Assembly (NCBI RefSeq): GCF_030412785.1
Contig: NZ_CP125295.1
Coordinates: 434,001-498,000 of the forward strand
Length of the DNA: 64,000 nt
Source of the DNA: Paraburkholderia sabiae
GTDB lineage: Bacteria; Pseudomonadota; Gammaproteobacteria; Burkholderiales; Burkholderiaceae
Reading direction: 5' to 3'
A program made the position numbers and the translations under genes. The notes beneath the pieces were generated by a model. The model saw only the letters and a list, made by a program, of their open reading frames with translations, searched no databases and had not been told where the DNA came from. Of the stretch, positions 1 through 64,000 are shown one piece after another. Numbering within the stretch: position 1 is the stretch's first letter; each line of letters opens with the position of its first letter.

Positions 1-6
1 TGAACG

Positions 7-393
7 ATGAAGCGTTATGGCGTTGAAGGTGGCAAGGGCACGGGCGGACAGGTGATGCCGTTTGCGCGTGCAGTCGAAGCGGACGGCTGGCTGTTCGTGT
101 CGGGGCAGACGCCGATGGAAAACGGCGAAGTGATCAACGGCGGAATCGTCGAGCAGTCGCACAAGACGATTCAGAATGTGCTGGCGATTTTGAGCGAGGC
201 CGGGTATGGGCCGGAGCATGTCGTCCGGTGTGGGGTTTGGCTCGATGATCCGCGCGACTTTGCTTCTTTTAATAAGGTCTTCAAGGAGTACTTTGGGGCT
301 AATCCGCCTGCGCGGGCATGTGTTGTGTCTTCTATGGTTATTGACTGTAAAGTTGAGGTTGACTGCGTCGCCTATAAGAAGCCTGCGGCTTGA
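7..393 (+). CDS. RidA family (YjgF/YER057c/UK114) enamine/imine deaminase
   Basis: A 128-residue protein of the RidA family. RidA proteins hydrolyse reactive enamine/imine intermediates released by PLP enzymes such as threonine dehydratase. The family arginine is present as Arg103 in PPARACV, and the C-terminal VEVDCVAYK matches the usual VEIEAIA-type end. Length is normal for the family. The first three bases of the window (TGA) could be the stop of an upstream gene, but that cannot be tested here. The second half of the gene, nearest repeat copy A, shifts to T- and G-ending codons unlike the first half. An ilvA gene whose product generates RidA substrates lies 3.6 kb away, but not in the same operon. 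Confidence 0.85.
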   Translation: MKRYGVEGGKGTGGQVMPFARAVEADGWLFVSGQTPMENGEVINGGIVEQSHKTIQNVLAILSEAGYGPEHVVRCGVWLDDPRDFASFNKVFKEYFGANPPARACVVSSMVIDCKVEVDCVAYKKPAA

Positions 394-858
394 TCTTTTT
401 CTTCGCTGGCATCCGCGTCTTTTTTGTCGGTTTGCTAGCGTTGCCCCTGTGCGGGGCGGCACCTACTTTTCTTTGCAGCGGCAAAGAAAAGTAGGCAAAA
501 GAAAGCCGCTTTTGAACCTACGGTGCCCGCCAGGATAGCGCTGCGGCACGCCGCAGCTGAGCTATCGCGCAGTGACCTCCGCACTCCGTAGAAAGCCCGC
601 AGTCAACCGCGCACGGCGCGAAAAACCACACACAGTCCGGAACACATACCGCCGTAAACCGACGGCAAACGCAAAAAAACAAGTCGAGCGAATGTGCCCA
701 GGTGGATGTCATTTTTTGCGCTGCGCGCGCCTGACTGCGGGCTTTCTACGGAGTGTTTGCGTCGCTGCGCGACAGCTCAAGGAACGTGTGCCGTGCTGTT
801 ATCCCGGTAGGTACCGGAGGTTTGAAGCGGCTTTCTTTTGCCTACTTTTCTTTGCCGC

Positions 859-2139
859 TGTGTACAGACTGGAGACATGGTTGACACCTGTACGGGGACA
901 TCGTTGACACCTGATGGTCAGGGTTTGGGAGTCTTCAGGTCAAGTTTTGCGACCCGCTGATGGGCGAACCAGATCTCGATCACCCCGTCTTCCTTCTCGC
1001 TCATGCGGGCGGCTACCTGCAGCCCCTTGAGCGCGATCGACAGCTTCAGTTTCTGGCCGCGCAGGCGCACCACGCCGCTGGCATTGACCCGCAACACTTC
1101 ATCGCCGGGGCCGTATTCGGGCTCGGGCACCCGCCCGGGCATCGCGCGCAGGCTGCACGCGTAGCGCGTGATGGGCGTGGCCATCCCGAGTGCCTCGTGC
1201 GGACGTTCGACGTTGTACACGTGCCGCCAGCGATCCAGTGCCTGCTGCATGTGCGCATGTGTGCTGAAGGCCTGCCGGTCCAGCACTTCGGCCTTCAGCG
1301 TGCGGTGAAACCGTTCGTCCTTACCATTGGTCTGCGGGTGATACGGCCGGCTGTAGCTCACCAGGATGCCCAGCCGGATCAGCCAGACCGCGAGTTCGGT
1401 GAGCTGCCCCGGCGCGCTGGGCGAGCCCCACGGCGCGCCGTTGTCGGTGTTGATGCGCGCGGGCAGCCCGTAGCAGCGGAACGCGCGCTCAAGCTCGGCC
1501 TGCACGACCTGTGTGGTCGTACGCGAGCAGGCGCTCAGCACGAGGTTGTAGCGCGAGTGATCGTCGATGACCGTCAGCGGCATGCAGCGCCCATCCTTCA
1601 GCGTCTGGACGTCGCCCTTGAAGTCCATCTGCCACAGCAGGTTCGGATGCGCGTGCTCGAAGCGCTGCCAGTGCTGGCGCTGCTGCGACGCCTGTTCATC
1701 GATGAGCCCATGGCGGCGCAGGATTTCGGTGATCGTGGCGGGCGCGGGCACCTCTGTCTCGCCCAGATCCTTCAGGCGCCGTTCGATCTTGCGTCCGCCC
1801 CAGCCATGTTCGCGACGCAGTTCCAGCACCCGCGCTTCGATGTGTTCAGGTGAGCGCAGGGGGCTGTGGTGCGGGCGTCGGGAGCGGTCGGCCAGCCCGC
1901 CGGGGCCTTCGGCCTTGTGACGGTCCAGCCACTTGTAGCCGGTCTGGCGGCTGATCCGGTAGCGCCGGCATAGCTCGCTGAATGACAGGGCCTGTGTGGC
2001 GGCCAGGCTGACGAATTCTTCGCGGAGATTCATGGTGTTTTTTGCTTCCCAGGGCATGGTTGAATCCGGGCGTTTGATTACCCGAAAGTGTCAACCATGT
2101 CCCTGTACACCTGTCAGCTATGTCTCCAGTCTTTACACA
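859..2139 (-). mobile_element. IS481-family insertion sequence, 1281 bp, inside repeat copy A
   Basis: The left end begins TGTGTACAGACTGGAGACAT at 859. The right end, read on the minus strand from 2139, begins TGTGTAAAGACTGGAGACAT. The imperfect terminal inverted repeats extend about 55 bp. Each end carries two roughly 20-bp direct repeats with a 23-bp period; on the left these are GGAGACATGGTTGACACCTG at 871-890 and a near-copy at 894-913, probably transposase binding sites. One transposase gene fills the interior. The flanks read TTTGCCGC on the left and GCGGCAAAG on the right, so the insertion sits exactly in the apex of a hairpin of copy A. No target duplication longer than GC is evident. 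Confidence 0.9.
918..2033 (-). CDS. IS481-family transposase (DDE integrase core)
   Basis: A 371-residue transposase. The ATG giving MNLREEFVSL is preferred over an in-frame ATG eight codons upstream, because this is the usual family N-terminus. An N-terminal helix-turn-helix (about residues 15-40, LCRRYRISRQTGYKWL) is followed by an rve/integrase core. Likely catalytic residues are Asp137 (WQMDFKGD), Asp197 (NTDNGAPWG) and Glu240 (NGKDERFHR). The reading frame is intact and the two IS ends are well conserved, so the element may be active or recently inserted. A long open frame on the opposite strand is a GC-rich shadow. Confidence 0.9.
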   Translation of the reverse strand: MNLREEFVSLAATQALSFSELCRRYRISRQTGYKWLDRHKAEGPGGLADRSRRPHHSPLRSPEHIEARVLELRREHGWGGRKIERRLKDLGETEVPAPATITEILRRHGLIDEQASQQRQHWQRFEHAHPNLLWQMDFKGDVQTLKDGRCMPLTVIDDHSRYNLVLSACSRTTTQVVQAELERAFRCYGLPARINTDNGAPWGSPSAPGQLTELAVWLIRLGILVSYSRPYHPQTNGKDERFHRTLKAEVLDRQAFSTHAHMQQALDRWRHVYNVERPHEALGMATPITRYACSLRAMPGRVPEPEYGPGDEVLRVNASGVVRLRGQKLKLSIALKGLQVAARMSEKEDGVIEIWFAHQRVAKLDLKTPKP

Positions 2140-2259
2140 GCGGCAAAGAAAAGTAGGTGCCGCCCCGCACAGGGGCAACGCTAGCGAACCGATACGAAAT
2201 CGCGGATGCCAGAGCGCAGCAAAAAAACAGCGACCAGCGTCGCAGACAAACAAAAAACC

Positions 2260-3084
2260 TTATTGCCGCGCAGTGCGCAAATTATCCGGCATCGGCAGAT
2301 TAAAGTTTGTGCGGAACGGATTGATATCGAGCCCGCCGCGTCGCGTATACCGAGCATAAACAGCCAGCTTAACCGGCTGACAAGCCTTGAGAACATCAAG
2401 AAAAATCTTCTCGACACACTGCTCATGAAACCCAGTGTGGTTCCGATAAGAAATAATGTAGCGAAGCAGACCAGCATGATCGATCTGCGGCCCGACGTAA
2501 TGAATCTGCACCGAGCCCCAATCAGGCTGCCCGGTCACAGGACAATTCGACTTAAGCAGATTGGAGAACAGAGTCTCTTCGACAGGCGCTTCATCGAGCG
2601 CCGCCGACAACAACGAAGCATCGGGCAGATACACGTCGGTATCGAGATCGAGCCGATCAAGCGAAGTCCCTTCGAACTCCTCGAGCCCGAGCTTGGAAAA
2701 CTCCGCCGGCGGATAAAGATGCAGCGACACAGACGCGCCACAAGCAGCGGACACATCCCGCTTGATCGTATCGCGAACGACATCGATCGAATCAAACGCA
2801 GTGTGTGCAAAAGAACCGAGATAAAGCTTGAACGACTTCGACTCGACGATATTCGGCGAATCCGCCGGAACATAAAACGTTGCGACAGCGATCTGCGGCT
2901 TGCCGCGCGCATTGAGCCACGACAGCTCATACGCGTTCCAGATGTCCGTGCCGAAAAACGGCAACGTCGCGCCAATGCCGATCTGGTCGCGCGCATTCTT
3001 TCGCGCAATCGGGAAAAGGAGCGAGGCGTCGTACTGTTCGGTGTAGCTGGACGGCTTGCCCAGCGGAGATTGTTCGGGTGTCAT
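2260..3084 (-). CDS. queF: NADPH-dependent 7-cyano-7-deazaguanine reductase QueF
   Basis: Reduces preQ0 to preQ1, the last free-base step before queuosine enters tRNA. At 274 residues it is the long, bimodular QueF form. The QueF substrate motif appears as [12 protein letters not shown] (about residues 81-92). The catalytic cysteine that forms the thioimide is Cys181 in [10 protein letters not shown], with Asp188 nearby. The start overlaps the stop of the upstream 5'-nucleotidase gene by four bases, so the two are translationally coupled as the last genes of an ilvA-led operon. The 3' end faces repeat copy A and is unusually T-rich on the coding strand. Confidence 0.95.
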
Positions 3085-3983
3085 GATGCGTTCACGATGC
3101 CACTCACGACATGCCCGATCGCTGTCACGTCACGGGCCGATTCGCAGTGGCGAATTTGGTCGTCGAAGAAAAAGTCCGGCTCGAACTCGCGCAGAAACGC
3201 GCCCTTGTCGAGCCCGCCAAGAAACATCGCTTCGTCGATTTCGATGTTCCAGGCCATCAATGTCCGGATCGCGCGCTCGTGCGCAGGCGCCGAGCGCGCC
3301 GTCACCAGCGCGGTGCGAATGTGCATCGGCGCGGCTTCGTCGGCCAGCGTCTGCAAACGATGCAGCGCCTTCAGCAAAGGCTTCAGCGGCCCGTCGGCGA
3401 GCGGCAGATCCTTGTTGTCGATCTCGTGACCGACGAAGGCGCCTAGCCCGTCCTTCTGGAACACGCGCTCCGCTTCGTCGGAAAATAGAACGGCGTCGCC
3501 GTCGAACGCGATGCGGATTTCGTCCGGGTACTTACCCGCCATTTTCGCCGATTCGGGCAACACGCGTGCAGCGGGAAATCCGGCCGCCAGCGCGTCGCGC
3601 ACGTCGTCCTGATTCGCGGACAGAAACAGCGACGCATTCAACGGCTTCAGATACGCAAACGGCGGTCGGCCGCGCGTGAACACGCCGCGCTCGATCGCGA
3701 GGCCATGCTCTCGGCACGAACTGAACGCGCGCAAGCCGCTGATGGGATCGCTGCGCGACAGAATCACCACTTCCACGCGATGCGCGCCCGTATTCAGCGC
3801 CAGCAGCTTGCGAATCAGCGGAAACGCGACGCCGGGCTTGGCGGGGACGTTCAGCCGTTCGCGCTGCAGCGTTTCGTACGCGCGCAGGTCGCCGTCCTCG
3901 TACACGCGGTTCTCTTCCTCGAAATCGAACAGCGCGCGCGAGGAGATCGCCACCACCAGCTTGTCGTCGAGCGAAAAAGCCAT
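3081..3983 (-). CDS. 5'-nucleotidase (PF06189-type)
   Basis: A 300-residue protein resembling bacterial cytosolic 5'-nucleotidases of the PF06189 family, which dephosphorylate nucleoside 5'-monophosphates. The opening [20 protein letters not shown], the [10 protein letters not shown] segment and the late [15 protein letters not shown] stretch resemble the family's HAD-like acidic motifs. No signal peptide is visible, so it should be cytosolic. It begins nine bases after the ilvA stop and overlaps queF by four bases. The substrate is not evident from the sequence. Confidence 0.8.
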
Positions 3984-3992
3984 GCGCGATTA

Positions 3993-5516
3993 TTAGCCGA
4001 GGAACAGCCGGTACACCGGGTTCGACGTCTCTTCCCAATACGGATAGCCGAGCGTCGCGAGGAAGCGCGCGAATTCCGCATCTTCCGCCGACGGCACCTG
4101 GATGCCGACGAGAATCGAACTGTAGTCCGCGCCCTGATTCCGGTAATGGAACAGGCTGATGTTCCAGTTCGGCGCCATCGACGACAGGAATTTCATCAGC
4201 GCGCCCGGCCGCTCCGGAAACTCGAAGCGGAACAGGCGCTCGTCGTGCGCGAGCGGCGAGCGGCCACCGACCATGTAGCGGATGTGCTGCTTCGACAGTT
4301 CGTCGCCCGTCAGATCGACGGTCGCGAAGCCGTGCTCTTCGAACGTGCCCGCGATCTGCGCGGACTCGCCGCGGTTGCGGATCTGCACGCCGACGAAGAT
4401 ATGGGCGGAGTTCGCATCCGCAATGCGGTAGTTGAACTCGGTGACGCTGCGCGTGCCGACCAGTTCGCAGAAGCGCTTGAAGCTGCCGCGCTCTTCGGGA
4501 ATCGTCACGGCGAACACTGCCTCGCGCGCTTCACCGACTTCGGCGCGTTCCGCGACGAAGCGCATGCGGTCGAAGTTCATGTTCGCGCCGGACGTGACGG
4601 CGATCAGCGTCTGGTTCTCGATGCCTTCGCGCTCGGCATACTGCTTGGCGCCCGCGACGGCCAGCGAGCCGGCCGGCTCCAGCACGCTGCGCGTGTCCTG
4701 GAAGACGTCCTTGATCGCGGCGCACAGCGCGTCGGTGTTCACGGTCAGCACTTCGTCGAGGTATTGCTGGCACAGGCGGAACGTCTCTTCGCCGACGAGT
4801 TTCACGGCCGTGCCGTCCGAGAACAGGCCGACTTCGTTGAGCGTCACGCGCTTGCCGGCCTTGATCGACTCCGCCATCGCGCACGAGTCGTCCGTCTGCA
4901 CGCCGATCACCTTGATCTCCGGGCGCACCGATTTCACGTACGCCGCGATGCCGGCCGCGAGACCGCCGCCGCCGATGGGGACGAAGATCGCGTGAATGGG
5001 CGCCTGATGCTGGCTCAGCACTTCCATCGCGACGGTGCCCTGACCGGCGATTACGTATTCGTCGTCGAAAGGATGCACGAAGGTCAGGCCTTGCTGTTCC
5101 TGCAGCTTGACGGCGTGCGCGTAGGCGTCGCTATACGACTCGCCTGACTGCACGACTTCGACGGTCGGACCGCCGTGCGCGCGCACGGCGTCGACCTTGA
5201 CCTGCGGCGTCGTCACGGGAACGACGATGATCGCCTTCACGCCCATCCGGGCCGCCGACAGCGCGACGCCCTGTGCATGGTTGCCCGCCGAAGCCGTAAT
5301 CACGCCGCGCGCGAGGGCGTCGGCGGGAATGTGCGCCATCTTGTTGTACGCGCCGCGCACTTTGAACGAGAAGACGGGCTGGTTGTCTTCGCGCTTCAGG
5401 TAAATCGGGTTGCGCAGCCGTGCGGAAAGATTCCGCGCATATTCGAGTTCGGTCTCACGCGCGACGTCGTAGACGCGGGCGGTGAGGATTTTCTTCAGAT
5501 AGTCGTGGGAGGCCAT
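3993..5516 (-). CDS. ilvA: Threonine ammonia-lyase, biosynthetic
   Basis: Converts threonine to 2-oxobutanoate and ammonia, the committed step to isoleucine. The 507-residue frame starts at MASHDYLKKI; an upstream in-frame extension runs into repeat copy B and is rejected. The PLP lysine is Lys52 in FSFKVRGAYN. SAGNHAQGVA follows at about residue 77, and the glycine-rich phosphate loop GGGGLAAG is present. The C-terminal third (from about residue 325) holds two ACT-like regulatory repeats, typical of the isoleucine-inhibited biosynthetic enzyme rather than the short catabolic TdcB. It is the first gene of the three-gene minus-strand operon. Confidence 0.95.
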   Translation of the reverse strand: MASHDYLKKILTARVYDVARETELEYARNLSARLRNPIYLKREDNQPVFSFKVRGAYNKMAHIPADALARGVITASAGNHAQGVALSAARMGVKAIIVVPVTTPQVKVDAVRAHGGPTVEVVQSGESYSDAYAHAVKLQEQQGLTFVHPFDDEYVIAGQGTVAMEVLSQHQAPIHAIFVPIGGGGLAAGIAAYVKSVRPEIKVIGVQTDDSCAMAESIKAGKRVTLNEVGLFSDGTAVKLVGEETFRLCQQYLDEVLTVNTDALCAAIKDVFQDTRSVLEPAGSLAVAGAKQYAEREGIENQTLIAVTSGANMNFDRMRFVAERAEVGEAREAVFAVTIPEERGSFKRFCELVGTRSVTEFNYRIADANSAHIFVGVQIRNRGESAQIAGTFEEHGFATVDLTGDELSKQHIRYMVGGRSPLAHDERLFRFEFPERPGALMKFLSSMAPNWNISLFHYRNQGADYSSILVGIQVPSAEDAEFARFLATLGYPYWEETSNPVYRLFLG

Positions 5517-5653
5517 TCTGGGCGCGCGCCCCGGGGCGCTGGTTGCTGAGGGGAAAGGGGTAATGATAGCGCTAAGTGTGTCCTTGGCGGACGGGGTGGG
5601 GTTTGGGGTTGGGTTTTGGTTTTGGGTTTCGGGTTTTGATTTTGGGGTTTTAT
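5517..5653. other. ilvA upstream region with strong G/T bias
   Basis: This 137-bp stretch should hold the ilvA promoter and leader on the minus strand. Its plus strand is extremely keto-rich: in 5591-5650 I count G 28, T 28, A 2, C 2. No clear sigma-70 boxes or attenuator hairpin could be picked out. The bias is the left-hand half of the skew that flanks every copy of the repeat. Confidence 0.6.
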
Positions 5654-6176
5654 TGGCATCCGCGTTGACGTATCGGTTTATTAGCGTTGCCCCTGTGCGG
5701 GGCGGCACTTACTTTCTTTGCCGCCGCAAAGAAAGTAAGCAAAGAAAGCGGCTTCAAACCTCCGGTGCCTGCCAGGATAACGCTGCGCCATGCCGCAGTT
5801 GAGCTGTCGCGCAGCGACGCAAACACTCCGTAGCAAGCCCGCAGTCAGGCGCGCGCGGCGCGAAAGATGACATCCACCTGGAGCACATTCGGTCAGCACG
5901 TTTTTTTGCATTTGCCCTCGGTTGACTGCGGCGGTATGTGCTCCAGACTGTGTGGGGATTTTCGCCGTGCGCGGTTGACTGCGGGCTTTCTACAGAGTGC
6001 GGACATCGCTGCGCGATAGCTCAACTGCAGCATGCCGAAGCGTTATCCTGGCAGGCACTGGAGGTTCAAAAGCGGCTTTCTTTTGCCTACTTTTCTTTGC
6101 CGCTGGCAAAGAAAAGTAGGTGCCGCCCCGCACAGGGGCAACGCTAGCAAACCGATACGGCAACGCGGATGCCAGC
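5654..6176 (+). repeat. Palindromic intergenic element, copy B
   Basis: A 523-bp copy between the divergent genes ilvA and the 1377-aa oxidoreductase. The left-arm hairpin is the short-T variant (CTTACTTTCTTTGC with its complement) and the right-arm hairpin is the long-T variant (CCTACTTTTCTTTGC). The core (about 5860-5967) includes GATGACATCCACCTGG and GGCGGTATGTGCTCC. The left end is TGGCATCCGCG and the right end CGCGGATGCCA. GCGACCAGCGTCGCAGAC follows at 6192-6209, as after copy A. Confidence 0.9.
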
Positions 6177-6601
6177 GAAAACCAAAGCATGGCGACCAGC
6201 GTCGCAGACAACCCAGAAAAGCCAAACCGCAAACCCTTACGCCACGTAGGTCCACGCGCGAACGCGCGCCCCCATCCTGCGGTAGAATCATGGTTTGGAA
6301 CAAGGATCGGAAGATCGGATGATGCACTGGCAGCCTCGGATCGCCCATTTGATGCCCGTCCCGCGTGAGGCTCGCCCCGCGGCGCAGCGGCATGTGCGGC
6401 ACGCACGATCGCGTAGCTATATCTGAGCGCCGCGAGGCGACCGGCCACCCACGTTCCAGCCATATCCCCGGCGATCCCGGGCGCTGGCCTGCCGGTTGCG
6501 GCTTCGCACACTAGAAAGATTTCCAGCATTGCGCCCCACGCGCACTGTCAGCGAGCCCCAGCGATGAGCGCACGCCGCTGACTTACCCGAGTCGTCCAAA
6601 C
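6177..6601. other. Gene-free stretch upstream of the 1377-aa oxidoreductase
   Basis: The first 60-100 bases right of copy B are A/C-rich (6181-6240: A 23, C 22, G 11, T 4). The rest should contain the promoter and leader of the downstream gene. TAGAAT at 6283-6288 resembles a -10 box but has no matching -35. A 35-codon frame at 6319-6426 starts with two ATGs but has no convincing ribosome binding site and an unremarkable basic product, so I do not call it a gene. Confidence 0.4.
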
Positions 6602-9600
6602 ATGAACGCACCTCAAGTTTTCGATCCGAACGGCGCCGCCGCCTCCGTTGCCGCCGATACCGAAGCGCGTCTGCGCGAAATCCCATACAACTACACGTCG
6701 TTCTCCGACCGCGAAATCGTCATCCGTCTGCTCGGCGACGAAGCCTGGGCCGCGCTCGACGAACTGCGCGCGGAGCGCCGCACCGGCCGCTCGGCACGCA
6801 TGCTGTATGAAGTCCTCGGTGATATCTGGGTCGTGCGTCGCAATCCTTACCTGCAGGACGACCTGCTCGACAATCCGAAGCGCCGCGCGCTGCTGATCGA
6901 AGCGCTGAATCACCGTCTCACGGAAATCGAAAAGCGCCGCCGCGCCGATCTCGTCGAACATGCCGACGACGCCGGTGTCGGACGTGCCGCGCGCGTCGAA
7001 ACGCTCGTCGGCGCCGCGCGCCGCGCCGTCGATGCGTTCGCCGCCGAATTCGACAAGATGGCCGACTTGCGACGTCGCGCGACCAAAGTGCTGGGCCGTC
7101 AGACGCAGAAGGACAACATCCGCTTCGACGGCATCGCACGTGTCTCGCACGTGACGGACGCGACCGACTGGCGCGTCGAATACCCGTTCGTCGTGTTGAC
7201 GCCGGACACGGAAGCCGAAATCGCCGGCCTCATCAAGGCGTGTTTCGAACTCGGCCTGACCGTGATTCCGCGCGGAGGCGGCACGGGCTACACGGGCGGC
7301 GCGGTGCCGCTCACGCCGTTCTCGGCCGTCATCAACACGGAAAAGCTCGAACAGCTCGGCGCCGTCGAACTGACGGAACTGCCCGGCGTCGCGCACAAGG
7401 TGCCGACCATTTTCTCGGGCGCGGGCGTCGTCACGCGCCGCGTCACGGAAGCGGCCGAGCAGGCCGGCTACGTGTTCGCTGTCGATCCGACTTCGCTGGA
7501 CGCTTCCTGCATCGGCGGCAATGTCGCGATGAACGCGGGCGGCAAGAAGGCCGTGCTGTGGGGCACGGCGCTCGATAACCTCGCCTGGTGGCGCATGGTC
7601 GACCCGGAAGGGAACTGGCTCGAAGTCACGCGCCTCGATCACAACCTCGGCAAGATTCACGACATCCCCGTCGCACGTTTCGAACTGAAGTGGTTCGACG
7701 GCGAGTACGCGCCGGGCGAAAAGCTGCTGCGCACCGAACTGCTCGACATCGAAGGCCGCCGCTTCCGCAAGGAAGGTCTTGGCAAGGACGTAACGGATAA
7801 ATTCCTCGCGGGTCTGCCGGGCATCCAGAAGGAAGGCTGCGACGGTCTGATCACGTCGGCGCGCTGGGTGCTGCACAAGATGCCCGCGCACACGCGCACG
7901 GTTTGCCTCGAATTCTTCGGCCAGGCGCGCGAGGCGATTCCGAGCATCGTCGAAATCAAGGACTATCTGTTCGAAACGTCGAAGCAGGGCGGCGCGATTC
8001 TCGCTGGCCTCGAACACCTCGACGAACGCTATCTGCGCGCCGTCGGCTACGCGACGAAGAGCAAGCGCAACGCCTTTCCGAAGATGGTGCTGATCGGCGA
8101 TATCGTCGGCAACGATGCGGACGCGGTGGCGACGGCTACGTCCGAAGTGATCCGCATGGCCAATGGCAAGAGCGGCGAAGGCTTCGTGGCGGTCAGCGCC
8201 GAGGCTCGCAAGCGCTTCTGGCTCGACCGCAGCCGCACGGCCGCGATCGCGAAGCACACCAACGCGTTCAAGATCAACGAAGACGTCGTGATTCCGCTCA
8301 ACCGCATGGGCGAATACACGGACGGCATCGAGCGCATCAACATCGAGCTGTCGATCAAGAACAAGCTGCAACTGGTCGACGCCCTCGAAGCGTTCTTCAG
8401 GGGCGGCAAGCTGCCGCTCGGCAAGAGCGACGACGCGAACGAAATCCCGAGCGCCGAACTGCTCGAAGACCGCGTGCAGCAGGCGCTGGAACTGCTCGCG
8501 CACGTGAAGAAGCGCTGGGAATTCCTGCGCGACAGGCTCGATCTGTCATTGCGCGAGGCGCAGCACTATCTGGTGCAGCTCGGCTATGCGGGACTCGCGG
8601 AGAAATTCGCGGACCGCGTCGACGATCAGCCGGACGCGAACGTCTTCCACATCGTGCAGGACCGTACGGTGCGCGTGTCGTGGAAGCAGGAAATCCGCGC
8701 GGAACTGCGCCAGATCTTCAACGGCGGCGAGTTCAAGCCGATCCTCGACGAAGCGCAAGCCATCCACAAGCAGGTGCTGCGCGGCCGCGTGTTCGTCGCG
8801 CTGCACATGCACGCGGGCGACGGCAACGTTCACACGAACATCCCCGTCAACTCCGACAACTACGAGATGCTGCAGGACGCGCATATCGCAGTGGCGCGCA
8901 TCATGAAGCTTGCGCGTTCGCTGGATGGCGTGATTTCCGGCGAGCACGGCATCGGCATCACGAAGCTCGAATTCCTGACGGAAGACGAGATCGGCGAATT
9001 CCGCGCGTACAAGCAGCGCGTCGATCCGCACGGCCGCTTCAACAAGGGCAAATTGCTCGAAGGCGCGGACCTTCGCAACGCGTACACGCCGTCGTTCGGA
9101 CTGATGGGTTATGAATCGCTGATCATGCAGCAGTCCGATATCGGCGCGATTGCCGATTCGGTGAAGGACTGCCTGCGCTGCGGCAAGTGCAAGCCGGTTT
9201 GCGCAACGCACGTGCCGCGCGCGAACCTGCTGTACAGCCCGCGCAACAAGATTCTCGCGACGTCGCTGCTGGTCGAGGCGTTCCTGTACGAAGAACAGAC
9301 GCGCCGCGGCGTGTCGATCAAGCATTGGGACGAGTTCAACGACGTCGCCGATCACTGCACCGTCTGCCACAAGTGCGTGACGCCGTGCCCGGTGAAGATC
9401 GACTTCGGCGACGTCACGATGAACATGCGCAATCTGCTGCGCAAGATGGGCAAGAAGAAGTTCAACGCGGGCAACGCGGCGGGCATGTTCTTCCTCAACG
9501 CGACGAATCCGCAGACCATCAACCTCGCGCGCACCGCGATGATGGGCGTCGGCTACAAGGCGCAGCGCCTCGGCAACGAGGTGCTGAAGAAGATCGTCAA

Positions 9601-10735
9601 GAAGCAGACGGCGCGTCCGCCCGCGACCACGGGCAAGCCGCCCGTGATGGAGCAGGTGATCCACTTCGTCAACAAGAAGATGCCGGGCAACCTGCCGAAG
9701 AAAACGGCGCGCGCGTTGCTCGACATCGAAGACAACAAGATCGTGCCGATCATCCGCAATCCGAAAACGACGACCGTCGATTCGGAAGCGGTGTTCTACT
9801 TCCCCGGCTGCGGTTCCGAGCGCCTGTTTTCGCAGGTCGGTCTCGCGACGCAGGCGATGTTGTGGGAAGCGGGCGTGCAGACGGTGCTGCCGCCGGGCTA
9901 TCTGTGCTGCGGCTATCCGCAGCGCGGCTCGGGCCAGTTCGACAAGGCCGAGCAGATCGTCACGGATAACCGCGTGCTGTTCCATCGCGTCGCGAATACG
10001 CTGAACTATCTCGACATCAAGACGGTGGTGGTGTCGTGCGGCACGTGTTACGACCAGTTGGCCGGGTACGAATTCGAGAAGATTTTCCCGGGCTGCCGGA
10101 TCATCGACATCCACGAATTCCTGCTGGAGAAGGGCATCAGGCTCGACGGCGTAACGGGCACGCGCTACATGTATCACGACCCGTGTCACACGCCGATCAA
10201 GACGATCGACCCGGTCAAGCTCGTCAATGAACTGATGGGCACCGAGAAGAACGACGGCTACAAGATCGAGAAGAACGATCGCTGCTGCGGCGAATCGGGC
10301 ACGCTCGCAGTGACGCGTCCGGACGTGTCGACGCAGGTGCGCTTCCGCAAGGAAGAGGAAATCCGTAAGGGTGCCGCGAAGCTGCGCAACATCCCGGTCG
10401 TCGCCGATGCGGGCGCGAACGCGATCAACATGGCGAACGCGGCAGCGGGCGCGGCGGGTGCGCCTGCCGGTTCGGTGCTGAAGGCCGGCGACGGTCCGCA
10501 GCCGAACGGCGCGAACGGCGCGAACGGCGCGAACGGCGCGAACGGTGCCACGGACGTCAAGATCCTGACGAGCTGCCCGTCCTGCCTGCAGGGCCTGTCG
10601 CGCTACAACGAAGACGCGAACGTCGAAGCGGACTACATCGTGGTCGAGATCGCGCGTCACGTGCTCGGCGACAACTGGATGGCGGATTATGTCCAGCGCG
10701 CGAACAATGGCGGAATCGAGCGCGTGCTGGTCTAA
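6602..10735 (+). CDS. Fused FAD-linked oxidoreductase / iron-sulfur (GlcD-GlcF-like) protein with N-terminal DUF3683
   Basis: A 1377-residue fusion of a 2-hydroxyacid dehydrogenase flavoprotein with its electron-transfer subunit. The N-terminal 170 residues resemble DUF3683. The FAD-binding type-4 domain contains [13 protein letters not shown] near residue 223, and a FAD-oxidase C-terminal domain ends with the GEHGIG motif near 780. Two [4Fe-4S] motifs follow, [11 protein letters not shown] (about 857) and [11 protein letters not shown] (about 919). Two cysteine-rich CCG repeats come next: [16 protein letters not shown] and DPCHTP/CCGESGT. The last part has CPSCLQG after an NGA-repeat linker. 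By family it should oxidise a D-2-hydroxyacid such as D-lactate or glycolate and pass electrons towards quinone; the exact substrate cannot be read from sequence. Confidence 0.85.
10505..10549 (+). repeat. In-frame 9-bp tandem repeat (AACGGCGCG, five units)
   Basis: Four exact AACGGCGCG units plus one diverged unit encode a run of Asn-Gly-Ala triplets in the linker before the C-terminal cysteine motif of the 1377-aa oxidoreductase. Because nine bases are three codons, slippage would change linker length without breaking the frame. Confidence 0.9.
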
Positions 10736-10767
10736 TGGCACGATAAAGGTTCCGCTCGAGGACGACG

Positions 10768-11196
10768 ATGGACTGTATCTTCTGCCGTGAGGACGGCGGC
10801 GATGTGCTGTGGCAGGACGACACACTGCGTGTCGTCCTCGCCGACGAACACGACTATCCCGGCTTTTGCCGCGTGATCTGGAACAGGCACGTCGCCGAGT
10901 TCTCCGATCTGGGCGACGGCGATCGCGATCGCGTGATGCGCGTGGTGTACGCCGTCGAGCGCGCGATCCGTCGCATCCTGCAACCCGTCAAGGTGAACCT
11001 GGCGAGCCTCGGCAACCAGGTTCCGCATGTTCACTGGCACGTGATCCCGCGTTTTTCCAACGACGCGCATTTCCCGCTGCCCATCTGGGCGCCGCGTCAG
11101 CGCACGGTATCGGAAGCGATGCTGTCGCAACGGCGCGCACAGGCCACGTTGCTGCGCGAAGCGGTACGCGGCGAAATCGAACACGCTCTCGCCTGA
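10768..11196 (+). CDS. HIT family protein (histidine triad nucleotide hydrolase)
   Basis: A 142-residue HIT protein; the family hydrolyses nucleotide phosphoramidates, dinucleoside polyphosphates or related adducts. The histidine triad is visible as HVHWHVIPRF (about residues 87-96). The N-terminal MDCIFCREDGG has two cysteines that may bind zinc, as in many bacterial HIT proteins. It begins 32 bases after the oxidoreductase gene and ends seven bases before the DUF971 gene, so all may be co-transcribed towards ubiE. Confidence 0.85.
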   Translation: MDCIFCREDGGDVLWQDDTLRVVLADEHDYPGFCRVIWNRHVAEFSDLGDGDRDRVMRVVYAVERAIRRILQPVKVNLASLGNQVPHVHWHVIPRFSNDAHFPLPIWAPRQRTVSEAMLSQRRAQATLLREAVRGEIEHALA

Positions 11197-11203
11197 GGTC
11201 ATC

Positions 11204-11617
11204 ATGAGTGGATTGACACCCGACACGCCGGTCCCCACCGGCGTCGTCGTTCATGCCGTATCGCGCGTACTCGAACTGCAGTACGCGAACGGCAACAGTT
11301 ACCGCGTGCCGTTCGAACTGATGCGCGTCTTTTCGCCTTCCGCCGAAGTGCGCGGCCACGGTCCCGGCCAGGAAACGCTGCAGACGGGCAAGCGCGAAGT
11401 GACGATCACCGCGCTCGAAGGCGTCGGCAACTATGCGTTGCAGCCCACTTTCTCCGACGGCCACAACACGGGCATCTATTCGTGGGACCTGTTGTGGGAT
11501 CTCGCGACCCGTCAGGACGAACTCTGGGCCGAGTATTTCGACAAACTTCAGGCAGCAGGCGTCGAGCGCGACGCACCGATGCCCGTATCCAGTCCAGCGC
11601 ACGGCCACAGACACTGA
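11204..11617 (+). CDS. DUF971 / gamma-butyrobetaine hydroxylase-like N-terminal domain protein
   Basis: A 137-residue protein consisting only of the DUF971 domain, the N-terminal domain of gamma-butyrobetaine hydroxylase. Visible family features are [19 protein letters not shown] near the start and the segment ending [14 protein letters not shown] (about residues 87-100). Some DUF971 proteins take part in iron-sulfur assembly or Mrp-type proteins, but nothing here fixes a role. Located 70 bases upstream of ubiE on the same strand. Confidence 0.8.
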
Positions 11618-11687
11618 TACGATTCGGCCGGCATGCCGCCTGGGTGCGGCGCAACAATTTTCAGAATACGCGAAAGGACGAAGCGCG

Positions 11688-12419
11688 ATGACCAAAACCC
11701 ACTTCGGCTATCAGACAGTCGACGAACAGGAAAAAGCGAAGAAAGTGGCCGGTGTGTTCCACTCGGTCGCCTCCAACTATGACCTGATGAACGACCTGAT
11801 GTCGGGCGGGCTGCACCGCGCGTGGAAGGCGTTCACGATTGCGCAGGCCAACGTGCGGCCGGGCTACAAGGTGCTCGACATCGCGGGCGGCACGGGCGAT
11901 CTGTCGAAAGCATTTGCGAAGCGGGCGGGCGAAACGGGCGAAGTCTGGCACACGGACATCAACGAATCGATGCTGCGCGTGGGCCGCGATCGTCTGATCG
12001 ACAAGGGCGTCATTACGCCGGCGCTGCTGTGCGACGCCGAGAAGATCCCGTTCCCGGACAACTACTTCGACGTGGTCACCGTGGCATTCGGCTTGCGCAA
12101 CATGACGCACAAGGACGCCGCGCTCGCCGAAATGCGTCGCGTGCTGAAGCCGGCGGGGCGTTTGCTCGTGCTGGAATTCTCGAAGGTCTGGGATCCGCTC
12201 AAAAAGGCTTACGACGTCTATTCTTTTAAGGTGCTTCCGTGGCTCGGCGATCGCTTTGCCAAGGACGCCGACAGCTATCGCTACCTCGCGGAATCGATCC
12301 GGATGCATCCGGACCAGGAAACTTTAAAAACGATGATGGAACAAGCTGGCCTCGACGCCGTCAAATATTACAATTTGTCAGCTGGCGTGGTAGCCTTGCA
12401 TGTGGGGACGAAATACTAA
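11688..12419 (+). CDS. ubiE: Ubiquinone/menaquinone C-methyltransferase UbiE
   Basis: A 243-residue SAM-dependent C-methyltransferase of ubiquinone biosynthesis. The start at [20 protein letters not shown] is the family N-terminus; a longer in-frame opening upstream overlaps the DUF971 gene and is rejected. The SAM motif is [11 protein letters not shown] (about residue 64), and the family signature [16 protein letters not shown] and the [14 protein letters not shown] end are present. It opens the ubiE-Tim44-ubiJ-ubiB cluster, so the group supports quinone synthesis at the inner membrane. Confidence 0.97.
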
Positions 12420-12456
12420 TGTCCCTAACCTCCCGTTTTTAAAGGAAATTGAGAAA

Positions 12457-13452
12457 ATGTCTGATTCGAATCTGTCATCTCGTTGTAAGGTTAAGGGGGC
12501 TTGGGCGAGGAGAATCGGACTGATCGCGATGGTCGGCCTGATCTCTGTCGGCACGCTGGCCTCGCTCGACGCCGAAGCGAAACGCATGGGCGGCGGCCGC
12601 AGTATGGGGCGTCAGTCGAACATCACCCAGCCGCATCAGCAGACGGCGCCGTCGCCTTCGCAGTCGCCGGGCGCGCCGTCGCAGGCAATGCAGCAGCAGC
12701 GTCCCGCGACGCCGCCGCCTACGCCCGCCGCGCAGCCTAACCGTTCGCGCTGGCTGGGACCGATCGCCGGTCTCGCGGCAGGTCTCGGTATCGCCGCGCT
12801 GCTGTCGCACTTCGGCCTGGGCGAAGCGTTCGCCGGCATGATGTCGAACCTGATCGTGATCGCGCTGATCGCGTTCGTCGCCATCTGGCTGATCCGCAAG
12901 TTCGTTAGCCGCAAGCGCGATGCGCAGTCGCCCGCTTACGCAGGCGGCTCGCCGACGCTGAACGCGGGCGGCACGGGCTACTCGCAGGAGCCGCGCTACA
13001 CGGCGCCTCCCACGGGCTCGTACCTCGGACCGCAAGGCAATCCGCTGACGACGCCCGATGTCGCCGCTACACCGACAGTTCCGGCTGGCTTCGATTCGGA
13101 AGCTTTCCTGCGCAACGCGAAGGTCTACTTCGTGCGTCTGCAGGCGGCGTGGGATGCCGGCAATATGGACGACATCCGTGAATTCACGACGCCTGAAATG
13201 TTCGCCGAAGTGCGGGTGGATCTGAGCTCGCGCGGCGCCGACAAGAACCAGACCGACGTCGTGAAGCTCGACGCCGATCTGCTGGGCGTCGAGGATCGCG
13301 GCAGCGAGTACCTGGCGAGCGTGCGTTTCCACGGCCTGATCCGCGAAACGTCGGGCGGCTCGGCGGAACCGTTCGAAGAAATCTGGAACCTGTCGAAGCG
13401 CACGGGCGAAGGCTGGCTGCTCGCGGGCATCCAGCAAGTCAATCTTCACTGA
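12457..13452 (+). CDS. Tim44-like domain membrane protein
   Basis: A 331-residue protein whose start MSDSNLSSRC follows AAAGGAAA. An N-terminal hydrophobic segment (GLIAMVGLISVGTLASLDA, about residues 20-38) acts as signal or anchor. A low-complexity Gln/Pro/Ser region (about 45-100) precedes a second hydrophobic region (about 104-145, including LIVIALIAFVAIWLIRKF). The C-terminal 140 residues match the Tim44/MBA1 fold. In mitochondria that fold links the import motor to membranes; in bacteria its role is unclear. Its place between ubiE and ubiJ suggests, but does not show, a part in assembling the membrane quinone-synthesis complex. Confidence 0.8.
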   Translation: MSDSNLSSRCKVKGAWARRIGLIAMVGLISVGTLASLDAEAKRMGGGRSMGRQSNITQPHQQTAPSPSQSPGAPSQAMQQQRPATPPPTPAAQPNRSRWLGPIAGLAAGLGIAALLSHFGLGEAFAGMMSNLIVIALIAFVAIWLIRKFVSRKRDAQSPAYAGGSPTLNAGGTGYSQEPRYTAPPTGSYLGPQGNPLTTPDVAATPTVPAGFDSEAFLRNAKVYFVRLQAAWDAGNMDDIREFTTPEMFAEVRVDLSSRGADKNQTDVVKLDADLLGVEDRGSEYLASVRFHGLIRETSGGSAEPFEEIWNLSKRTGEGWLLAGIQQVNLH

Positions 13453-13513
13453 TCCCGTAAAGGATTAGCCGTTCGGCTGAGTCAGGCTCGCAGCGAACGG
13501 ACGTTACAATAGG

Positions 13514-13548
13514 AACCCGCGTCGGCAGTCGCCGGCGCGGGTTTTCTC
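13514..13548 (+). terminator. Candidate intrinsic terminator after the Tim44-like gene
   Basis: The stem AACCCGCG pairs with CGCGGGTT, enclosing a GC-rich loop with partial further pairing, and TTTTCTCTTT follows. It lies just before the ubiJ start at 13561, so it may attenuate rather than fully separate ubiE-Tim44 from ubiJ-ubiB. Confidence 0.65.
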
Positions 13549-13560
13549 TTTCCACTGCCG

Positions 13561-14205
13561 ATGACCCTTGCCGCCAAGCCCTTCGCTGCTGCCGTCAACC
13601 ATCTGCTCGCTCGCGAATCGTGGGCGCGCGAACGTCTCACCCCATACGCCGGCAAGACTGCGCGGCTGTCCTGTCCTCCCATCACGCTGATCCTGCTGGT
13701 GCAGCCGGACGGCTATCTGAGCGCCGTCGACGAAAGCGAAGCGCAGGCGTTCGACGTCACGGTCGCTGTACCCTCGGACGCCGTTCCCGCGTTCGTGCAA
13801 GGCGGTCAGGCTGCCGTGATGAAGCACGTGAAGATCGAAGGCGACGCCGAGTTCGCCACGGTGATCGCAAAGCTCGCCGAGCATTTGCGCTGGGAGCCGG
13901 AAGAAGATCTCGCGAAGCTCGTCGGCGACGGGCCGGCATGGCGGATTGCGTCGGTGGCGCGCACGGTCGGCGATCATGCGCTGCGTACGGGCCGTAATCT
14001 GCTCGAATCGGTCACTGAGTATCTGCTGGACGAAAACCCGCAGCTCGTTCGCCGCGCCGCGCTCGACGATTTCAACGCCGAACTCGCGCGAGCCCGAGAC
14101 GCGCTGGCGCGCGTCGAGAAGCGCATCGAGCGTCTCGAACAGAAGGTCGAAGCCCGTGGCGCCAATGCGCCGGGCGGCGCCGCCACGTCGCGCGGCACGC
14201 GCTAG
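13561..14205 (+). CDS. ubiJ: Ubiquinone biosynthesis accessory factor UbiJ (SCP2-like)
   Basis: A 214-residue protein in the ubiE/ubiB context. The N-terminal half has the SCP2 sterol-carrier-like fold that in UbiJ binds polyprenyl lipids in the soluble ubiquinone synthesis complex. It opens MTLAAKPFAAAVNHLLARES, and QGGQAAVMKHVKIEGDAEFA (about residues 80-99) is typical. The C-terminus (about residues 160-200) is a charged coiled coil including RVEKRIERLEQKVE, also typical. It ends 15 bases before ubiB, consistent with co-transcription. Confidence 0.9.
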   Translation: MTLAAKPFAAAVNHLLARESWARERLTPYAGKTARLSCPPITLILLVQPDGYLSAVDESEAQAFDVTVAVPSDAVPAFVQGGQAAVMKHVKIEGDAEFATVIAKLAEHLRWEPEEDLAKLVGDGPAWRIASVARTVGDHALRTGRNLLESVTEYLLDENPQLVRRAALDDFNAELARARDALARVEKRIERLEQKVEARGANAPGGAATSRGTR

Positions 14206-14220
14206 TCACCGGGCTCAACC

Positions 14221-15804
14221 ATGCGTTTCCTGCGTTTCCTCAAGATATTCTTTACCGTCATCCGTTTCGGCCTGGACGAGATGATGCTGAGCCGCGTCAA
14301 TGACCGCCGCGTGCGGCTGTTGCTGCGCATCACCACGATCGGCCGCAAGTTCGACCAGCCGCCGGGCGTGCGTCTGCGTCTCGCGCTCGAAAGCCTCGGG
14401 CCGATCTTCGTGAAGTTCGGGCAGGTACTGTCCACGCGCCGCGACTTGCTGCGACCCGACATCGCCAGCGAACTCGCGAAGCTGCAAGACCAGGTGCCGC
14501 CGTTCGATTCGGCTGTGGCGATCGCCATTATCGAAAAGTCGCTGGGCGCGCCCGTCGATACGATCTTCGACGACTTCGAGCGCGTGCCGGTGGCGAGCGC
14601 GTCGATCGCGCAGGTCCATTTCGCGACGCTGAAGACAGGGCAGCATGCGGGCAAGCAGGTCGCCGTGAAAGTGCTGCGGCCGAACATGCTGCCTGTCATC
14701 GATTCCGATCTCGCGCTGCTGCGCGACATCGCCGTGTGGGCCGAACGTCTGTGGGCGGACGGCAAGCGTCTGAAGCCGCGCGAAGTGGTCGCGGAATTCG
14801 ACAAGTATCTCCACGACGAACTGGACCTGATGCGCGAAGCCGCGAACGGCAGCCAGTTGCGGCGCAACTTCGCGGGCCTCGATCTGCTGCTCGTGCCCGA
14901 GATGTATTGGGAATACTGCACGGCCAACGTGCTGGTGATGGAACGGATGGTCGGCGTGCCGATCAGTCAGGTCGACACGCTGCGCGCGGCGGGCGTCGAT
15001 ATTCCGAAGCTGGCGCGTGAGGGCGTCGAAATCTTCTTCACGCAGGTGTTCCGCGACGGCTTTTTCCACGCGGACATGCACCCCGGCAACATCCAGGTGA
15101 GTCTCGATCCCGCGCATTTCGGGCGTTATATCGCGCTGGATTTCGGCATCATCGGCGCGCTTTCGGATTTCGATAAGAACTATCTCGCGCAGAACTTTCT
15201 CGCCTTCTTCAAGCGCGACTATCACCGCGTCGCGACGCTGCACCTGGAGTCGGGCTGGGTGCCGGCCACGACGCGCGTCGAAGAACTCGAAAGCGCGATC
15301 CGCGCGGTGTGCGAGCCGTATTTCGATCGCGCGCTGAAGGATATTTCGCTGGGTCAGGTGCTGATGCGGCTCTTCTCGACGTCGCGCCGCTTCAATGTCG
15401 AAATCCAGCCGCAACTCGTGCTGCTGCAGAAGACGATGCTGAACGTCGAAGGTCTGGGGCGTTCGCTCGATCCGGAACTCGACCTGTGGAAGACCGCCAA
15501 GCCGTATCTCGAGCGCTGGATGAACGAGCAGATCGGCGCGAAAGGCTGGTACGAGCGGCTCAAGATCGAGGCGCCGCAGTGGAGCAAGACGTTGCCGCAA
15601 CTGCCGCGGCTGATTCATCACGCGTTGGCGCAGCGTCACGACGCGCAGCAGCGCGGCATCAACGACGAAACCATCCGCCAGATCCTGCTCGAACAGAAGC
15701 GTACCAACCGCCTGTTGCAAGGGCTGCTGATGTTCGGCGTGGCGGTGGGCATCGGCGCGGTGCTGGCTCGCGCGTGGCTCGCCATCGCGTACGGCGGCTA
15801 TTGA
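14221..15804 (+). CDS. ubiB: Ubiquinone biosynthesis protein kinase-like UbiB
   Basis: A 527-residue member of the UbiB/ABC1/ADCK atypical kinase family, needed for ubiquinone synthesis. The N-terminal KxGQ-type element appears as [13 protein letters not shown] (about residue 60), the modified nucleotide loop as ASASIAQVH (about 124), and the catalytic loop as HADMHPGN (about 283), with DFGIIG following. The last 27 residues form a hydrophobic segment, matching the C-terminal membrane anchors of this family. It is the last gene of the ubi cluster; a methyltransferase gene starts 22 bases later. Confidence 0.96.
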
Positions 15805-15826
15805 ACGCCATCGACGAGGTATCCCT

Positions 15827-16462
15827 ATGAGCGACAAGCGGCCAGTCATTCCCCCTTCTGATTTCGAAAACCGCGATCCGAACGCGCCCGGGTTCTGGGA
15901 CGAACGGTTCGAACGCCGTTTCACGCCGTGGGATCAGGCAGGCGTGCCGTCCGCGTTCAAGGCTTTCGTCGAGCGGCACGCGCCGATGCCCGTGCTCATT
16001 CCTGGGTGCGGGAGCGCATACGAGGCGTGGTGGCTTGCCGAGAAAGGCTGGCCCGTTCGCGCGATCGACTTCGCGCCGCGTGCCGTCGAAGCAGCGCGTG
16101 CCCAACTGGGCGCGCGTGGCGATCTGGTCGAAGAGGCTGACTTCTTCACGTACCAGCCGCCTTTCGAACCGGGCTGGATCTACGAGCGCGCGTTCATGTG
16201 CGCGCTGCCGCCGGCGCGGCGAGGGGACTGGCTCGCCCGGATGGCGGAACTCTTGCCTGAGGGCGGATTGCTCGCCGGGTTCTTTTTCATCGGCGCGACG
16301 CAAAAGGGGCCGCCGTTCGGCATCGACCGCGCCGAACTCGACGCGCTCCTGTCGATGCATTTTGAACTGGTTGAAGACGAACCCGTCGACGATTCGATCG
16401 CGGTCTTCGCCGGGCGGGAGCGCTGGCTGACGTGGCGTCGGCGCGGTGCAGCAAGGGCTTGA
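15827..16462 (+). CDS. Thiopurine S-methyltransferase-like SAM methyltransferase
   Basis: A 211-residue class I methyltransferase of the TPMT type. The N-terminal FWDERFERRFTPWDQAGVP is characteristic of this subgroup. SAM binding is indicated by LIPGCGSAYEAWWLAEKGW (about residues 52-70) and the acidic AIDFAPRAVEAA. The natural substrate of bacterial TPMT-like proteins is often unknown and may be a small thiol, selenium or tellurium compound. Position directly after ubiB suggests shared transcription, but a quinone role is unsupported. Confidence 0.75.
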   Translation: MSDKRPVIPPSDFENRDPNAPGFWDERFERRFTPWDQAGVPSAFKAFVERHAPMPVLIPGCGSAYEAWWLAEKGWPVRAIDFAPRAVEAARAQLGARGDLVEEADFFTYQPPFEPGWIYERAFMCALPPARRGDWLARMAELLPEGGLLAGFFFIGATQKGPPFGIDRAELDALLSMHFELVEDEPVDDSIAVFAGRERWLTWRRRGAARA

Positions 16463-16548
16463 TGTTCGCCTGAAGCGTCCTCATTTAATTCAGTGGTCGT
16501 TATGCCGGCCGTTTCCCCCGAATTCCAGGGCCAGCCATTGTTTGCGGC

Positions 16549-16554
16549 TATAAT
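16549..16554 (+). promoter_or_regulatory. Candidate -10 box upstream of the FmdB-like gene
   Basis: A perfect TATAAT lies 47 bases before the gene at 16601, in an otherwise GC-rich gap. No good -35 was found at the right spacing, so this is tentative. Confidence 0.35.
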
Positions 16555-16600
16555 TCAAGGCTTTGCAAGCGTTCTAAGAGATTTCAGTAGGGACAAGGTC

Positions 16601-16954
16601 ATGCCGATCTACGCTTATCGATGCGAGTCATGCGGCTTCGCGAAGGACGTGCTCCAGAAAATGAGCGACGCCCCGTTGACGCAATGCCCGGAGTGCGGAA
16701 CCGATGCATTCCGCAAGCAGGTTACCGCCGCCGGCTTCCAGCTGAAGGGCTCGGGCTGGTATGTCACGGATTTCCGTGGCGGCAATTCGGGCGGTGCGTC
16801 CAGCAACGGTGCGGCTGCATCGGACGCGAAGACGGAGAGCAAGCCGGACACGGCTTCCGCCTCGTCCTCGTCGGACAGCGCCGCATCCACCAGCGCACCG
16901 GCGGCCGCCGCGCCCGCAGCGGCGCCTGCTCCGGCCAGCAGCTCGGGCACCTAG
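16601..16954 (+). CDS. FmdB family zinc-ribbon protein
   Basis: A 117-residue protein starting MPIYAYRCESCGFAKDVLQK, the family consensus opening; a 36-codon in-frame extension upstream is rejected because it crosses the likely promoter. The zinc ribbon is made of CESC (about residues 8-11) and CPEC (about 31-34). The C-terminal half is a low-complexity Ala/Ser/Pro tail. The family is described as putative regulators, but the function is not established. It is followed by DUF502 and aspS, a neighbourhood I recall as common in beta-proteobacteria. Confidence 0.85.
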   Translation: MPIYAYRCESCGFAKDVLQKMSDAPLTQCPECGTDAFRKQVTAAGFQLKGSGWYVTDFRGGNSGGASSNGAAASDAKTESKPDTASASSSSDSAASTSAPAAAAPAAAPAPASSSGT

Positions 16955-17021
16955 CAGTTTCGCCACCTCGAGGTGACGTAGACGCCGCGCAACGCAGCTG
17001 CGCGGATTTCTGGCGGTACAC

Positions 17022-17678
17022 ATGACGACGAAAAAGACGACGCTCAAATCGGTGTTTCTGACGGGCCTGCTGGTGCTGGTGCCTCTCGCCATCACGTTGT
17101 GGGTGCTGGGTCTGATCATCGGCACGATGGATCAGACGTTGCTGTTGCTGCCCCGTTCGTGGCAGCCGGAGCGCATGCTCGGTTTCCGCCTGCCCGGCCT
17201 CGGCGCCGTGTTGACGCTTGCTTTCATTTTTGTCGTCGGGCTATTGACGCAGAACTTCGTTGGGCAGAAGCTGGTCGGCTGGTGGGAACTGATCGTTGCG
17301 CGCATTCCCGTCGTCGGCCCGATCTACACCAGCGTCAAACAGGTGTCCGACACGCTGCTGTCGTCGAGCGGCAATGCGTTCCGCAAGGCGCTGCTGATCG
17401 AATATCCGCGTAAAGGGTCCTACACCATCGGGTTTCTGACGGGCATCCCCGGCGGCGACGTGGTCAATCACCTCAAGGAAGACCACGTCAGTGTGTACGT
17501 GCCGACCACGCCGAACCCGACGTCCGGCTTCTTCCTGATGGTGCCGAAAGCCGAAGTGATCGAGCTCGACATGACCGTCGACGCCGCACTCAAGTACATC
17601 GTCTCGATGGGCGTTGTCGCTCCGCCGGCCAATCAGCCGCTTCCGGAGCGCCGCACGCCCGTCGAGCCACCGCTGTAA
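17022..17678 (+). CDS. DUF502 family inner membrane protein
   Basis: A 218-residue membrane protein. Two N-terminal transmembrane segments are visible: LTGLLVLVPLAITLWVLGLI (about residues 12-31) and VLTLAFIFVVGLLTQNFVG (about 66-84). A soluble domain follows with the family motif region ARIPVVGPIYTSVKQVSDT. The biochemical role of DUF502 is unknown. It ends 72 bases before aspS on the same strand. Confidence 0.85.
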   Translation: MTTKKTTLKSVFLTGLLVLVPLAITLWVLGLIIGTMDQTLLLLPRSWQPERMLGFRLPGLGAVLTLAFIFVVGLLTQNFVGQKLVGWWELIVARIPVVGPIYTSVKQVSDTLLSSSGNAFRKALLIEYPRKGSYTIGFLTGIPGGDVVNHLKEDHVSVYVPTTPNPTSGFFLMVPKAEVIELDMTVDAALKYIVSMGVVAPPANQPLPERRTPVEPPL

Positions 17679-17750
17679 TGCCGGCTCGCGCCGCCCGCAA
17701 CACAATGTGGCGCGCGCCGTTCAACCAATGCAAAACGAAAGACAAACATC

Positions 17751-19550
17751 ATGTCGATGAGATCTGAATACTGCGGTCTGGTGACCGAACACCTGCTGGG
17801 TCAAACCGTGTCGCTGTGCGGCTGGGTGAGCCGGCGCCGCGACCATGGCGGCGTTATCTTCATCGACCTGCGCGACCGCGAAGGCCTCGTTCAGGTTGTC
17901 TGCGACCCGGACCGCGCTGAGATGTTCAAGACGGCTGAAGGCGTGCGCAACGAGTTCTGCGTCCAGGTGAAGGGCGTCGTGCGCAATCGTCCGGAAGGCA
18001 CGACGAACGCCGGCCTGAAAAGCGGCAAGATCGAAGTGCTGTGCCACGAACTGACCGTGCTGAACGCGTCGGTGACGCCGCCGTTCCAGCTCGACGACGA
18101 CAACCTGTCGGAGACCACGCGCCTCACGCATCGCGTGCTCGACCTGCGCCGTCCGCAGATGCAGCACAACCTGCGTCTGCGCTATCGCGTGGCGATGGAA
18201 GTGCGCAAGTATCTCGATTCGCGCGGCTTTATCGACATCGAAACGCCGATGCTGACCAAGAGCACGCCGGAAGGCGCGCGCGATTACCTCGTGCCGTCGC
18301 GCGTGAACGCGGGCCAGTTCTTCGCGCTGCCGCAGTCGCCGCAGCTGTTCAAGCAGCTTCTGATGGTCGCGAACTTCGACCGTTACTACCAGATCACCAA
18401 GTGCTTCCGCGACGAAGACCTGCGCGCCGACCGTCAGCCGGAATTCACGCAGATCGACTGCGAAACGTCGTTCCTGGGTGAGCAGGAAATCCGCGATCTG
18501 TTCGAAGACATGACGCGTCATGTGTTCAAGGAAACGATCGGCGTCGAACTGGATGCGAAGTTCGCCGTGATGCCGTATTCGGAAGCGATGAGCCGCTTCG
18601 GTTCGGACAAGCCGGACCTGCGCGTGAAGCTCGAATTCACGGAATTGACGGACGCGATGAAGGACGTCGATTTCAAGGTGTTCAGCACGCCCGCCAACAC
18701 GAAGGACGGCCGCGTCGCGGCACTGCGCGTGCCGAAGGGCGCGGAGCTCTCGCGTGGCGATATCGACAGCTACACGGAATTCGTGCGTATCTACGGCGCG
18801 AAGGGTCTCGCGTGGATCAAGGTCAACGAAGTGGCGAAGGGCCGTGACGGTCTGCAAAGCCCGATCGTCAAGAACCTGCACGACGCATCGATCGCAGCGA
18901 TCATCGAACGTACGGGCGCGCAAGATGGCGACATCATTTTCTTCGCGGCGGATCGCGCGAAGGTCGTGAACGACAGCCTCGGCGCACTGCGTCTGAAGAT
19001 CGGTCATTCCGAGTTCGGCAAGGCGAACGGCCTCGTCGAAGCGGGCTGGAAGCCGCTGTGGGTCGTCGACTTCCCGATGTTCGAATACGACGAAGAGGAA
19101 AACCGCTACGTCGCCGCTCACCACCCGTTCACGAGCCCGAAGGACGAGCACCTGGAATACCTGGAAACGGATCCGGGCCGCTGCCTCGCGAAGGCGTACG
19201 ACATCGTGCTGAACGGCTGGGAAATCGGCGGCGGATCGGTGCGTATCTTCCAGGAAGACGTACAGAGCAAGGTGTTCCGCGCGCTGAAGATCGGTGCGGA
19301 AGAAGCGCGTCTGAAGTTCGGCTTCCTGCTCGACGCGCTGCAGTACGGCGCGCCGCCGCACGGCGGTATCGCGTTCGGTCTCGACCGCATCGTCACGATG
19401 ATGGCGGGCGCCGATTCGATCCGCGACGTGATCGCATTCCCGAAGACGCAGCGCGCGCAAGACCTGCTCACGCAGGCGCCGAGCGAAGTCGACGAGCGTC
19501 AGTTGAAGGAACTGCATATCCGTCTGCGTCAGCCCGAGCAGAAGGCGTAA
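17751..19550 (+). CDS. aspS: Aspartate--tRNA ligase
   Basis: A 599-residue bacterial class IIb aspartyl-tRNA synthetase. The N-terminal OB-fold binds the anticodon ([20 protein letters not shown], about residues 23-42). Motif 2 is [18 protein letters not shown], and motif 3 is in [15 protein letters not shown] near the C-terminus. The bacterial GAD insertion lies between motifs 2 and 3. From sequence alone I cannot say whether it is discriminating or also charges tRNA-Asn. Two hairpins follow the stop. Confidence 0.98.
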
Positions 19551-19569
19551 GTGTGACCGCTCGCGCGGT

Positions 19570-19590
19570 GCGTCGTTAAAACAACGACGC
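19570..19590 (+). terminator. Hairpin directly after aspS
   Basis: GCGTCGTT pairs with AACGACGC around a short A-rich loop, about 20 bases after the aspS stop. It lacks a long T run and may act with the stronger hairpin that follows. Confidence 0.4.
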
Positions 19591-19606
19591 AAGCGCGAAA
19601 CCGGCA

Positions 19607-19637
19607 GCGAAAAAGGCGCGATATGCGCCTTTTTCGC
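19607..19637 (+). terminator. Intrinsic terminator after aspS
   Basis: The perfect stem GCGAAAAAGGCGC pairs with GCGCCTTTTTCGC, with a five-base loop (GATAT) and TTTTTG following. The A-rich arm makes it potentially bidirectional. It separates aspS from nudB. Confidence 0.85.
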
Positions 19638-19721
19638 TTTTTGCGTTACAGTCGCTGTAAGCTCTGCCGTCCGACATGCATCGCGCGATGCATCACGCCA
19701 CACCGCGCCCGCTTTATCACC

Positions 19722-20198
19722 ATGCCGAAACCGCCGAAGATTCCGGAATCCGTCCTCGTTGTCATCCACACGCCCGACCTCGACGTGCTGCTCATCGAAC
19801 GAGCCGACCGGGAAGCGTTCTGGCAGTCCGTCACCGGTTCGAAGGAGCATATCGACGAGCCGCTCGGCGAGACGGCGATCCGCGAAGTTGCGGAAGAGAC
19901 GGGCATCGTCGTCGGCAGCGAGGCCGTGCCCCGTGAGGCGCTCGTCGACTGGCAACACCATATCGAGTTCGAAATCTTCCCGACGTGGCGGCATCGCTAT
20001 GCTGAAGGCGTCACGCACAACACCGAGCACTGGTTCAGTCTGCAGGTGCCGCAGCGCCTCGAAGTGACGCTCGCGCCGCTCGAACATACGGCGCATCTGT
20101 GGTTGCCCTGGCAGGAAGCCGCCGAGCGCTGCTTCTCATGGTCGAACCGCGATGCGATCCTGCAGTTGCCGCAGCGCGTGAAGGAGCGTTGCCGATGA
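19722..20198 (+). CDS. nudB: Dihydroneopterin triphosphate diphosphatase (Nudix)
   Basis: A 158-residue Nudix hydrolase, beginning MPKPPKIPESVLVVIHTPD; an in-frame ATG 33 codons upstream falls in the terminator and is rejected. The Nudix box is complete, from the Gly of TGSKEHIDE to REVAEETGI (about residues 41-66). Length, the VLVVIHT start and the WFSLQVP segment fit NudB, which removes pyrophosphate from dihydroneopterin triphosphate in folate synthesis. The stop overlaps the clsB start (ATGA), so the two are coupled. Confidence 0.9.
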   Translation: MPKPPKIPESVLVVIHTPDLDVLLIERADREAFWQSVTGSKEHIDEPLGETAIREVAEETGIVVGSEAVPREALVDWQHHIEFEIFPTWRHRYAEGVTHNTEHWFSLQVPQRLEVTLAPLEHTAHLWLPWQEAAERCFSWSNRDAILQLPQRVKERCR

Positions 20199-21472
20199 GC
20201 GGCGGCGGCAGCCGCCGCTTCGACCGGCTGACGCAGCATCTGCCCGGCCGGCGCTACTGGTCCAGGTATCGCTTTTGTTCCGGCAACACGGTGCGGCTGT
20301 TCACGGCGGGCGAGACGTATTTCGCCGCGCTGATCGAACGCATCGAAGCCGCGAAAAGCGACGTCGCGCTCGAAACCTACATCTTCTGCGACGATCCCGC
20401 GGGCCGTCCTGTGTCCGACGCGCTGATCCGCGCCGCCTCGCGCGGCGTTCACGTGCGCGTGATCACGGACGGCGTCGGCACCGAGCGTCTGCCGATGTTC
20501 AACGACTGGCTGGCGGCGGGCATCGAGCATCGCATTTACAACCCGCATATCTTTGGCCGCTTCGGCTTCTCGCGCACGCATCGCAAGCTGGCCGTCGTCG
20601 ATGGCGAATTCGCGTATTGCGGCGGCATCAATGTCGTCGATGACTTCGACCAGAACGGCACGCGTCTGCCGTATGCGCGCTGGGATTTCGCCGTCGAGCT
20701 GCAAGGGCCTGTCGTGGCCGACGTGCTCGAAGCGATCGACGTGCAGTGGGAACGCATCCGCATCGGCCATCGTCCGGCGCTTGCGCCGCCTGCTGTCGGC
20801 GGCGCGACGCCGCAGGCCGCGACCGCGCGTTTCGTGCGCGCGCGCCGCAGCACTAACGGCAGTGGTGGCCGAAACGCGGACATGCGCGCAATGGCCGAGC
20901 CGTGCATTGCGTTCGTCGCGCGCGACAACTTCGTCAATCGCCGCGCGATCGAAAAGGCGTATCTGACGGCGATCGGCCAGGCGCGCTCGGAAGTGCTGCT
21001 CGCGAATCCGTACTTCATGCCGGGGCGCAAGCTGCGGCGCGCGCTGATGTACGCGGCGCAGCGTGGCGTCGATGTGAAGCTCGTGATCGGCAGGAAGGAA
21101 TTCGCCGTGCTCGATTACGCGGTGCCGTTCCTGTATCGCACGCTGCTCAAGTCGGGCGTGAAGATCGCCGAGTACGAGAAGACCATGCTGCACGGCAAGG
21201 TCGCCGTCGTCGATTCGAACTGGGGCACGGTCGGCTCGTCGAATCTCGACGCGCTGAGCCTGATGCTGAACAACGAGGCCAACGTCGTGCTCGTGCTGCA
21301 TCCGGAGATCGACCAGCTGCGCAAATCGATCCTCACCGCCTTCGACGAGTCGCGCCGCATCGACGAAAAACACTACGAGGCGCGTCCCGCTGGCGAGCGT
21401 CTCTTGAACTGGTTCGCGTACAACACCTATCGGATCGCGATGAAGCTGCTGACGGTCGGCGGCTACGATTAA
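20195..21472 (+). CDS. clsB: Cardiolipin synthase B-type phospholipase D family protein
   Basis: A 425-residue PLD-superfamily enzyme; the ATG overlapping the nudB stop is chosen over an upstream in-frame start inside nudB. Two HKD motifs are seen: THRKLAVVDGEFAYCGG (about residue 127) and LHGKVAVVDSNWGTVGSSN (about 331). It lacks the two N-terminal transmembrane helices of ClsA, as is usual for ClsB, which makes cardiolipin from phosphatidylglycerol and/or phosphatidylethanolamine at the inner membrane. Between the motifs is an Ala/Arg-rich linker. Confidence 0.85.
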   Translation: MSGGGSRRFDRLTQHLPGRRYWSRYRFCSGNTVRLFTAGETYFAALIERIEAAKSDVALETYIFCDDPAGRPVSDALIRAASRGVHVRVITDGVGTERLPMFNDWLAAGIEHRIYNPHIFGRFGFSRTHRKLAVVDGEFAYCGGINVVDDFDQNGTRLPYARWDFAVELQGPVVADVLEAIDVQWERIRIGHRPALAPPAVGGATPQAATARFVRARRSTNGSGGRNADMRAMAEPCIAFVARDNFVNRRAIEKAYLTAIGQARSEVLLANPYFMPGRKLRRALMYAAQRGVDVKLVIGRKEFAVLDYAVPFLYRTLLKSGVKIAEYEKTMLHGKVAVVDSNWGTVGSSNLDALSLMLNNEANVVLVLHPEIDQLRKSILTAFDESRRIDEKHYEARPAGERLLNWFAYNTYRIAMKLLTVGGYD

Positions 21473-21606
21473 GAAGCTGACCGAATAACGCAGACGAAAT
21501 CCAGTCATAACAATCAGAATTCGGAGACAACCCGGCGCATTTCTGGCAAATGATTCTAAAAATTCCGCATCGTCTGATTGTCGAATGACGGAAAATCAAA
21601 TCCTGG

Positions 21607-21624
21607 TTAGAAACCCGTTTCTAA
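21607..21624. promoter_or_regulatory. Perfect palindrome TTAGAAAC-CC-GTTTCTAA (candidate operator)
   Basis: Eight-base arms separated by CC, about 90 bases upstream of the TetR-family gene. The GAAAC/GTTTC half-sites resemble those reported for PsrA-type TetR regulators of fatty-acid metabolism, which fits the downstream beta-oxidation operon. Direct evidence of binding is lacking. Confidence 0.55.
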
Positions 21625-21643
21625 TAAATTCCTTGTTTCGCGG

Positions 21644-21672
21644 ACGGTCGCCCACAATAATGGTACGACCGT
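21644..21672. promoter_or_regulatory. Inverted repeat ACGGTCG...CGACCGT (second candidate operator)
   Basis: Seven-base arms separated by 15 bases, 40-68 bases upstream of the TetR-family gene and therefore likely overlapping its promoter. It could be a second regulator site or an autoregulatory operator. No biochemical link is visible. Confidence 0.45.
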
Positions 21673-21711
21673 TCGATTTTTACTTTCGATCAAATCAGAC
21701 GGTACACAGCT

Positions 21712-22317
21712 ATGCGAAAAGGCGAACAAACGCGAGCCGCGATTCTCGATGCAGCACTTGATCTGGCAAGCCGCGACGGACTGGAAGGTCTGACGATCGG
21801 TCTGCTCGCCGAGCGCATGCAGATGAGCAAGAGCGGAGTGTTCGCGCATTTCGGGTCGCGCGAAGACCTGCAGGTCGAAGTGGTGCGCGAATATCACCGT
21901 CGCTTTGAGGACGAGGTGTTTTTCCCGAGTCTGCGTGAACCGCGCGGCTTGCCGCGCTTGCGCGCGATGCTCTCGCGCTGGATCGAGAAGCGCATCCAGG
22001 AAGTGACGACGGGATGCATCTACATCAGCGGCGCGGTCGAGTACGACGATCGCGCGGAGAGCGCGGTGCGCGAGCAGCTGGTGGCGAGCGTCACGATGTG
22101 GCGCGCGGCGCTCACGCGAGCCATTTCGCAGGCGATGGAGGAAGGGCATCTGCGTGCGGACACCGATCCGCAACTGATGCTGTTCGAACTGTATAGCTTC
22201 ACGCTCGGCCTGCATCATGACGCACGCTTCCTGCATCTGCCCGATGCCGTGCGCCTTACGTGGGCCGCGCTGGAAAAACTGATTGTTTCGTATCAGAGCG
22301 AGAGCGCAAGCAGCTAG
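21712..22317 (+). CDS. TetR/AcrR family transcriptional regulator
   Basis: A 201-residue one-component repressor. The N-terminal helix-turn-helix spans about residues 8-52 (TRAAILDAALDLASRDGLEG, then LAERMQMSKSGVFAHFGSRE). The C-terminal ligand domain contains GLHHDARFL near the end. It starts 94 bases before an acyl-CoA dehydrogenase gene on the same strand and has palindromes in its own upstream region. I infer that it controls the beta-oxidation operon in response to an acyl-CoA, as several TetR proteins do, but the ligand is unknown. Confidence 0.88.
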   Translation: MRKGEQTRAAILDAALDLASRDGLEGLTIGLLAERMQMSKSGVFAHFGSREDLQVEVVREYHRRFEDEVFFPSLREPRGLPRLRAMLSRWIEKRIQEVTTGCIYISGAVEYDDRAESAVREQLVASVTMWRAALTRAISQAMEEGHLRADTDPQLMLFELYSFTLGLHHDARFLHLPDAVRLTWAALEKLIVSYQSESASS

Positions 22318-22411
22318 CGAGGCTGGCCTGGTCCTCATCGGATGGATCCAGACGGCGGGGAGGCTGGCAGTGGAGCTCGAGCCAACACCTTTGGATTGAT
22401 TGGAGAGACAC

Positions 22412-24199
22412 ATGGGACAGTACGCCGCGCCGCTGCGCGACATGCAATTCGTATTGCACGAGCTGCTGAACGTCGAAGCCGAGATCAAACAGATGCCCAA
22501 GCACGCTGATCTCGATGCCGACACGATCAACCAGGTGCTCGAGGAAGCCGGCAAGTTCTGCTCGGAAGTGCTGTTCCCGCTGAACCAGAGCGGCGATCAG
22601 GAAGGCTGCAAATACGAAGGCGATGGCGTCGTCACCACGCCGAAGGGCTTCAAGGAAGCGTATCGCCAGTACATCGAGGCGGGCTGGCCCGCGCTCGGTT
22701 GCGATCCCGACTTCGGCGGCCAGGGCCTGCCCGCGTTCGTCAACAACGCGCTGTACGAGATGATGAACTCGGCGAACCAGGCGTGGACGATGTACCCCGG
22801 CCTGTCGCACGGCGCGTATGAATGTCTGCACGCGCATGGCACGCCGGAACTGCAGCAGGCGTATCTGCCGAAGCTCGTGTCGGGCGAATGGACGGGCACG
22901 ATGTGCCTGACCGAGCCGCATTGCGGCACCGACCTCGGCATCCTGCGCACGAAGGCCGAGCCGAACAGCGACGGCTCGTATTCGATCAGCGGCACCAAGA
23001 TCTTCATCTCCAGCGGCGAGCACGATCTCGCCGACAACATCATCCACCTCGTGCTCGCGCGTCTGCCGGACGCGCCGCAGGGCACGAAGGGCATCTCGCT
23101 GTTCGTAGTGCCGAAATTTGTCCCCGACGCGAGCGGCGCTCCGGGCGAGCGCAACGGCGTGAAGTGCGGTTCGATCGAACACAAGATGGGCATTCACGGC
23201 AACGCGACGTGCGTGATCAATCTCGACAACGCGAAGGGCTGGCTCGTCGGCGAGCCGAACAAGGGCCTCAACGCGATGTTCGTGATGATGAACGCGGCGC
23301 GTCTGGGCGTCGGCATGCAAGGCCTCGGCCTGACGGAAGTGGCGTATCAGAACTCGCTCGTCTACGCGAAGGAACGTCTGCAGATGCGTTCGCTGACGGG
23401 CCCGAAGGCGCCCGAAAAGGCGGCCGATCCGATCATCGTGCATCCCGACGTGCGCCGCATGCTGCTCACGCAGAAGGCCTACGCAGAAGGCGCGCGCGCG
23501 TTCACGTACTGGTCGGCGCTGCACATCGACAAGGAGCTGTCGCACGCCGATGAATCCGTGCGCAAGGAAGCCGGCGACCTCGTCGCGCTGCTCACGCCGA
23601 TCATCAAGGCGTTCCTGACGGACAACGCGTTCGAAGGCACGAACATGGCGATGCAGATTTACGGCGGCCATGGCTTCATCGCCGAGTGGGGCATGGAGCA
23701 GTACGTGCGCGACGCGCGTATCAACATGATCTACGAAGGCACGAACTCGATTCAGTCGCTCGATCTGCTGGGCCGCAAGGTGCTCGGCGACATGGGCGCG
23801 AAGCTGAAGAAGTTCGGCAAGCTGGTGTCGGATTTCGTCGAGGAAGAAGGCATCAAGCCGGAGATGCAGGAGTTCGTGAATCCGCTCGCGGACATCGGCG
23901 ACAAGGTCCAGAAGCTGACGATGGAAATCGGCATGAAGGCCATGCAGAACCCGGACGAAGTCGGCGCGGCAGCCGTGCCGTATCTGCGCACCGTCGGCCA
24001 TCTGGTGTTCTCGTACTTCTGGGCGCGTATGGCGCGCATCGCGCTCGACAACCAGGCTTCCGGCGATCCGTTCTACAAGTCGAAGCTCGCCACCGCGCGC
24101 TTCTACTTCGCGAAGCTGCTGCCCGAAACGGCCTCGACGATCCGCGCCGCGCGCGCCGGGTCGAAGACGTTGATGGAAATCGACGAAGCGCTGTTCTAA
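22412..24199 (+). CDS. Acyl-CoA dehydrogenase with C-terminal extension
   Basis: A 595-residue FAD-dependent acyl-CoA dehydrogenase starting MGQYAAPLRDMQFVLHELLN after GGAGAGACAC. It has the typical N-terminal, middle (TEPHCGTDLG; SGTKIFIS) and C-terminal (MQIYGGHGFIAEWGMEQ) domains plus a helical C-terminal extension of about 120 residues, ending MEIDEALF. This long form is found in FadE-like and DmdC-like enzymes. It catalyses the first oxidation of a fatty acyl-CoA; chain length cannot be stated. First enzyme gene of the operon under the TetR gene. Confidence 0.9.
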   Translation: MGQYAAPLRDMQFVLHELLNVEAEIKQMPKHADLDADTINQVLEEAGKFCSEVLFPLNQSGDQEGCKYEGDGVVTTPKGFKEAYRQYIEAGWPALGCDPDFGGQGLPAFVNNALYEMMNSANQAWTMYPGLSHGAYECLHAHGTPELQQAYLPKLVSGEWTGTMCLTEPHCGTDLGILRTKAEPNSDGSYSISGTKIFISSGEHDLADNIIHLVLARLPDAPQGTKGISLFVVPKFVPDASGAPGERNGVKCGSIEHKMGIHGNATCVINLDNAKGWLVGEPNKGLNAMFVMMNAARLGVGMQGLGLTEVAYQNSLVYAKERLQMRSLTGPKAPEKAADPIIVHPDVRRMLLTQKAYAEGARAFTYWSALHIDKELSHADESVRKEAGDLVALLTPIIKAFLTDNAFEGTNMAMQIYGGHGFIAEWGMEQYVRDARINMIYEGTNSIQSLDLLGRKVLGDMGAKLKKFGKLVSDFVEEEGIKPEMQEFVNPLADIGDKVQKLTMEIGMKAMQNPDEVGAAAVPYLRTVGHLVFSYFWARMARIALDNQASGDPFYKSKLATARFYFAKLLPETASTIRAARAGSKTLMEIDEALF

Positions 24200-24324
24200 G
24201 CCATCAGGCGTCGGCGCGCCAAAGTCATGCGCCGACGCGACACTCTCACACCCATGCCGCGCGCCGCTCGTCGAAGCCCGCGCGCGGCGACTCGCGACAC
24301 CGCATAACGCCCCGGAGGAACGAC

Positions 24325-26760
24325 GTGAGCAATCTGATCATTCGCAAGGTCGCCGTGCTCGGCGCCGGCGTGATGGGCGCGCAGATCGCTGCGCACCTGA
24401 TCAACGCCAAGGTGCCCGTGCTGCTGTTCGACCTGCCCGCCAAGGAAGGCCCGAAGAACGCGATTGCGCTGAAGGCCATCGAGAACCTGAAGAAGCTGTC
24501 GCCCGCGCCATTCGGCGTGAAGGACGACGCGCAATACATCCAGCCCGCCAACTACGACGACGACATCGACAAGCTCGCCGAATGCGACGTGGTGATCGAG
24601 GCGATCGCCGAGCGCATGGACTGGAAGCACGACCTGTACAAGAAGGTCTCGCCGCACATCGGCGCGAACGCGATTTTCGCGACGAACACGTCGGGCCTGT
24701 CGATCACGGAACTGTCGAAGGGCTTTTCCGACGAGCTGAAGTCGCGCTTCTGCGGCGTCCACTTCTTCAATCCGCCGCGCTACATGCACCTCGTCGAGCT
24801 GATTCCGACGTCGACGACACGCCCGGAGATTCTCGATCAACTCGAAACGTTCCTGACGAGCGTGGTCGGCAAAGGCGTCGTGCGCGCGAAGGATACGCCG
24901 AACTTCATCGCGAACCGCGTCGGCATTTTCTCGATTCTCGCGGTCATCAAGGAAGCCGAGAAGTTCGGTCTGCGCTTCGATGAAGTCGACGATCTGACGG
25001 GTAGCCGCCTCGGCCGCGCGAAGTCGGCGACGTTCCGCACGGCGGACGTGGTCGGTCTCGACACGATGGCGCACGTCATCAAGACGATGCAGGACAACCT
25101 CGCGGGCGATCCGTTCCTCCCGGTCTACGAAACGCCTGCCGTGCTCGCCGGACTCGTGCAGCAGGGCGCGCTTGGCCAGAAGACGGGCGCGGGCTTCTAC
25201 AAGAAGGAAGGCAAGGCGATCAAGGTGCTCGATCCGAAGTCGGGCAGCTATGTCGACGGCGGCGCGAAGGCTGACGAACTGGTCGGCCGCATCCTGAAGC
25301 GCCCGCCCGCCGAGCGTCTGAAGCTCTTGCGCGAATCGCAGCATCCGCAGGCGCAGTTCCTGTGGGCGATCTTCCGCGACGTGTTCCATTACATCGGCGT
25401 GCATCTGGAGTCGATCGCCGACAACGCGCGCGACGTCGATCTCGCAATCCGCTGGGGTTTCGGCTGGAACGAAGGTCCGTTCGAAGGCTGGCAGACGGCG
25501 GGCTGGAAGCAGGTCGCCGAGTGGGTGCAGGAAGACATTGCGGCGGGCAAGGCGCTGTCGAACGCGCCGCTGCCCGCGTGGGTGCTCGAAGGCGCCGTCG
25601 CCGAGAAGGGCGGCGTGCATACGGACGAAGGCTCGTGGTCGCCGGCTGACCAGCGCTTCGTGCCGCGCTCGTCGCTGTCCGTCTACGACCGTCAGGTGTT
25701 CCGCGCGCCGCTCGCCGGCGAGACGGGCGCCGATCCGAAGACGTATGGCAAGACCGTGTTCGAAACGGATGCGGTGCGCGCGTGGGTCGACGATCGCGCG
25801 GGCGAGAACGACGTCCTGATCGTGTCGTTCAAGAGCAAGATGAACACGATCGGACCGTCGGTGATCGACGGTTTGACGCAAGCCATCGATACCGCCGAGA
25901 AGGACTACAAGGCCGTCGTCATCTGGCAACCGACGTCGCTGAAACTCGGCGCGCCGGGCGGCCCGTTCTCGGCGGGCGCGAATCTCGAAGAAGCGATGCC
26001 CGCGTTCATGATGGGCGGCGCGAAGGGCATCGAGCCGTTCGTGAAGAAGTTCCAGCAGGGCATGCTGCGCGTGAAGTACGCGAACGTGCCCGTGGTTGCG
26101 GCCGTGTCGGGCATCGCGCTCGGCGGCGGGTGCGAGCTGCTGCTGCATAGCGCGAAGCGCGTCGCGCATATCGAAAGCTATATCGGTCTCGTCGAAGTGG
26201 GCGTCGGTCTGGTGCCGGCTGGCGGCGGCCTGAAGGAAGCCGCGCTGCGTGCCGCCGAAGCCGCGACGCAGGTCGGCGCGACGAACGATCTGCTGAAGTT
26301 CCTGCAGAAGTCGTTCGAGAACGCGGCGATGGCGAAGGTCTCGGCTTCCGCGCTCGACGCCCGCGCGATGGGTTATCTGAAGCCGTCGGACACGATCGTC
26401 TTCAACGTCTTCGAACTGCTCGACACCGCGAAGAAGGAAGCGCGTGCGTTGGCGGCGGCCGGTTATCGCGCGCCGCTGCGGGTGACGCAGGTGCCCGTCG
26501 CCGGACGCTCGGCGATTTCGACGATCAAGGCGTCGCTCGTGAACATGCGCGACGGCCGCTTCATCAGCGAGCACGACTATCTGATCGCGAGCCGCATCGC
26601 GGAAGCAGTGTGCGGCGGCGACGTCGAAGCGGGCAGTCTGGTCGATGAAGAATGGCTGCTGGCGCTGGAGCGTCGTGCGTTCGTCGAGTTGCTCGGCACG
26701 CAGAAGACGCAGGAACGGATCATGGGCATGCTGCAAACGGGTAAGCCGGTGCGCAACTGA
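24325..26760 (+). CDS. FadN-like 3-hydroxyacyl-CoA dehydrogenase/enoyl-CoA hydratase
   Basis: An 811-residue bifunctional beta-oxidation enzyme. The GTG start follows a strong GGAGGAA; the longer frame running back into the dehydrogenase gene is rejected. The NAD-binding 3-hydroxyacyl-CoA dehydrogenase domain comes first (VAVLGAGVMGAQIAAHL, about residues 8-24; HFFNPPRYMHLVELI). The crotonase-type hydratase domain follows from about residue 490 (FSAGANLEEAM; GIALGGGCELLLH). That order is the reverse of E. coli FadB and matches Bacillus FadN. It sits between dehydrogenase and thiolase genes, completing a beta-oxidation cycle. Confidence 0.92.
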   Translation: MSNLIIRKVAVLGAGVMGAQIAAHLINAKVPVLLFDLPAKEGPKNAIALKAIENLKKLSPAPFGVKDDAQYIQPANYDDDIDKLAECDVVIEAIAERMDWKHDLYKKVSPHIGANAIFATNTSGLSITELSKGFSDELKSRFCGVHFFNPPRYMHLVELIPTSTTRPEILDQLETFLTSVVGKGVVRAKDTPNFIANRVGIFSILAVIKEAEKFGLRFDEVDDLTGSRLGRAKSATFRTADVVGLDTMAHVIKTMQDNLAGDPFLPVYETPAVLAGLVQQGALGQKTGAGFYKKEGKAIKVLDPKSGSYVDGGAKADELVGRILKRPPAERLKLLRESQHPQAQFLWAIFRDVFHYIGVHLESIADNARDVDLAIRWGFGWNEGPFEGWQTAGWKQVAEWVQEDIAAGKALSNAPLPAWVLEGAVAEKGGVHTDEGSWSPADQRFVPRSSLSVYDRQVFRAPLAGETGADPKTYGKTVFETDAVRAWVDDRAGENDVLIVSFKSKMNTIGPSVIDGLTQAIDTAEKDYKAVVIWQPTSLKLGAPGGPFSAGANLEEAMPAFMMGGAKGIEPFVKKFQQGMLRVKYANVPVVAAVSGIALGGGCELLLHSAKRVAHIESYIGLVEVGVGLVPAGGGLKEAALRAAEAATQVGATNDLLKFLQKSFENAAMAKVSASALDARAMGYLKPSDTIVFNVFELLDTAKKEARALAAAGYRAPLRVTQVPVAGRSAISTIKASLVNMRDGRFISEHDYLIASRIAEAVCGGDVEAGSLVDEEWLLALERRAFVELLGTQKTQERIMGMLQTGKPVRN

Positions 26761-26771
26761 GGGAGCCTCAA

Positions 26772-27971
26772 ATGACAAAGCAATTGCAGGACGCATATAT
26801 CGTTGCCGCGAGCCGCACGCCGATCGGCAAGGCGCCGCGCGGGATGTTCAAAAACACGCGCCCGGATGAACTGCTGGTGCACGCGATCAGATCGGCTGTC
26901 GCGCAGGTGCCCGGTCTCGACACGTCGCTGATCGAAGACGCGATTATCGGCTGCGCGATTCCCGAAGCCGAGCAGGGCCTGAACGTCGCGCGCATGGGCG
27001 CGCTGCTGGCCGGTCTGCCGAGCACCGTTGGCGGCGTGACGGTGAACCGCTTTTGCGCATCGGGCGTGACGGCGCTGGCGATGGCGGCGGACCGCATTCG
27101 CGTCGGCGAGTCGGACGTGATGATCGCGGGCGGCTGCGAATCGATGAGCATGGTGCCGATGATGGGCAACAAGCCGTCGCTGTCGCCGCATATCTTCGAT
27201 CGCAATGAAGACGTCGGCATTGCGTACGGCATGGGCCTGACGGCCGAGAAGGTTGCCGAGCGCTGGAAGGTGAGCCGTGAGCAGCAGGACCAGTTCTCGG
27301 TCGAATCGCATCGCAAGGCGTTTGCCGCACAACAGGCGGGCGAATTCGCCGACGAGATTTCGCCGTACACGATCATCGAGCGCTTCCCCGATCTCGCGAC
27401 GGGCGAAGTGCGCGTGAAGTCGCGCGAAGTGGCGCTCGATGAAGGCCCGCGTGCGGACACGTCGATGGAAGGGCTGGCGAAGCTGCGTACCGTGTTTGCG
27501 AACAAGGGCTCGGTGACGGCGGGTAACAGCTCGCAGACGTCGGATGGCGCGGGCGCGCTGATCGTCGTGTCGGAGAAGATTCTCAAGCAGTTCAATCTCA
27601 CGCCGTTGGCGAGGTTTGTCAGCTTTGCTGTGCGTGGGGTTCCGCCGGAGATTATGGGTATTGGGCCTAAGGAGGCGATTCCGGCTGCGCTGAAGGCGGC
27701 GGGCTTGAAGCAGGACGATATCGACTGGATCGAACTCAATGAGGCTTTTGCTGCGCAGGCTCTGGCTGTGATCGGGGATCTTGGGCTGGATGTCTCCAAG
27801 GTCAATCCGCTCGGCGGCGCCATCGCGCTCGGGCACCCGCTCGGGGCGACGGGTGCGATTCGTGCTGCTACTGTGGTTCATGGCTTGCGCCGCAGGAATT
27901 TGAAGTACGGGATGGTGACGATGTGTGTTGGCACTGGGATGGGGGCTGCTGGGATTTTCGAGCGCATGTGA
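26772..27971 (+). CDS. Acetyl-CoA C-acyltransferase (FadA-like thiolase)
   Basis: A 399-residue thiolase catalysing thiolytic cleavage of 3-ketoacyl-CoA. The acylated cysteine lies in NRFCASGVTAL (about residues 90-100). The C-terminal GGAIALGHPLGATGAI and the catalytic cysteine in MCVGTGMGAAG are present. It starts 11 bases after the FadN-like gene. The last 350 bases, nearest repeat copy C, switch to T- and G-ending codons (GTT, ATT, GGG, CCT) unlike the earlier part. Confidence 0.95.
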   Translation: MTKQLQDAYIVAASRTPIGKAPRGMFKNTRPDELLVHAIRSAVAQVPGLDTSLIEDAIIGCAIPEAEQGLNVARMGALLAGLPSTVGGVTVNRFCASGVTALAMAADRIRVGESDVMIAGGCESMSMVPMMGNKPSLSPHIFDRNEDVGIAYGMGLTAEKVAERWKVSREQQDQFSVESHRKAFAAQQAGEFADEISPYTIIERFPDLATGEVRVKSREVALDEGPRADTSMEGLAKLRTVFANKGSVTAGNSSQTSDGAGALIVVSEKILKQFNLTPLARFVSFAVRGVPPEIMGIGPKEAIPAALKAAGLKQDDIDWIELNEAFAAQALAVIGDLGLDVSKVNPLGGAIALGHPLGATGAIRAATVVHGLRRRNLKYGMVTMCVGTGMGAAGIFERM

Positions 27972-28006
27972 TGTTTTGCTTGCGGCGCGGTTTTGCTAGT
28001 TTTTTT

Positions 28007-28529
28007 CTGGCATCCGCGTTTTGTTATCGGTCTATTGGCGTTGCCCCTGTGCGGGGCGGCACCTACTTTTCTTTGCAGCGGCAAAGAAAAGTAGGCAAAA
28101 GAAAGCCGCTTCAAACCTCCGGTGCCCGCCAGCAAAACGCTTCGGCATACCGCAGTTGAGCTGTCGCGCAGCGACGCAAACACTCCGTAGAAAGCCCGCA
28201 GCCAGGCGCGCGTGTCGTGAAAGATGACATCCACCTGGGGCACATTCGGTCGGCTTGTATTGTTCGCCCGCCGTCGGTTTACGGCGGTATGTGTTCCGGA
28301 CGGTGTGGGTTTTTCGCGCCGTGCGCGGTTGACTGCGGGCTTTCTACGGAGTGCGGAGGTGACTGCGCGATAGCTCAAAGAACGTGCGCTGTGCTGTTAT
28401 CCTGGCGGGCACCGGTGGTTCAAGAGCGGCTTTCTTTTGCCTACTTTTCTTTGCCGCTGCAAAGAAAAGTAGGTGCCGCCCCGCACAGGGGCAACGCTAG
28501 CAAACCGATACGGCAACGCGGATGCCAGC
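28007..28529 (+). repeat. Palindromic intergenic element, copy C
   Basis: A 523-bp copy between two same-strand genes, the thiolase and an enoyl-CoA hydratase. Both arm hairpins are the long-T variant (CCTACTTTTCTTTGC). The core (about 28210-28322) contains GATGACATCCACCTGGGGCA and an internal CCGCCG/CGGCGG hairpin. The plus strand is G/T-rich to the left and A/C-rich to the right. It fills most of the 632-bp gap between the two genes. Confidence 0.9.
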
Positions 28530-28603
28530 GTAAGAAACTGCATTCCACCCGCTTCGCGGAAACAGAAGCAAGAAGCAACGAGCAACGAGCAAGGAGACAC
28601 GCA

Positions 28604-29368
28604 GTGGAAATCACACTAACCCGCACGCACGACGTGCTAACGATCGCATTTAATCGAGCCGAAAAGAAAAACGCGATCACGGCAGCGATGTACCAGACGA
28701 TGGCCGACGCGCTAGTCGAAGCGCAAGCAAACCCGGAAATTCGAGCGGTCCTGATCCGCGGCAGCGCAGGCATCTTCAGCGCCGGCAACGATCTCGAAGA
28801 TTTCATGAAGCAGCCGCCCGTCGGCGAAAACGCGCCCGTGTTCCAGTTCCTGCGCGCGATCAGCTCGGCGGAGAAGCCGCTGGTGGCATCGGTAGCGGGC
28901 GCGGCCGTCGGTGTAGGCACAACGCTGCTCCTGCATTGCGATCTCGTCTACGCCGCCGACACCGCGACGTTCTCACTGCCCTTCTCGCAACTCGGCCTGT
29001 GCCCGGAAGCCGCGTCGTCATTGCTGCTTCAGCGAGTGGCAGGTTATCAGGCAGCGGCCGAAAAGCTGATGCTCGGCGAACCGTTCGACGCCAGGGAAGC
29101 ACAGCGCATGGGCTTCGTGAACCGTCTGCTGCCCGCCGCTGAAGTCGACGCGTTCGCGCTGCAACAGGCGCAGAAGCTGGCCGCGCTGCCCGCGTCGTCG
29201 CTGCGCGTCACCAAGCAGATGATGAAGCGCGCGGCACAGCACGAAATCCAGACGCAAATGACGGAAGAAGCCGTCCACTTCGCGAAGATGCTGCTCGCGC
29301 CCGAAGCGAAGGAAGCGTTCAAGGCGTTCTTCGAAAAGCGCAAGCCGGACTTCCGCCAGTTCAACTGA
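28604..29368 (+). CDS. Enoyl-CoA hydratase/isomerase (crotonase family)
   Basis: A 254-residue crotonase-fold protein. The GTG start after AAGGAGACACGCA gives MEITLTRTHDVLTIAFNRAE; the long frame upstream is repeat sequence. The oxyanion-hole motifs are SAGNDLEDFM (about residues 64-73) and AAVGVGTTLLLHCDL. The C-terminus ends with residues typical of delta(3)-delta(2)-enoyl-CoA isomerase or simple hydratases (KMLLAPEAKEAFKAFFEKRK). The exact reaction is uncertain. Its first 50 codons use A-ending codons (CTA, CGA, GCA, CAA) that are rare elsewhere in the window. Confidence 0.85.
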   Translation: MEITLTRTHDVLTIAFNRAEKKNAITAAMYQTMADALVEAQANPEIRAVLIRGSAGIFSAGNDLEDFMKQPPVGENAPVFQFLRAISSAEKPLVASVAGAAVGVGTTLLLHCDLVYAADTATFSLPFSQLGLCPEAASSLLLQRVAGYQAAAEKLMLGEPFDAREAQRMGFVNRLLPAAEVDAFALQQAQKLAALPASSLRVTKQMMKRAAQHEIQTQMTEEAVHFAKMLLAPEAKEAFKAFFEKRKPDFRQFN

Positions 29369-29398
29369 GCGGCAAGCCAGGCGGAAAGGAAACGGGCG

Positions 29399-30220
29399 TC
29401 ACACGGTGTCGTAATCGACGAAACTCGACTCGCGACAGAAACTCACCAGCCGCACGCCCGCTTCGCGCGCAATCGTGATGGCCAGCGACGACGGCGCCGA
29501 AATCGTCGCGACCATCGGAATGTCGACGCGCGCGGCCTTGCGCACCAGCTCGTAGCTCGCGCGGCTCGACAGAAAGACGAAGCCTTCCCGCGTATCGACG
29601 CGATCCAGCGACAGTCGCCCGATCAGCTTGTCGAGCGCGTTGTGACGGCCGACGTCCTCGAATGCACAGCGGATCGCGCCCGTCGCATCGCACCACGCGG
29701 CCGCGTGCAGGCCGCCCGTCATCTTCGTGAGCGCCTGGTGCGCGGGCAGTTCCTTCGCGGCGCGTGCGATCGCATCCGGCGCGAGGCGCTGCAAAAAGCC
29801 GGTGTCGGGCACGCGCTCCGGCGTCAGATCGAGCAGATCGATGCTCTCGATCCCGCACACGCCGCAACCCGTGCGTCCCGACAGCGCACGGCGCTTCTCC
29901 TTCAACGCGGCAAACGCCTGCTGCACGACGGTCAGCTGCACTTCCGCATGCGGCAACTTGCCGTCGCGGAATTCGACCTCGATGTCCTGAATGTGCGCGC
30001 CACGCTCGACGATCCCTTCCGAAATCGCGAAGCCGACCGCGAATTCTTCGAGGTCGCGCGGCGTGCACATCATCACCGCATGCGAAATGCCGTTGAAGAC
30101 GAGCGCGACAGGCCATTCCTGGCCGACATGATCGGCGACGCTCTCGACCGCGCCGCCGCGGTGGCGGCGCACCGCTTGCTCGACGATGCCCGGCTGTTCG
30201 CCCGTATCCAGTTCGTTCAC
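29399..30220 (-). CDS. fdhD: Formate dehydrogenase accessory sulfurtransferase FdhD
   Basis: A 273-residue FdhD protein, which transfers sulfur from IscS to the molybdenum cofactor of formate dehydrogenases. The essential cysteine pair is in RTGCGVCGIESID (about residues 116-128). The conserved FAVGFAISEGI and EDVGRHNALDKLIG segments are also present. It is convergent with the enoyl-CoA hydratase gene and divergent from the nitrate-reductase-associated gene. No formate dehydrogenase is encoded in this window. Confidence 0.95.
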   Translation of the reverse strand: MNELDTGEQPGIVEQAVRRHRGGAVESVADHVGQEWPVALVFNGISHAVMMCTPRDLEEFAVGFAISEGIVERGAHIQDIEVEFRDGKLPHAEVQLTVVQQAFAALKEKRRALSGRTGCGVCGIESIDLLDLTPERVPDTGFLQRLAPDAIARAAKELPAHQALTKMTGGLHAAAWCDATGAIRCAFEDVGRHNALDKLIGRLSLDRVDTREGFVFLSSRASYELVRKAARVDIPMVATISAPSSLAITIAREAGVRLVSFCRESSFVDYDTV

Positions 30221-30340
30221 CTGCTGACTCCTGCGCTAGAGCAGCGACCCGGCTGCCCGAAGGCCGCCGCGCCGCGAATAAGGTTCTAAAATACCTCAGA
30301 CCGGCTTAGCGCGTTGGCCGCCGAATAAGAGGAATCTGTC

Positions 30341-30817
30341 ATGGGACTCAATGATGCGCCCCTGCTGTTCAACTTCGAGGTTGAATCTTCGGAGAATCTG
30401 AAATTCATCCCGATGGTCGTCCGATTCAATCTCGACCGCTTCGGGCTGCGGATTTCGCTCGAACAATGGCAGATGCTGCCGCACGAAGACCGCGCGTTAC
30501 TGGCGCGCTTTCCCGTCGAAGAGGACACGGCGATCGAGCCGAACTTCGATCACGCCCTGTTCGAGATGATGCGCACGCACGCGAACGTCGAGCCCGAATG
30601 GTTCACGCCCGAGGATAACCCGGCATGGCGCGACACTGCAGTCGTGCCGGAAACCGTGCTGAACCAGGCGCAGCTCGCGAATCTCGCGCCGCCGGGTGCC
30701 GCGCAATGGGCGCAACTCGCGCCGTTTCAGCGCTACGTGCTCGCCAAACTGTCGCGCAAGGCGGCGAGCAACCATGATTTCGTGCCGGCGATGAAGGAAT
30801 TCGGCCTCGCTAGCTGA
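30341..30817 (+). CDS. Nitrate reductase-associated protein (PF09655-like)
   Basis: A 158-residue soluble protein resembling the Nitr_red_assoc family, usually found near assimilatory nitrate reductase or molybdenum-cofactor genes in cyanobacteria and proteobacteria. Visible traits are FNFEVESSENLKFIPMVVRF near the N-terminus and FQRYVLAKLSRKAASNHDFV near the C-terminus. No catalytic motif or signal peptide is apparent. It is divergent from fdhD, another molybdoenzyme gene, which supports a shared theme but not a precise role. Confidence 0.75.
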   Translation: MGLNDAPLLFNFEVESSENLKFIPMVVRFNLDRFGLRISLEQWQMLPHEDRALLARFPVEEDTAIEPNFDHALFEMMRTHANVEPEWFTPEDNPAWRDTAVVPETVLNQAQLANLAPPGAAQWAQLAPFQRYVLAKLSRKAASNHDFVPAMKEFGLAS

Positions 30818-31001
30818 ATCCGGCGCAGGATTTTTTCGCTTTTTGCCCTCAATCTCTTCCGAACGCTGCCGTTATCCAAAGGTTGGCGCGTAAAAGCGCG
30901 CCGCGCCCGGTTGCGCCTGTTTCGTCCGCGTCGCGCTCGCGCCGCGACTGAACGGCGCCGTCGCGCGCCCCGCCTGCAGGATCGAACGACGTTCGGAACC
31001 T

Positions 31002-34000
31002 ATGATCTCTTTTCTATCGAAGCGGCTGCTGATCAACCTGGCCGTGGTTGCGGCTGCCGTCGGCGCGAACGCGTTCGTCGCGTACACGCAGATTTGCGGA
31101 CAGCGCGATGCCGATGCGCGCACTGCCCGTTCGACGGCCATCCGTCAGAACCTGGAAGCCTATCGCTCGACGCTCGAGGACGGCCTCGGTGTGCTCGGCC
31201 GCTACGAGGCGTCGGCCGAACCCGCGCCCGAGAAGGCCGTCGCGAACATGACCGCGTCGCTTGCACAGATCGACCGGGCGCTGCATGAGCAGCTCGCGGG
31301 ACAGCCGCGCGTCGCCGGCGCGCTCGACGACCTCACGGTCAACGGCAAGCGCCTGCAGCAGGACATCGCCGTCGCGCTCGCCAAAACCACCGCGCCCGAG
31401 CAGGACGGCTCGCGTGCATGGGCTGCGCAGACCTACACGCGTCTCGGCATGGAAGTCGACCGGCTCGAAGCGCACATGGATCAACTGCGCGCGGAGGAAG
31501 ACCGCGCGCTGAAGGACGCGCTCGAAGCATCGACGCGCGATTCGCGCTACGCGATGCTCTTTCTCGTCGTGACGATGCTTGCGGGCGGTGGGCTGCTCAT
31601 CTACACGTTCGGCGCGCGCGAAAACGTCGCGCGGGAAAAGCTGCGCATCGCCCGCGCGCTGCACCGGAACGACGAGCGCTTTCGCGGGCTGTTCGAGCAG
31701 CATCCCGTGCCGATGTATATCTTCGATCGCGACACGCTGCGCTTTCTGGCCGTCAACACGGCGGCCGTCCAGCAGTACGGCTACTCGGAGAGCGAGTTTC
31801 TGGCGATGACGGTGCGCGCGATCCGCCCGCATTCCGAAGTGACGCGACTGGAGACGCACTTGCAGCGCAGCGACGTGACGCCGGGCGGCCCGCGCACGAT
31901 GGCGGGCGTCTGGCATCACCGGCGCAAGGACGGCTCGCAGATCAGCGCGGACATTTCCTATCACGCGATGACCTTCATGGGCCGACCCGCGCTGTTCGTG
32001 CTCGCCGACGACGTCACCGAGCAGATCAACGCGGAAGCCGAAGCACAGCGTTCGAACCAGATGCTGGAAACGGTGATCGACAACATTCCGCAGCGCATTT
32101 TCTGGAAGGACAAGGAACTGCGCTATCTGGGCTGCAACATGGCGTTCGCGCGCGACGCGGGCCTCGCGTATCCGGAGCAGGTGATCGGCAAGCGCGACGA
32201 AGACATGCCGTGGCGCGGCTTCGCTGAAGGGCTCGCGCGCCAGGACACGGAAGTCATGGCGTCCGGCGTGCCGAAGATGAACTACGAAACCGATATCGTG
32301 ATCGACGGCGTGCATCGCACGACGGTGACGAGCAAGCTGCCGTTCACGGACAGCGACGGCCGCGTGATCGGCGTGCTCGGCTCGTACACCGACATCACCG
32401 AGCGCAAGCGCGCCGATCTCGCGTTGCGCCTGCAAAGCCGCGCGCTCGATGCGAGCGTCAACGCGATTCTGATTACGGGGCCTTCGAAGGAAGGCAATCT
32501 GATCGAGTACGTGAACCCGGCGTTCAAGCGCATCACGGGCTATGACCCGCAGGAAGTGATCGGTCAGGATTGCCGTCTGTTGCAACGCAATGACCGCGAT
32601 CAGGAAGGCATCGCCGCGATCCGTCAGGCGCTCGCGGCGAACCGCGAAGTGAGCGCGGTGCTGCGCAATTACCGCAAGGACGGCGCGCTGTTCTGGAATC
32701 AGCTGTATATCGCGCCCGTGCCGGATGCCGACGGACAGACGACGCACCACATCGCCGTCATCAACGACGTGACGGCGTTGATCCGCTATCAGGAACAGCT
32801 CGAATATCAGGCGAACTACGACAGCCTCACGCGTCTGCCGAACCGCAATCTGCTGCGCGACCGGCTGCAGCATGCGCTGATCGTCGCGCAACGGCATCAC
32901 AAGGGCGTAGCCGTCGTGTTCATCGATCTCGACGGCTTCAAGAACGTCAACGACAGTCTGGGTCACAGCGTCGGCGACCGGCTGCTGTCGGTCGTGGCCG
33001 ATCGTCTCGCGCGTGCCGCGCGCGCAAGCGATACGGTCGCGCGTCATGGCGGCGACGAGTTCGTGATCGTGATGACGGATACCGTCGACGAACAATCGCT
33101 GATCGCGTGGATGGAACGCGTGCGCGCGTCGATTTCGGAGCCGGTGTGGCTCGACGGCACGGAGTTGTACGTGGGTTGCAGCATGGGCGCGAGCCTCTTC
33201 CCGCAGGACGGCGACGACGCCGAAACGCTGATGAAGAAGGCCGACCTCGCGATGTACCGCGCGAAGGACATGGGCCGCAACACGTTCCAGTTCTATCAGC
33301 CGGAGATGAACGTGTCGGCGGGCGCGCGCCTGAATCTGGAGCGGCGTCTGCGCCGCGCGCTGCGCGACAACGAGTTTCTGCTGCACTACCAGCCGCAGGT
33401 CGATATCGAAACGGGGCAGGTGGTCGGCATGGAAGCGCTGGTGCGCTGGCATGACCCGGAAGTCGGCCTGATTCCGCCGTCGCAGTTCATTCCTGTCGCC
33501 GAGGAAAGCGGCTTGATCGGGCCGTTGTCGGAGTGGGTGCTGCGCGAAGCGTGTCGCCAGAACAAGGCGTGGCAGGACGAAGGATTGCCGCCCGCGCGGG
33601 TGTCGGTGAATCTGTCGGCGCGGCAATTCCAGCAGCGCGATATCGCGAAGCTCGTGATGCAGGTGCTAGAGGAAACCGGTCTCGATCCGCAGTATCTGGA
33701 GCTCGAACTGACCGAGAGCACCATCATGCGCAACGCGGAAGAAGCCGTGTCGATGCTGAACGAACTGCACGCGCTCGGCATCGGTCTTGCCATCGACGAC
33801 TTCGGTACGGGCTATTCGAGCCTGAGCTATCTGAAGCGCTTCCCGGTGGACCGCTTGAAGATCGACAGATCGTTCGTGTCGGATATCGGCGAATCGTCGG
33901 ACGACGAGACGATCACCTCAGCGATCATCGCGCTCGCGCACTCGCTGAATCTGCAGGTGATCGCGGAAGGCGTGGAGACGTCGACGCAGCTCGACTTCCT

Positions 34001-34124
34001 CAAAGAGCGCGCGTGCGACGAGATGCAGGGCTATTACTTCGCGAAGCCGCTGCCGCACCACGCGATTCCCGGCATGTTGCAGCGTGGCGCGGAGAGCGCG
34101 GCGATCGCAACAGCCGACGCCTGA
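31002..34124 (+). CDS. Membrane PAS-GGDEF-EAL cyclic-di-GMP signalling protein
   Basis: A 1040-residue protein with two transmembrane segments (about residues 9-28 and 183-203) enclosing a roughly 150-residue periplasmic helical sensor. PAS domains follow at about 225-340, 345-465 and 470-590. The GGDEF domain has an intact RHGGDEF signature (about 681-687), so it could make c-di-GMP. The EAL domain (about 795-1030) has MEALVRWHDPE, ELTEST, IDDFGTGYSS and KIDRSFV, so it looks catalytically competent for hydrolysis. Net activity cannot be predicted. It is convergent with the thioesterase gene, and a GC hairpin lies between them. Confidence 0.93.
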   Translation: MISFLSKRLLINLAVVAAAVGANAFVAYTQICGQRDADARTARSTAIRQNLEAYRSTLEDGLGVLGRYEASAEPAPEKAVANMTASLAQIDRALHEQLAGQPRVAGALDDLTVNGKRLQQDIAVALAKTTAPEQDGSRAWAAQTYTRLGMEVDRLEAHMDQLRAEEDRALKDALEASTRDSRYAMLFLVVTMLAGGGLLIYTFGARENVAREKLRIARALHRNDERFRGLFEQHPVPMYIFDRDTLRFLAVNTAAVQQYGYSESEFLAMTVRAIRPHSEVTRLETHLQRSDVTPGGPRTMAGVWHHRRKDGSQISADISYHAMTFMGRPALFVLADDVTEQINAEAEAQRSNQMLETVIDNIPQRIFWKDKELRYLGCNMAFARDAGLAYPEQVIGKRDEDMPWRGFAEGLARQDTEVMASGVPKMNYETDIVIDGVHRTTVTSKLPFTDSDGRVIGVLGSYTDITERKRADLALRLQSRALDASVNAILITGPSKEGNLIEYVNPAFKRITGYDPQEVIGQDCRLLQRNDRDQEGIAAIRQALAANREVSAVLRNYRKDGALFWNQLYIAPVPDADGQTTHHIAVINDVTALIRYQEQLEYQANYDSLTRLPNRNLLRDRLQHALIVAQRHHKGVAVVFIDLDGFKNVNDSLGHSVGDRLLSVVADRLARAARASDTVARHGGDEFVIVMTDTVDEQSLIAWMERVRASISEPVWLDGTELYVGCSMGASLFPQDGDDAETLMKKADLAMYRAKDMGRNTFQFYQPEMNVSAGARLNLERRLRRALRDNEFLLHYQPQVDIETGQVVGMEALVRWHDPEVGLIPPSQFIPVAEESGLIGPLSEWVLREACRQNKAWQDEGLPPARVSVNLSARQFQQRDIAKLVMQVLEETGLDPQYLELELTESTIMRNAEEAVSMLNELHALGIGLAIDDFGTGYSSLSYLKRFPVDRLKIDRSFVSDIGESSDDETITSAIIALAHSLNLQVIAEGVETSTQLDFLKERACDEMQGYYFAKPLPHHAIPGMLQRGAESAAIATADA

Positions 34125-34133
34125 GCGCAAGCG

Positions 34134-34158
34134 TGCCGCGCCTGCAACGGGCGCGGCA
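34134..34158. terminator. GC-rich hairpin between convergent genes
   Basis: TGCCGCGCC pairs perfectly with GGCGCGGCA over a seven-base loop, between the convergent GGDEF-EAL and thioesterase genes. There is no T tract, so termination is only a possibility. Confidence 0.4.
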
Positions 34159-34166
34159 GGCGGAAT

Positions 34167-34574
34167 TTACTCCAGCGGCGGCAACGCGCGCGGGCGGCGG
34201 TCGCTGTCGGTCGCGACGTAGGTGAGCGTCGCTTCCGTGACCTTCACCGTTTCTTCCGCGAGGCTCATGCGCTGCGCGTAGACCTCGACGGAGACCGTCA
34301 CCGACGTGTTGCCCGTCTTCACGATATCCGCGTAAAAGCTCAGCAGATCGCCGACGAACACCGGCTGCTTGAACACGAACGAATTGACGGCGATGGTCGC
34401 GACGCGGCCGTTCGCGCGGCGGCTTGCGGGAATCGAGCCGGCAATATCGACCTGCGCCATGATCCAGCCGCCGAACACATCGCCATGAACGTTCGCATCC
34501 GACGGTTGCGGGACGACGCGCAGCGCGCACGATTTCTGCGGGAGTTGGGGAGTCTGGGTCATCGGGGCATCCAT
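34167..34574 (-). CDS. Acyl-CoA thioesterase (YciA-like hotdog fold)
   Basis: A protein of about 135 residues with the single-hotdog acyl-CoA thioesterase motif NVHGDVFGGWIMAQVDIAGS and the VNSFVFKQPVFVGDLL strand region, as in YciA/BACH-type enzymes that hydrolyse acyl-CoA to free acid and CoA. The start is uncertain: MDAPMTQTP at 34574 is used, MTQTP at 34562 is equally plausible, and an in-frame ATG at 34631 seems too far upstream. No signal peptide. Confidence 0.85.
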   Translation of the reverse strand: MDAPMTQTPQLPQKSCALRVVPQPSDANVHGDVFGGWIMAQVDIAGSIPASRRANGRVATIAVNSFVFKQPVFVGDLLSFYADIVKTGNTSVTVSVEVYAQRMSLAEETVKVTEATLTYVATDSDRRPRALPPLE

Positions 34575-34803
34575 AGAATCAGTTGAGCCTGCAGCGAGCG
34601 CTCTCACGACGACGCGATGACCGGGACACATCGTACGGTCAGCGCGGCGAAAGCGGCGCCAGCCGGCTTCTGCGACAATATTGCTAGATCAGGAATTGTA
34701 CGGGAAAGCGCACGCTCGAACTTATTGCGAGCGCATCGCGTTCGCCCGTCACATTCCCTACGAGTCGCGCGTCAAGCGTGCAGGCATTCCCACAATACAA
34801 ATC

Positions 34804-36672
34804 ATGCGTCGCTATTCCGCTTCGTCCGAACCGTCGCCGATCTCGAATCAGCCGCGCAACGACTGGCAAACCATCGTTTCGCTGCTGCCTTATCTCGCGA
34901 CCTACAAGTGGCGCGTCGTGTTCGCGCTCAGCAGCCTGATCGGCGCGAAGGTCGCCAATCTCGGCGTGCCTGTCGTGATGAAGCACATCGTCGACAATCT
35001 CGCTTCCGTTCGGCATCTGACGGCGCTCGGGCGCGCGACGAATGCGCCCGGCATCGTGCTGCTCGGCGGCGTGGGACTGCTGGTGGTCGCGTATGCCGTC
35101 GTGCGTCTGTCGACGTCGCTCTTCACCGAACTGCGCGAGATTCTTTTCTCGAAGGTCACGGAAAGCGCTGTGCGCCAGCTTGCGCTGAAGGTGTTCCGGC
35201 ATCTGCATTCGCTGTCGCTGCGGTTTCATCTGGAACGGCAGACGGGCGGCATGTCGCGCGATATCGAACGCGGCACGCGCGGCATCACGCAACTCATTTC
35301 GTATTCGCTGTACAGCATTCTGCCGACGCTCGTCGAATTCGGACTCGTGCTCGGCTTTTTCATCGTCAAATACGAGGCGTATTACGCGATCGTCACGGCG
35401 ATCGCGCTCGTCGCGTACATCACATACACGGTGAAAGTGACCGAGTGGCGCACGCATTTTCGCCGCACGATGAACGAGCTCGATTCAAAGGCGAATTCGC
35501 GCGCGATCGATTCGTTGCTGAACTACGAGACGGTCAAGTACTTCAACAACGAAGAGTGGGAAGCGCAGCGTTACGACGAAAACCTGAAGCGCTACCGTGC
35601 GGCTGCCATCAAGTCGCAGAATTCGCTGTCGGCGCTGAACTTCGGGCAACAGGCGATCATCGGTATCGGCCTCGTGTTCATCCTGTGGCGCGCGACGCAG
35701 GGCGTGATGGCGGGGCGGCTCACGCTCGGCGATCTCGTGCTGATCAACACGTTCATGTTGCAGCTTTACATTCCCCTGAATTTTCTGGGCGTCGTGTATC
35801 GCGAGCTGAAGCAGAGTCTCACCGACATGGACCGCATGTTCACGTTGCTCGGCGCCGCGCGTGAAGTGCCCGACGTGCCGGGCGCCGCGCCGCTCGTGGT
35901 GCGGGGCGCGCAGGTCAGCTTCGAGCGCGTGAACTTCGCGTATGAGCCGTCGCGTTCGATCCTGCACGACGTGAGCTTCACGATAGCTGCGGGCACGACG
36001 ACGGCTGTGGTCGGCCATAGCGGCTCGGGCAAATCGACGCTCGCGCGTCTGCTGTTTCGCTTCTACGATCTGGATCGCGCGATGGGCGGCGCGATACGTA
36101 TCGACGGACAGGATATTCGTGACGTCACGCAGGATTCGCTGCGCGCGTCGATCGGTATCGTGCCGCAGGATACGGTGCTCTTCAACGACACGATCTACTA
36201 CAACATCGCGTATGGGCGTCCTTCCGCGACACGCGACGAGGTGATTGCGGCGGCGCGCGCGGCGCATATTCACGAGTTCATCGAGAGCTTGCCGAAGGGG
36301 TATGAGACGCCTGTCGGCGAGCGCGGATTGAAGCTGTCGGGTGGGGAGAAACAGCGCGTTGCGATCGCGCGGACGTTGCTGAAGAATCCGCCTGTGCTGC
36401 TGTTCGACGAAGCGACGTCGGCGCTTGATTCGCGTTCTGAGCGGGCTATCCAGCATGAACTCGATCAGATTGCGCGTGAGCGGACGACCTTGATCATTGC
36501 GCATCGGTTGTCGACTGTTGTGCATGCGCAGCAGATTATTGTCATGGACAAAGGGCGCATCGTTGAGCGTGGGACTTTTGCTGCTCTTCTACAGGCCGGT
36601 GGGCTGTTTGCTCAGATGTGGGCCTTGCAGCAGGAGCGGGCGGGGGCTGCGCATGTTGGTGAGGTTGAGTAG
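34804..36672 (+). CDS. Atm1-type ABC exporter (permease and ATPase fused)
   Basis: A 622-residue half transporter starting MRRYSASSEPSPISNQ; an upstream in-frame extension of 41 codons is rejected as it lacks family similarity. The transmembrane domain covers about residues 30-330. The ATPase has Walker A GHSGSGKST (about 404), the signature LSGGEKQR (about 511) and Walker B PVLLFDEATSALDSR. The family (Atm1, HMT1) exports glutathione or metal-thiolate conjugates, and NYETVKYFNNE is typical of it. The last 300 bases next to repeat copy D show strong T/G codon bias. Confidence 0.88.
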   Translation: MRRYSASSEPSPISNQPRNDWQTIVSLLPYLATYKWRVVFALSSLIGAKVANLGVPVVMKHIVDNLASVRHLTALGRATNAPGIVLLGGVGLLVVAYAVVRLSTSLFTELREILFSKVTESAVRQLALKVFRHLHSLSLRFHLERQTGGMSRDIERGTRGITQLISYSLYSILPTLVEFGLVLGFFIVKYEAYYAIVTAIALVAYITYTVKVTEWRTHFRRTMNELDSKANSRAIDSLLNYETVKYFNNEEWEAQRYDENLKRYRAAAIKSQNSLSALNFGQQAIIGIGLVFILWRATQGVMAGRLTLGDLVLINTFMLQLYIPLNFLGVVYRELKQSLTDMDRMFTLLGAAREVPDVPGAAPLVVRGAQVSFERVNFAYEPSRSILHDVSFTIAAGTTTAVVGHSGSGKSTLARLLFRFYDLDRAMGGAIRIDGQDIRDVTQDSLRASIGIVPQDTVLFNDTIYYNIAYGRPSATRDEVIAAARAAHIHEFIESLPKGYETPVGERGLKLSGGEKQRVAIARTLLKNPPVLLFDEATSALDSRSERAIQHELDQIARERTTLIIAHRLSTVVHAQQIIVMDKGRIVERGTFAALLQAGGLFAQMWALQQERAGAAHVGEVE

Positions 36673-36690
36673 GGTTGGTTTTTTTGCTGC

Positions 36691-37234
36691 GCTGGCATCC
36701 GCGATTTACTGGCATCCGCGTTGACGTATCGGTTTATTAGCGTTGCCCCTGTGCGGGGCGGCAGTTACTTTCTTTGCCGCCGCAAAGAAAGTAACCAAAG
36801 AAAGCGGCTTCAAACCTCCAGTGCCCGCCAGGATAACGCTGCGCCATGCCGCAGTTGAGCTGTCGCGCAGCGACGCAAACACTCCGTAGAAAACCCGCAG
36901 TCAGGCGCGCGCGGCGCGAAATGTGACATCCACGTGGGGCACATTCGGTCGGCTTGTTTTTGGTGCGTGCCGCCGGTTGATTGCGGCGGTATGTGCTCCA
37001 GACTGTGTGTGGGTTTTCGCGCCGTGCGCGGTTGACTGCGGGCTTTCTACAGCGTGCGGACGTTGCTGCGCAATCACTCAAAGAACGTGTGCCGTGGCGG
37101 CATCCTGGCAGGCACCGGAGGTTCAAAAGCGGCTTTCTTTTGCCTACTTTTCTTTGCCGCTGCAAAGAAAAGTAGGTGCCGCCCCGCACAGGGGCGACGC
37201 ATGAAGCACCGATACGAAACCGCGGATGCCAGCG
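36691..37234 (+). repeat. Palindromic intergenic element, copy D
   Basis: A 544-bp copy between the convergent ABC exporter and murU genes. The left end is doubled: CTGGCATCCGCG occurs at 36692 and again at 36709, so one boundary was added or duplicated. The left hairpin is the short-T variant (GTTACTTTCTTTGC) and the right one the long-T variant. The core (about 36916-37027) is nearly identical to that of copy F. Confidence 0.9.
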
Positions 37235-37261
37235 CGACGCGACGCAACGCAACCGCACGCA

Positions 37262-37963
37262 CTACAACATCAAAACCTTATCAAGCGCCTGAAGCTGCGC
37301 GGGAGTCCCAACATTCTCCCAAAGCCCTTGATAAAGCTGCCCGGTAGCGCGCCCAAGCGCGATGGCATCGCGATAATAAGGAGTCAGAGCCCGCCGCGTC
37401 CCAGGCGCGATATCCCTAAACATCCGCGTGTCATAGACGCCAATACTGCCAAACGTATACCGCGGCGCGCCGTCCAAAGACAAACGCCCGTCGCCAGAGA
37501 GAACAAAATCGCCTTCAGGATGAAACGAAGGATTAGGCACCATCACAAGATGCATCCCGGGCACATCGAGAGCGGCCAAACGCTCGCATTCCAGCCGCAA
37601 CGAAGAATAATCAAAATCCGCATACACATCGCCAGCGACAGCCACGAACACTTGCGACGCACCGGCGTCTTCGATCAACGGCAAAGCCTGAGCAATCCCG
37701 CCTGCCGTTTCGAGCGCATCATGCTCCGCCGAGTACCGCAACGAAACGCCATACCGCGAGCCATCGCCGAGCGCAGCCTCGAACTGCTCTCCAAGCCACG
37801 CATGATTGATCACGATCGTCGTGAATCCCGCGCGCGCGAGTCGCTCGATCTGCCATTCGATCAAAGCCTTGCCGCCCACTTTCAACAGCGGCTTCGGACA
37901 CGTGTCCGTCAACGGCCGCATCCGGTCGCCGCGTCCGGCGGCGAAGATCATCGCTTTGTTCAA
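37262..37963 (-). CDS. murU: N-acetylmuramate alpha-1-phosphate uridylyltransferase MurU
   Basis: A 233-residue sugar-phosphate nucleotidyltransferase. The signature AAGRGDRMRPLTDTCPKPLL (about residues 7-26) binds nucleotide, and Lys in GGKALIEWQIERL follows. With the upstream AmgK it forms the MurNAc recycling bypass that makes UDP-MurNAc without going through GlcNAc-6-P, known in Pseudomonas and others, and conferring intrinsic fosfomycin tolerance. It begins 11 bases after amgK on the same strand. Its 3' end near repeat copy D is A/C-rich on the plus strand. Confidence 0.9.
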   Translation of the reverse strand: MNKAMIFAAGRGDRMRPLTDTCPKPLLKVGGKALIEWQIERLARAGFTTIVINHAWLGEQFEAALGDGSRYGVSLRYSAEHDALETAGGIAQALPLIEDAGASQVFVAVAGDVYADFDYSSLRLECERLAALDVPGMHLVMVPNPSFHPEGDFVLSGDGRLSLDGAPRYTFGSIGVYDTRMFRDIAPGTRRALTPYYRDAIALGRATGQLYQGLWENVGTPAQLQALDKVLML

Positions 37964-37974
37964 GTGCTTCCCCG

Positions 37975-39051
37975 TCAGAACGTGTAGCCGACTTCGGCCG
38001 CGCGGCCTTCGAGGTCGTCGAGCAGTTTCGCGAACGGCACGAGCGGCCGGTAGCGTTCACACACCTTGCGCGCATAACCGATGAAACGCGGCAGATCCGC
38101 CATGTAATGCGGCTTGCTGTCGCGATAGTTGATCCGGCAGAACAGTCCCAGCACCTTGATGTGCCGTTGCAGTCCCATCCATTCGATCTGTCGGTAAAAC
38201 TCGCCGAAGTCGGGATCGACGGGCAAGCCGGCCTTTTTCGCGCGCTCCCAGTAATAAGCGAAGCAGTCGAGTTCGAACTCCTCGTCCCAGCCGATGAACG
38301 CATCGCGCAACAGCGACGCGACGTCGTAGGTGATCGGGCCGTACACAGCGTCCTGGAAATCGAGAACGCCGGGATTCGGACTCGCGATCATCAGATTGCG
38401 CGGCATGAAATCGCGCAGCATGAAGACCTGTGGCTGCGCCATCGCGCTCGCGACCAGCAGCGCAAACGTGCGATCGAGCACGCCGCGCGTGTTGTCGTCG
38501 ACCTCGCGGCCCAGATGCCGGCCGATGAACCATTCCGGCATCAGCTCCATCTCGCGGCGCAGGAACGCTTCGTCGAACGGTGGCAGCACGTCGTCGCGCG
38601 ACGCGAGCTGCCAGCGGATCAGCGCATCGAGCGCGGCGCGCATCAGCTGTTTCGCTTCGGCAGGACTGCTGTCACGCAAGGTGGACAGATACGACTGCGT
38701 GCCGAGATCGGTGACGAGCATGAAGCCCGCGTCGAGATCGACTTCGAGCACGCGCGGCACATGCACGCCCGCGTCGGCCAGCAAACCGGCCACCTGGACG
38801 AATTCGCGGCACTTTTCGGGCGGCGGTGCGTCGACGGCAATGACTGTCGATGCCCCGCCCGCCAGCTCGGCGCCGCTCCCCGCGAGGCGGAAATAACGGC
38901 GAAAGCTCGCGTCGGCGGAAGCCGGCTGAAGGGTGGCGAGGTCGAGACGGTAGCGGTCGGCGTGAGTGCGCAGCCAGCCGTTGAGAAGCTCGAGTCGTGT
39001 GTCCGCCGTCGAAGAAGCGGATGTAAGGGAAGATGCAGGGGAATGCGTCAT
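37975..39051 (-). CDS. amgK: N-acetylmuramate/N-acetylglucosamine anomeric kinase AmgK
   Basis: A 358-residue aminoglycoside-phosphotransferase-fold kinase, starting MTHSPASSLTSASSTADTRL; an upstream in-frame extension across the lptD promoter is rejected. ASFRRYFRL (about residues 47-55) is the family N-lobe feature, and RDFMPRNLM with VLDFQDAVYGP gives the catalytic and metal-binding loops. It phosphorylates C1 of MurNAc. Paired with murU downstream and divergent from lptD. Confidence 0.92.
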   Translation of the reverse strand: MTHSPASSLTSASSTADTRLELLNGWLRTHADRYRLDLATLQPASADASFRRYFRLAGSGAELAGGASTVIAVDAPPPEKCREFVQVAGLLADAGVHVPRVLEVDLDAGFMLVTDLGTQSYLSTLRDSSPAEAKQLMRAALDALIRWQLASRDDVLPPFDEAFLRREMELMPEWFIGRHLGREVDDNTRGVLDRTFALLVASAMAQPQVFMLRDFMPRNLMIASPNPGVLDFQDAVYGPITYDVASLLRDAFIGWDEEFELDCFAYYWERAKKAGLPVDPDFGEFYRQIEWMGLQRHIKVLGLFCRINYRDSKPHYMADLPRFIGYARKVCERYRPLVPFAKLLDDLEGRAAEVGYTF

Positions 39052-39113
39052 GAAAAGCAGGCGACAAAATCGGGGTGGGCAACGTCTTGCCATATAATAC
39101 CCCACGACTTTTT

Positions 39114-39130
39114 TGACGCGACTCGCGTCA
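39114..39130. promoter_or_regulatory. 17-bp perfect palindrome between amgK and lptD
   Basis: TGACGCGA-C-TCGCGTCA with a single central base, in the 226-bp divergent region. The size and symmetry suit a dimeric regulator controlling amgK-murU, lptD or both. TATAAT at 39093-39098 lies 15 bases away. The regulator is unknown. Confidence 0.5.
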
Positions 39131-39277
39131 GTTCTCGCGCATCTCGCTGGATCGCCCGCCTTACCGCTGCATGAATCGTCAATAGTTGTGCATTCGATGC
39201 CCGATTGCACAGGCGGCAACTCGTGACTGATGACCGGGCACATGAACTGACAGCAGGGCCGATACGCCAAACGATAC

Positions 39278-41644
39278 ATGCCGCCCAGACAGCTTTTCCC
39301 AATCACTCCCTCCTCTGACGGCCTGCCGCGCAGAAGGCGGCTCGCAGCGGCGCTGATCGCCGTGCCGGGTCTGCTGCCCGCGCTCTCGCACGCGCAGCTG
39401 GCGGGGGAGGCGGCGCAGGCGCAGCCGATAGACGCGCCGTGGGGCCTGCGGCTGGCTCCACAACTCGAAGATCACTCGACGCCCGACGGCCAGAGTCCCG
39501 CCACCTTCGTGCTGGGCGACTCGACCACGGGCACAGCCGATCAGGACATCGCAGCCAAAGGCTCCGCTGAAGTCCGTCGCGGCACATCGGCGCTCAAGGC
39601 CGACGCGCTTCATTACGATCAGGATACGGACATGGCCGATGCATACGGCAATGTCCATCTGTCCGGTAACGGCGCCCGCTTCGCGGGCCCGGAAGCGCAC
39701 ATGAAGCTCGAGTCGAGCGAAGGCTTCATGACCACGCCGAAGTACCACTTCAACGTGACGGGCGGGTCGGGCAGCGCGGAGCGCGTCGATCTGCTCGACA
39801 ACGAGCGCTCTGTCTTCACGCGCGGCACCTACACGGCGTGCCAGTGCGAGGAAGATCCCGCGTGGTACATCAAGGGCAGCGAGTTCGATTTCGACACGGG
39901 CGCCGACAACGGCGTCGCGCACAACGGCGTGCTGTTCTTCGAGGGCGTGCCCGTCTTCGCGAGCCCGTGGCTGTCGTTCCCGTTGTCGGGCGCACGGCGC
40001 AGCGGCCTGTTGCCGCCGACGGCCTCGCTCAGTTCGACCAACGGCTTCGAGCTGTCGCTGCCGTACTACTTCAACATTGCGCCGAACCGCGATCTGACGG
40101 TCACGCCGCGCATCCTGTCGAAGCGCGGCGTGCAGTTGCAGTCGACCTTCCGGTATCTGTCGCCAACGTATAGCGGTTCGATCACGGGCGAATATCTGCC
40201 CGACGACAAGATCACGCACACGAACCGCTACGCGCTGTACATCCAGCACAACCAGAACTTCGGTTCGGGGTTCGGCGGGTACATCTACTACAACAAGGTC
40301 TCGGACAATACCTATCCGGAAGACCTTGCATCGACGACGAACCAGTTCCTGAACGGCACGCAGCTGCTGTATCAGCAGGAAGCGGGTTTGACGTACAACA
40401 ACGGGCCGTGGTCCGTGCTCGCGCGCGAGCAGCACTGGCAGACGCTGTCGCCGTCCACCGCGCCGTACGGCCGCGAGCCGCAGTTGAACGTGAAGTACAC
40501 GAAGTACAACGTCGGCGGCTTCGACTTCGGCGCGGAAGCCGACTACACGCGCTTTCGCATCACCACGGCGGACGCGACGGAAGGCGATCGCGTCGTCTTC
40601 AATCCGTACCTGTCGTACTCCGTCATCGGTCCGGGTTACTTCGTCACGCCGAAGGTGCAATGGCACTTCGCGTCGTACGACCTGAGCAACATCGGCACGG
40701 GCTCGCCCGCGAACCAGCCGAAGAACTTCACGGAATCGGTGCCGACGTTCTCGTTCGACACCGGCCTGATCTTCGACCGCTCGGTGCGGATTTTCGGCGA
40801 GGACTATATCCAGACGCTAGAACCGCGTCTGTACTACGTCTACACGCCGTATCGCAACCAGAGCTTCGCGCCGCTGTTCGACACGGCGGAATCGGACTTC
40901 GGTCTCGCCGAAATCTTCACGCCGAACACGTTCGTCGGTAACGACCGGATCGCCGACGCGAACCGCCTGACGGCCGCGCTCACCACGCGTTTCCTGAACC
41001 CGGCAACGGGCGACGAACGCGCGCGCTTCGTGATCGCGCAGCAGTACTATTTCCGCGATCAGCGCGTCACGCTGAACCAGACGCAGACCACGGAACAGGC
41101 GACGCATTCGGACCTGATTCTCGGCGCGTCCCTGAAGCTCGGGGCCGGTTTCGCCTCGGAAACCGCGTTCCAATATAATGCGGACAACAATCAGCTGGTC
41201 AAGACCAGTGTCGGCTTCGGATACAGCCCCGAATCCGGCAAGGTCGTCAACGTCGGCTACCGGTACACGCGCGCCAACACGACGCTCGACAATCAGCCGA
41301 TCAACCAGCTGCTGATCTCGGGACAGTGGCCGCTCATGCATCGGGTCTACGGCGTCGGGCGGATCAATTACGACCTGAAAGGCCATCGCGCCGTCGACGC
41401 GCTTCTCGGCGTGCAATACGACGCGGATTGCTGGACGCTCGGCGTCGGGTTCCAGCGCTACGCCAACGGGGTCAACTCGACGGGCAGTCAGACGGCCGGC
41501 ACGCGGGTGCTCGCGCAGCTGACGTTCAAGGGGCTGTCGAGTGTCGACAACGGTCTGATGTCGGCGTTCCGCGCCAGCGTGGCGGGCTATCAGCCGCTGC
41601 CGCCGCCGCCGCCGCCCGAATCGCAGTTCAACAACTACGAATGA
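39278..41644 (+). CDS. lptD: LPS assembly outer-membrane protein LptD
   Basis: A 788-residue precursor. A basic N-terminus and hydrophobic stretch ([19 protein letters not shown], about residues 23-41) form the signal peptide. The OstA-like N-terminal domain (about 75-200) precedes a large beta-barrel with many aromatic strand motifs. Cysteines at [10 protein letters not shown] and [11 protein letters not shown] are placed to form the interdomain disulfide. It inserts lipopolysaccharide into the outer leaflet together with LptE. It is followed by surA, its folding chaperone. Confidence 0.96.
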
Positions 41645-41793
41645 GCGGGTCGCGGGTAACAGACCGATGCCGCGTCGTTCGCAGAACAGAAACGCAACTT
41701 GTTGCATGGGATCCGGGTAAGGCGCCAACGCGCCCACCCAGGTCGAAAGACGGGCCGAGCGTGCCCGACATCTTTGGAGTATCTGTGGCAATC

Positions 41794-43188
41794 ATGAAAA
41801 AGCTTCGCCTGGCAACGTTCGCGACCGGCTTCGCTGCGGCCGCTTCCATTCTGCTGGCCGGACCCGCGCACGCGCAGGCACTGGGCGGCAACAGCAATGC
41901 ACAAACGGTCGATACGATCGCGGCTGTCGTCAATAACGGGGTCATCACGCAGCGCGAGCTGGACATGCGCGTCGGCCTGATCACGAAGCGCCTGACCCAG
42001 CAGCACGCGCCCATTCCTCCCGCCGACCAGCTGCGCCAGCAGGTGCTGAACCAGATGGTGCTCGAACGCATCCAGCTGCAGAAGGCGCGCGAAGACGGCA
42101 TCACGGTCGACGACGCGACCGTGCAGCGCACGCTCGAACGTCTCGCCCAGGCGAACAACATGCAGCTCGACATGTACCGCGCGCGTATCGAGGCGCAAGG
42201 CGTGCCCTGGTCGACCTTCATGGGCGACGCGAAGACGGAACTGATCCTGTCGCGTCTGCGCGAAAAGGAAGTCGACAGCAAGATCACCGTGTCGGACGCG
42301 GAAGTGGCGAACTACATCGCAAGTCAGCGCGGCCCGACGGCTGGTCTGACGAGCGACCTGCACATGGAGCACATCCTCCTGAAGGCGCCGCTCAACGCAT
42401 CGCAGACGGACATCGAAGCCGCTCAGGCGAAGGCGAACTCGCTGCTGCAGGAAGCCTTGAAGGGCGACAACTTCGAAAAGCTCGCGAAGAACAATTCGCA
42501 GGCAGCCGATGCGTCGAAGGGCGGCGATCTGGGCTTTCAGGCGCCGTCGAAACTGCCGCCTGAATTCGTGACGGCGTCTTCGACGCTGCGTCCGGGCCAG
42601 GTCAATCCGTCCGTGATCCGCACCAACGACGGCTTCGAGATCGTGCGTCTCGTCGAGCGCCGTTCGGGCCAGGGCTCGACTTCCGCCGACTCGACGAAGC
42701 TCACGCAGACGCACGTGCGTCACATCCTGCTGCGTGTCGGCGACGGCATGTCGGAACCGCAGGCGCGTCAGAAGCTGCTCGAAATCCGCCAGGAAATCGA
42801 AGCGGGCCAAGGCGACTTCGACAAGTTCGCGCGCACGTATTCGCAGGACGGCTCGGCGTCGCAAGGCGGCGATCTCGGCTGGATCAGCCCGGGCGAGACG
42901 GTTCCCGAGTTCGAACGCGCGATGAATTCGCTGCAGGACAACCAGATCAGCCAGCCCGTGCGAAGCGAGTACGGCTACCACCTGATCCAGGTGCTCGGCC
43001 GCCGCGAGGCGGAAGGCTCGGTTTCGCAGCAGATGGACCTCGCGCGCCAGGCGATCGGCCAGCGCAAGGCGGAACAGGCGTATGCCGACTGGCTGCGTGA
43101 ACTGCGCGACACCGCGTATGTCGATTACAAGGCAGGCCCATACTCGGGTACGCCCGCGGGCACGTCCGCGGACAACTCCGCGCAATAA
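41794..43188 (+). CDS. surA: Periplasmic peptidyl-prolyl isomerase/chaperone SurA
   Basis: A 464-residue periplasmic chaperone starting [20 protein letters not shown], a clear signal peptide ending at AHAQA; a long in-frame extension back into lptD is rejected. An N-terminal SurA helical domain ([19 protein letters not shown]) is followed by two parvulin PpiC domains, each with a GGDLG motif (SKGGDLGFQ and SQGGDLGWI). It helps fold outer-membrane proteins, LptD included. Confidence 0.95.
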
Positions 43189-43202
43189 CCTCTGGAATCG
43201 TC

Positions 43203-44204
43203 ATGACCGCTGCCCAGCCCTCGAACGCTCCGCTGAACATCGCGATCACTACGGGCGAGCCGGCTGGCGTCGGTCCTGAACTGACGGCACAGGCGCTCGC
43301 CGCGGCGGGCGCGCATTGGCCGGACGCGCATTTCACGGTGCTCGGCGACAGCGGTCTGATGACGGAGCGCGCGAAGGCCGTCGGGATCGACTGGGCGGCG
43401 CAGCAGGGCGCGCGCATCGCCACGCAGCATCATGCGCTTGCCGTGCCCGCGCAGGCCGGCAAGCTCGACGCGCAGAACGGGCCGTATGTGCTCGGTCTGC
43501 TGGATGCCGCAATCGACGGCGCGGTTGCGGGCACGTTCGATGCCATCGTCACCGCGCCGCTCCAGAAGAGCACGATCAACGATGCCGGTGTGCCGTTCAC
43601 CGGCCACACCGAATATCTGGCCGAGCGCACCCACACGCCGCATGTCGTGATGATGCTGGCGGGTACGGGCGCAAGGCCGTTGCGCGTTGCACTCGCGACC
43701 ACGCATCTGCCGCTGAAGGATGTGTCGGCGGCATTGACGGTCGACGGCATCGTCGACACGCTGCGCATCATCGACCACGACTTGCGTCATCATTTCGGCT
43801 TGCCCGCGCCGCGCATTCTCGTCACCGGCCTGAATCCGCATGCGGGCGAAAACGGCTATCTGGGCCGCGAGGAAATCGATGTGATCTCGCCCGCGCTGAA
43901 ACTGGCGAACGGGCAGGGCATCGACGCGCGCGGCCCGTATCCTGCCGATACGCTTTTCCAGCCGCGTTATCTGAATGAGGCCGATTGCGTGCTCGCGATG
44001 TTCCACGATCAGGGCTTGCCCGTGCTCAAGTACGCGACCTTCGGCGAAGGCATCAATGTGACGCTGGGTTTGCCGATCATTCGCACGTCCGTTGATCACG
44101 GCACGGCGCTCGATCTTGCCGGCACCGGCCGCGCGGACGCGGGCAGCCTGATCGCCGCGATCGACACAGCAGTTTTCATGGCGCGCAACCGGCGCGTCGC
44201 GTGA
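43203..44204 (+). CDS. pdxA: 4-hydroxythreonine-4-phosphate dehydrogenase PdxA
   Basis: A 333-residue NAD-dependent enzyme of pyridoxal phosphate synthesis. It opens [20 protein letters not shown], and has [21 protein letters not shown] (metal histidine), [13 protein letters not shown] and [12 protein letters not shown], all PdxA signatures. It starts 14 bases after surA and ends 20 bases before ksgA, an order shared with many proteobacteria. Confidence 0.97.
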
Positions 44205-44224
44205 TTTTTTCGTAGCTTCTTTCG

Positions 44225-45055
44225 ATGTCGAACAGTTCAAGCAAACAGCACCAGGGCCACTTCGCGCGCAAGCGCTTCGGACAGAATTTTCTGGTCGACC
44301 TGGGCATTATCGATTCGATTGTCGACGTGATCCGTCCGCAACGCGGCGAGCGCATGGTCGAAATCGGGCCGGGGCTGGGCGCGCTCACGGAACCGCTGAT
44401 CGAGCGTCTCGCGACGCCCGAAGCGCCGCTGCATGCCGTCGAATTGGACCGCGATCTGATCGGGCGTCTGAAGAAGAAATTCGGCGATCTGCTCGAACTG
44501 CACGAAGGCGACGCGCTCGCGTTCGACTTCGGCTCGCTCGCGGCCGAGGGTGACAAGCCGAGTCTGCGCATCGTCGGCAATCTGCCGTACAACATTTCCA
44601 GCCCGCTGCTGTTTCATCTCGCCACGTTCGCCGAGCGTGTGATCGATCAGCATTTCATGCTGCAGAACGAAGTGGTGGAGCGGATGATCGCGGAGCCGGG
44701 CAGCAAGGCGTTCAGCCGGTTGTCGGTGATGCTGCAGTATCGCTATGTGATCGACAAGCTGCTCGACGTGCCGCCCGAATCGTTCCAGCCGCCGCCGAAG
44801 GTCGACTCGGCCATCGTCCGCATGATTCCGTACGCGCCGCACGAACTGCCCACCGTCGATCAGACGACGCTCGGCGAAGTCGTGACGGCCGCGTTTTCGC
44901 AGCGTCGCAAGATGTTGCGCAACACGTTGTCCGCGTATCGCGATACCGTCGATTTCGAAGCGCTCGGTTTCGATCTGCAACGCCGCGCCGAGGACGTGCC
45001 CGTTGCGGAATATGTGGCCGTTGCGCAGGCGGTATCGGCGGCATCGGCCCGCTAG
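44225..45055 (+). CDS. ksgA: 16S rRNA dimethyladenosine transferase KsgA/RsmA
   Basis: A 276-residue SAM-dependent enzyme that dimethylates two adjacent adenines near the 3' end of 16S rRNA. The SAM motif is [15 protein letters not shown] (about residues 44-58), and the catalytic [12 protein letters not shown] (about 120-131) is intact. [10 protein letters not shown] is the standard opening. It is the last gene of the lptD-surA-pdxA-ksgA run; an intrinsic terminator follows. Confidence 0.97.
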
Positions 45056-45116
45056 CGCATCGATCGGCAACGTTAAATCGTTGCGTTCACACAGACCGAC
45101 GCAGTTCCTTGTAGAC

Positions 45117-45142
45117 AGCCCGCAACACGCGGGCTTTCTTTT
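45117..45142 (+). terminator. Intrinsic terminator after ksgA
   Basis: The stem AGCCCGC pairs with GCGGGCT around AACAC and is followed by TTCTTTTA. It is correctly placed about 60 bases after the ksgA stop and ends the lptD-ksgA unit. Confidence 0.85.
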
Positions 45143-45273
45143 ATCTTCCTGACTCTTCATACAGATTACTCTTACGCTTGCTTGCGTTCGCCTATTCGCG
45201 CGCCAGCGACGCCGCACCGCTTTAAGACATTCCCACGCAATTCAAATGCATGCAGGATGAATCAGGAGACGGT

Positions 45274-46401
45274 ATGACGAAGGTGAGCAAGAGGCTGAAG
45301 GTCTGCGCGTGGGCCGCGATGTCGCCTGCATTGATGTGCGGAACGGCGCAAGCGCAATCGAGCGTCACCTTGTACGGCATCGTCGATGAAAGCGTCCGCT
45401 ACATGACGCACGTGAACAAGAACGGCGACTCGAGCGTGGGGCTCGGCAACGGCGGCATGTCGGAAAGCCGTTGGGGCTTGCGCGGCGTCGAGGATCTGGG
45501 CGGCGGCTGGTCTACCTTCTTCAAGCTTGAAAACCGTATCTACATCAACAGCGGTCAGAGCGATCCGACGCTGCCGTTTTTCAACGAAGCGCAGATCGGC
45601 GTGCAATCGTCGTCGTACGGCAAGCTGATTTTCGGGCGTATGCCGAATGTGCTGATCGAGGGGATTACGATCGGCGGCTACGGCAGCAATCCGTGGATTC
45701 CGTACAACTTCAGCTTCCAGCCGGAAGTGACGATGTCGGGCGGCATCTGGACGAGCAATCAGGTGCAGTATCAGGCGCGCGCGCATGACGTGATGTTATC
45801 GGTTGCGTATGCGTTTGGTGGCGTGGCAGGGCATACGTCGTATGGCTCGCAGTTCGGCGCGGCCGCTGCGTATGCGCCGAGCGGCGGACCGGTGAACCTC
45901 GGCGGCGCGTACGAAGAGACGCGCGATTCCATCAACGGCAGCACCGCGAAGGCCTGGACCTTCGGTGCGTCGTACACGTGGAACCAGACGCGCTTTGCGC
46001 TCGGCTATATCGTGAATCAGAACGATGCGGGCTTTTCGAACTTCGCGAACGGGCCGTTCACGGCGCCTGTGCTCGCGGCGCTCAAGTACACGGATTTTTC
46101 ACGGCGTCGGATGATATTGGGCGGCATCACGCAGCAGGTCGGCGCCGCGTGGCATTTCGCAGCGAATGTCTGGCGGACATTGCAGGATGGCAAGACATCC
46201 GCGCAGGATGGCTCCGCGTGGCAGTATCAGCTGGTCGCCGACTACAGCCCGTCGAAGCGTACGGACGTTTATCTGGAAGGCGATTATGCGTTGTACCGCG
46301 GCGATCTGATCGGCGCGCAGTTGCAGGGTGTCAATGGGGTCGGGCTGGCGCAGAAGGGTTCGCAGATTGGCTTGATGGCGGGGCTGCGGCATCTATTCTG
46401 A
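45274..46401 (+). CDS. Gram-negative (Burkholderia-type) outer-membrane porin
   Basis: A 375-residue trimeric general porin of the OmpC-like group. The start MTKVSKRLKVC follows AGGAGACGGT; an in-frame ATG eight codons earlier is less good. The signal peptide ends at TAQAQ, after which QSSVTLYGIVDESVRY is the standard first strand. ESRWGLRGVEDLGGGWSTFF (loop/strand 2) and the terminal AGLRHLF with C-terminal Phe are typical. It should pass small hydrophilic solutes; specificity is not evident. Confidence 0.92.
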   Translation: MTKVSKRLKVCAWAAMSPALMCGTAQAQSSVTLYGIVDESVRYMTHVNKNGDSSVGLGNGGMSESRWGLRGVEDLGGGWSTFFKLENRIYINSGQSDPTLPFFNEAQIGVQSSSYGKLIFGRMPNVLIEGITIGGYGSNPWIPYNFSFQPEVTMSGGIWTSNQVQYQARAHDVMLSVAYAFGGVAGHTSYGSQFGAAAAYAPSGGPVNLGGAYEETRDSINGSTAKAWTFGASYTWNQTRFALGYIVNQNDAGFSNFANGPFTAPVLAALKYTDFSRRRMILGGITQQVGAAWHFAANVWRTLQDGKTSAQDGSAWQYQLVADYSPSKRTDVYLEGDYALYRGDLIGAQLQGVNGVGLAQKGSQIGLMAGLRHLF

Positions 46402-46478
46402 AAGTGTCGCTGAGCGGACGCGCGGCTTTTTCTGTACATTGACGTCCTCGACATTTTCACGCACCAAGGGAGTCCACG

Positions 46479-46865
46479 ATGCGCCTTCTTCACACCATGC
46501 TCCGAGTGGGCAATCTCGATCGTTCGATCAAGTTCTATACCGAGCTGCTCGGTATGAAAGTGCTGCGTCGCAATGATTATCCGGAAGGGAAGTTCACGCT
46601 GGCGTTCGTTGGGTATGAAGACGAGAAGGACGGCACGGTCATTGAGCTGACGCATAACTGGGACACTGAGTCGTATGACATGGGTAGCGCGTTTGGGCAC
46701 CTCGCTATCGAGGTGGAGGACGCGTATGCCGCGTGTGACAAGATCAAGGCGCAGGGCGGGACTGTTGTTCGCGAGGCGGGGCCTATGAAGCATGGCACGA
46801 CTGTTATCGCGTTTGTCACCGATCCTGACGGCTATAAGATCGAGTTTATTCAGAAGAAGTCTTAA
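46479..46865 (+). CDS. gloA: Lactoylglutathione lyase (glyoxalase I)
   Basis: A 128-residue glyoxalase I that isomerises the methylglyoxal-glutathione hemithioacetal. Metal ligands fit His5 ([13 protein letters not shown]), Glu near VIELTHNWD, His in [11 protein letters not shown] and Glu near KIEFIQ. Length and order match single-domain Ni-dependent bacterial GloA. Towards its 3' end, adjacent to repeat copy E, codons shift to T/G endings. Confidence 0.95.
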
Positions 46866-46880
46866 CGGTTTTTTGTTTGG

Positions 46881-46898
46881 TCTGCGACGCAGTCGCGG
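46881..46898 (+). repeat. Outer inverted repeat of copy E, left
   Basis: GTCTGCGACGCAGTCGCG, the exact reverse complement of 47443-47460. It extends the symmetry of copy E about 30-48 bp beyond its ends, making a 580-bp unit. Similar GTCGCAGAC blocks lie right of copies A and B. Confidence 0.85.
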
Positions 46899-46910
46899 TT
46901 TTTTTGCTGC

Positions 46911-47412
46911 GCTGGCATCCGCGATTTCGTATCGGTTGTTCATGCGTTGCCCCTGTGCGGGGCGGCAGTTACTTTCTTTGCCGCCGCAAAGAAAGTAACC
47001 AAAGAAAGCGGCTTCTAACCTCCGGTGCCTGCCAGCATAGCGCCGCGGCATGCCGCAGTTGAGCTGTCGCGCCGCGACGCGAACACTCCGTAGAAAGCCC
47101 GCAGTCACGCACGCGCGGCGTGAAGGGTTACCCTTGATTGGGGCACATGGGTCGCCTTGGTTTTGCGTCGGTATGTGCTTCGAAGTTGTGTGGTGTTGTC
47201 GCGCCGTGCGCGGTTGACTGCGGGCGCGTTCTACGGAGTGCGGACGTCGCTGTGCGACGGCTCAAGTGCGGCAGGCCGCGGCGCTATGCTGGCGGGCACC
47301 GGAGGTTTGAAGCGGCTTTCTTTGGTTACTTTCTTTGCCGCGGCAAAGAAAGTAACTGCCGCCCCGCACAGGGGCAACGCGAGCAAACCAAAGCGAAATC
47401 GCGGATGCCAGC
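46911..47412 (+). repeat. Palindromic intergenic element, copy E
   Basis: The most diverged and shortest copy (502 bp), between the convergent gloA and YgjP-like genes. Both arm hairpins are the short-T variant, with GTTACTTTCTTTGC pairing to GCAAAGAAAGTAAC. The core (about 47117-47212) has lost part of the sequence seen in other copies and reads GAAGGGTTACCCTTGATTGG at its start. An additional outer inverted repeat surrounds it. Confidence 0.88.
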
Positions 47413-47442
47413 GAAGAAAAACAAAAACAAAAAAACCAGATT

Positions 47443-47460
47443 CGCGACTGCGTCGCAGAC
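47443..47460 (-). repeat. Outer inverted repeat of copy E, right
   Basis: CGCGACTGCGTCGCAGAC, the exact complement of 46881-46898. Compare GCGACCAGCGTCGCAGAC right of copies A (2230-2247) and B (6192-6209). Confidence 0.85.
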
Positions 47461-47473
47461 AAAAAACCCACAC

Positions 47474-48331
47474 TCAAAGCGTCGGCAAAAGCTCCGGCGG
47501 ATGATGCTTAAGTGTCTGCCGTGCCTCACGAAACTCAGGAAAAATAGACTCAACAGTCTGCCAGAACCGCGGACTATGATTCATCTCGCGCAAATGCGCG
47601 AGCTCATGCGCTACGACATAATCGATGACCGACAGCGGAAAATGAATCAGCCGCCAGTTCAGGCGGATCTTCCCATCGCTCGAACAACTGCCCCAGCGCG
47701 TCGCCGCCGACGACAGCGCATACGCGCGATACGTCACCCCGAGCTTCTCCGCATACACATCGAGGCGCTCGCCGAAAATCCGCTTGGCCTCGCTTTGCAG
47801 CCAGCCCTGCACGCGATCCTTGATCTGCTGCGGATCGGCCTGCGCAGGCAGCGGCAATGCAAGCACGTTCTGCACAGCATCGTACGCAAGCAGGCCATTC
47901 ACAGCAGCGAGCGTCACCCGCACCGTATGCCCAAGATAAGGCACCTCAGCCCCATCCTTCCAGTCGACGCGCGGCATCACGCGCTGTTCAGTACGCGTCT
48001 GCCATTCGGTGAGTTTCGTGAAGATCCAGCGCTGCTTTTCGGCGATAGCCGTTTCGATATCGGCAAGCGTCACCCAGCGCGGCGCAGTGATCGTGAGCCC
48101 CGTGCTGTCGATTGCAAAACCAATCGAGCGGCGCGCCGAGCGCTTCAGCGCATAGTGCAACGTGCGCGCGCCAAGCGTGACGCTGCGCAGTTTCGAACCA
48201 TCGGGTGCGAGGGGCGCGGCGGGCCTGAGTTGCGGCGGCGCGGCGGATTTGCCCGGCTCGTCGAAGAGCGGCAGATCGAGTTGCCGGCTATCGAGCGCCG
48301 CAGCAGGCTGCGGCTTGGAAGACTTCTGCAT
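47474..48331 (-). CDS. YgjP-like metallopeptidase-fold protein (DUF45)
   Basis: A protein of about 285 residues from the ATG giving MQKSSKPQPAAAL; a GTG 12 codons upstream is an alternative. The N-terminal 60 residues are low-complexity. The C-terminal domain has the zinc motif HELAHLREMNHSPRFW (HExxH plus a further His) of the YgjP/DUF45 group, related to SprT-like proteases. E. coli YgjP has been reported to act on UTP, so peptidase activity is not assured. Last gene of the minus-strand cluster, 14 bases from the outer repeat of copy E. Confidence 0.82.
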   Translation of the reverse strand: MQKSSKPQPAAALDSRQLDLPLFDEPGKSAAPPQLRPAAPLAPDGSKLRSVTLGARTLHYALKRSARRSIGFAIDSTGLTITAPRWVTLADIETAIAEKQRWIFTKLTEWQTRTEQRVMPRVDWKDGAEVPYLGHTVRVTLAAVNGLLAYDAVQNVLALPLPAQADPQQIKDRVQGWLQSEAKRIFGERLDVYAEKLGVTYRAYALSSAATRWGSCSSDGKIRLNWRLIHFPLSVIDYVVAHELAHLREMNHSPRFWQTVESIFPEFREARQTLKHHPPELLPTL

Positions 48332-48391
48332 CGGACTCACTTCGCGCTGATACGCTGCACTACGCACGAGTGCGCTTTGCAGCGTGGCGCG

Positions 48392-49150
48392 TCAGATTCG
48401 GGCGGCGGCGGGCGTGTTCTGCTCGTCGCCATAAGCGGCTGGATCGATGCGGCGCATCTCGGCTTCGATCCACGTTTCGACGCGCGTGTTCACTTCGTCG
48501 GGCGTGAGCCCGGTGGTGTCGATCGGTTTGCCGATCGACACTGTGACTATACCCGGATATTTCATGAACGAGTTGCGCGGCCACACACGTCCCGCGTTAT
48601 GCGCGATAGGCACCACGACCGCGCCCGTCGCGACGGCGAAGCGCGCGCCACCCGTCTTGTACTTACCCTGCTTGCCCGTCGGCGTGCGTGTGCCTTCCGG
48701 AAACATGATCACCCACGCGCCTTCCGACATGCGCCGCGCGCCTTGTCGCGTGACCGACGCGAACGCGTTCTTGCCTTCCTTGCGGTCGATGTGAATCATC
48801 TTCAGCAAGCCGAGCGCCCAGCCGAAGAACGGCACATACAGCAACTCGCGCTTGAACACGTAGCACAGCGGACGCGGCATCAGCGCAGGAAACGCGAGCG
48901 TCTCCCACGCGGACTGATGCTTCGACAGCAGCACGGCGGGACCGTTCGGCAGATTGTCCATGCCGCGAATTTCATAGCGGATGCCGTTCAGCCAGCGCAC
49001 CACGTTGAGTGTCGTGCGGCACCAGCCGACCGCCATCCAGTAGCGGTTGTCGGCGCGCATGAACGGAAACGCGAAGAAGCACGCGGTCGCGTATGGAATC
49101 GTGAAGACCGCGAAAAAGATCAGCAGCAACAGCGAACGGATGAAGCGCAT
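48392..49150 (-). CDS. 1-acyl-sn-glycerol-3-phosphate acyltransferase PlsC-like
   Basis: A 252-residue membrane acyltransferase that makes phosphatidic acid from lysophosphatidic acid. The hydrophobic N-terminus (SLLLLIFFAVFTIPYATACF, about residues 5-24) anchors it. Motif I is SKHQSAWETL, where Glu replaces the usual Asp of HX4D, a form I have seen in other proteobacterial members. Motif III is FPEGTRTPTG. It follows gmhB by 37 bases. Confidence 0.88.
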   Translation of the reverse strand: MRFIRSLLLLIFFAVFTIPYATACFFAFPFMRADNRYWMAVGWCRTTLNVVRWLNGIRYEIRGMDNLPNGPAVLLSKHQSAWETLAFPALMPRPLCYVFKRELLYVPFFGWALGLLKMIHIDRKEGKNAFASVTRQGARRMSEGAWVIMFPEGTRTPTGKQGKYKTGGARFAVATGAVVVPIAHNAGRVWPRNSFMKYPGIVTVSIGKPIDTTGLTPDEVNTRVETWIEAEMRRIDPAAYGDEQNTPAAARI

Positions 49151-49187
49151 CGGCGTGGTCAGTGAGGTGTGGACGCGCTACGGCGCG

Positions 49188-49745
49188 TCATTCTTGTTCT
49201 TCGGCGAGAAAGTCGAGAGCGAACGCGCGCAGATCATCATGCACGCGCGTGCCCTCGGGCAAACCGCCTGCTTCGAGCGTCTTCTTGCCTTTGCCCGTCA
49301 GCACCAGATGCGGGACGAAACCGAGCGCCGCACCTGCCTGCAGATCGCGCAACGAGTCGCCGACGCACGGCGTGTCTTCCGGGTCGATCTCGAAGCGCTC
49401 CGCAATCATCTTCAGCATGCCGGGCTTCGGCTTGCGACATTCGCAGTGATCGTCGGCCGTATGCGGGCAGAAGAACACGGCGTCGATGCGCCCGCCGACG
49501 GCAGCCGCCGCGCGATGCATCTTCAGATGCATCGCGTTGAGCGCATCCATGTCGAACAGGCCGCGGCCGATGCCCGACTGATTCGTCGCGATCGCCACGC
49601 GATAACCCGCCTGGTTGAGTCGCGCGATCGCTTCGAGGCTGCCGGGCAGCGCGACCCACTCGTCGGGCGATTTGATGAACGCATCCGAGTCGACGTTGAT
49701 CACGCCGTCACGGTCGAGCACCACCAGTTTCTTTGCAGTCGGCAT
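49188..49745 (-). CDS. gmhB: D-glycero-beta-D-manno-heptose-1,7-bisphosphate 7-phosphatase GmhB
   Basis: A 185-residue HAD phosphatase of the ADP-heptose pathway for LPS inner core. The catalytic motif is LDRDGVINVDSDAF (about residues 9-22). The zinc-binding CPHTADDHCECRKPKPGM (about 93-110) is characteristic of GmhB. It begins ten bases after glyS and is probably co-transcribed with glyQ-glyS and plsC. Confidence 0.95.
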   Translation of the reverse strand: MPTAKKLVVLDRDGVINVDSDAFIKSPDEWVALPGSLEAIARLNQAGYRVAIATNQSGIGRGLFDMDALNAMHLKMHRAAAAVGGRIDAVFFCPHTADDHCECRKPKPGMLKMIAERFEIDPEDTPCVGDSLRDLQAGAALGFVPHLVLTGKGKKTLEAGGLPEGTRVHDDLRAFALDFLAEEQE

Positions 49746-49755
49746 GATGCGTCGC

Positions 49756-51855
49756 TCAGGCTGCGAGGCGCGAAATATCCGCGACGCAGTTCATCTGTTG
49801 ATGCAGCGCGCCGAGCAGCGCAAGGCGATTCGCGCGCAGCGCTGGGTCTTCCGCGTTGACCATCACGTCGTTGAAGAACGTATCGACGGGTTCGCGCAGC
49901 GCCGCGAGCGCCGACAGCGCGCCCGTGTACTGACGCTCGGCCAGTTGCGACTGCACACGCGGCGCAACCTGTTCGAGCTGCGCATGCAGCGCCTTTTCGG
50001 CCGCTTCGATGAGCAGCGCGGTCTGCACGCCGTTCGCGTTCGCGCCTTCCGACTTCTTCAGGATGTTCGAAATGCGCTTGTTCGCCGCTGCCAGCGACGC
50101 CGCTTCCGCGAGCGCCGCGAATTCGCGCACGGCATCCAGACGCGCGACGATATCGTCGAAACGCGTGGGGTTCAGCGCGAGCACGGCATCCACTTCACCC
50201 GCCGAATAGCCGCGTTCACGCAGCATGCCGCGCAGACGGTCGATACAGAATTCGTAAATGGCCTGCGTCGAATCGGCGACGTTCGGCACGTTCGCGAATT
50301 GCGCGTTTGCTGCGCGCAGCAGTTCGACGAGATCGATCGGCAACTGCTTTTCGACCAGAATGCGCAGCACGCCGAGCGCGTGACGGCGCAGCGCGAACGG
50401 ATCTTTTTCGCCCGTCGGTTGCAGGCCGATGCCCCAGATCCCGACCAGCGTTTCAAGCTTGTCGGCGAGCGCGACGACCGTGCCCGTTGCCGTCGACGGC
50501 AACGCGTCGCCGGAGAAGCGCGGCTGATAGTGCTCCGAGCACGCGAGCGCGACTTCTTCCGGCTCGCCGTCGTGGCGCGCGTAATACGTGCCCATCGTGC
50601 CTTGCAACTCGGGGAATTCGCCGACCATGTCGGTCAGCAAGTCGGCCTTCGCGAGATGCGCGCCGCGCTTTGCGAGCGCGACGTCGGCGCCGATCATCTG
50701 CGCAATTGCGCCAGCGAGTGCTTCGACGCGCTCGACGCGTTGCAGCGCCGAACCCAGCTTGTTGTGATAGACGACGTTCGCGAGTTGCGGCACACGATCG
50801 GCGAGCGGACGCTTCTTGTCCTGCTCGAAGAAGAACTTCGCATCGGCGAGACGCGGACGCACCACACGTTCATTGCCTTCGACGATTTCACCAGGCGTCT
50901 TCGTCTCGATGTTCGACACGATCAGGAAGCGCGAGCGCAGCTTGCCGTTCGTGTCGGTGAGCGCGAAATACTTCTGGTTGGTCTGCATCGTGAGGATCAG
51001 GCATTCCTGCGGCACCTGCAGGAACTCGTCCTCGAACTTGCACGCGTACACGACAGGCCATTCGACCAGCGACGTCACTTCGTCGAGCAGCGACTCGGGC
51101 ATCACGACCTCGTCGCCGTTCGCCTGCGCGAGCAGATGCGTGCGGATCGTTTCCTTGCGGTCCGCGAAGCTCGGCACGACATGGCCCTTGTGCATCAGCG
51201 TGTCGGCGTAATGATCCGCGTGCTGGATCTGCACGAAACCTTCGGACAGGAAGCGATGGCCGAGCGTGGTGTCGTCGGCATCGATGCCGAACGCGGTGAC
51301 GGGCACGATCTCTTTGTCGTGCAGCACCGTCAGACGATGCACCGGGCGCACGAACTGCACGTTCGAGCCGTCCGGACGCTGATACGTCATCACCTTCGGA
51401 ATGGGCAGCTTGGCGAGCGTTTCGTCGAGCGCGGCTTGCAGACCTTCGGCGAGCGTCGCGCCGGGTGCGGCGTAGCGCAGAAAGAACGCTTCGGCCTTGC
51501 CGTCGTTCGCGCGTTCGAGATCGTTCACCGAGAAATCGGGGAAGCCGAGCGCCGCGAGTTTCTTCGCGAGCGGCGGCGTGGGCTGGCCGTTCGCATCGAG
51601 TGCGACGGAGACGGGCAGCACTTTTTCGCGCACGTGTTTCTCGGGCGCGACGTCGCGCACGTTCCTGATCGTGACAGCGAGGCGGCGCGGCGTCGCGTAA
51701 CGCTCGAACTGCAGTTCGCCTTCGATCAGATCGCGCGCCGCGAGACGTTGCGCGATGCCTTCCGCGAACGCATCGCCGAGACGCGCGAGCGCCTTCGGCG
51801 GCAGTTCTTCCGTCAGCAGTTCGACGAGCAGGGTGGCTTGATGGGATTGCGTCAT
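49756..51855 (-). CDS. glyS: Glycine--tRNA ligase beta subunit
   Basis: A 699-residue beta subunit of the alpha2beta2 bacterial glycyl-tRNA synthetase, opening [20 protein letters not shown], the family N-terminus. The body contains the B3/B4-like and HD-type regions ([20 protein letters not shown]) and a C-terminal anticodon-binding domain. It needs GlyQ for activity; the two genes are separated by 15 bases. Confidence 0.97.
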
Positions 51856-51870
51856 GTCTTCTTGGTCTCG

Positions 51871-52878
51871 TCAGTCCTGGTCGATCTTGCGTTCGACTTT
51901 GAGCGGCGGCGCCCACGCGGGCATCGCGGCGTCCTGTTCGTCGGTGGTGAGGCCAGGCACGCCGTGCACGGGATTGCCGAGCATCGGGAAGCCGAGCTTT
52001 TCGCGCGAGTCGTAATACGCCTGTGCAACGAGGCGCGACAGCGCGCGAATGCGACCGATGTATGCCGCGCGCTCCGTCACGGAAATCGCGCCGCGCGCGT
52101 CGAGCAGGTTGAACGTGTGTGCTGCCTTCAACACGAGTTCGTAGGCGGGCAGCGCGAGCGGCACTTCGATCATGCGCTTCGCTTCGCTTTCGTAGCTGTT
52201 GAAGAACGTGAACAGCAGATCGGTGTTCGCGTGCTCGAAGTTGTACGTCGACTGTTCGACTTCGTTCTGGTGATACACGTCGCCATACGTGAGGCGGCGC
52301 ATTTCAGGACCGTTCGGACCTTGTTCTTCCCACTCGGTCCAGATCAGGTCATAGACGTTCTCGACCTTCTGCAGATACATCGCGAGACGTTCGAGACCGT
52401 ACGTGATTTCACCGAGCACCGGCTTGCAGTCGAGGCCGCCCACTTGCTGGAAGTAGGTGAACTGCGTCACTTCCATGCCGTTGAGCCACACTTCCCAGCC
52501 GAGGCCCCACGCGCCGAGCGTCGGGTTTTCCCAGTCGTCCTCGACAAAGCGCACATCGTTCTGCTTCAGATCGAAGCCGAGGGCTTCGAGCGAGCCGAGG
52601 TACAGGTCGAGGATGTTTTCCGGCGCCGGCTTCAGCACGACCTGATACTGGTAGTAGTGCTGCAGACGGTTGGGGTTCTCGCCATAACGGCCGTCCTTCG
52701 GGCGGCGCGACGGCTGCACGTACGCGGCGCGCCACGGCTCGGGGCCGACCGCGCGCAGGAACGTATGGACGTGGGAAGTGCCCGCGCCGACTTCCATGTC
52801 GATCGGCTGGAGCAGCGCGCAACCCTGCTTGTCCCAATAGGATTGCATCGTCAGGATGATTTGCTGAAACGTGAGCAT
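51871..52878 (-). CDS. glyQ: Glycine--tRNA ligase alpha subunit
   Basis: A 335-residue catalytic alpha subunit, starting [20 protein letters not shown]; an in-frame ATG 23 codons upstream gives a non-family extension and is rejected. Conserved segments include [20 protein letters not shown] (about residues 28-47) and the class II core [13 protein letters not shown]. It ends with a short charged tail. A 227-bp gap, GC-rich and without an evident gene, separates it from lnt. Confidence 0.97.
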
Positions 52879-53105
52879 GAAGTGCCTTGAAGGGTGCCTT
52901 TCAGGCAGGACGCGGACGCCGTGCGGCCCGCGGGGCGCGCCGGCCATGCTGGCCGTTCACCCCGTAGCCGGCCGGCTGCGCGGCCCAGTGCTGTAAAACC
53001 CTGAATTTTACCGGATTGCCGGTGGCTTGAGACTTTCTGGGGCCTGGTGGTTCAACGGGGGCGCGCGTTTGTGCTTGTTGCTTTGCGCTGCCCCGCCGTG
53101 AGTTC

Positions 53106-54782
53106 TCAGCTGTTGCCGTTCTTTCGCTTGCGGCCCGGACCGAAGGCGAAACCAAATGCGAGGAACAGCAGCGACACGGCAAGCACGGTGTTATTGCCGC
53201 TCGTCACGTACGGCGTATTGCCCGTCGTGCCTTGAATGGTCGCTTCGATCGAGCCGGCCGTGAACGTCGGCATGCGCGCGATCACGTTGCCGTGCGCGTC
53301 GATGGCGGCCGTCGCGCCCGTGTTCGTTGCGCGCAGCATCGGGCGTCCCGTTTCGAGCGAACGCATGCGCGCGATCTGCAGATGTTGATCGAGTGCGATC
53401 GTATTGCCGAACCACGCGAGGTTCGTCGAATTCACGAGCACGCCCGCCGGCGTGTCGCTCTCGCGCACCGTGCGCGCGATTTCCTCGCCGAAGATGTCCT
53501 CGTAGCAGATATCGACGGCGATGGGCTGGTTGTGCACGATGAACGGCTTCTGCACGGGCGCGCCGCGCGCGAAATCGCCGAGCGGAATGTTCATCAGGTT
53601 CACGAACCAGCGAAAGCCCCACGGCACGAACTCGCCAAACGGCACGAGATGATGCTTGTCGTAGCGATACACGCCCGTCTGACCCGGCGTGACGCCGAAC
53701 AGGCTGTTCGTGTAATCGACGACGCGTCCTTCCGGCGTGATCTTGCCGCCGATCGCGCCGAACAGAATCGACGAATGCGTCGAATCGGCGAAATTGCGCA
53801 CGGCCAGCGCGAACGGCTCGGGAATGGCCTGCGCGAGCACGGGAATCGCCGTTTCCGGTGTGACGATCAGATCGGCGGGTTTCTCGGTGATCATCCGCTG
53901 ATATTCGTCGATGGCCGCCTTCACGCCCGATGCTTCGAACTTCATGTCCTGTTTCACATTGCCTTGCAGCAGGCGCACGCTCAGCGATGCGTTGGCGGGC
54001 GTCGTCCACGAGACGAGCGGCAGCAGCAGGCCGGCCGCGATCAGCGCGACGGCGATCACGGCGGGCGTCGCGATGCGAGTGGAACGCGGCGTGGTTTCGG
54101 TTTTTGGGGCGCGCGTACGCAGAAGCGCTTGCGCGATCAGCGCGGCAGCGAGCGCCATGATCCAGCCGACGCCGTACACGCCCACCACGGGTGCGAATCC
54201 GGCAAACGGGCCGTCGACCTGCGCATAGCCGCTCGCGAGCCACGGGAAGCCGGTGAACACGGTGCCGCGCAGCCATTCACCGACGGCCCACGCGCTCGCG
54301 AAGGCGAACGCGCCGTGCCAGGTCGGGGAAAACGGCGTGTTGTCGACGAGTTTGCCGTTGCGCGCGTGCCCCGCGCAGAACGACCAGACGCCAGCTGCGA
54401 GCGCCGGATAAACGGCGAGATACAGCGAGAACAGCACGAGCGCCGCGCCCGCGAGTGGTGCCGGCATGCCGCCGTAGAAGTGCATGCTCACGTACAGCCA
54501 CCACACGCCCGTCACGTAGTTGCCGAAACCGAACGCGAAGCCGGTGAGGGCGGCGCTTTTCCAGCCTGTCGTGCGCGTGAGCCACGCGAAGAAGAAGACG
54601 AAGATCGCGAGTTCGAGCCAGCCGCCGTGCGGAGTCGGTGCGAACGAGAGCGTGTTGAGCGCGCCGACGGCGGCGGCGGCGAGGTAGTGCCACCACGGCA
54701 ACGTCCGGGCGCGCCCGATGTTTGCATCGGCTGCGTCGGGCGTCACGCCGCGGCGCAGACGGGAAATGATCGGGTCGGCCAT
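53106..54782 (-). CDS. lnt: Apolipoprotein N-acyltransferase Lnt
   Basis: A 558-residue inner-membrane enzyme that adds the third acyl chain to lipoproteins. About seven hydrophobic segments cover the N-terminal 240 residues and one more the C-terminus. The carbon-nitrogen hydrolase domain has the catalytic Glu in IVTPETAIPVLA, a Lys near KHHLVPFGEFVPWG and the Cys in DICYEDIFGEE. It starts 36 bases after corC, as in the E. coli ybeX-lnt pair. Confidence 0.96.
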   Translation of the reverse strand: MADPIISRLRRGVTPDAADANIGRARTLPWWHYLAAAAVGALNTLSFAPTPHGGWLELAIFVFFFAWLTRTTGWKSAALTGFAFGFGNYVTGVWWLYVSMHFYGGMPAPLAGAALVLFSLYLAVYPALAAGVWSFCAGHARNGKLVDNTPFSPTWHGAFAFASAWAVGEWLRGTVFTGFPWLASGYAQVDGPFAGFAPVVGVYGVGWIMALAAALIAQALLRTRAPKTETTPRSTRIATPAVIAVALIAAGLLLPLVSWTTPANASLSVRLLQGNVKQDMKFEASGVKAAIDEYQRMITEKPADLIVTPETAIPVLAQAIPEPFALAVRNFADSTHSSILFGAIGGKITPEGRVVDYTNSLFGVTPGQTGVYRYDKHHLVPFGEFVPWGFRWFVNLMNIPLGDFARGAPVQKPFIVHNQPIAVDICYEDIFGEEIARTVRESDTPAGVLVNSTNLAWFGNTIALDQHLQIARMRSLETGRPMLRATNTGATAAIDAHGNVIARMPTFTAGSIEATIQGTTGNTPYVTSGNNTVLAVSLLFLAFGFAFGPGRKRKNGNS

Positions 54783-54818
54783 TGTTGCGCGGTCGGCTTC
54801 AGAAAAACACGGGATGGA

Positions 54819-55715
54819 TCAGGTTTGCACGTGCTGGGCGTCGCGTTCGCGCTGGCCAGCGAGGGGATCGCGGCGCACGAGCAGCATGTGGATCTGGCGT
54901 GCATCGGCGCGCAGCACTTCGAAAATCAGGTCGTCGAGCCGCACTTTCTCGCCGCGATGCGGCACGCGTCCAAAATGGTGCGTGACCAGGCCGCCGATCG
55001 TATCGACTTCCTCGTCGGAGTAATGCGTGCCGAATTCCTCGTTGAACTGCTCGATTTCGGTGAGTGCGCGCACGCGATAGCGACCGTCGGGCGACGCGAT
55101 GATGTTGCCGCTTTCCTCGTCGAAATCGTATTCGTCCTCGATGTCGCCGACGATTTGCTCCAGCACGTCTTCGATCGTAATCAGGCCCGCGACGCCGCCA
55201 TATTCGTCGACGACGATGGCAAGGTGATTACGGTTCACGCGGAAATCATGCAGCAGCACGTTGAGGCGCTTGGATTCGGGGATGAACACGGCGGGGCGCA
55301 GCATGCCGCGCACGTCGGCTTCGTCTTCGGCGTAGTAGCGCAGCAGGTCTTTCGCCAGCAGCACGCCGATGACGTTGTCGCGGTTGCCTTCGTACACGGG
55401 GTAGCGCGAGTGCGCTTTTTCCAGCATGTACGGGATGAATTCGTCTGGGGAGTCCGCGATGTTGATCGCGTCCATCTGGGCGCGCGGGATCATGATGTCG
55501 CGGGCGCAGAGCTCGGAAACCTGGAACACGCCTTCGATCATCGACAGCGAATCGGCGTCGATGAGATTGCGTTCGTGCGCGTCCTGCAGGATTTCGAGGA
55601 GTTCGCCGCGAGAATCGGGCTCGGGCGAGATGAAGTCGGTCAATCGCTCGAGGAGGGAGCGTTTTTCCTGGGGTTTGTCGCTGGTATGGCGTCGACTGGG
55701 ATACGAATCGTTCAT
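54819..55715 (-). CDS. corC: CorC/HlyC-type CBS domain protein (YbeX)
   Basis: A 298-residue protein without the N-terminal membrane domain of larger CorC relatives. It starts at MNDSYPSRRHTSDKPQ, and an upstream in-frame extension is rejected. Two CBS domains (about residues 70-195, including MIPRAQMDAI and YPVYEGNRDNVIGVL) precede a CorC-HlyC C-terminal domain (GRYRVRALTEIEQFNEEFGT). YbeX is linked to magnesium/cobalt homeostasis and ribosome metabolism. Repeat copy F lies upstream, between it and chaC. Confidence 0.93.
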   Translation of the reverse strand: MNDSYPSRRHTSDKPQEKRSLLERLTDFISPEPDSRGELLEILQDAHERNLIDADSLSMIEGVFQVSELCARDIMIPRAQMDAINIADSPDEFIPYMLEKAHSRYPVYEGNRDNVIGVLLAKDLLRYYAEDEADVRGMLRPAVFIPESKRLNVLLHDFRVNRNHLAIVVDEYGGVAGLITIEDVLEQIVGDIEDEYDFDEESGNIIASPDGRYRVRALTEIEQFNEEFGTHYSDEEVDTIGGLVTHHFGRVPHRGEKVRLDDLIFEVLRADARQIHMLLVRRDPLAGQRERDAQHVQT

Positions 55716-55936
55716 GGTGGTGCGCCCGGAAAGCTGGGCGCGCTGTTGCAGAGCGTTAAGGATACACCACGGGTGTGGCGGGACCGTGTCCCGGCGCACT
55801 TTCCGCGGGTTGCTTGGTTTTTATCCTACCGGATATCTGCGGTCGACAGGGGTGTCGACAAAATTTGGTCTTTTGGCACTTATTATTCGCGATGCGGTTT
55901 GGTTTTTGATTTTTGGTTTTGGGTTTTTGGATTTTT
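55716..55936. other. corC upstream region with G/T bias
   Basis: This 221-bp stretch should contain the corC promoter on the minus strand. Its final 50 bases before copy F are strongly keto-rich (55891-55940: T 29, G 16, A 3, C 2). No other feature is apparent. GTCGAC-GGGGT-GTCGAC near 55840 is a minor local repeat. Confidence 0.5.
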
Positions 55937-56462
55937 GCTGGCATCCGCGTTGACGTATCGGTTTATTAGCGTTGCCCCTGTGCGGGGCGGCAGTTACTTT
56001 CTTTGCCGCCGCAAAGAAAGTAACCAAAGAAAGCGGCTTCACACCTCCGGTGCCTGCTTGGATACCGCTTCGGTATGCCGCAGTTGAGCTATCGCGCAGC
56101 GACGCAAACACTCCGTAGAAAGCCCGCAGTCAGGCGCGCGCGGCCCGAAATGTGACATCCACGTGGGGCACATTCGGTCGGCTTGTTTTTGGTGCGTGCC
56201 GCCGGTTGATTGCGGCGGTATGTGCTCCAGGCTGTGTGTGGTTTTCGCGCCGTGCGCGGTTGACTGCGGGCTTTCTACGGAGTGCGAACGTCGCGGCGCG
56301 ACAGCTCAACTGCGGCATGCCGAAGCGGCATCCTGGCAGGCACTGGAGGTTCAAAAGCGGCTTTCTTTTGCCTACTTTTCTTTGCCGCTGCAAAGAAAAG
56401 TAGGTGCCGCCCCGCACAGGGGCAACGCGTGAAGCACCGATATGAAATCGCGGACGCCAGCG
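55937..56462 (+). repeat. Palindromic intergenic element, copy F
   Basis: A 526-bp copy inside the minus-strand cluster, between ybeY-chaC and corC-lnt. The left hairpin is short-T (GTTACTTTCTTTGC) and the right one long-T. The core (about 56143-56257) differs from that of copy D at only about two positions. To the right, 56461-56520 is A 33, C 17, G 6, T 4. Confidence 0.9.
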
Positions 56463-56506
56463 CAGCAAAAAACAAAAACAAAAAACAAAAAAGCAAAACC
56501 GAACCC

Positions 56507-57160
56507 TTATCCACACCTGGATAAAAGCGCCTCCAACGCCCGATCCGGCATCCCACTCTCCCGCAAAGCGGCGACTGTGCGACTCACATAGTCAAGCGTA
56601 GTCCCATAGCGCCCCGAAGCACACCCCAACACGGCCCGAACGACATCATCAGAAAGCTTCCCGGTATAAGAAGCAACATCACGCCGCATGACGAACGCGA
56701 GCGCATCAACGCGCCGCCCATCGGCGAGTACACACGGCAGCCATGCAGGCCGATACGACCCCATCGCCATTTCGCGCCGCCACAGCGCGTCGAGATGCGG
56801 CATCGCGCCCTCGGCGGCGAGGCGAAATGCAATGCCGCTGCAAGAACCGCCGCGATCGAGCGCGAGCACGAGTCCCGGCTGCTCCGGCGTGCCGCGATTG
56901 ACGCGCGACCACAGATACAGCCCACGGTGATACCCATGCACCCGCGAGCGCAACGCTTCGACCGTCGGCAGCCCGGGGTTCCAGATCAGCGATCCATAGC
57001 CGAACAGCCACAAATCACTCTTGCGATCCCAGTCGCGCAGCGTGCAATCGAGCGACACACGCAATTCGTCGTCCGTCAGCAGACGCGATTCGCCCAGCGA
57101 CGGCGGATAGCCGGGGCAGGGCGGAAGCGTCGACGGTGGCGTTGAAACAGGTTGGCTCAC
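56507..57160 (-). CDS. ChaC-type gamma-glutamylcyclotransferase
   Basis: A 217-residue protein of the ChaC family, which degrades glutathione to 5-oxoproline and Cys-Gly. The substrate motif appears as FGYGSLIWNPGL (about residues 53-64). The family's catalytic glutamate should lie in the LAAEGAMPHLDALWRREM region. It lies 82 bases after ybeY on the same strand but is not part of the usual miaB-lnt set, so it was probably inserted there. Its 3' end towards copy F is A/C-rich on the plus strand. Confidence 0.88.
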   Translation of the reverse strand: MSQPVSTPPSTLPPCPGYPPSLGESRLLTDDELRVSLDCTLRDWDRKSDLWLFGYGSLIWNPGLPTVEALRSRVHGYHRGLYLWSRVNRGTPEQPGLVLALDRGGSCSGIAFRLAAEGAMPHLDALWRREMAMGSYRPAWLPCVLADGRRVDALAFVMRRDVASYTGKLSDDVVRAVLGCASGRYGTTLDYVSRTVAALRESGMPDRALEALLSRCG

Positions 57161-57242
57161 GTTGATTCGATCGGTTGGCCGGGCGGGATTCGGAGCCTGC
57201 GATCGACGTTGACGGCGGGCTCGAACTTCCTGCTATCGAGCC

Positions 57243-57704
57243 TCATTCATACGGGTCAGGGAAGCCGAGCTTGCAGAGCACCTCGGTTTCGATCGCTTCC
57301 ATCTCTTCAGCTTCTTCCTCGTCCTCGTGGTCGTAGCCCTGCGCGTGCAGCGTGCCGTGGACGAGCAGATGCGCGTAATGCGCTTCGAGCGGCTTGCCCT
57401 GTTCGTTCGCTTCTTTCTCGACGACAGGACAGCACAAGATCAGATCGCCCGTGACGGGATCGTCTTCCGATTCCGCGTAGGCAAACGTCAGCACGTTGGT
57501 CGCGTAATCCTTGCCGCGATACGTGCGGTTCAACGTGCGGCCTTCGTCGGCGTCGACGAAACGCACGGTCAGTTCGGCGTCCGCGAACAGCGCGGCCCTG
57601 ATCCACGCGGTCACGGTTGCCTTCGGCAACAGCGTCTTGTGTTCGGGCCACGCTTTTCCAGCGGGAAATTGCAGGTTCAGCGACAGTTTCGGGGCGCGGC
57701 TCAT
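57243..57704 (-). CDS. ybeY: Endoribonuclease YbeY / rRNA maturation factor
   Basis: A 153-residue metal-dependent protein required for 16S rRNA 3' processing and ribosome quality control. The zinc motif [11 protein letters not shown] (about residues 115-125) is complete, and [19 protein letters not shown] is the conserved central segment. It is 30 bases downstream of phoH, the conserved partner. Confidence 0.95.
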
Positions 57705-57734
57705 GCGTCGTTCTTCGTTACGGTCATGTCCGTG

Positions 57735-58829
57735 TCACTTCGCGGCGTCGCGGGAATTGGACGTTTCTGATTCGCCGGCTTCCTTCTTCGTGTGCGCGTC
57801 GTAAGCCTCGACGATGCGCGCGACCAGCGGATGCCGCACCACGTCCGCGCTCGTGAAGCGCGTGAGCGCGATGCCGCGCACGTTCGCGAGCACATGCTGC
57901 GCCTCGATCAGCCCGCTCTTGTGGCCGCGCGGCAAGTCGATCTGCGTCGTGTCGCCCGTGACGACCGCCTTCGAGCCGAAGCCGATACGCGTCAGGAACA
58001 TCTTCATCTGCTCGGGCGTCGTGTTCTGCGCTTCGTCGAGAATGATGAACGCGTGATTCAGCGTGCGGCCGCGCATGTACGCGAGCGGCGCGATTTCGAT
58101 CATCTGGCGCTCGAACATCTTCGCCGTCTTGTCGAAGCCGAGCAGATCGTAAAGCGCGTCGTACAGCGGACGCAGATACGGATCGACCTTCTGCGCGAGA
58201 TCGCCGGGCAGGAAGCCGAGGCGCTCGCCCGCTTCGACGGCCGGGCGCGTCAGCACGATGCGCTTGACCTGATCGCGCTCGAGCGCATCGACGGCGCACG
58301 CGACGGCCAGATATGTCTTGCCCGTGCCCGCCGGACCGATGCCGAACGTCACGTCGTGCGAGACGATCTGCTTCAGATACTCGCGCTGAGCGGGCGTGCG
58401 GCCGCGCAGATCGGCGCGGCGCGTGTACAGCTTCGGGCCCAGTTCCTCTTCGTCGACGCCTTCATGCGCCGGCTCGTCGAACGGATGATCGGGATCGCCG
58501 CGAAAGCGCGGATCGAGTTCTTCCGTATCGCCGTTGCCGCCATTCGGACGAGCATTGCGAGCGGGATGACGCGCTTCGACGAGCGCCAGCTGGATATCGT
58601 CGACGGAGAGCGGATCGCGCGCGCTGTTGTAGAAGTTTTCGAGCGCATTGAGCGCGACTTTGGCGCCGCGTCCGCGAATGCTGATGCGATGACCGCGGCG
58701 TTGCAGCGTGACGTCGAGCGCCTGTTCGATCTGCCGCAGGTTTTCGTCGAGCGGCCCGCAGAGGTTGGCAAGCCGCGCGTTGTCTTCGCGCGGCGCGGTG
58801 AATTCCAGATGTTGCTGAGTGGTCTTCAA
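57735..58829 (-). CDS. ybeZ: PhoH family ATPase (YbeZ)
   Basis: A 364-residue PhoH-type nucleotide-binding protein. The N-terminal KH-like part (about 1-75) is followed by an acidic linker. The ATPase domain has Walker A GIGPAGTGKTYLA (about residue 158) and Walker B ILDEAQNTTPEQM. It partners YbeY and may act on structured RNA. It starts 18 bases after miaB. The C-terminal tail is charged. Confidence 0.95.
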   Translation of the reverse strand: MKTTQQHLEFTAPREDNARLANLCGPLDENLRQIEQALDVTLQRRGHRISIRGRGAKVALNALENFYNSARDPLSVDDIQLALVEARHPARNARPNGGNGDTEELDPRFRGDPDHPFDEPAHEGVDEEELGPKLYTRRADLRGRTPAQREYLKQIVSHDVTFGIGPAGTGKTYLAVACAVDALERDQVKRIVLTRPAVEAGERLGFLPGDLAQKVDPYLRPLYDALYDLLGFDKTAKMFERQMIEIAPLAYMRGRTLNHAFIILDEAQNTTPEQMKMFLTRIGFGSKAVVTGDTTQIDLPRGHKSGLIEAQHVLANVRGIALTRFTSADVVRHPLVARIVEAYDAHTKKEAGESETSNSRDAAK

Positions 58830-58847
58830 GGCTTGGGTTCGGTCCTG

Positions 58848-60233
58848 TCAGTGCGCTGCAGCTTGATGTGTGGCGGGCGCGCTATCGTGAACCATCACGA
58901 GTTCGCCGCGCAGCGAGTGCGGATACGCGTGCACGATCTTCACGTCGATCATCTGTCCGATCAGGCGCGCGTGCGTTTCCACGGGCGCCGGGAAATTCAC
59001 GACGCGGTTGTTCTCCGTGCGGCCCGCGAGTTCGTTCGGATCTTTACGCGCCGGCCGTTCGACCAGAATGCGCTCGACCTTGCCGACCATCGCCTGGCTG
59101 ATGCGCTGCACGTTTTCCTCGATGGTCGCCTGCAGGTGCTGCAGACGGCGCAGCTTCACTTCGCGCGGCGTGTCGTCGTGCAGGTTCGCGGCGGGCGTGC
59201 CGGGACGCGGGCTGTAGATGAACGAGAAGCTCGTGTCGTAGCTCATGTCGTGCACGAGCTGCATCATCTTGTCGAAATCTTCTTCCGTTTCGCCGGGGAA
59301 GCCGACGATCATGTCCGTCGACAGCGACAGATCCGGGCGGATCGCGCGCAGTTTGCGAATCACCGACTTGTATTCGAGCACCGTGTAGCCGCGCTTCATC
59401 GCCATCAGGATGCGGTCCGAGCCGTGCTGCACGGGCAGATGCAGATGGCTGACGAGCTTCGGCACCTTCGCGTAGGTGTCGATCAGGCGCTGGGTGAATT
59501 CCTTCGGATGCGACGTCGTGTAGCGAATCCGTTCGATGCCGGGAATCTCGGCGACGTATTCGATCAGCGTCGCGAAATCGGCGATTTCCGTCGCGCCGAC
59601 GGTCATCGCGCCGCGATACGCGTTCACGTTCTGGCCGAGCAGCGTCACTTCGCGCACGCCCTGATCGGAGAGACCGGCGATTTCGGTGAGCACGTCGTCG
59701 AGCGGGCGCGACACTTCTTCACCGCGCGTGTACGGCACGACGCAATAGCTGCAGTACTTGCTGCAGCCTTCCATGATCGACACGAACGCGCTCGGACCGT
59801 CGACGCGCGCGGGCGGCAGGTGATCGAACTTCTCGATTTCCGGGAAACTGATGTCGACCTGCGCGCGGCCGCTTGCGCGGCGTTGATCGATCATCTGCGG
59901 CAGACGATGCAGCGTCTGCGGACCGAACACGAGGTCGACGTACGGTGCGCGCGCGACGATCGACGCGCCTTCCTGACTTGCCACACAGCCGCCGACGCCG
60001 ATCAGCAGATTCGGGTTCGCTTCCTTCAGTTCGCGTACGCGGCCGAGATCGGAGAAGACTTTCTCCTGCGCTTTTTCGCGCACCGAGCACGTGTTGAACA
60101 GAATGACGTCAGCGTCTTCGGGGTTGTCGGTCTTGACGAGGCCTTCCGCCGCGCCGAGTACGTCGACCATCTTGTCGGAGTCGTACTCGTTCATCTGGCA
60201 GCCAAAGGTCTTTACATAAACTTTCTTGGTCAT
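58848..60233 (-). CDS. miaB: tRNA-2-methylthio-N6-dimethylallyladenosine synthase MiaB
   Basis: A 461-residue radical SAM methylthiotransferase acting on adenosine 37 of tRNA. The start [20 protein letters not shown] is the family consensus; a longer in-frame opening is rejected. The N-terminal UPF0004 domain supplies three cysteines of the auxiliary cluster. The radical SAM motif is [16 protein letters not shown] (about residues 150-165), and a C-terminal TRAM domain follows. It is the first gene of the minus-strand cluster. Confidence 0.97.
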
Positions 60234-60458
60234 CGAGTGTTCGCCGGTCGCAGTAATTAACCTGGGGGCGTCAATAAAAAGGTGAAGAGACGAAAAACGC
60301 GCGGCGTCGCGGCGAGGAAACTCGCGGCAAAGCGCCATGTGAAGCGGGGCCTGAGCGGCGATTGAGCCGATAACTGAACGCCCGAACGCGTTTTTACAGC
60401 GTAGTCCAACATTATAGCCCTTTGCGGCGAGGGGCTTTGGCGGCTTGCCAGGCGTTCT

Positions 60459-61484
60459 TTAAGCGTCCGATTCCCGGTTCGCAGACGGTTTTTTTCCGAG
60501 CGCGGACGGTTTTTGCGCGCCCGAGCGCGTTGTGCGCGCATCGCCGAGCGGCTGCGGCAGTCCGAGCTGCGCTTCCAGTTCGCCTGTGGTTCTGGCGAAG
60601 CGTTCGGCGAGGAAGTCGAGCAGCACGCGCACGCGCGGCGGCATGAAGCGGTTGCGGTGATAAAGCGCGTGCAGCGGCGCATCGGGATAGCGCCAGTCCG
60701 GCAGCAGCACGCGCAGGCCGTCGCTTTTCAGATCGGCTTCGACGTCCCACATCGATTTGATCACGATGCCGTAGCCGCGCAGCGCCCATTCGCGGGCGAC
60801 GGCGCCGTCGTTGGTTTCGCGCGCCGATTCGACCGGAATCGTGTACGTGACGATTTCATCGCCGCGCGTGAAGCGCCATTCGTTGACGGGCCCCGACGCC
60901 GTGCCGAGCACGATGCAGTCGAAGCGCGCCAGATCGAGCGGATCTTTCGGCTCGCCGTGCCGCGCGATGTATTCCGGCGACGCGCACAGCACGCGCGGAT
61001 TCGGCGCGAGCCAGCGAGCGACGAGCGAGCTGTCCTGCGGCACGCCGAAGCGGATCGCCAGGTCGATGTCTTCCTGCACCAGATTCTGCAGCGAATCGGA
61101 CAGCGTCAGTGCGAACGTGACGTCCGGATAAAGCGCGTTGAATTCGTCGAGCCAGTGCATCAGCAGATTGCGGCCGAAGTCCGACGTCGCGGACATGCGC
61201 ACCTTGCCACGCACCGCGTTCTGGCCTTCCTGCAAGGCGGATTCGGCGTCGTCGAGCGCGCGCAGCGCCTGCTGGCAGCCGCTCAGATACAGGCGGCCGA
61301 CGTCGGTGAGACGCAATTGCCGCGTAGTGCGCTCGAACAGACGCGCTTTCAGCCCGCCTTCGAGCTTCGCGAGACGCGCGCTGGCCGCCGCCGGCGTGAG
61401 GCCGAGCTTGCGGCCCGCCGCCGACAGGCTGCCCAGTTGCGCCGCTTCGACGAAGAGACGGATGTCACCGAGGTTGTCGGTCAT
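60459..61484 (-). CDS. LysR-family transcriptional regulator
   Basis: A 341-residue regulator. The winged helix covers residues 1-60 (RLFVEAAQLGSLSAAGRKLG; TPAAASARLAKLE), and the remainder is the substrate-binding effector domain, including DIDLAIRFG. The C-terminal 35 residues are a basic tail longer than usual. It is divergent from the VOC and MFS genes, and a palindrome lies at its own start, so autoregulation and control of the divergent genes are likely. The effector is unknown. Confidence 0.9.
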   Translation of the reverse strand: MTDNLGDIRLFVEAAQLGSLSAAGRKLGLTPAAASARLAKLEGGLKARLFERTTRQLRLTDVGRLYLSGCQQALRALDDAESALQEGQNAVRGKVRMSATSDFGRNLLMHWLDEFNALYPDVTFALTLSDSLQNLVQEDIDLAIRFGVPQDSSLVARWLAPNPRVLCASPEYIARHGEPKDPLDLARFDCIVLGTASGPVNEWRFTRGDEIVTYTIPVESARETNDGAVAREWALRGYGIVIKSMWDVEADLKSDGLRVLLPDWRYPDAPLHALYHRNRFMPPRVRVLLDFLAERFARTTGELEAQLGLPQPLGDARTTRSGAQKPSALGKKPSANRESDA

Positions 61485-61496
61485 TATCCAATGAAG

Positions 61497-61513
61497 TTTG
61501 AAAATCCTTCAAA
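61497..61513. promoter_or_regulatory. Candidate LysR operator TTTGAA-AATCC-TTCAAA
   Basis: Perfect six-base arms with a five-base spacer, 12 bases upstream of the LysR start and 85 bases upstream of the VOC gene. The position in the divergent region fits a LysR-type recognition site controlling both directions. Confidence 0.6.
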
Positions 61514-61597
61514 TGGTACGCCAATTATCAAATTCTGCGCGTACGCGGACAATCCGATCCTGACAACGCGATACCCGCGTTTACCCGGAGCCGCATC

Positions 61598-61993
61598 ATG
61601 CATCTCGACCACGCGACGATCGTCACCCCCGATCTCGACGCCACCCGACGCTTTTTCGTCGATGTCGCCGGGCTGACGGACGGCGCGCGGCCGCCGTTCG
61701 GCGTCGGCGGTCATTGGCTGTATGCCGATGACCGTCCCGTGATCCATCTCGTCGACTCGACGCTGCCGTATCAAGCCGGTCGCACGAGCCCGCGCATCGA
61801 CCACATCGCGTTCCGTCTCGACGACGCCGACGCGTGGCAGGCGCTGCTCGCGCGGCTGGAGAAGGCGAGCGTCCCGTATCAGACCGCCGATGTGCCGCTC
61901 TCGGGTGAAGTGCAACTGTTCGTCGCGCTGGCGTCGTCCGTCGTCGTCGAGTTCGTGACGGCGGCGCGCAACGCCGGTCGAGCGTCTTTCTGA
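61598..61993 (+). CDS. VOC superfamily (glyoxalase/bleomycin resistance-like) protein
   Basis: A 131-residue protein with vicinal-oxygen-chelate fold repeats. Candidate metal ligands are His in MHLDHATIV, His in IDHIAFRLDD and a late Glu in VVVEFVTAA. It is shorter than dioxygenases and unlike GloA. The substrate is unknown. It is followed 32 bases later by an MFS pump gene, so the pair may handle one toxic or catabolic compound under the divergent LysR regulator. Confidence 0.8.
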   Translation: MHLDHATIVTPDLDATRRFFVDVAGLTDGARPPFGVGGHWLYADDRPVIHLVDSTLPYQAGRTSPRIDHIAFRLDDADAWQALLARLEKASVPYQTADVPLSGEVQLFVALASSVVVEFVTAARNAGRASF

Positions 61994-62025
61994 ATCTTCG
62001 TCTGAATCTTCTTCTGGAGCTTCAC

Positions 62026-63204
62026 ATGCCCATTCCCTTGCTTGCGCTCGCGATCAGCGCATTCGCCATCGGCACGACCGAGTTCGTCATCATGGGTCTG
62101 CTGCCCGACGTGGCGAAAGACCTTGCCGTGTCGCTGCCTTCAGCCGGTCTGCTCGTCAGCGGTTATGCGCTCGGCGTCGCCGTCGGCGCGCCGTTGCTGG
62201 CCGTCGTCACCAGCAAGATGCCGCGCAAGCTCGCGCTGCAACTGCTGATGGGCGTGTTCATCATTGGCAACGTGCTGTGCGCGATCGCTTCCGACTATTC
62301 GGTGCTGATGATCGCGCGCGTCGTGACGTCGTTCGCGCACGGCTCGTTCTTCGGCATCGGCGCGGTTGTCGCTGCGTCGCTCGTGCCGCAGGAAAAGCGG
62401 GCCAGCGCGATCGCGCTGATGTTCACGGGCCTCACGCTCGCGAACGTGCTTGGCGTGCCGTTCGGGACGTTCATCGGTCAGCAGTTCGGCTGGCGCGTCG
62501 CGTTCTGGATCGTGGCCGCGTTCGGCGTGCTGTCGCTCGCGGGCGTCACGGCGCTGGTGCCGAATCGTCACGACACGGGGCCCGCAGGCCTCGGTCACGA
62601 AGTGCGCGTGCTGAAGGAACCGCAAGTGTGGCTCGCGCTGGCGATGACGGTGCTCGGCTTCGGCGGCGTGTTCGTCGTGTTCACCTACATCGCGCCGATT
62701 CTCGAGCAGGTGAGCGGCTTCACGCCGCACGGCGTCACGCTGATCCTCGTGCTGTTCGGCGTCGGCCTGACGGTCGGCAACACGATTGGCGGCAAGCTCG
62801 CGGACCGCTCGCTGATGCCGTCGCTGATGGGCATCCTGATCGCGCTTGCCGTCGTGATGGCCGTGTTCGCGCACACGAGCCACTCGCAGATCGCGGCGGG
62901 CATCACCGTGTTCATCTGGGGCATCGCGGCCTTCGCGACGGTGCCGCCGTTGCAGATGCGCGTCGTCGAGAAGGCGAAGGCGGCGCCGAATCTCGCGTCG
63001 ACGCTCAACATCGGCGCGTTCAACGTCGGCAATGCGGGTGGCGCGTGGCTCGGCGGTCTCGCGATCGGCCACGGTTACGGGCTCGATGCGCTGCCGTATG
63101 TGGCTGCCGTCGTCGCGCTGGCTGCGCTGGCGCTGACGTGGATCGCCGCGCGGATGGATGCGCCCGCCGCTGTGGTGACGCGGGAAGTGCGCGAGCGGGT
63201 CTGA
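62026..63204 (+). CDS. MFS transporter (AraJ-like, DHA1-type)
   Basis: A 392-residue major facilitator permease with 12 predicted hydrophobic segments. It opens PLLALAISAFAIGTTEFVIM, typical of AraJ/PbuE-type drug or sugar exporters. GLLPDVAKDLAVSLPSAGLL is the characteristic first loop. The C-terminal half includes GALNIG-like repeats (STLNIGAFNVGNAGGAWLGG). Probably an exporter; the substrate cannot be predicted. Confidence 0.9.
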   Translation: MPIPLLALAISAFAIGTTEFVIMGLLPDVAKDLAVSLPSAGLLVSGYALGVAVGAPLLAVVTSKMPRKLALQLLMGVFIIGNVLCAIASDYSVLMIARVVTSFAHGSFFGIGAVVAASLVPQEKRASAIALMFTGLTLANVLGVPFGTFIGQQFGWRVAFWIVAAFGVLSLAGVTALVPNRHDTGPAGLGHEVRVLKEPQVWLALAMTVLGFGGVFVVFTYIAPILEQVSGFTPHGVTLILVLFGVGLTVGNTIGGKLADRSLMPSLMGILIALAVVMAVFAHTSHSQIAAGITVFIWGIAAFATVPPLQMRVVEKAKAAPNLASTLNIGAFNVGNAGGAWLGGLAIGHGYGLDALPYVAAVVALAALALTWIAARMDAPAAVVTREVRERV

Positions 63205-63234
63205 TTGAGTTCGCGTTAGCTGTGAGGTGATTCC

Positions 63235-63271
63235 GATGCCCATGCTTTTCGGAGCCTGGGCATCTGTCTTT
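63235..63271 (+). terminator. Candidate terminator after the MFS gene
   Basis: GATGCCCA pairs with TGGGCATC over a 14-base loop and is followed by TGTCTTTTG, about 30 bases after the MFS stop. Confidence 0.5.
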
Positions 63272-63403
63272 TGTATCGACGCCGCGTGCTGAACGCATCG
63301 CACGTCAGCGCATAACGGTCCTCTGCGATCGTGATAACAGTGTGAAGATAACTTCGTTGGGCGTAGGAAAACCGGGTGCTAGTCTTGCCTCCACTAGTGC
63401 TTG

Positions 63404-63421
63404 CTCCGCACCGATGCGGAG
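63404..63421. promoter_or_regulatory. Inverted repeat CTCCGCA-CCGA-TGCGGAG upstream of the XRE gene
   Basis: Perfect seven-base arms with a four-base loop, 15 bases before the ATG of the truncated XRE-cupin gene. It could be an autoregulatory operator or an mRNA hairpin near the ribosome binding site (TCTGGAGG). Confidence 0.45.
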
Positions 63422-63436
63422 ATTCTGGAGGCAATC

Positions 63437-64000
63437 ATGCAGTCACCGCTTGCGCTCGTGCGCGACCGCGCATCCGAAGGTCACGACGCGGCCCACGCTC
63501 ACGACGAACCGCGCTCTTCCGAATTCGATGCGCTCGAACATCGTGTCGGCGTGAATCTGGCGCGGCTGCGCGCTGAGCGTCAGTTGTCCCTCGATGCTTT
63601 GGCGCGTGCATCCGGCGTGTCGCGCGCGATGCTCGCGCAGATCGAATCGGCGCGCAGCGTGCCGTCGATCAAAGTGTTGTGCAAGGTCGCGGCCGCGTTG
63701 AAGGTGTCGGTCGCCGCATTCCTTCGTCAGCACGCAGTGAACGGCTTCGAGCATTTGCCCGCCGAGCGCTCGGCGCGTGTGGTCACCTCGAATGGCCGCT
63801 ACTGGACGCGCGCGCTGCATCCCGAAGGCGAGCCGTCGACCGCGGAGTTTCACGAGCTGCGCATCGCGCCGCTGCATACCGAGCCGGGCACGCGACGCCC
63901 GCCGGGGACGACGGTAAATCTCGTCGTCAGCGTGGGGACGCTCGAAGTCAGCGTGCACGATCGCCGGCAATTGCTCGCGACAGGCGATTCGATCGTCTTC
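63437..64000 (+). CDS. XRE-family regulator with C-terminal cupin domain (3' truncated by window end)
   Basis: 188 codons without a stop up to the window edge, starting MQSPLALVRDRASEGHDAAH after TCTGGAGG. An N-terminal extension precedes the helix-turn-helix at about residues 40-95 (RLRAERQLSLDALARASGVS; MLAQIESARSVPSIKVLCKV). A cupin-like beta domain begins near residue 130 (NLVVSVGTLEVSVHDRRQLL). Such XRE-cupin regulators often control a nearby transporter or catabolic operon, but the target here is outside the window. The C-terminal part is missing. Confidence 0.88.
   Translation, partial: MQSPLALVRDRASEGHDAAHAHDEPRSSEFDALEHRVGVNLARLRAERQLSLDALARASGVSRAMLAQIESARSVPSIKVLCKVAAALKVSVAAFLRQHAVNGFEHLPAERSARVVTSNGRYWTRALHPEGEPSTAEFHELRIAPLHTEPGTRRPPGTTVNLVVSVGTLEVSVHDRRQLLATGDSIVF

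Follow-up and report, generated by a model that had tools for sequence, protein, structure and literature searches.

The 64,000-nucleotide stretch analysed here (the window, C1:434001-498000 of a 9.9 Mb genome, G000) carries six copies, A to F, of one family of quasi-palindromes of about 520 bp (~0.52 kb) with TGGCATCCGCG-like ends, lying near genes for a thiolase, an ABC transporter, an NTP-transferase and a ChaC-like protein (Table 1). The halves of copies B to F are.765-.823 mutually identical and, as ssDNA, copy F is predicted to fold nearly end to end into one hairpin (-231.6 kcal/mol, z = -25). The core arms of copy A are still adjacent despite an IS insertion, and copy B was found only in G000 and G020 among the six genomes compared. 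An Rfam search gave no match for the element.

Table 1. Elements, flanks and skewed gene ends in the window (K is read on the strand running toward the element; positions are those of the window).
Feature	Position	Strand	Remarks
Element copy A	407..2211	.	split by IS481-like insertion; TGGCATCCGCG ends
Transposase of the IS within copy A	918..2057	-	rve integrase core, LZ_Tnp_IS481
Left flank of B	5591..5653	+	G+T-rich; 5591-5650 G28 T28 A2 C2
Element copy B	5654..6174	.	divergent gene context per codon-usage gene calls
Right flank of B	6175..6240	+	A+C-rich on +, G+T-rich on -; 6181-6240 A23 C22 G11 T4
Thiolase gene left of C, last 100 codons	27669..27971	+	third-position K +0.48
Element copy C	28008..28527	.
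ABC transporter gene left of D, last 100 codons	36370..36672	+	third-position K +0.68
Element copy D	36710..37231	.
NTP-transferase gene right of D, last 100 codons	37262..37564	-	third-position K +0.60
Element copy E	46913..47410	.
Left flank of F	55891..55938	+	G+T-rich; 55891-55940 T29 G16 A3 C2
Element copy F	55939..56459	.	single end-to-end hairpin fold
Right flank of F	56460..56520	+	A+C-rich; 56461-56520 A33 C17 G6 T4
ChaC-like gene right of F	56507..57160	-	last 100 codons K +0.50

The family extends well beyond the window. A search of all 9.9 Mb of G000 gave 132+132 arm matches, and 864 kb of this genome contain 69 element records, 66 two-armed and 3 one-armed. At least one arm match was found in 48 of the 58 sampled genomes of the genus, G000 included (range 0 to 261 per strand), and, family-wide, in 18 of 120 genomes and 4 of 25 genera. 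REPIN/MITE-type elements are short, dispersed, intergenic and made of inverted repeats. The present elements resemble them in all these respects, with the small size and terminal inverted repeats of MITEs, and differ from them in being nearly full-length quasi-palindromes of 0.5-0.65 kb across genomes, with variable ends. The inter-arm spacing is mostly ~440 bp in G000 copies, and mostly 564-572 bp in the window-equivalent copies of G020, G053, G042 and G001. In 7 of the 66 two-armed G000 elements, the arms lie 1720-1725 bp apart, and the one examined, copy A, carries the IS481-like element; since long arm spacings also occur in G020, G042, G001 and G085, insertion of the IS may be site-specific. 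The GTGTTG arm variant is the commonest among the G018 matches listed, and GCGTCG is frequent among those listed for G085. The first 100 bp of the Paraburkholderia flanks consist partly of recurring motifs, namely TTTTTG/GCTTTT tracts and a TCTGCGACGC...GTCGC hairpin. The latter, with a T-rich tail, stands immediately outside many elements, and also at some sites from which the element is missing in G092; it could represent either a terminator or some older repeat. As to the replicon itself, C1 of G000 measures 6.58 Mb, against 3.5-4.0 Mb for C1 in relatives, and in the sampled stretches its GC skew flips sign twice, at 1.9-2.15 Mb and at 3.5-3.8 Mb, which points to a fused replicon or a misassembly.

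The preliminary description had reported a mirrored switch from G/T-rich to A/C-rich DNA centred on the copies, and the seven base counts that it quoted around copies A, B, C, E and F proved exact on recount. We measured this switch as K = (GT-AC)/N, read on the strand running 5'->3' toward the element (the toward strand), in 864 kb of G000, a sample made of the window and 40 stretches of 20 kb. Out of 133 sides, 127 were kept in the flank profile, which omits one element whose arms stand only 58 bp from each other, as well as the sides with less than 2.2 kb of flank. In the first 60 bp, K is positive on 127/127 sides (median +0.47, minimum +0.07), and only 0.2% of 5000 random 60-mers attain +0.40. 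From the edge outward, K falls from +0.49 (0-50 bp) to +0.33 (50-100), +0.24 (100-150), +0.17 (300-350), +0.11 (500-550) and +0.03 (950-1000), with almost the same profile on left and right sides, and the arms themselves are without skew (K -0.03, 27 elements). The skew reaches ~1 kb and not, as first estimated, 200-300 bp into the neighbouring genes: at 86 gene ends facing an element, aligned on the stop codon, K drops from +0.25 to +0.04 across 1 kb. Convergent gene ends without the element had been proposed as the control that could overturn this association, and they carry no equal skew. At gene ends located >1.5 kb from any element (99 convergent, 246 codirectional), K over the final 1 kb of the gene stays between -0.02 and +0.04 (-0.07 immediately past the stop of the codirectional ones). 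Genes were called by a codon-usage script that overlooked some strongly skewed genes, so that some nearest-gene distances are too long. The ChaC-like gene is one of those overlooked, probably because of its skew.

The switch is also carried by synonymous sites, where K within 500 bp is positive on 115 of 117 G000 sides (measured baseline +.019/-.006). With 133 sides, the T/C odds at these sites are raised ~12-fold at the element edge and decay over ~250 bp; an exponential, the sole shape fitted, gives lengths for the C->T excess of 254+-21 bp in G000 and 233+-25 bp in G051. The A->G odds are raised just 2-3-fold, over a range of 500-620 bp that is longer than that of C->T, which is unexpected under one exposure profile. 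The excess appears with every neighbouring base (ln odds ratio 1.04-2.39) and is smallest at sites preceded by G or followed by C, a context effect confounded by codon structure. Near elements, codon usage is strongly biased and amino-acid make-up modestly so.

Gene direction allowed us to weigh the role of transcription, which could expose the non-template strand at polymerases pausing in genes that run into the palindrome; 91 of the 127 sides do face the 3' end of a gene. We examined two-fold sites on those 112 of the 127 sides whose closest called gene lay no more than 200/400 bp away. Between 1.5-3 kb and 0-150 bp from the element, toward-pointing genes drop from.697 to.178 in C/(C+T) and from.384 to.185 in A/(A+G). 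In genes pointing away, the coding strand mirrors this, A/(A+G) rising from.378 to.66 (150-300 bp) and.75 (0-150 bp, n=28), and C/(C+T) from.687 to.79 (300-450),.825 (150-300) and.74 (0-150, n=50). The sign of the skew on the toward strand is thus the same for either gene direction, and in away-pointing genes the transitions lie on the template strand. Of the 28 elements that have a toward gene on one side and an away gene on the other, 23 entered a paired comparison, with a baseline-corrected K at 150-500 bp of.417 for toward and.317 for away sides. K on the away side exceeds zero in 22 of these 23 elements, yet it is about a quarter weaker (paired p=.061), so that a minor effect of gene orientation or transcription is possible. 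As the main cause, transcription is contradicted by the away-pointing genes, and the control convergent ends have almost no skew; we hold it to be very improbable.

A second explanation that needs no damage at the element is that it inserts at pre-existing G/T-to-A/C switches, or that the skew is selected, for instance through Chi-like sites. Convergent genes are a frequent setting of the elements (28 of 59 paired contexts), and single element-free orthologs of the thiolase and ABC transporter ends attain K.27-.28 in their last 150 bp. On average, however, orthologous gene ends without the element are close to zero (80 named loci): the element-free thiolase (72) and ABC (73) ends have a mean K of.078 and.088 over their final 150 bp and of -.05 to +.04 deeper in the gene, whereas 5 of 6 element-bearing ones attain +.25 to +.40, the sixth, from Trinickia terrae, showing +.07. 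Where an element adjoins the end of the NTP-transferase gene (three loci), K is +.08 to +.23 over the final 150 bp and +.16 to +.25 at 150-450 bp; the corresponding values in 67 loci without element are.007 and.03-.04. The Trinickia terrae copy (L143, downstream of the thiolase) is an exception to the footprint and adjoins largely unskewed genes, with five of six near bins between -.05 and +.07 and one at +.33, and its halves are.818 identical, similar to the window copies; it may be a young insertion. Moreover, the decay at synonymous sites is smooth, and Chi enrichment was rejected, as GCTGGTGG was observed 9 times for 8.9 expected from composition.

We then polarised substitutions in orthologous flanks of six genomes, as had been suggested in the preliminary description, at the sites common to relatives (A, C, D, E and F, with site B left out). 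Codons differing in their first two bases or in amino acid among the six genomes were left out, as were sites with outgroup disagreement. On the toward strand, C>T amounts to.102 at 0-300 bp and.113 at 300-600 bp, against.033 beyond 3 kb. On the five element-bearing branches this represents 81/747 near (<=600 bp) versus 284/8728 far (>3 kb) (p=2.3e-18). In the same regions G>A is unchanged (.027,.022 and.029; 49/2036 near versus 255/8658 far). For polarised A>G there is no such rise (3/38 and 3/50 near elements versus 52/1100 far, with very few ancestral A sites near), and the A->G shift is therefore one of base composition only. Synonymous divergence is higher near elements than far from them, both between G000 and G020 (.221 versus.113) and between G053 and G042 (.164 versus.114). 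The footprint is mutational. Copies split by an IS do not differ from intact ones (C>T 12/112 versus 69/635), a weak control since the insertions are undated and the core arms of copy A are adjacent.

In one relative, G092, whose thiolase gene is 90% identical, an element cannot be recognised at any of the six window sites; genome-wide it has 17+26 arm matches. Judged by eye, A, B and C retain clear remnants of the terminal sequences, D and F partial ones and E none, and G092 thus appears to be a natural loss of the elements at these sites. On its branch, the neighbourhood of the old sites has no asymmetry (C>T 8/135, G>A 21/426, p=.66). T/(C+T) over the first 300 bp is.48 there, compared with.57-.61 for G000, G053, G042 and G001; the difference in C>T from intact sites (8/135 versus 69/635) is not significant (p=.11). 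Conversely, G020 has kept its elements, yet its own branch is without C>T excess (5/132 near) and its T/(C+T) is.51, a point in favour of target choice or selection. Against it, substitutions continue on the element-bearing branches and are symmetric in G092, and we rate this explanation as the most improbable of all those considered.

The footprint is also found in six further genomes, two of them of another genus. Among the genomes that bear it are G051 (84% identity at the thiolase gene), G085, and the other-genus G172 and G236, whose element ends are different. When the seven genomes, G000 included, were analysed uniformly with complete elements only (282 sides), the C->T odds excess at the edge ranged from 6.1 to 15.0 and the decay length from 167 to 353 bp, and K was positive on 244 of the 252 sides having >=30 sites. 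The 12 other-genus flanks viewed are without the TGGCATCCGCG end and without the TCTGCGACGC...GTCGC hairpin, T-runs occur in them, and the footprint is kept in those genomes.

What has to be explained is therefore a strand-specific substitution on the toward strand, strong for C->T and seen in composition for A->G, on both sides, with a decay of ~250 bp and in either gene direction. The loss of C and A had earlier been read as the mark of exposed 3' overhangs. The polarity of this reading holds on either side and whichever way the gene points, and the loss of A is the weaker of the two and visible in composition only. Indeed, loss of C, and more weakly of A, from the toward strand on both sides is the polarity expected of exposed 3'-ended strands, and the transitions lie on the strand ending 3' at the centre, with a switch of strand across it, as at strand-coordinated break flanks.

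Three known systems help to interpret it. A and C deaminate more in single-stranded DNA, and mitochondrial gradients likewise combine C->T and A->G, most strongly at third codon positions, the difference being that they follow distance from replication origins, whereas here the effect is centred on every dispersed element (PMC3269015). In yeast expressing APOBEC3A, mutation clusters with a single switch, C mutated 5' of the centre and G 3' of it on one strand read, were attributed to bidirectional resection (PMC6786661). Those clusters are acute, follow irradiation and depend on an added deaminase; our elements show a substitution-level footprint, at fixed natural bacterial sites, on a ~250 bp scale and with no deaminase known. 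In S. cerevisiae, fragile motifs made of long inverted repeats raise mutation in the genes on both sides, the reporters lying up to 8 kb away and translesion polymerase zeta being involved, a likeness that does not concern strand polarity (PMC3681665). From these three observations together we take recurrent single-strand exposure as the best reading: exposure of the 3'-ended flank strand, by break resection or in gaps left by stalled polymerases, with deamination-type transitions, is well supported.

Damage to exposed DNA might be replaced by errors of repair synthesis, if the toward strand were repeatedly resynthesised and G:T mispairs of the polymerase left both C->T and A->G changes in the newly made DNA strand. 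Both transitions are indeed visible in the composition of one strand, and a translesion polymerase was needed for inverted-repeat flank mutagenesis in yeast (PMC3681665). However, the odds are raised ~12-fold for C->T and only 2-3-fold for A->G, and on either side the polymerase would have to travel in the direction of the element, which makes this alternative improbable.

Replication gaps are a strong rival to breakage, the same strands being exposed. A polymerase stalled at a template hairpin would leave the template on its 5' side unfilled, to deaminate before filling, and a break would be unnecessary. By reasoning, the unfilled strand is the toward strand for both leading and lagging templates, which gives the right polarity on both sides, and unskewed arms beside strongly skewed flanks fit a base-paired stem. 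Lagging gaps should be commoner, yet neither at 0-300 bp (p=.49) nor at 300-600 bp (p=.39) do lagging sides depart from leading ones, and a slight excess of lagging over leading appears at 600-1000 bp (pooled p=.045, uncorrected). We regard such gaps as a serious, though still tentative, possibility.

For breakage, the cutter first proposed was SbcCD, and this part of the proposal found no support. SbcD was found above the family cut-off in only 6 of 58 genus genomes, G000 not among them, and in none of the eight genomes G000, G172, G236, G048, G085, G092, G020 and G051. SbcC was above cut-off in 0/8, a cut-off that just 1 of 14 controls passes, and RecB was above it in 8/8 genomes searched. 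The footprint is present, with a similar shape, in the SbcD-positive G018 and G043, G018 being among the weaker, and in five SbcD-negative genomes. Gene content and the footprint of SbcD-positive genomes do not support SbcCD as the cutter, and the complex seems dispensable for the footprint. SbcD is patchy in the genus, with no evident relation to element number, the range in SbcD-positive genomes being 0 to 261 arm matches on each strand. Cells that lack SbcCD tolerate long palindromes better.

In E. coli, chronic cleavage of a 246-bp palindrome by SbcCD was without mutagenesis, in an assay of rifampicin resistance and not of the flanks (PMC4213011), a result that speaks against breakage as the source of the footprint. 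The likeness, if breaks occur here, is a chronic breakage at a hairpin-forming palindrome that is repaired without losing the palindrome; the window genome differs in having no SbcD above cut-off, and the E. coli case in its lack of mutagenesis by that assay.

Ectopic break repair is expected to result in concerted evolution, which could also be produced by re-insertion. Copies of G000 are.842 alike within the genome, against.734-.755 for orthologs, and by this comparison concerted evolution is clear in G000 only. In G053 the value is.892 within the genome, slightly above.854-.873 between genomes (G001, G042), and in G020, G042 and G001 within-genome and ortholog similarities overlap.

Taken as a whole, the explanation that we favour is that of a chronic fragile site. 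The flank strand ending 3' at the element would repeatedly become single-stranded and deaminate. With less certainty, the extruded or hairpin palindrome would undergo two-ended breakage by a nuclease other than SbcCD, followed by 5'->3' resection and by homologous-recombination repair, sometimes templated by another copy. We give this complete scheme, from fragile palindrome and exposed flank to break, resection and repair, slightly less than an even chance.

The footprint is real, strong and strand-resolved around a natural palindrome family and, as far as our searches reach, undescribed: a full-text literature search, most subscription journals being outside its coverage, found no description of the elements or of the footprint. 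The fragility of palindromes is known, but what it costs natural bacterial chromosomes in mutations over the long term has been difficult to observe. Many copies per genome, seven genomes in two genera and a natural loss offer a direct test of how single-strand exposure shapes adjacent genes. In addition, the skew around the elements can mislead gene finding. A further proposal, which we consider possible but on the unlikely side, is that the elements are chronic break sites tolerated by the host, with a candidate SbcCD-independent palindrome nuclease and occasional copying between sites by break repair, the scars recording the break frequency of each site. If this is true, they would provide a natural, genome-wide signature of break-flank mutation in bacteria at the scale of evolution, and more than 100 dispersed sites would act as local mutators of the adjoining genes.
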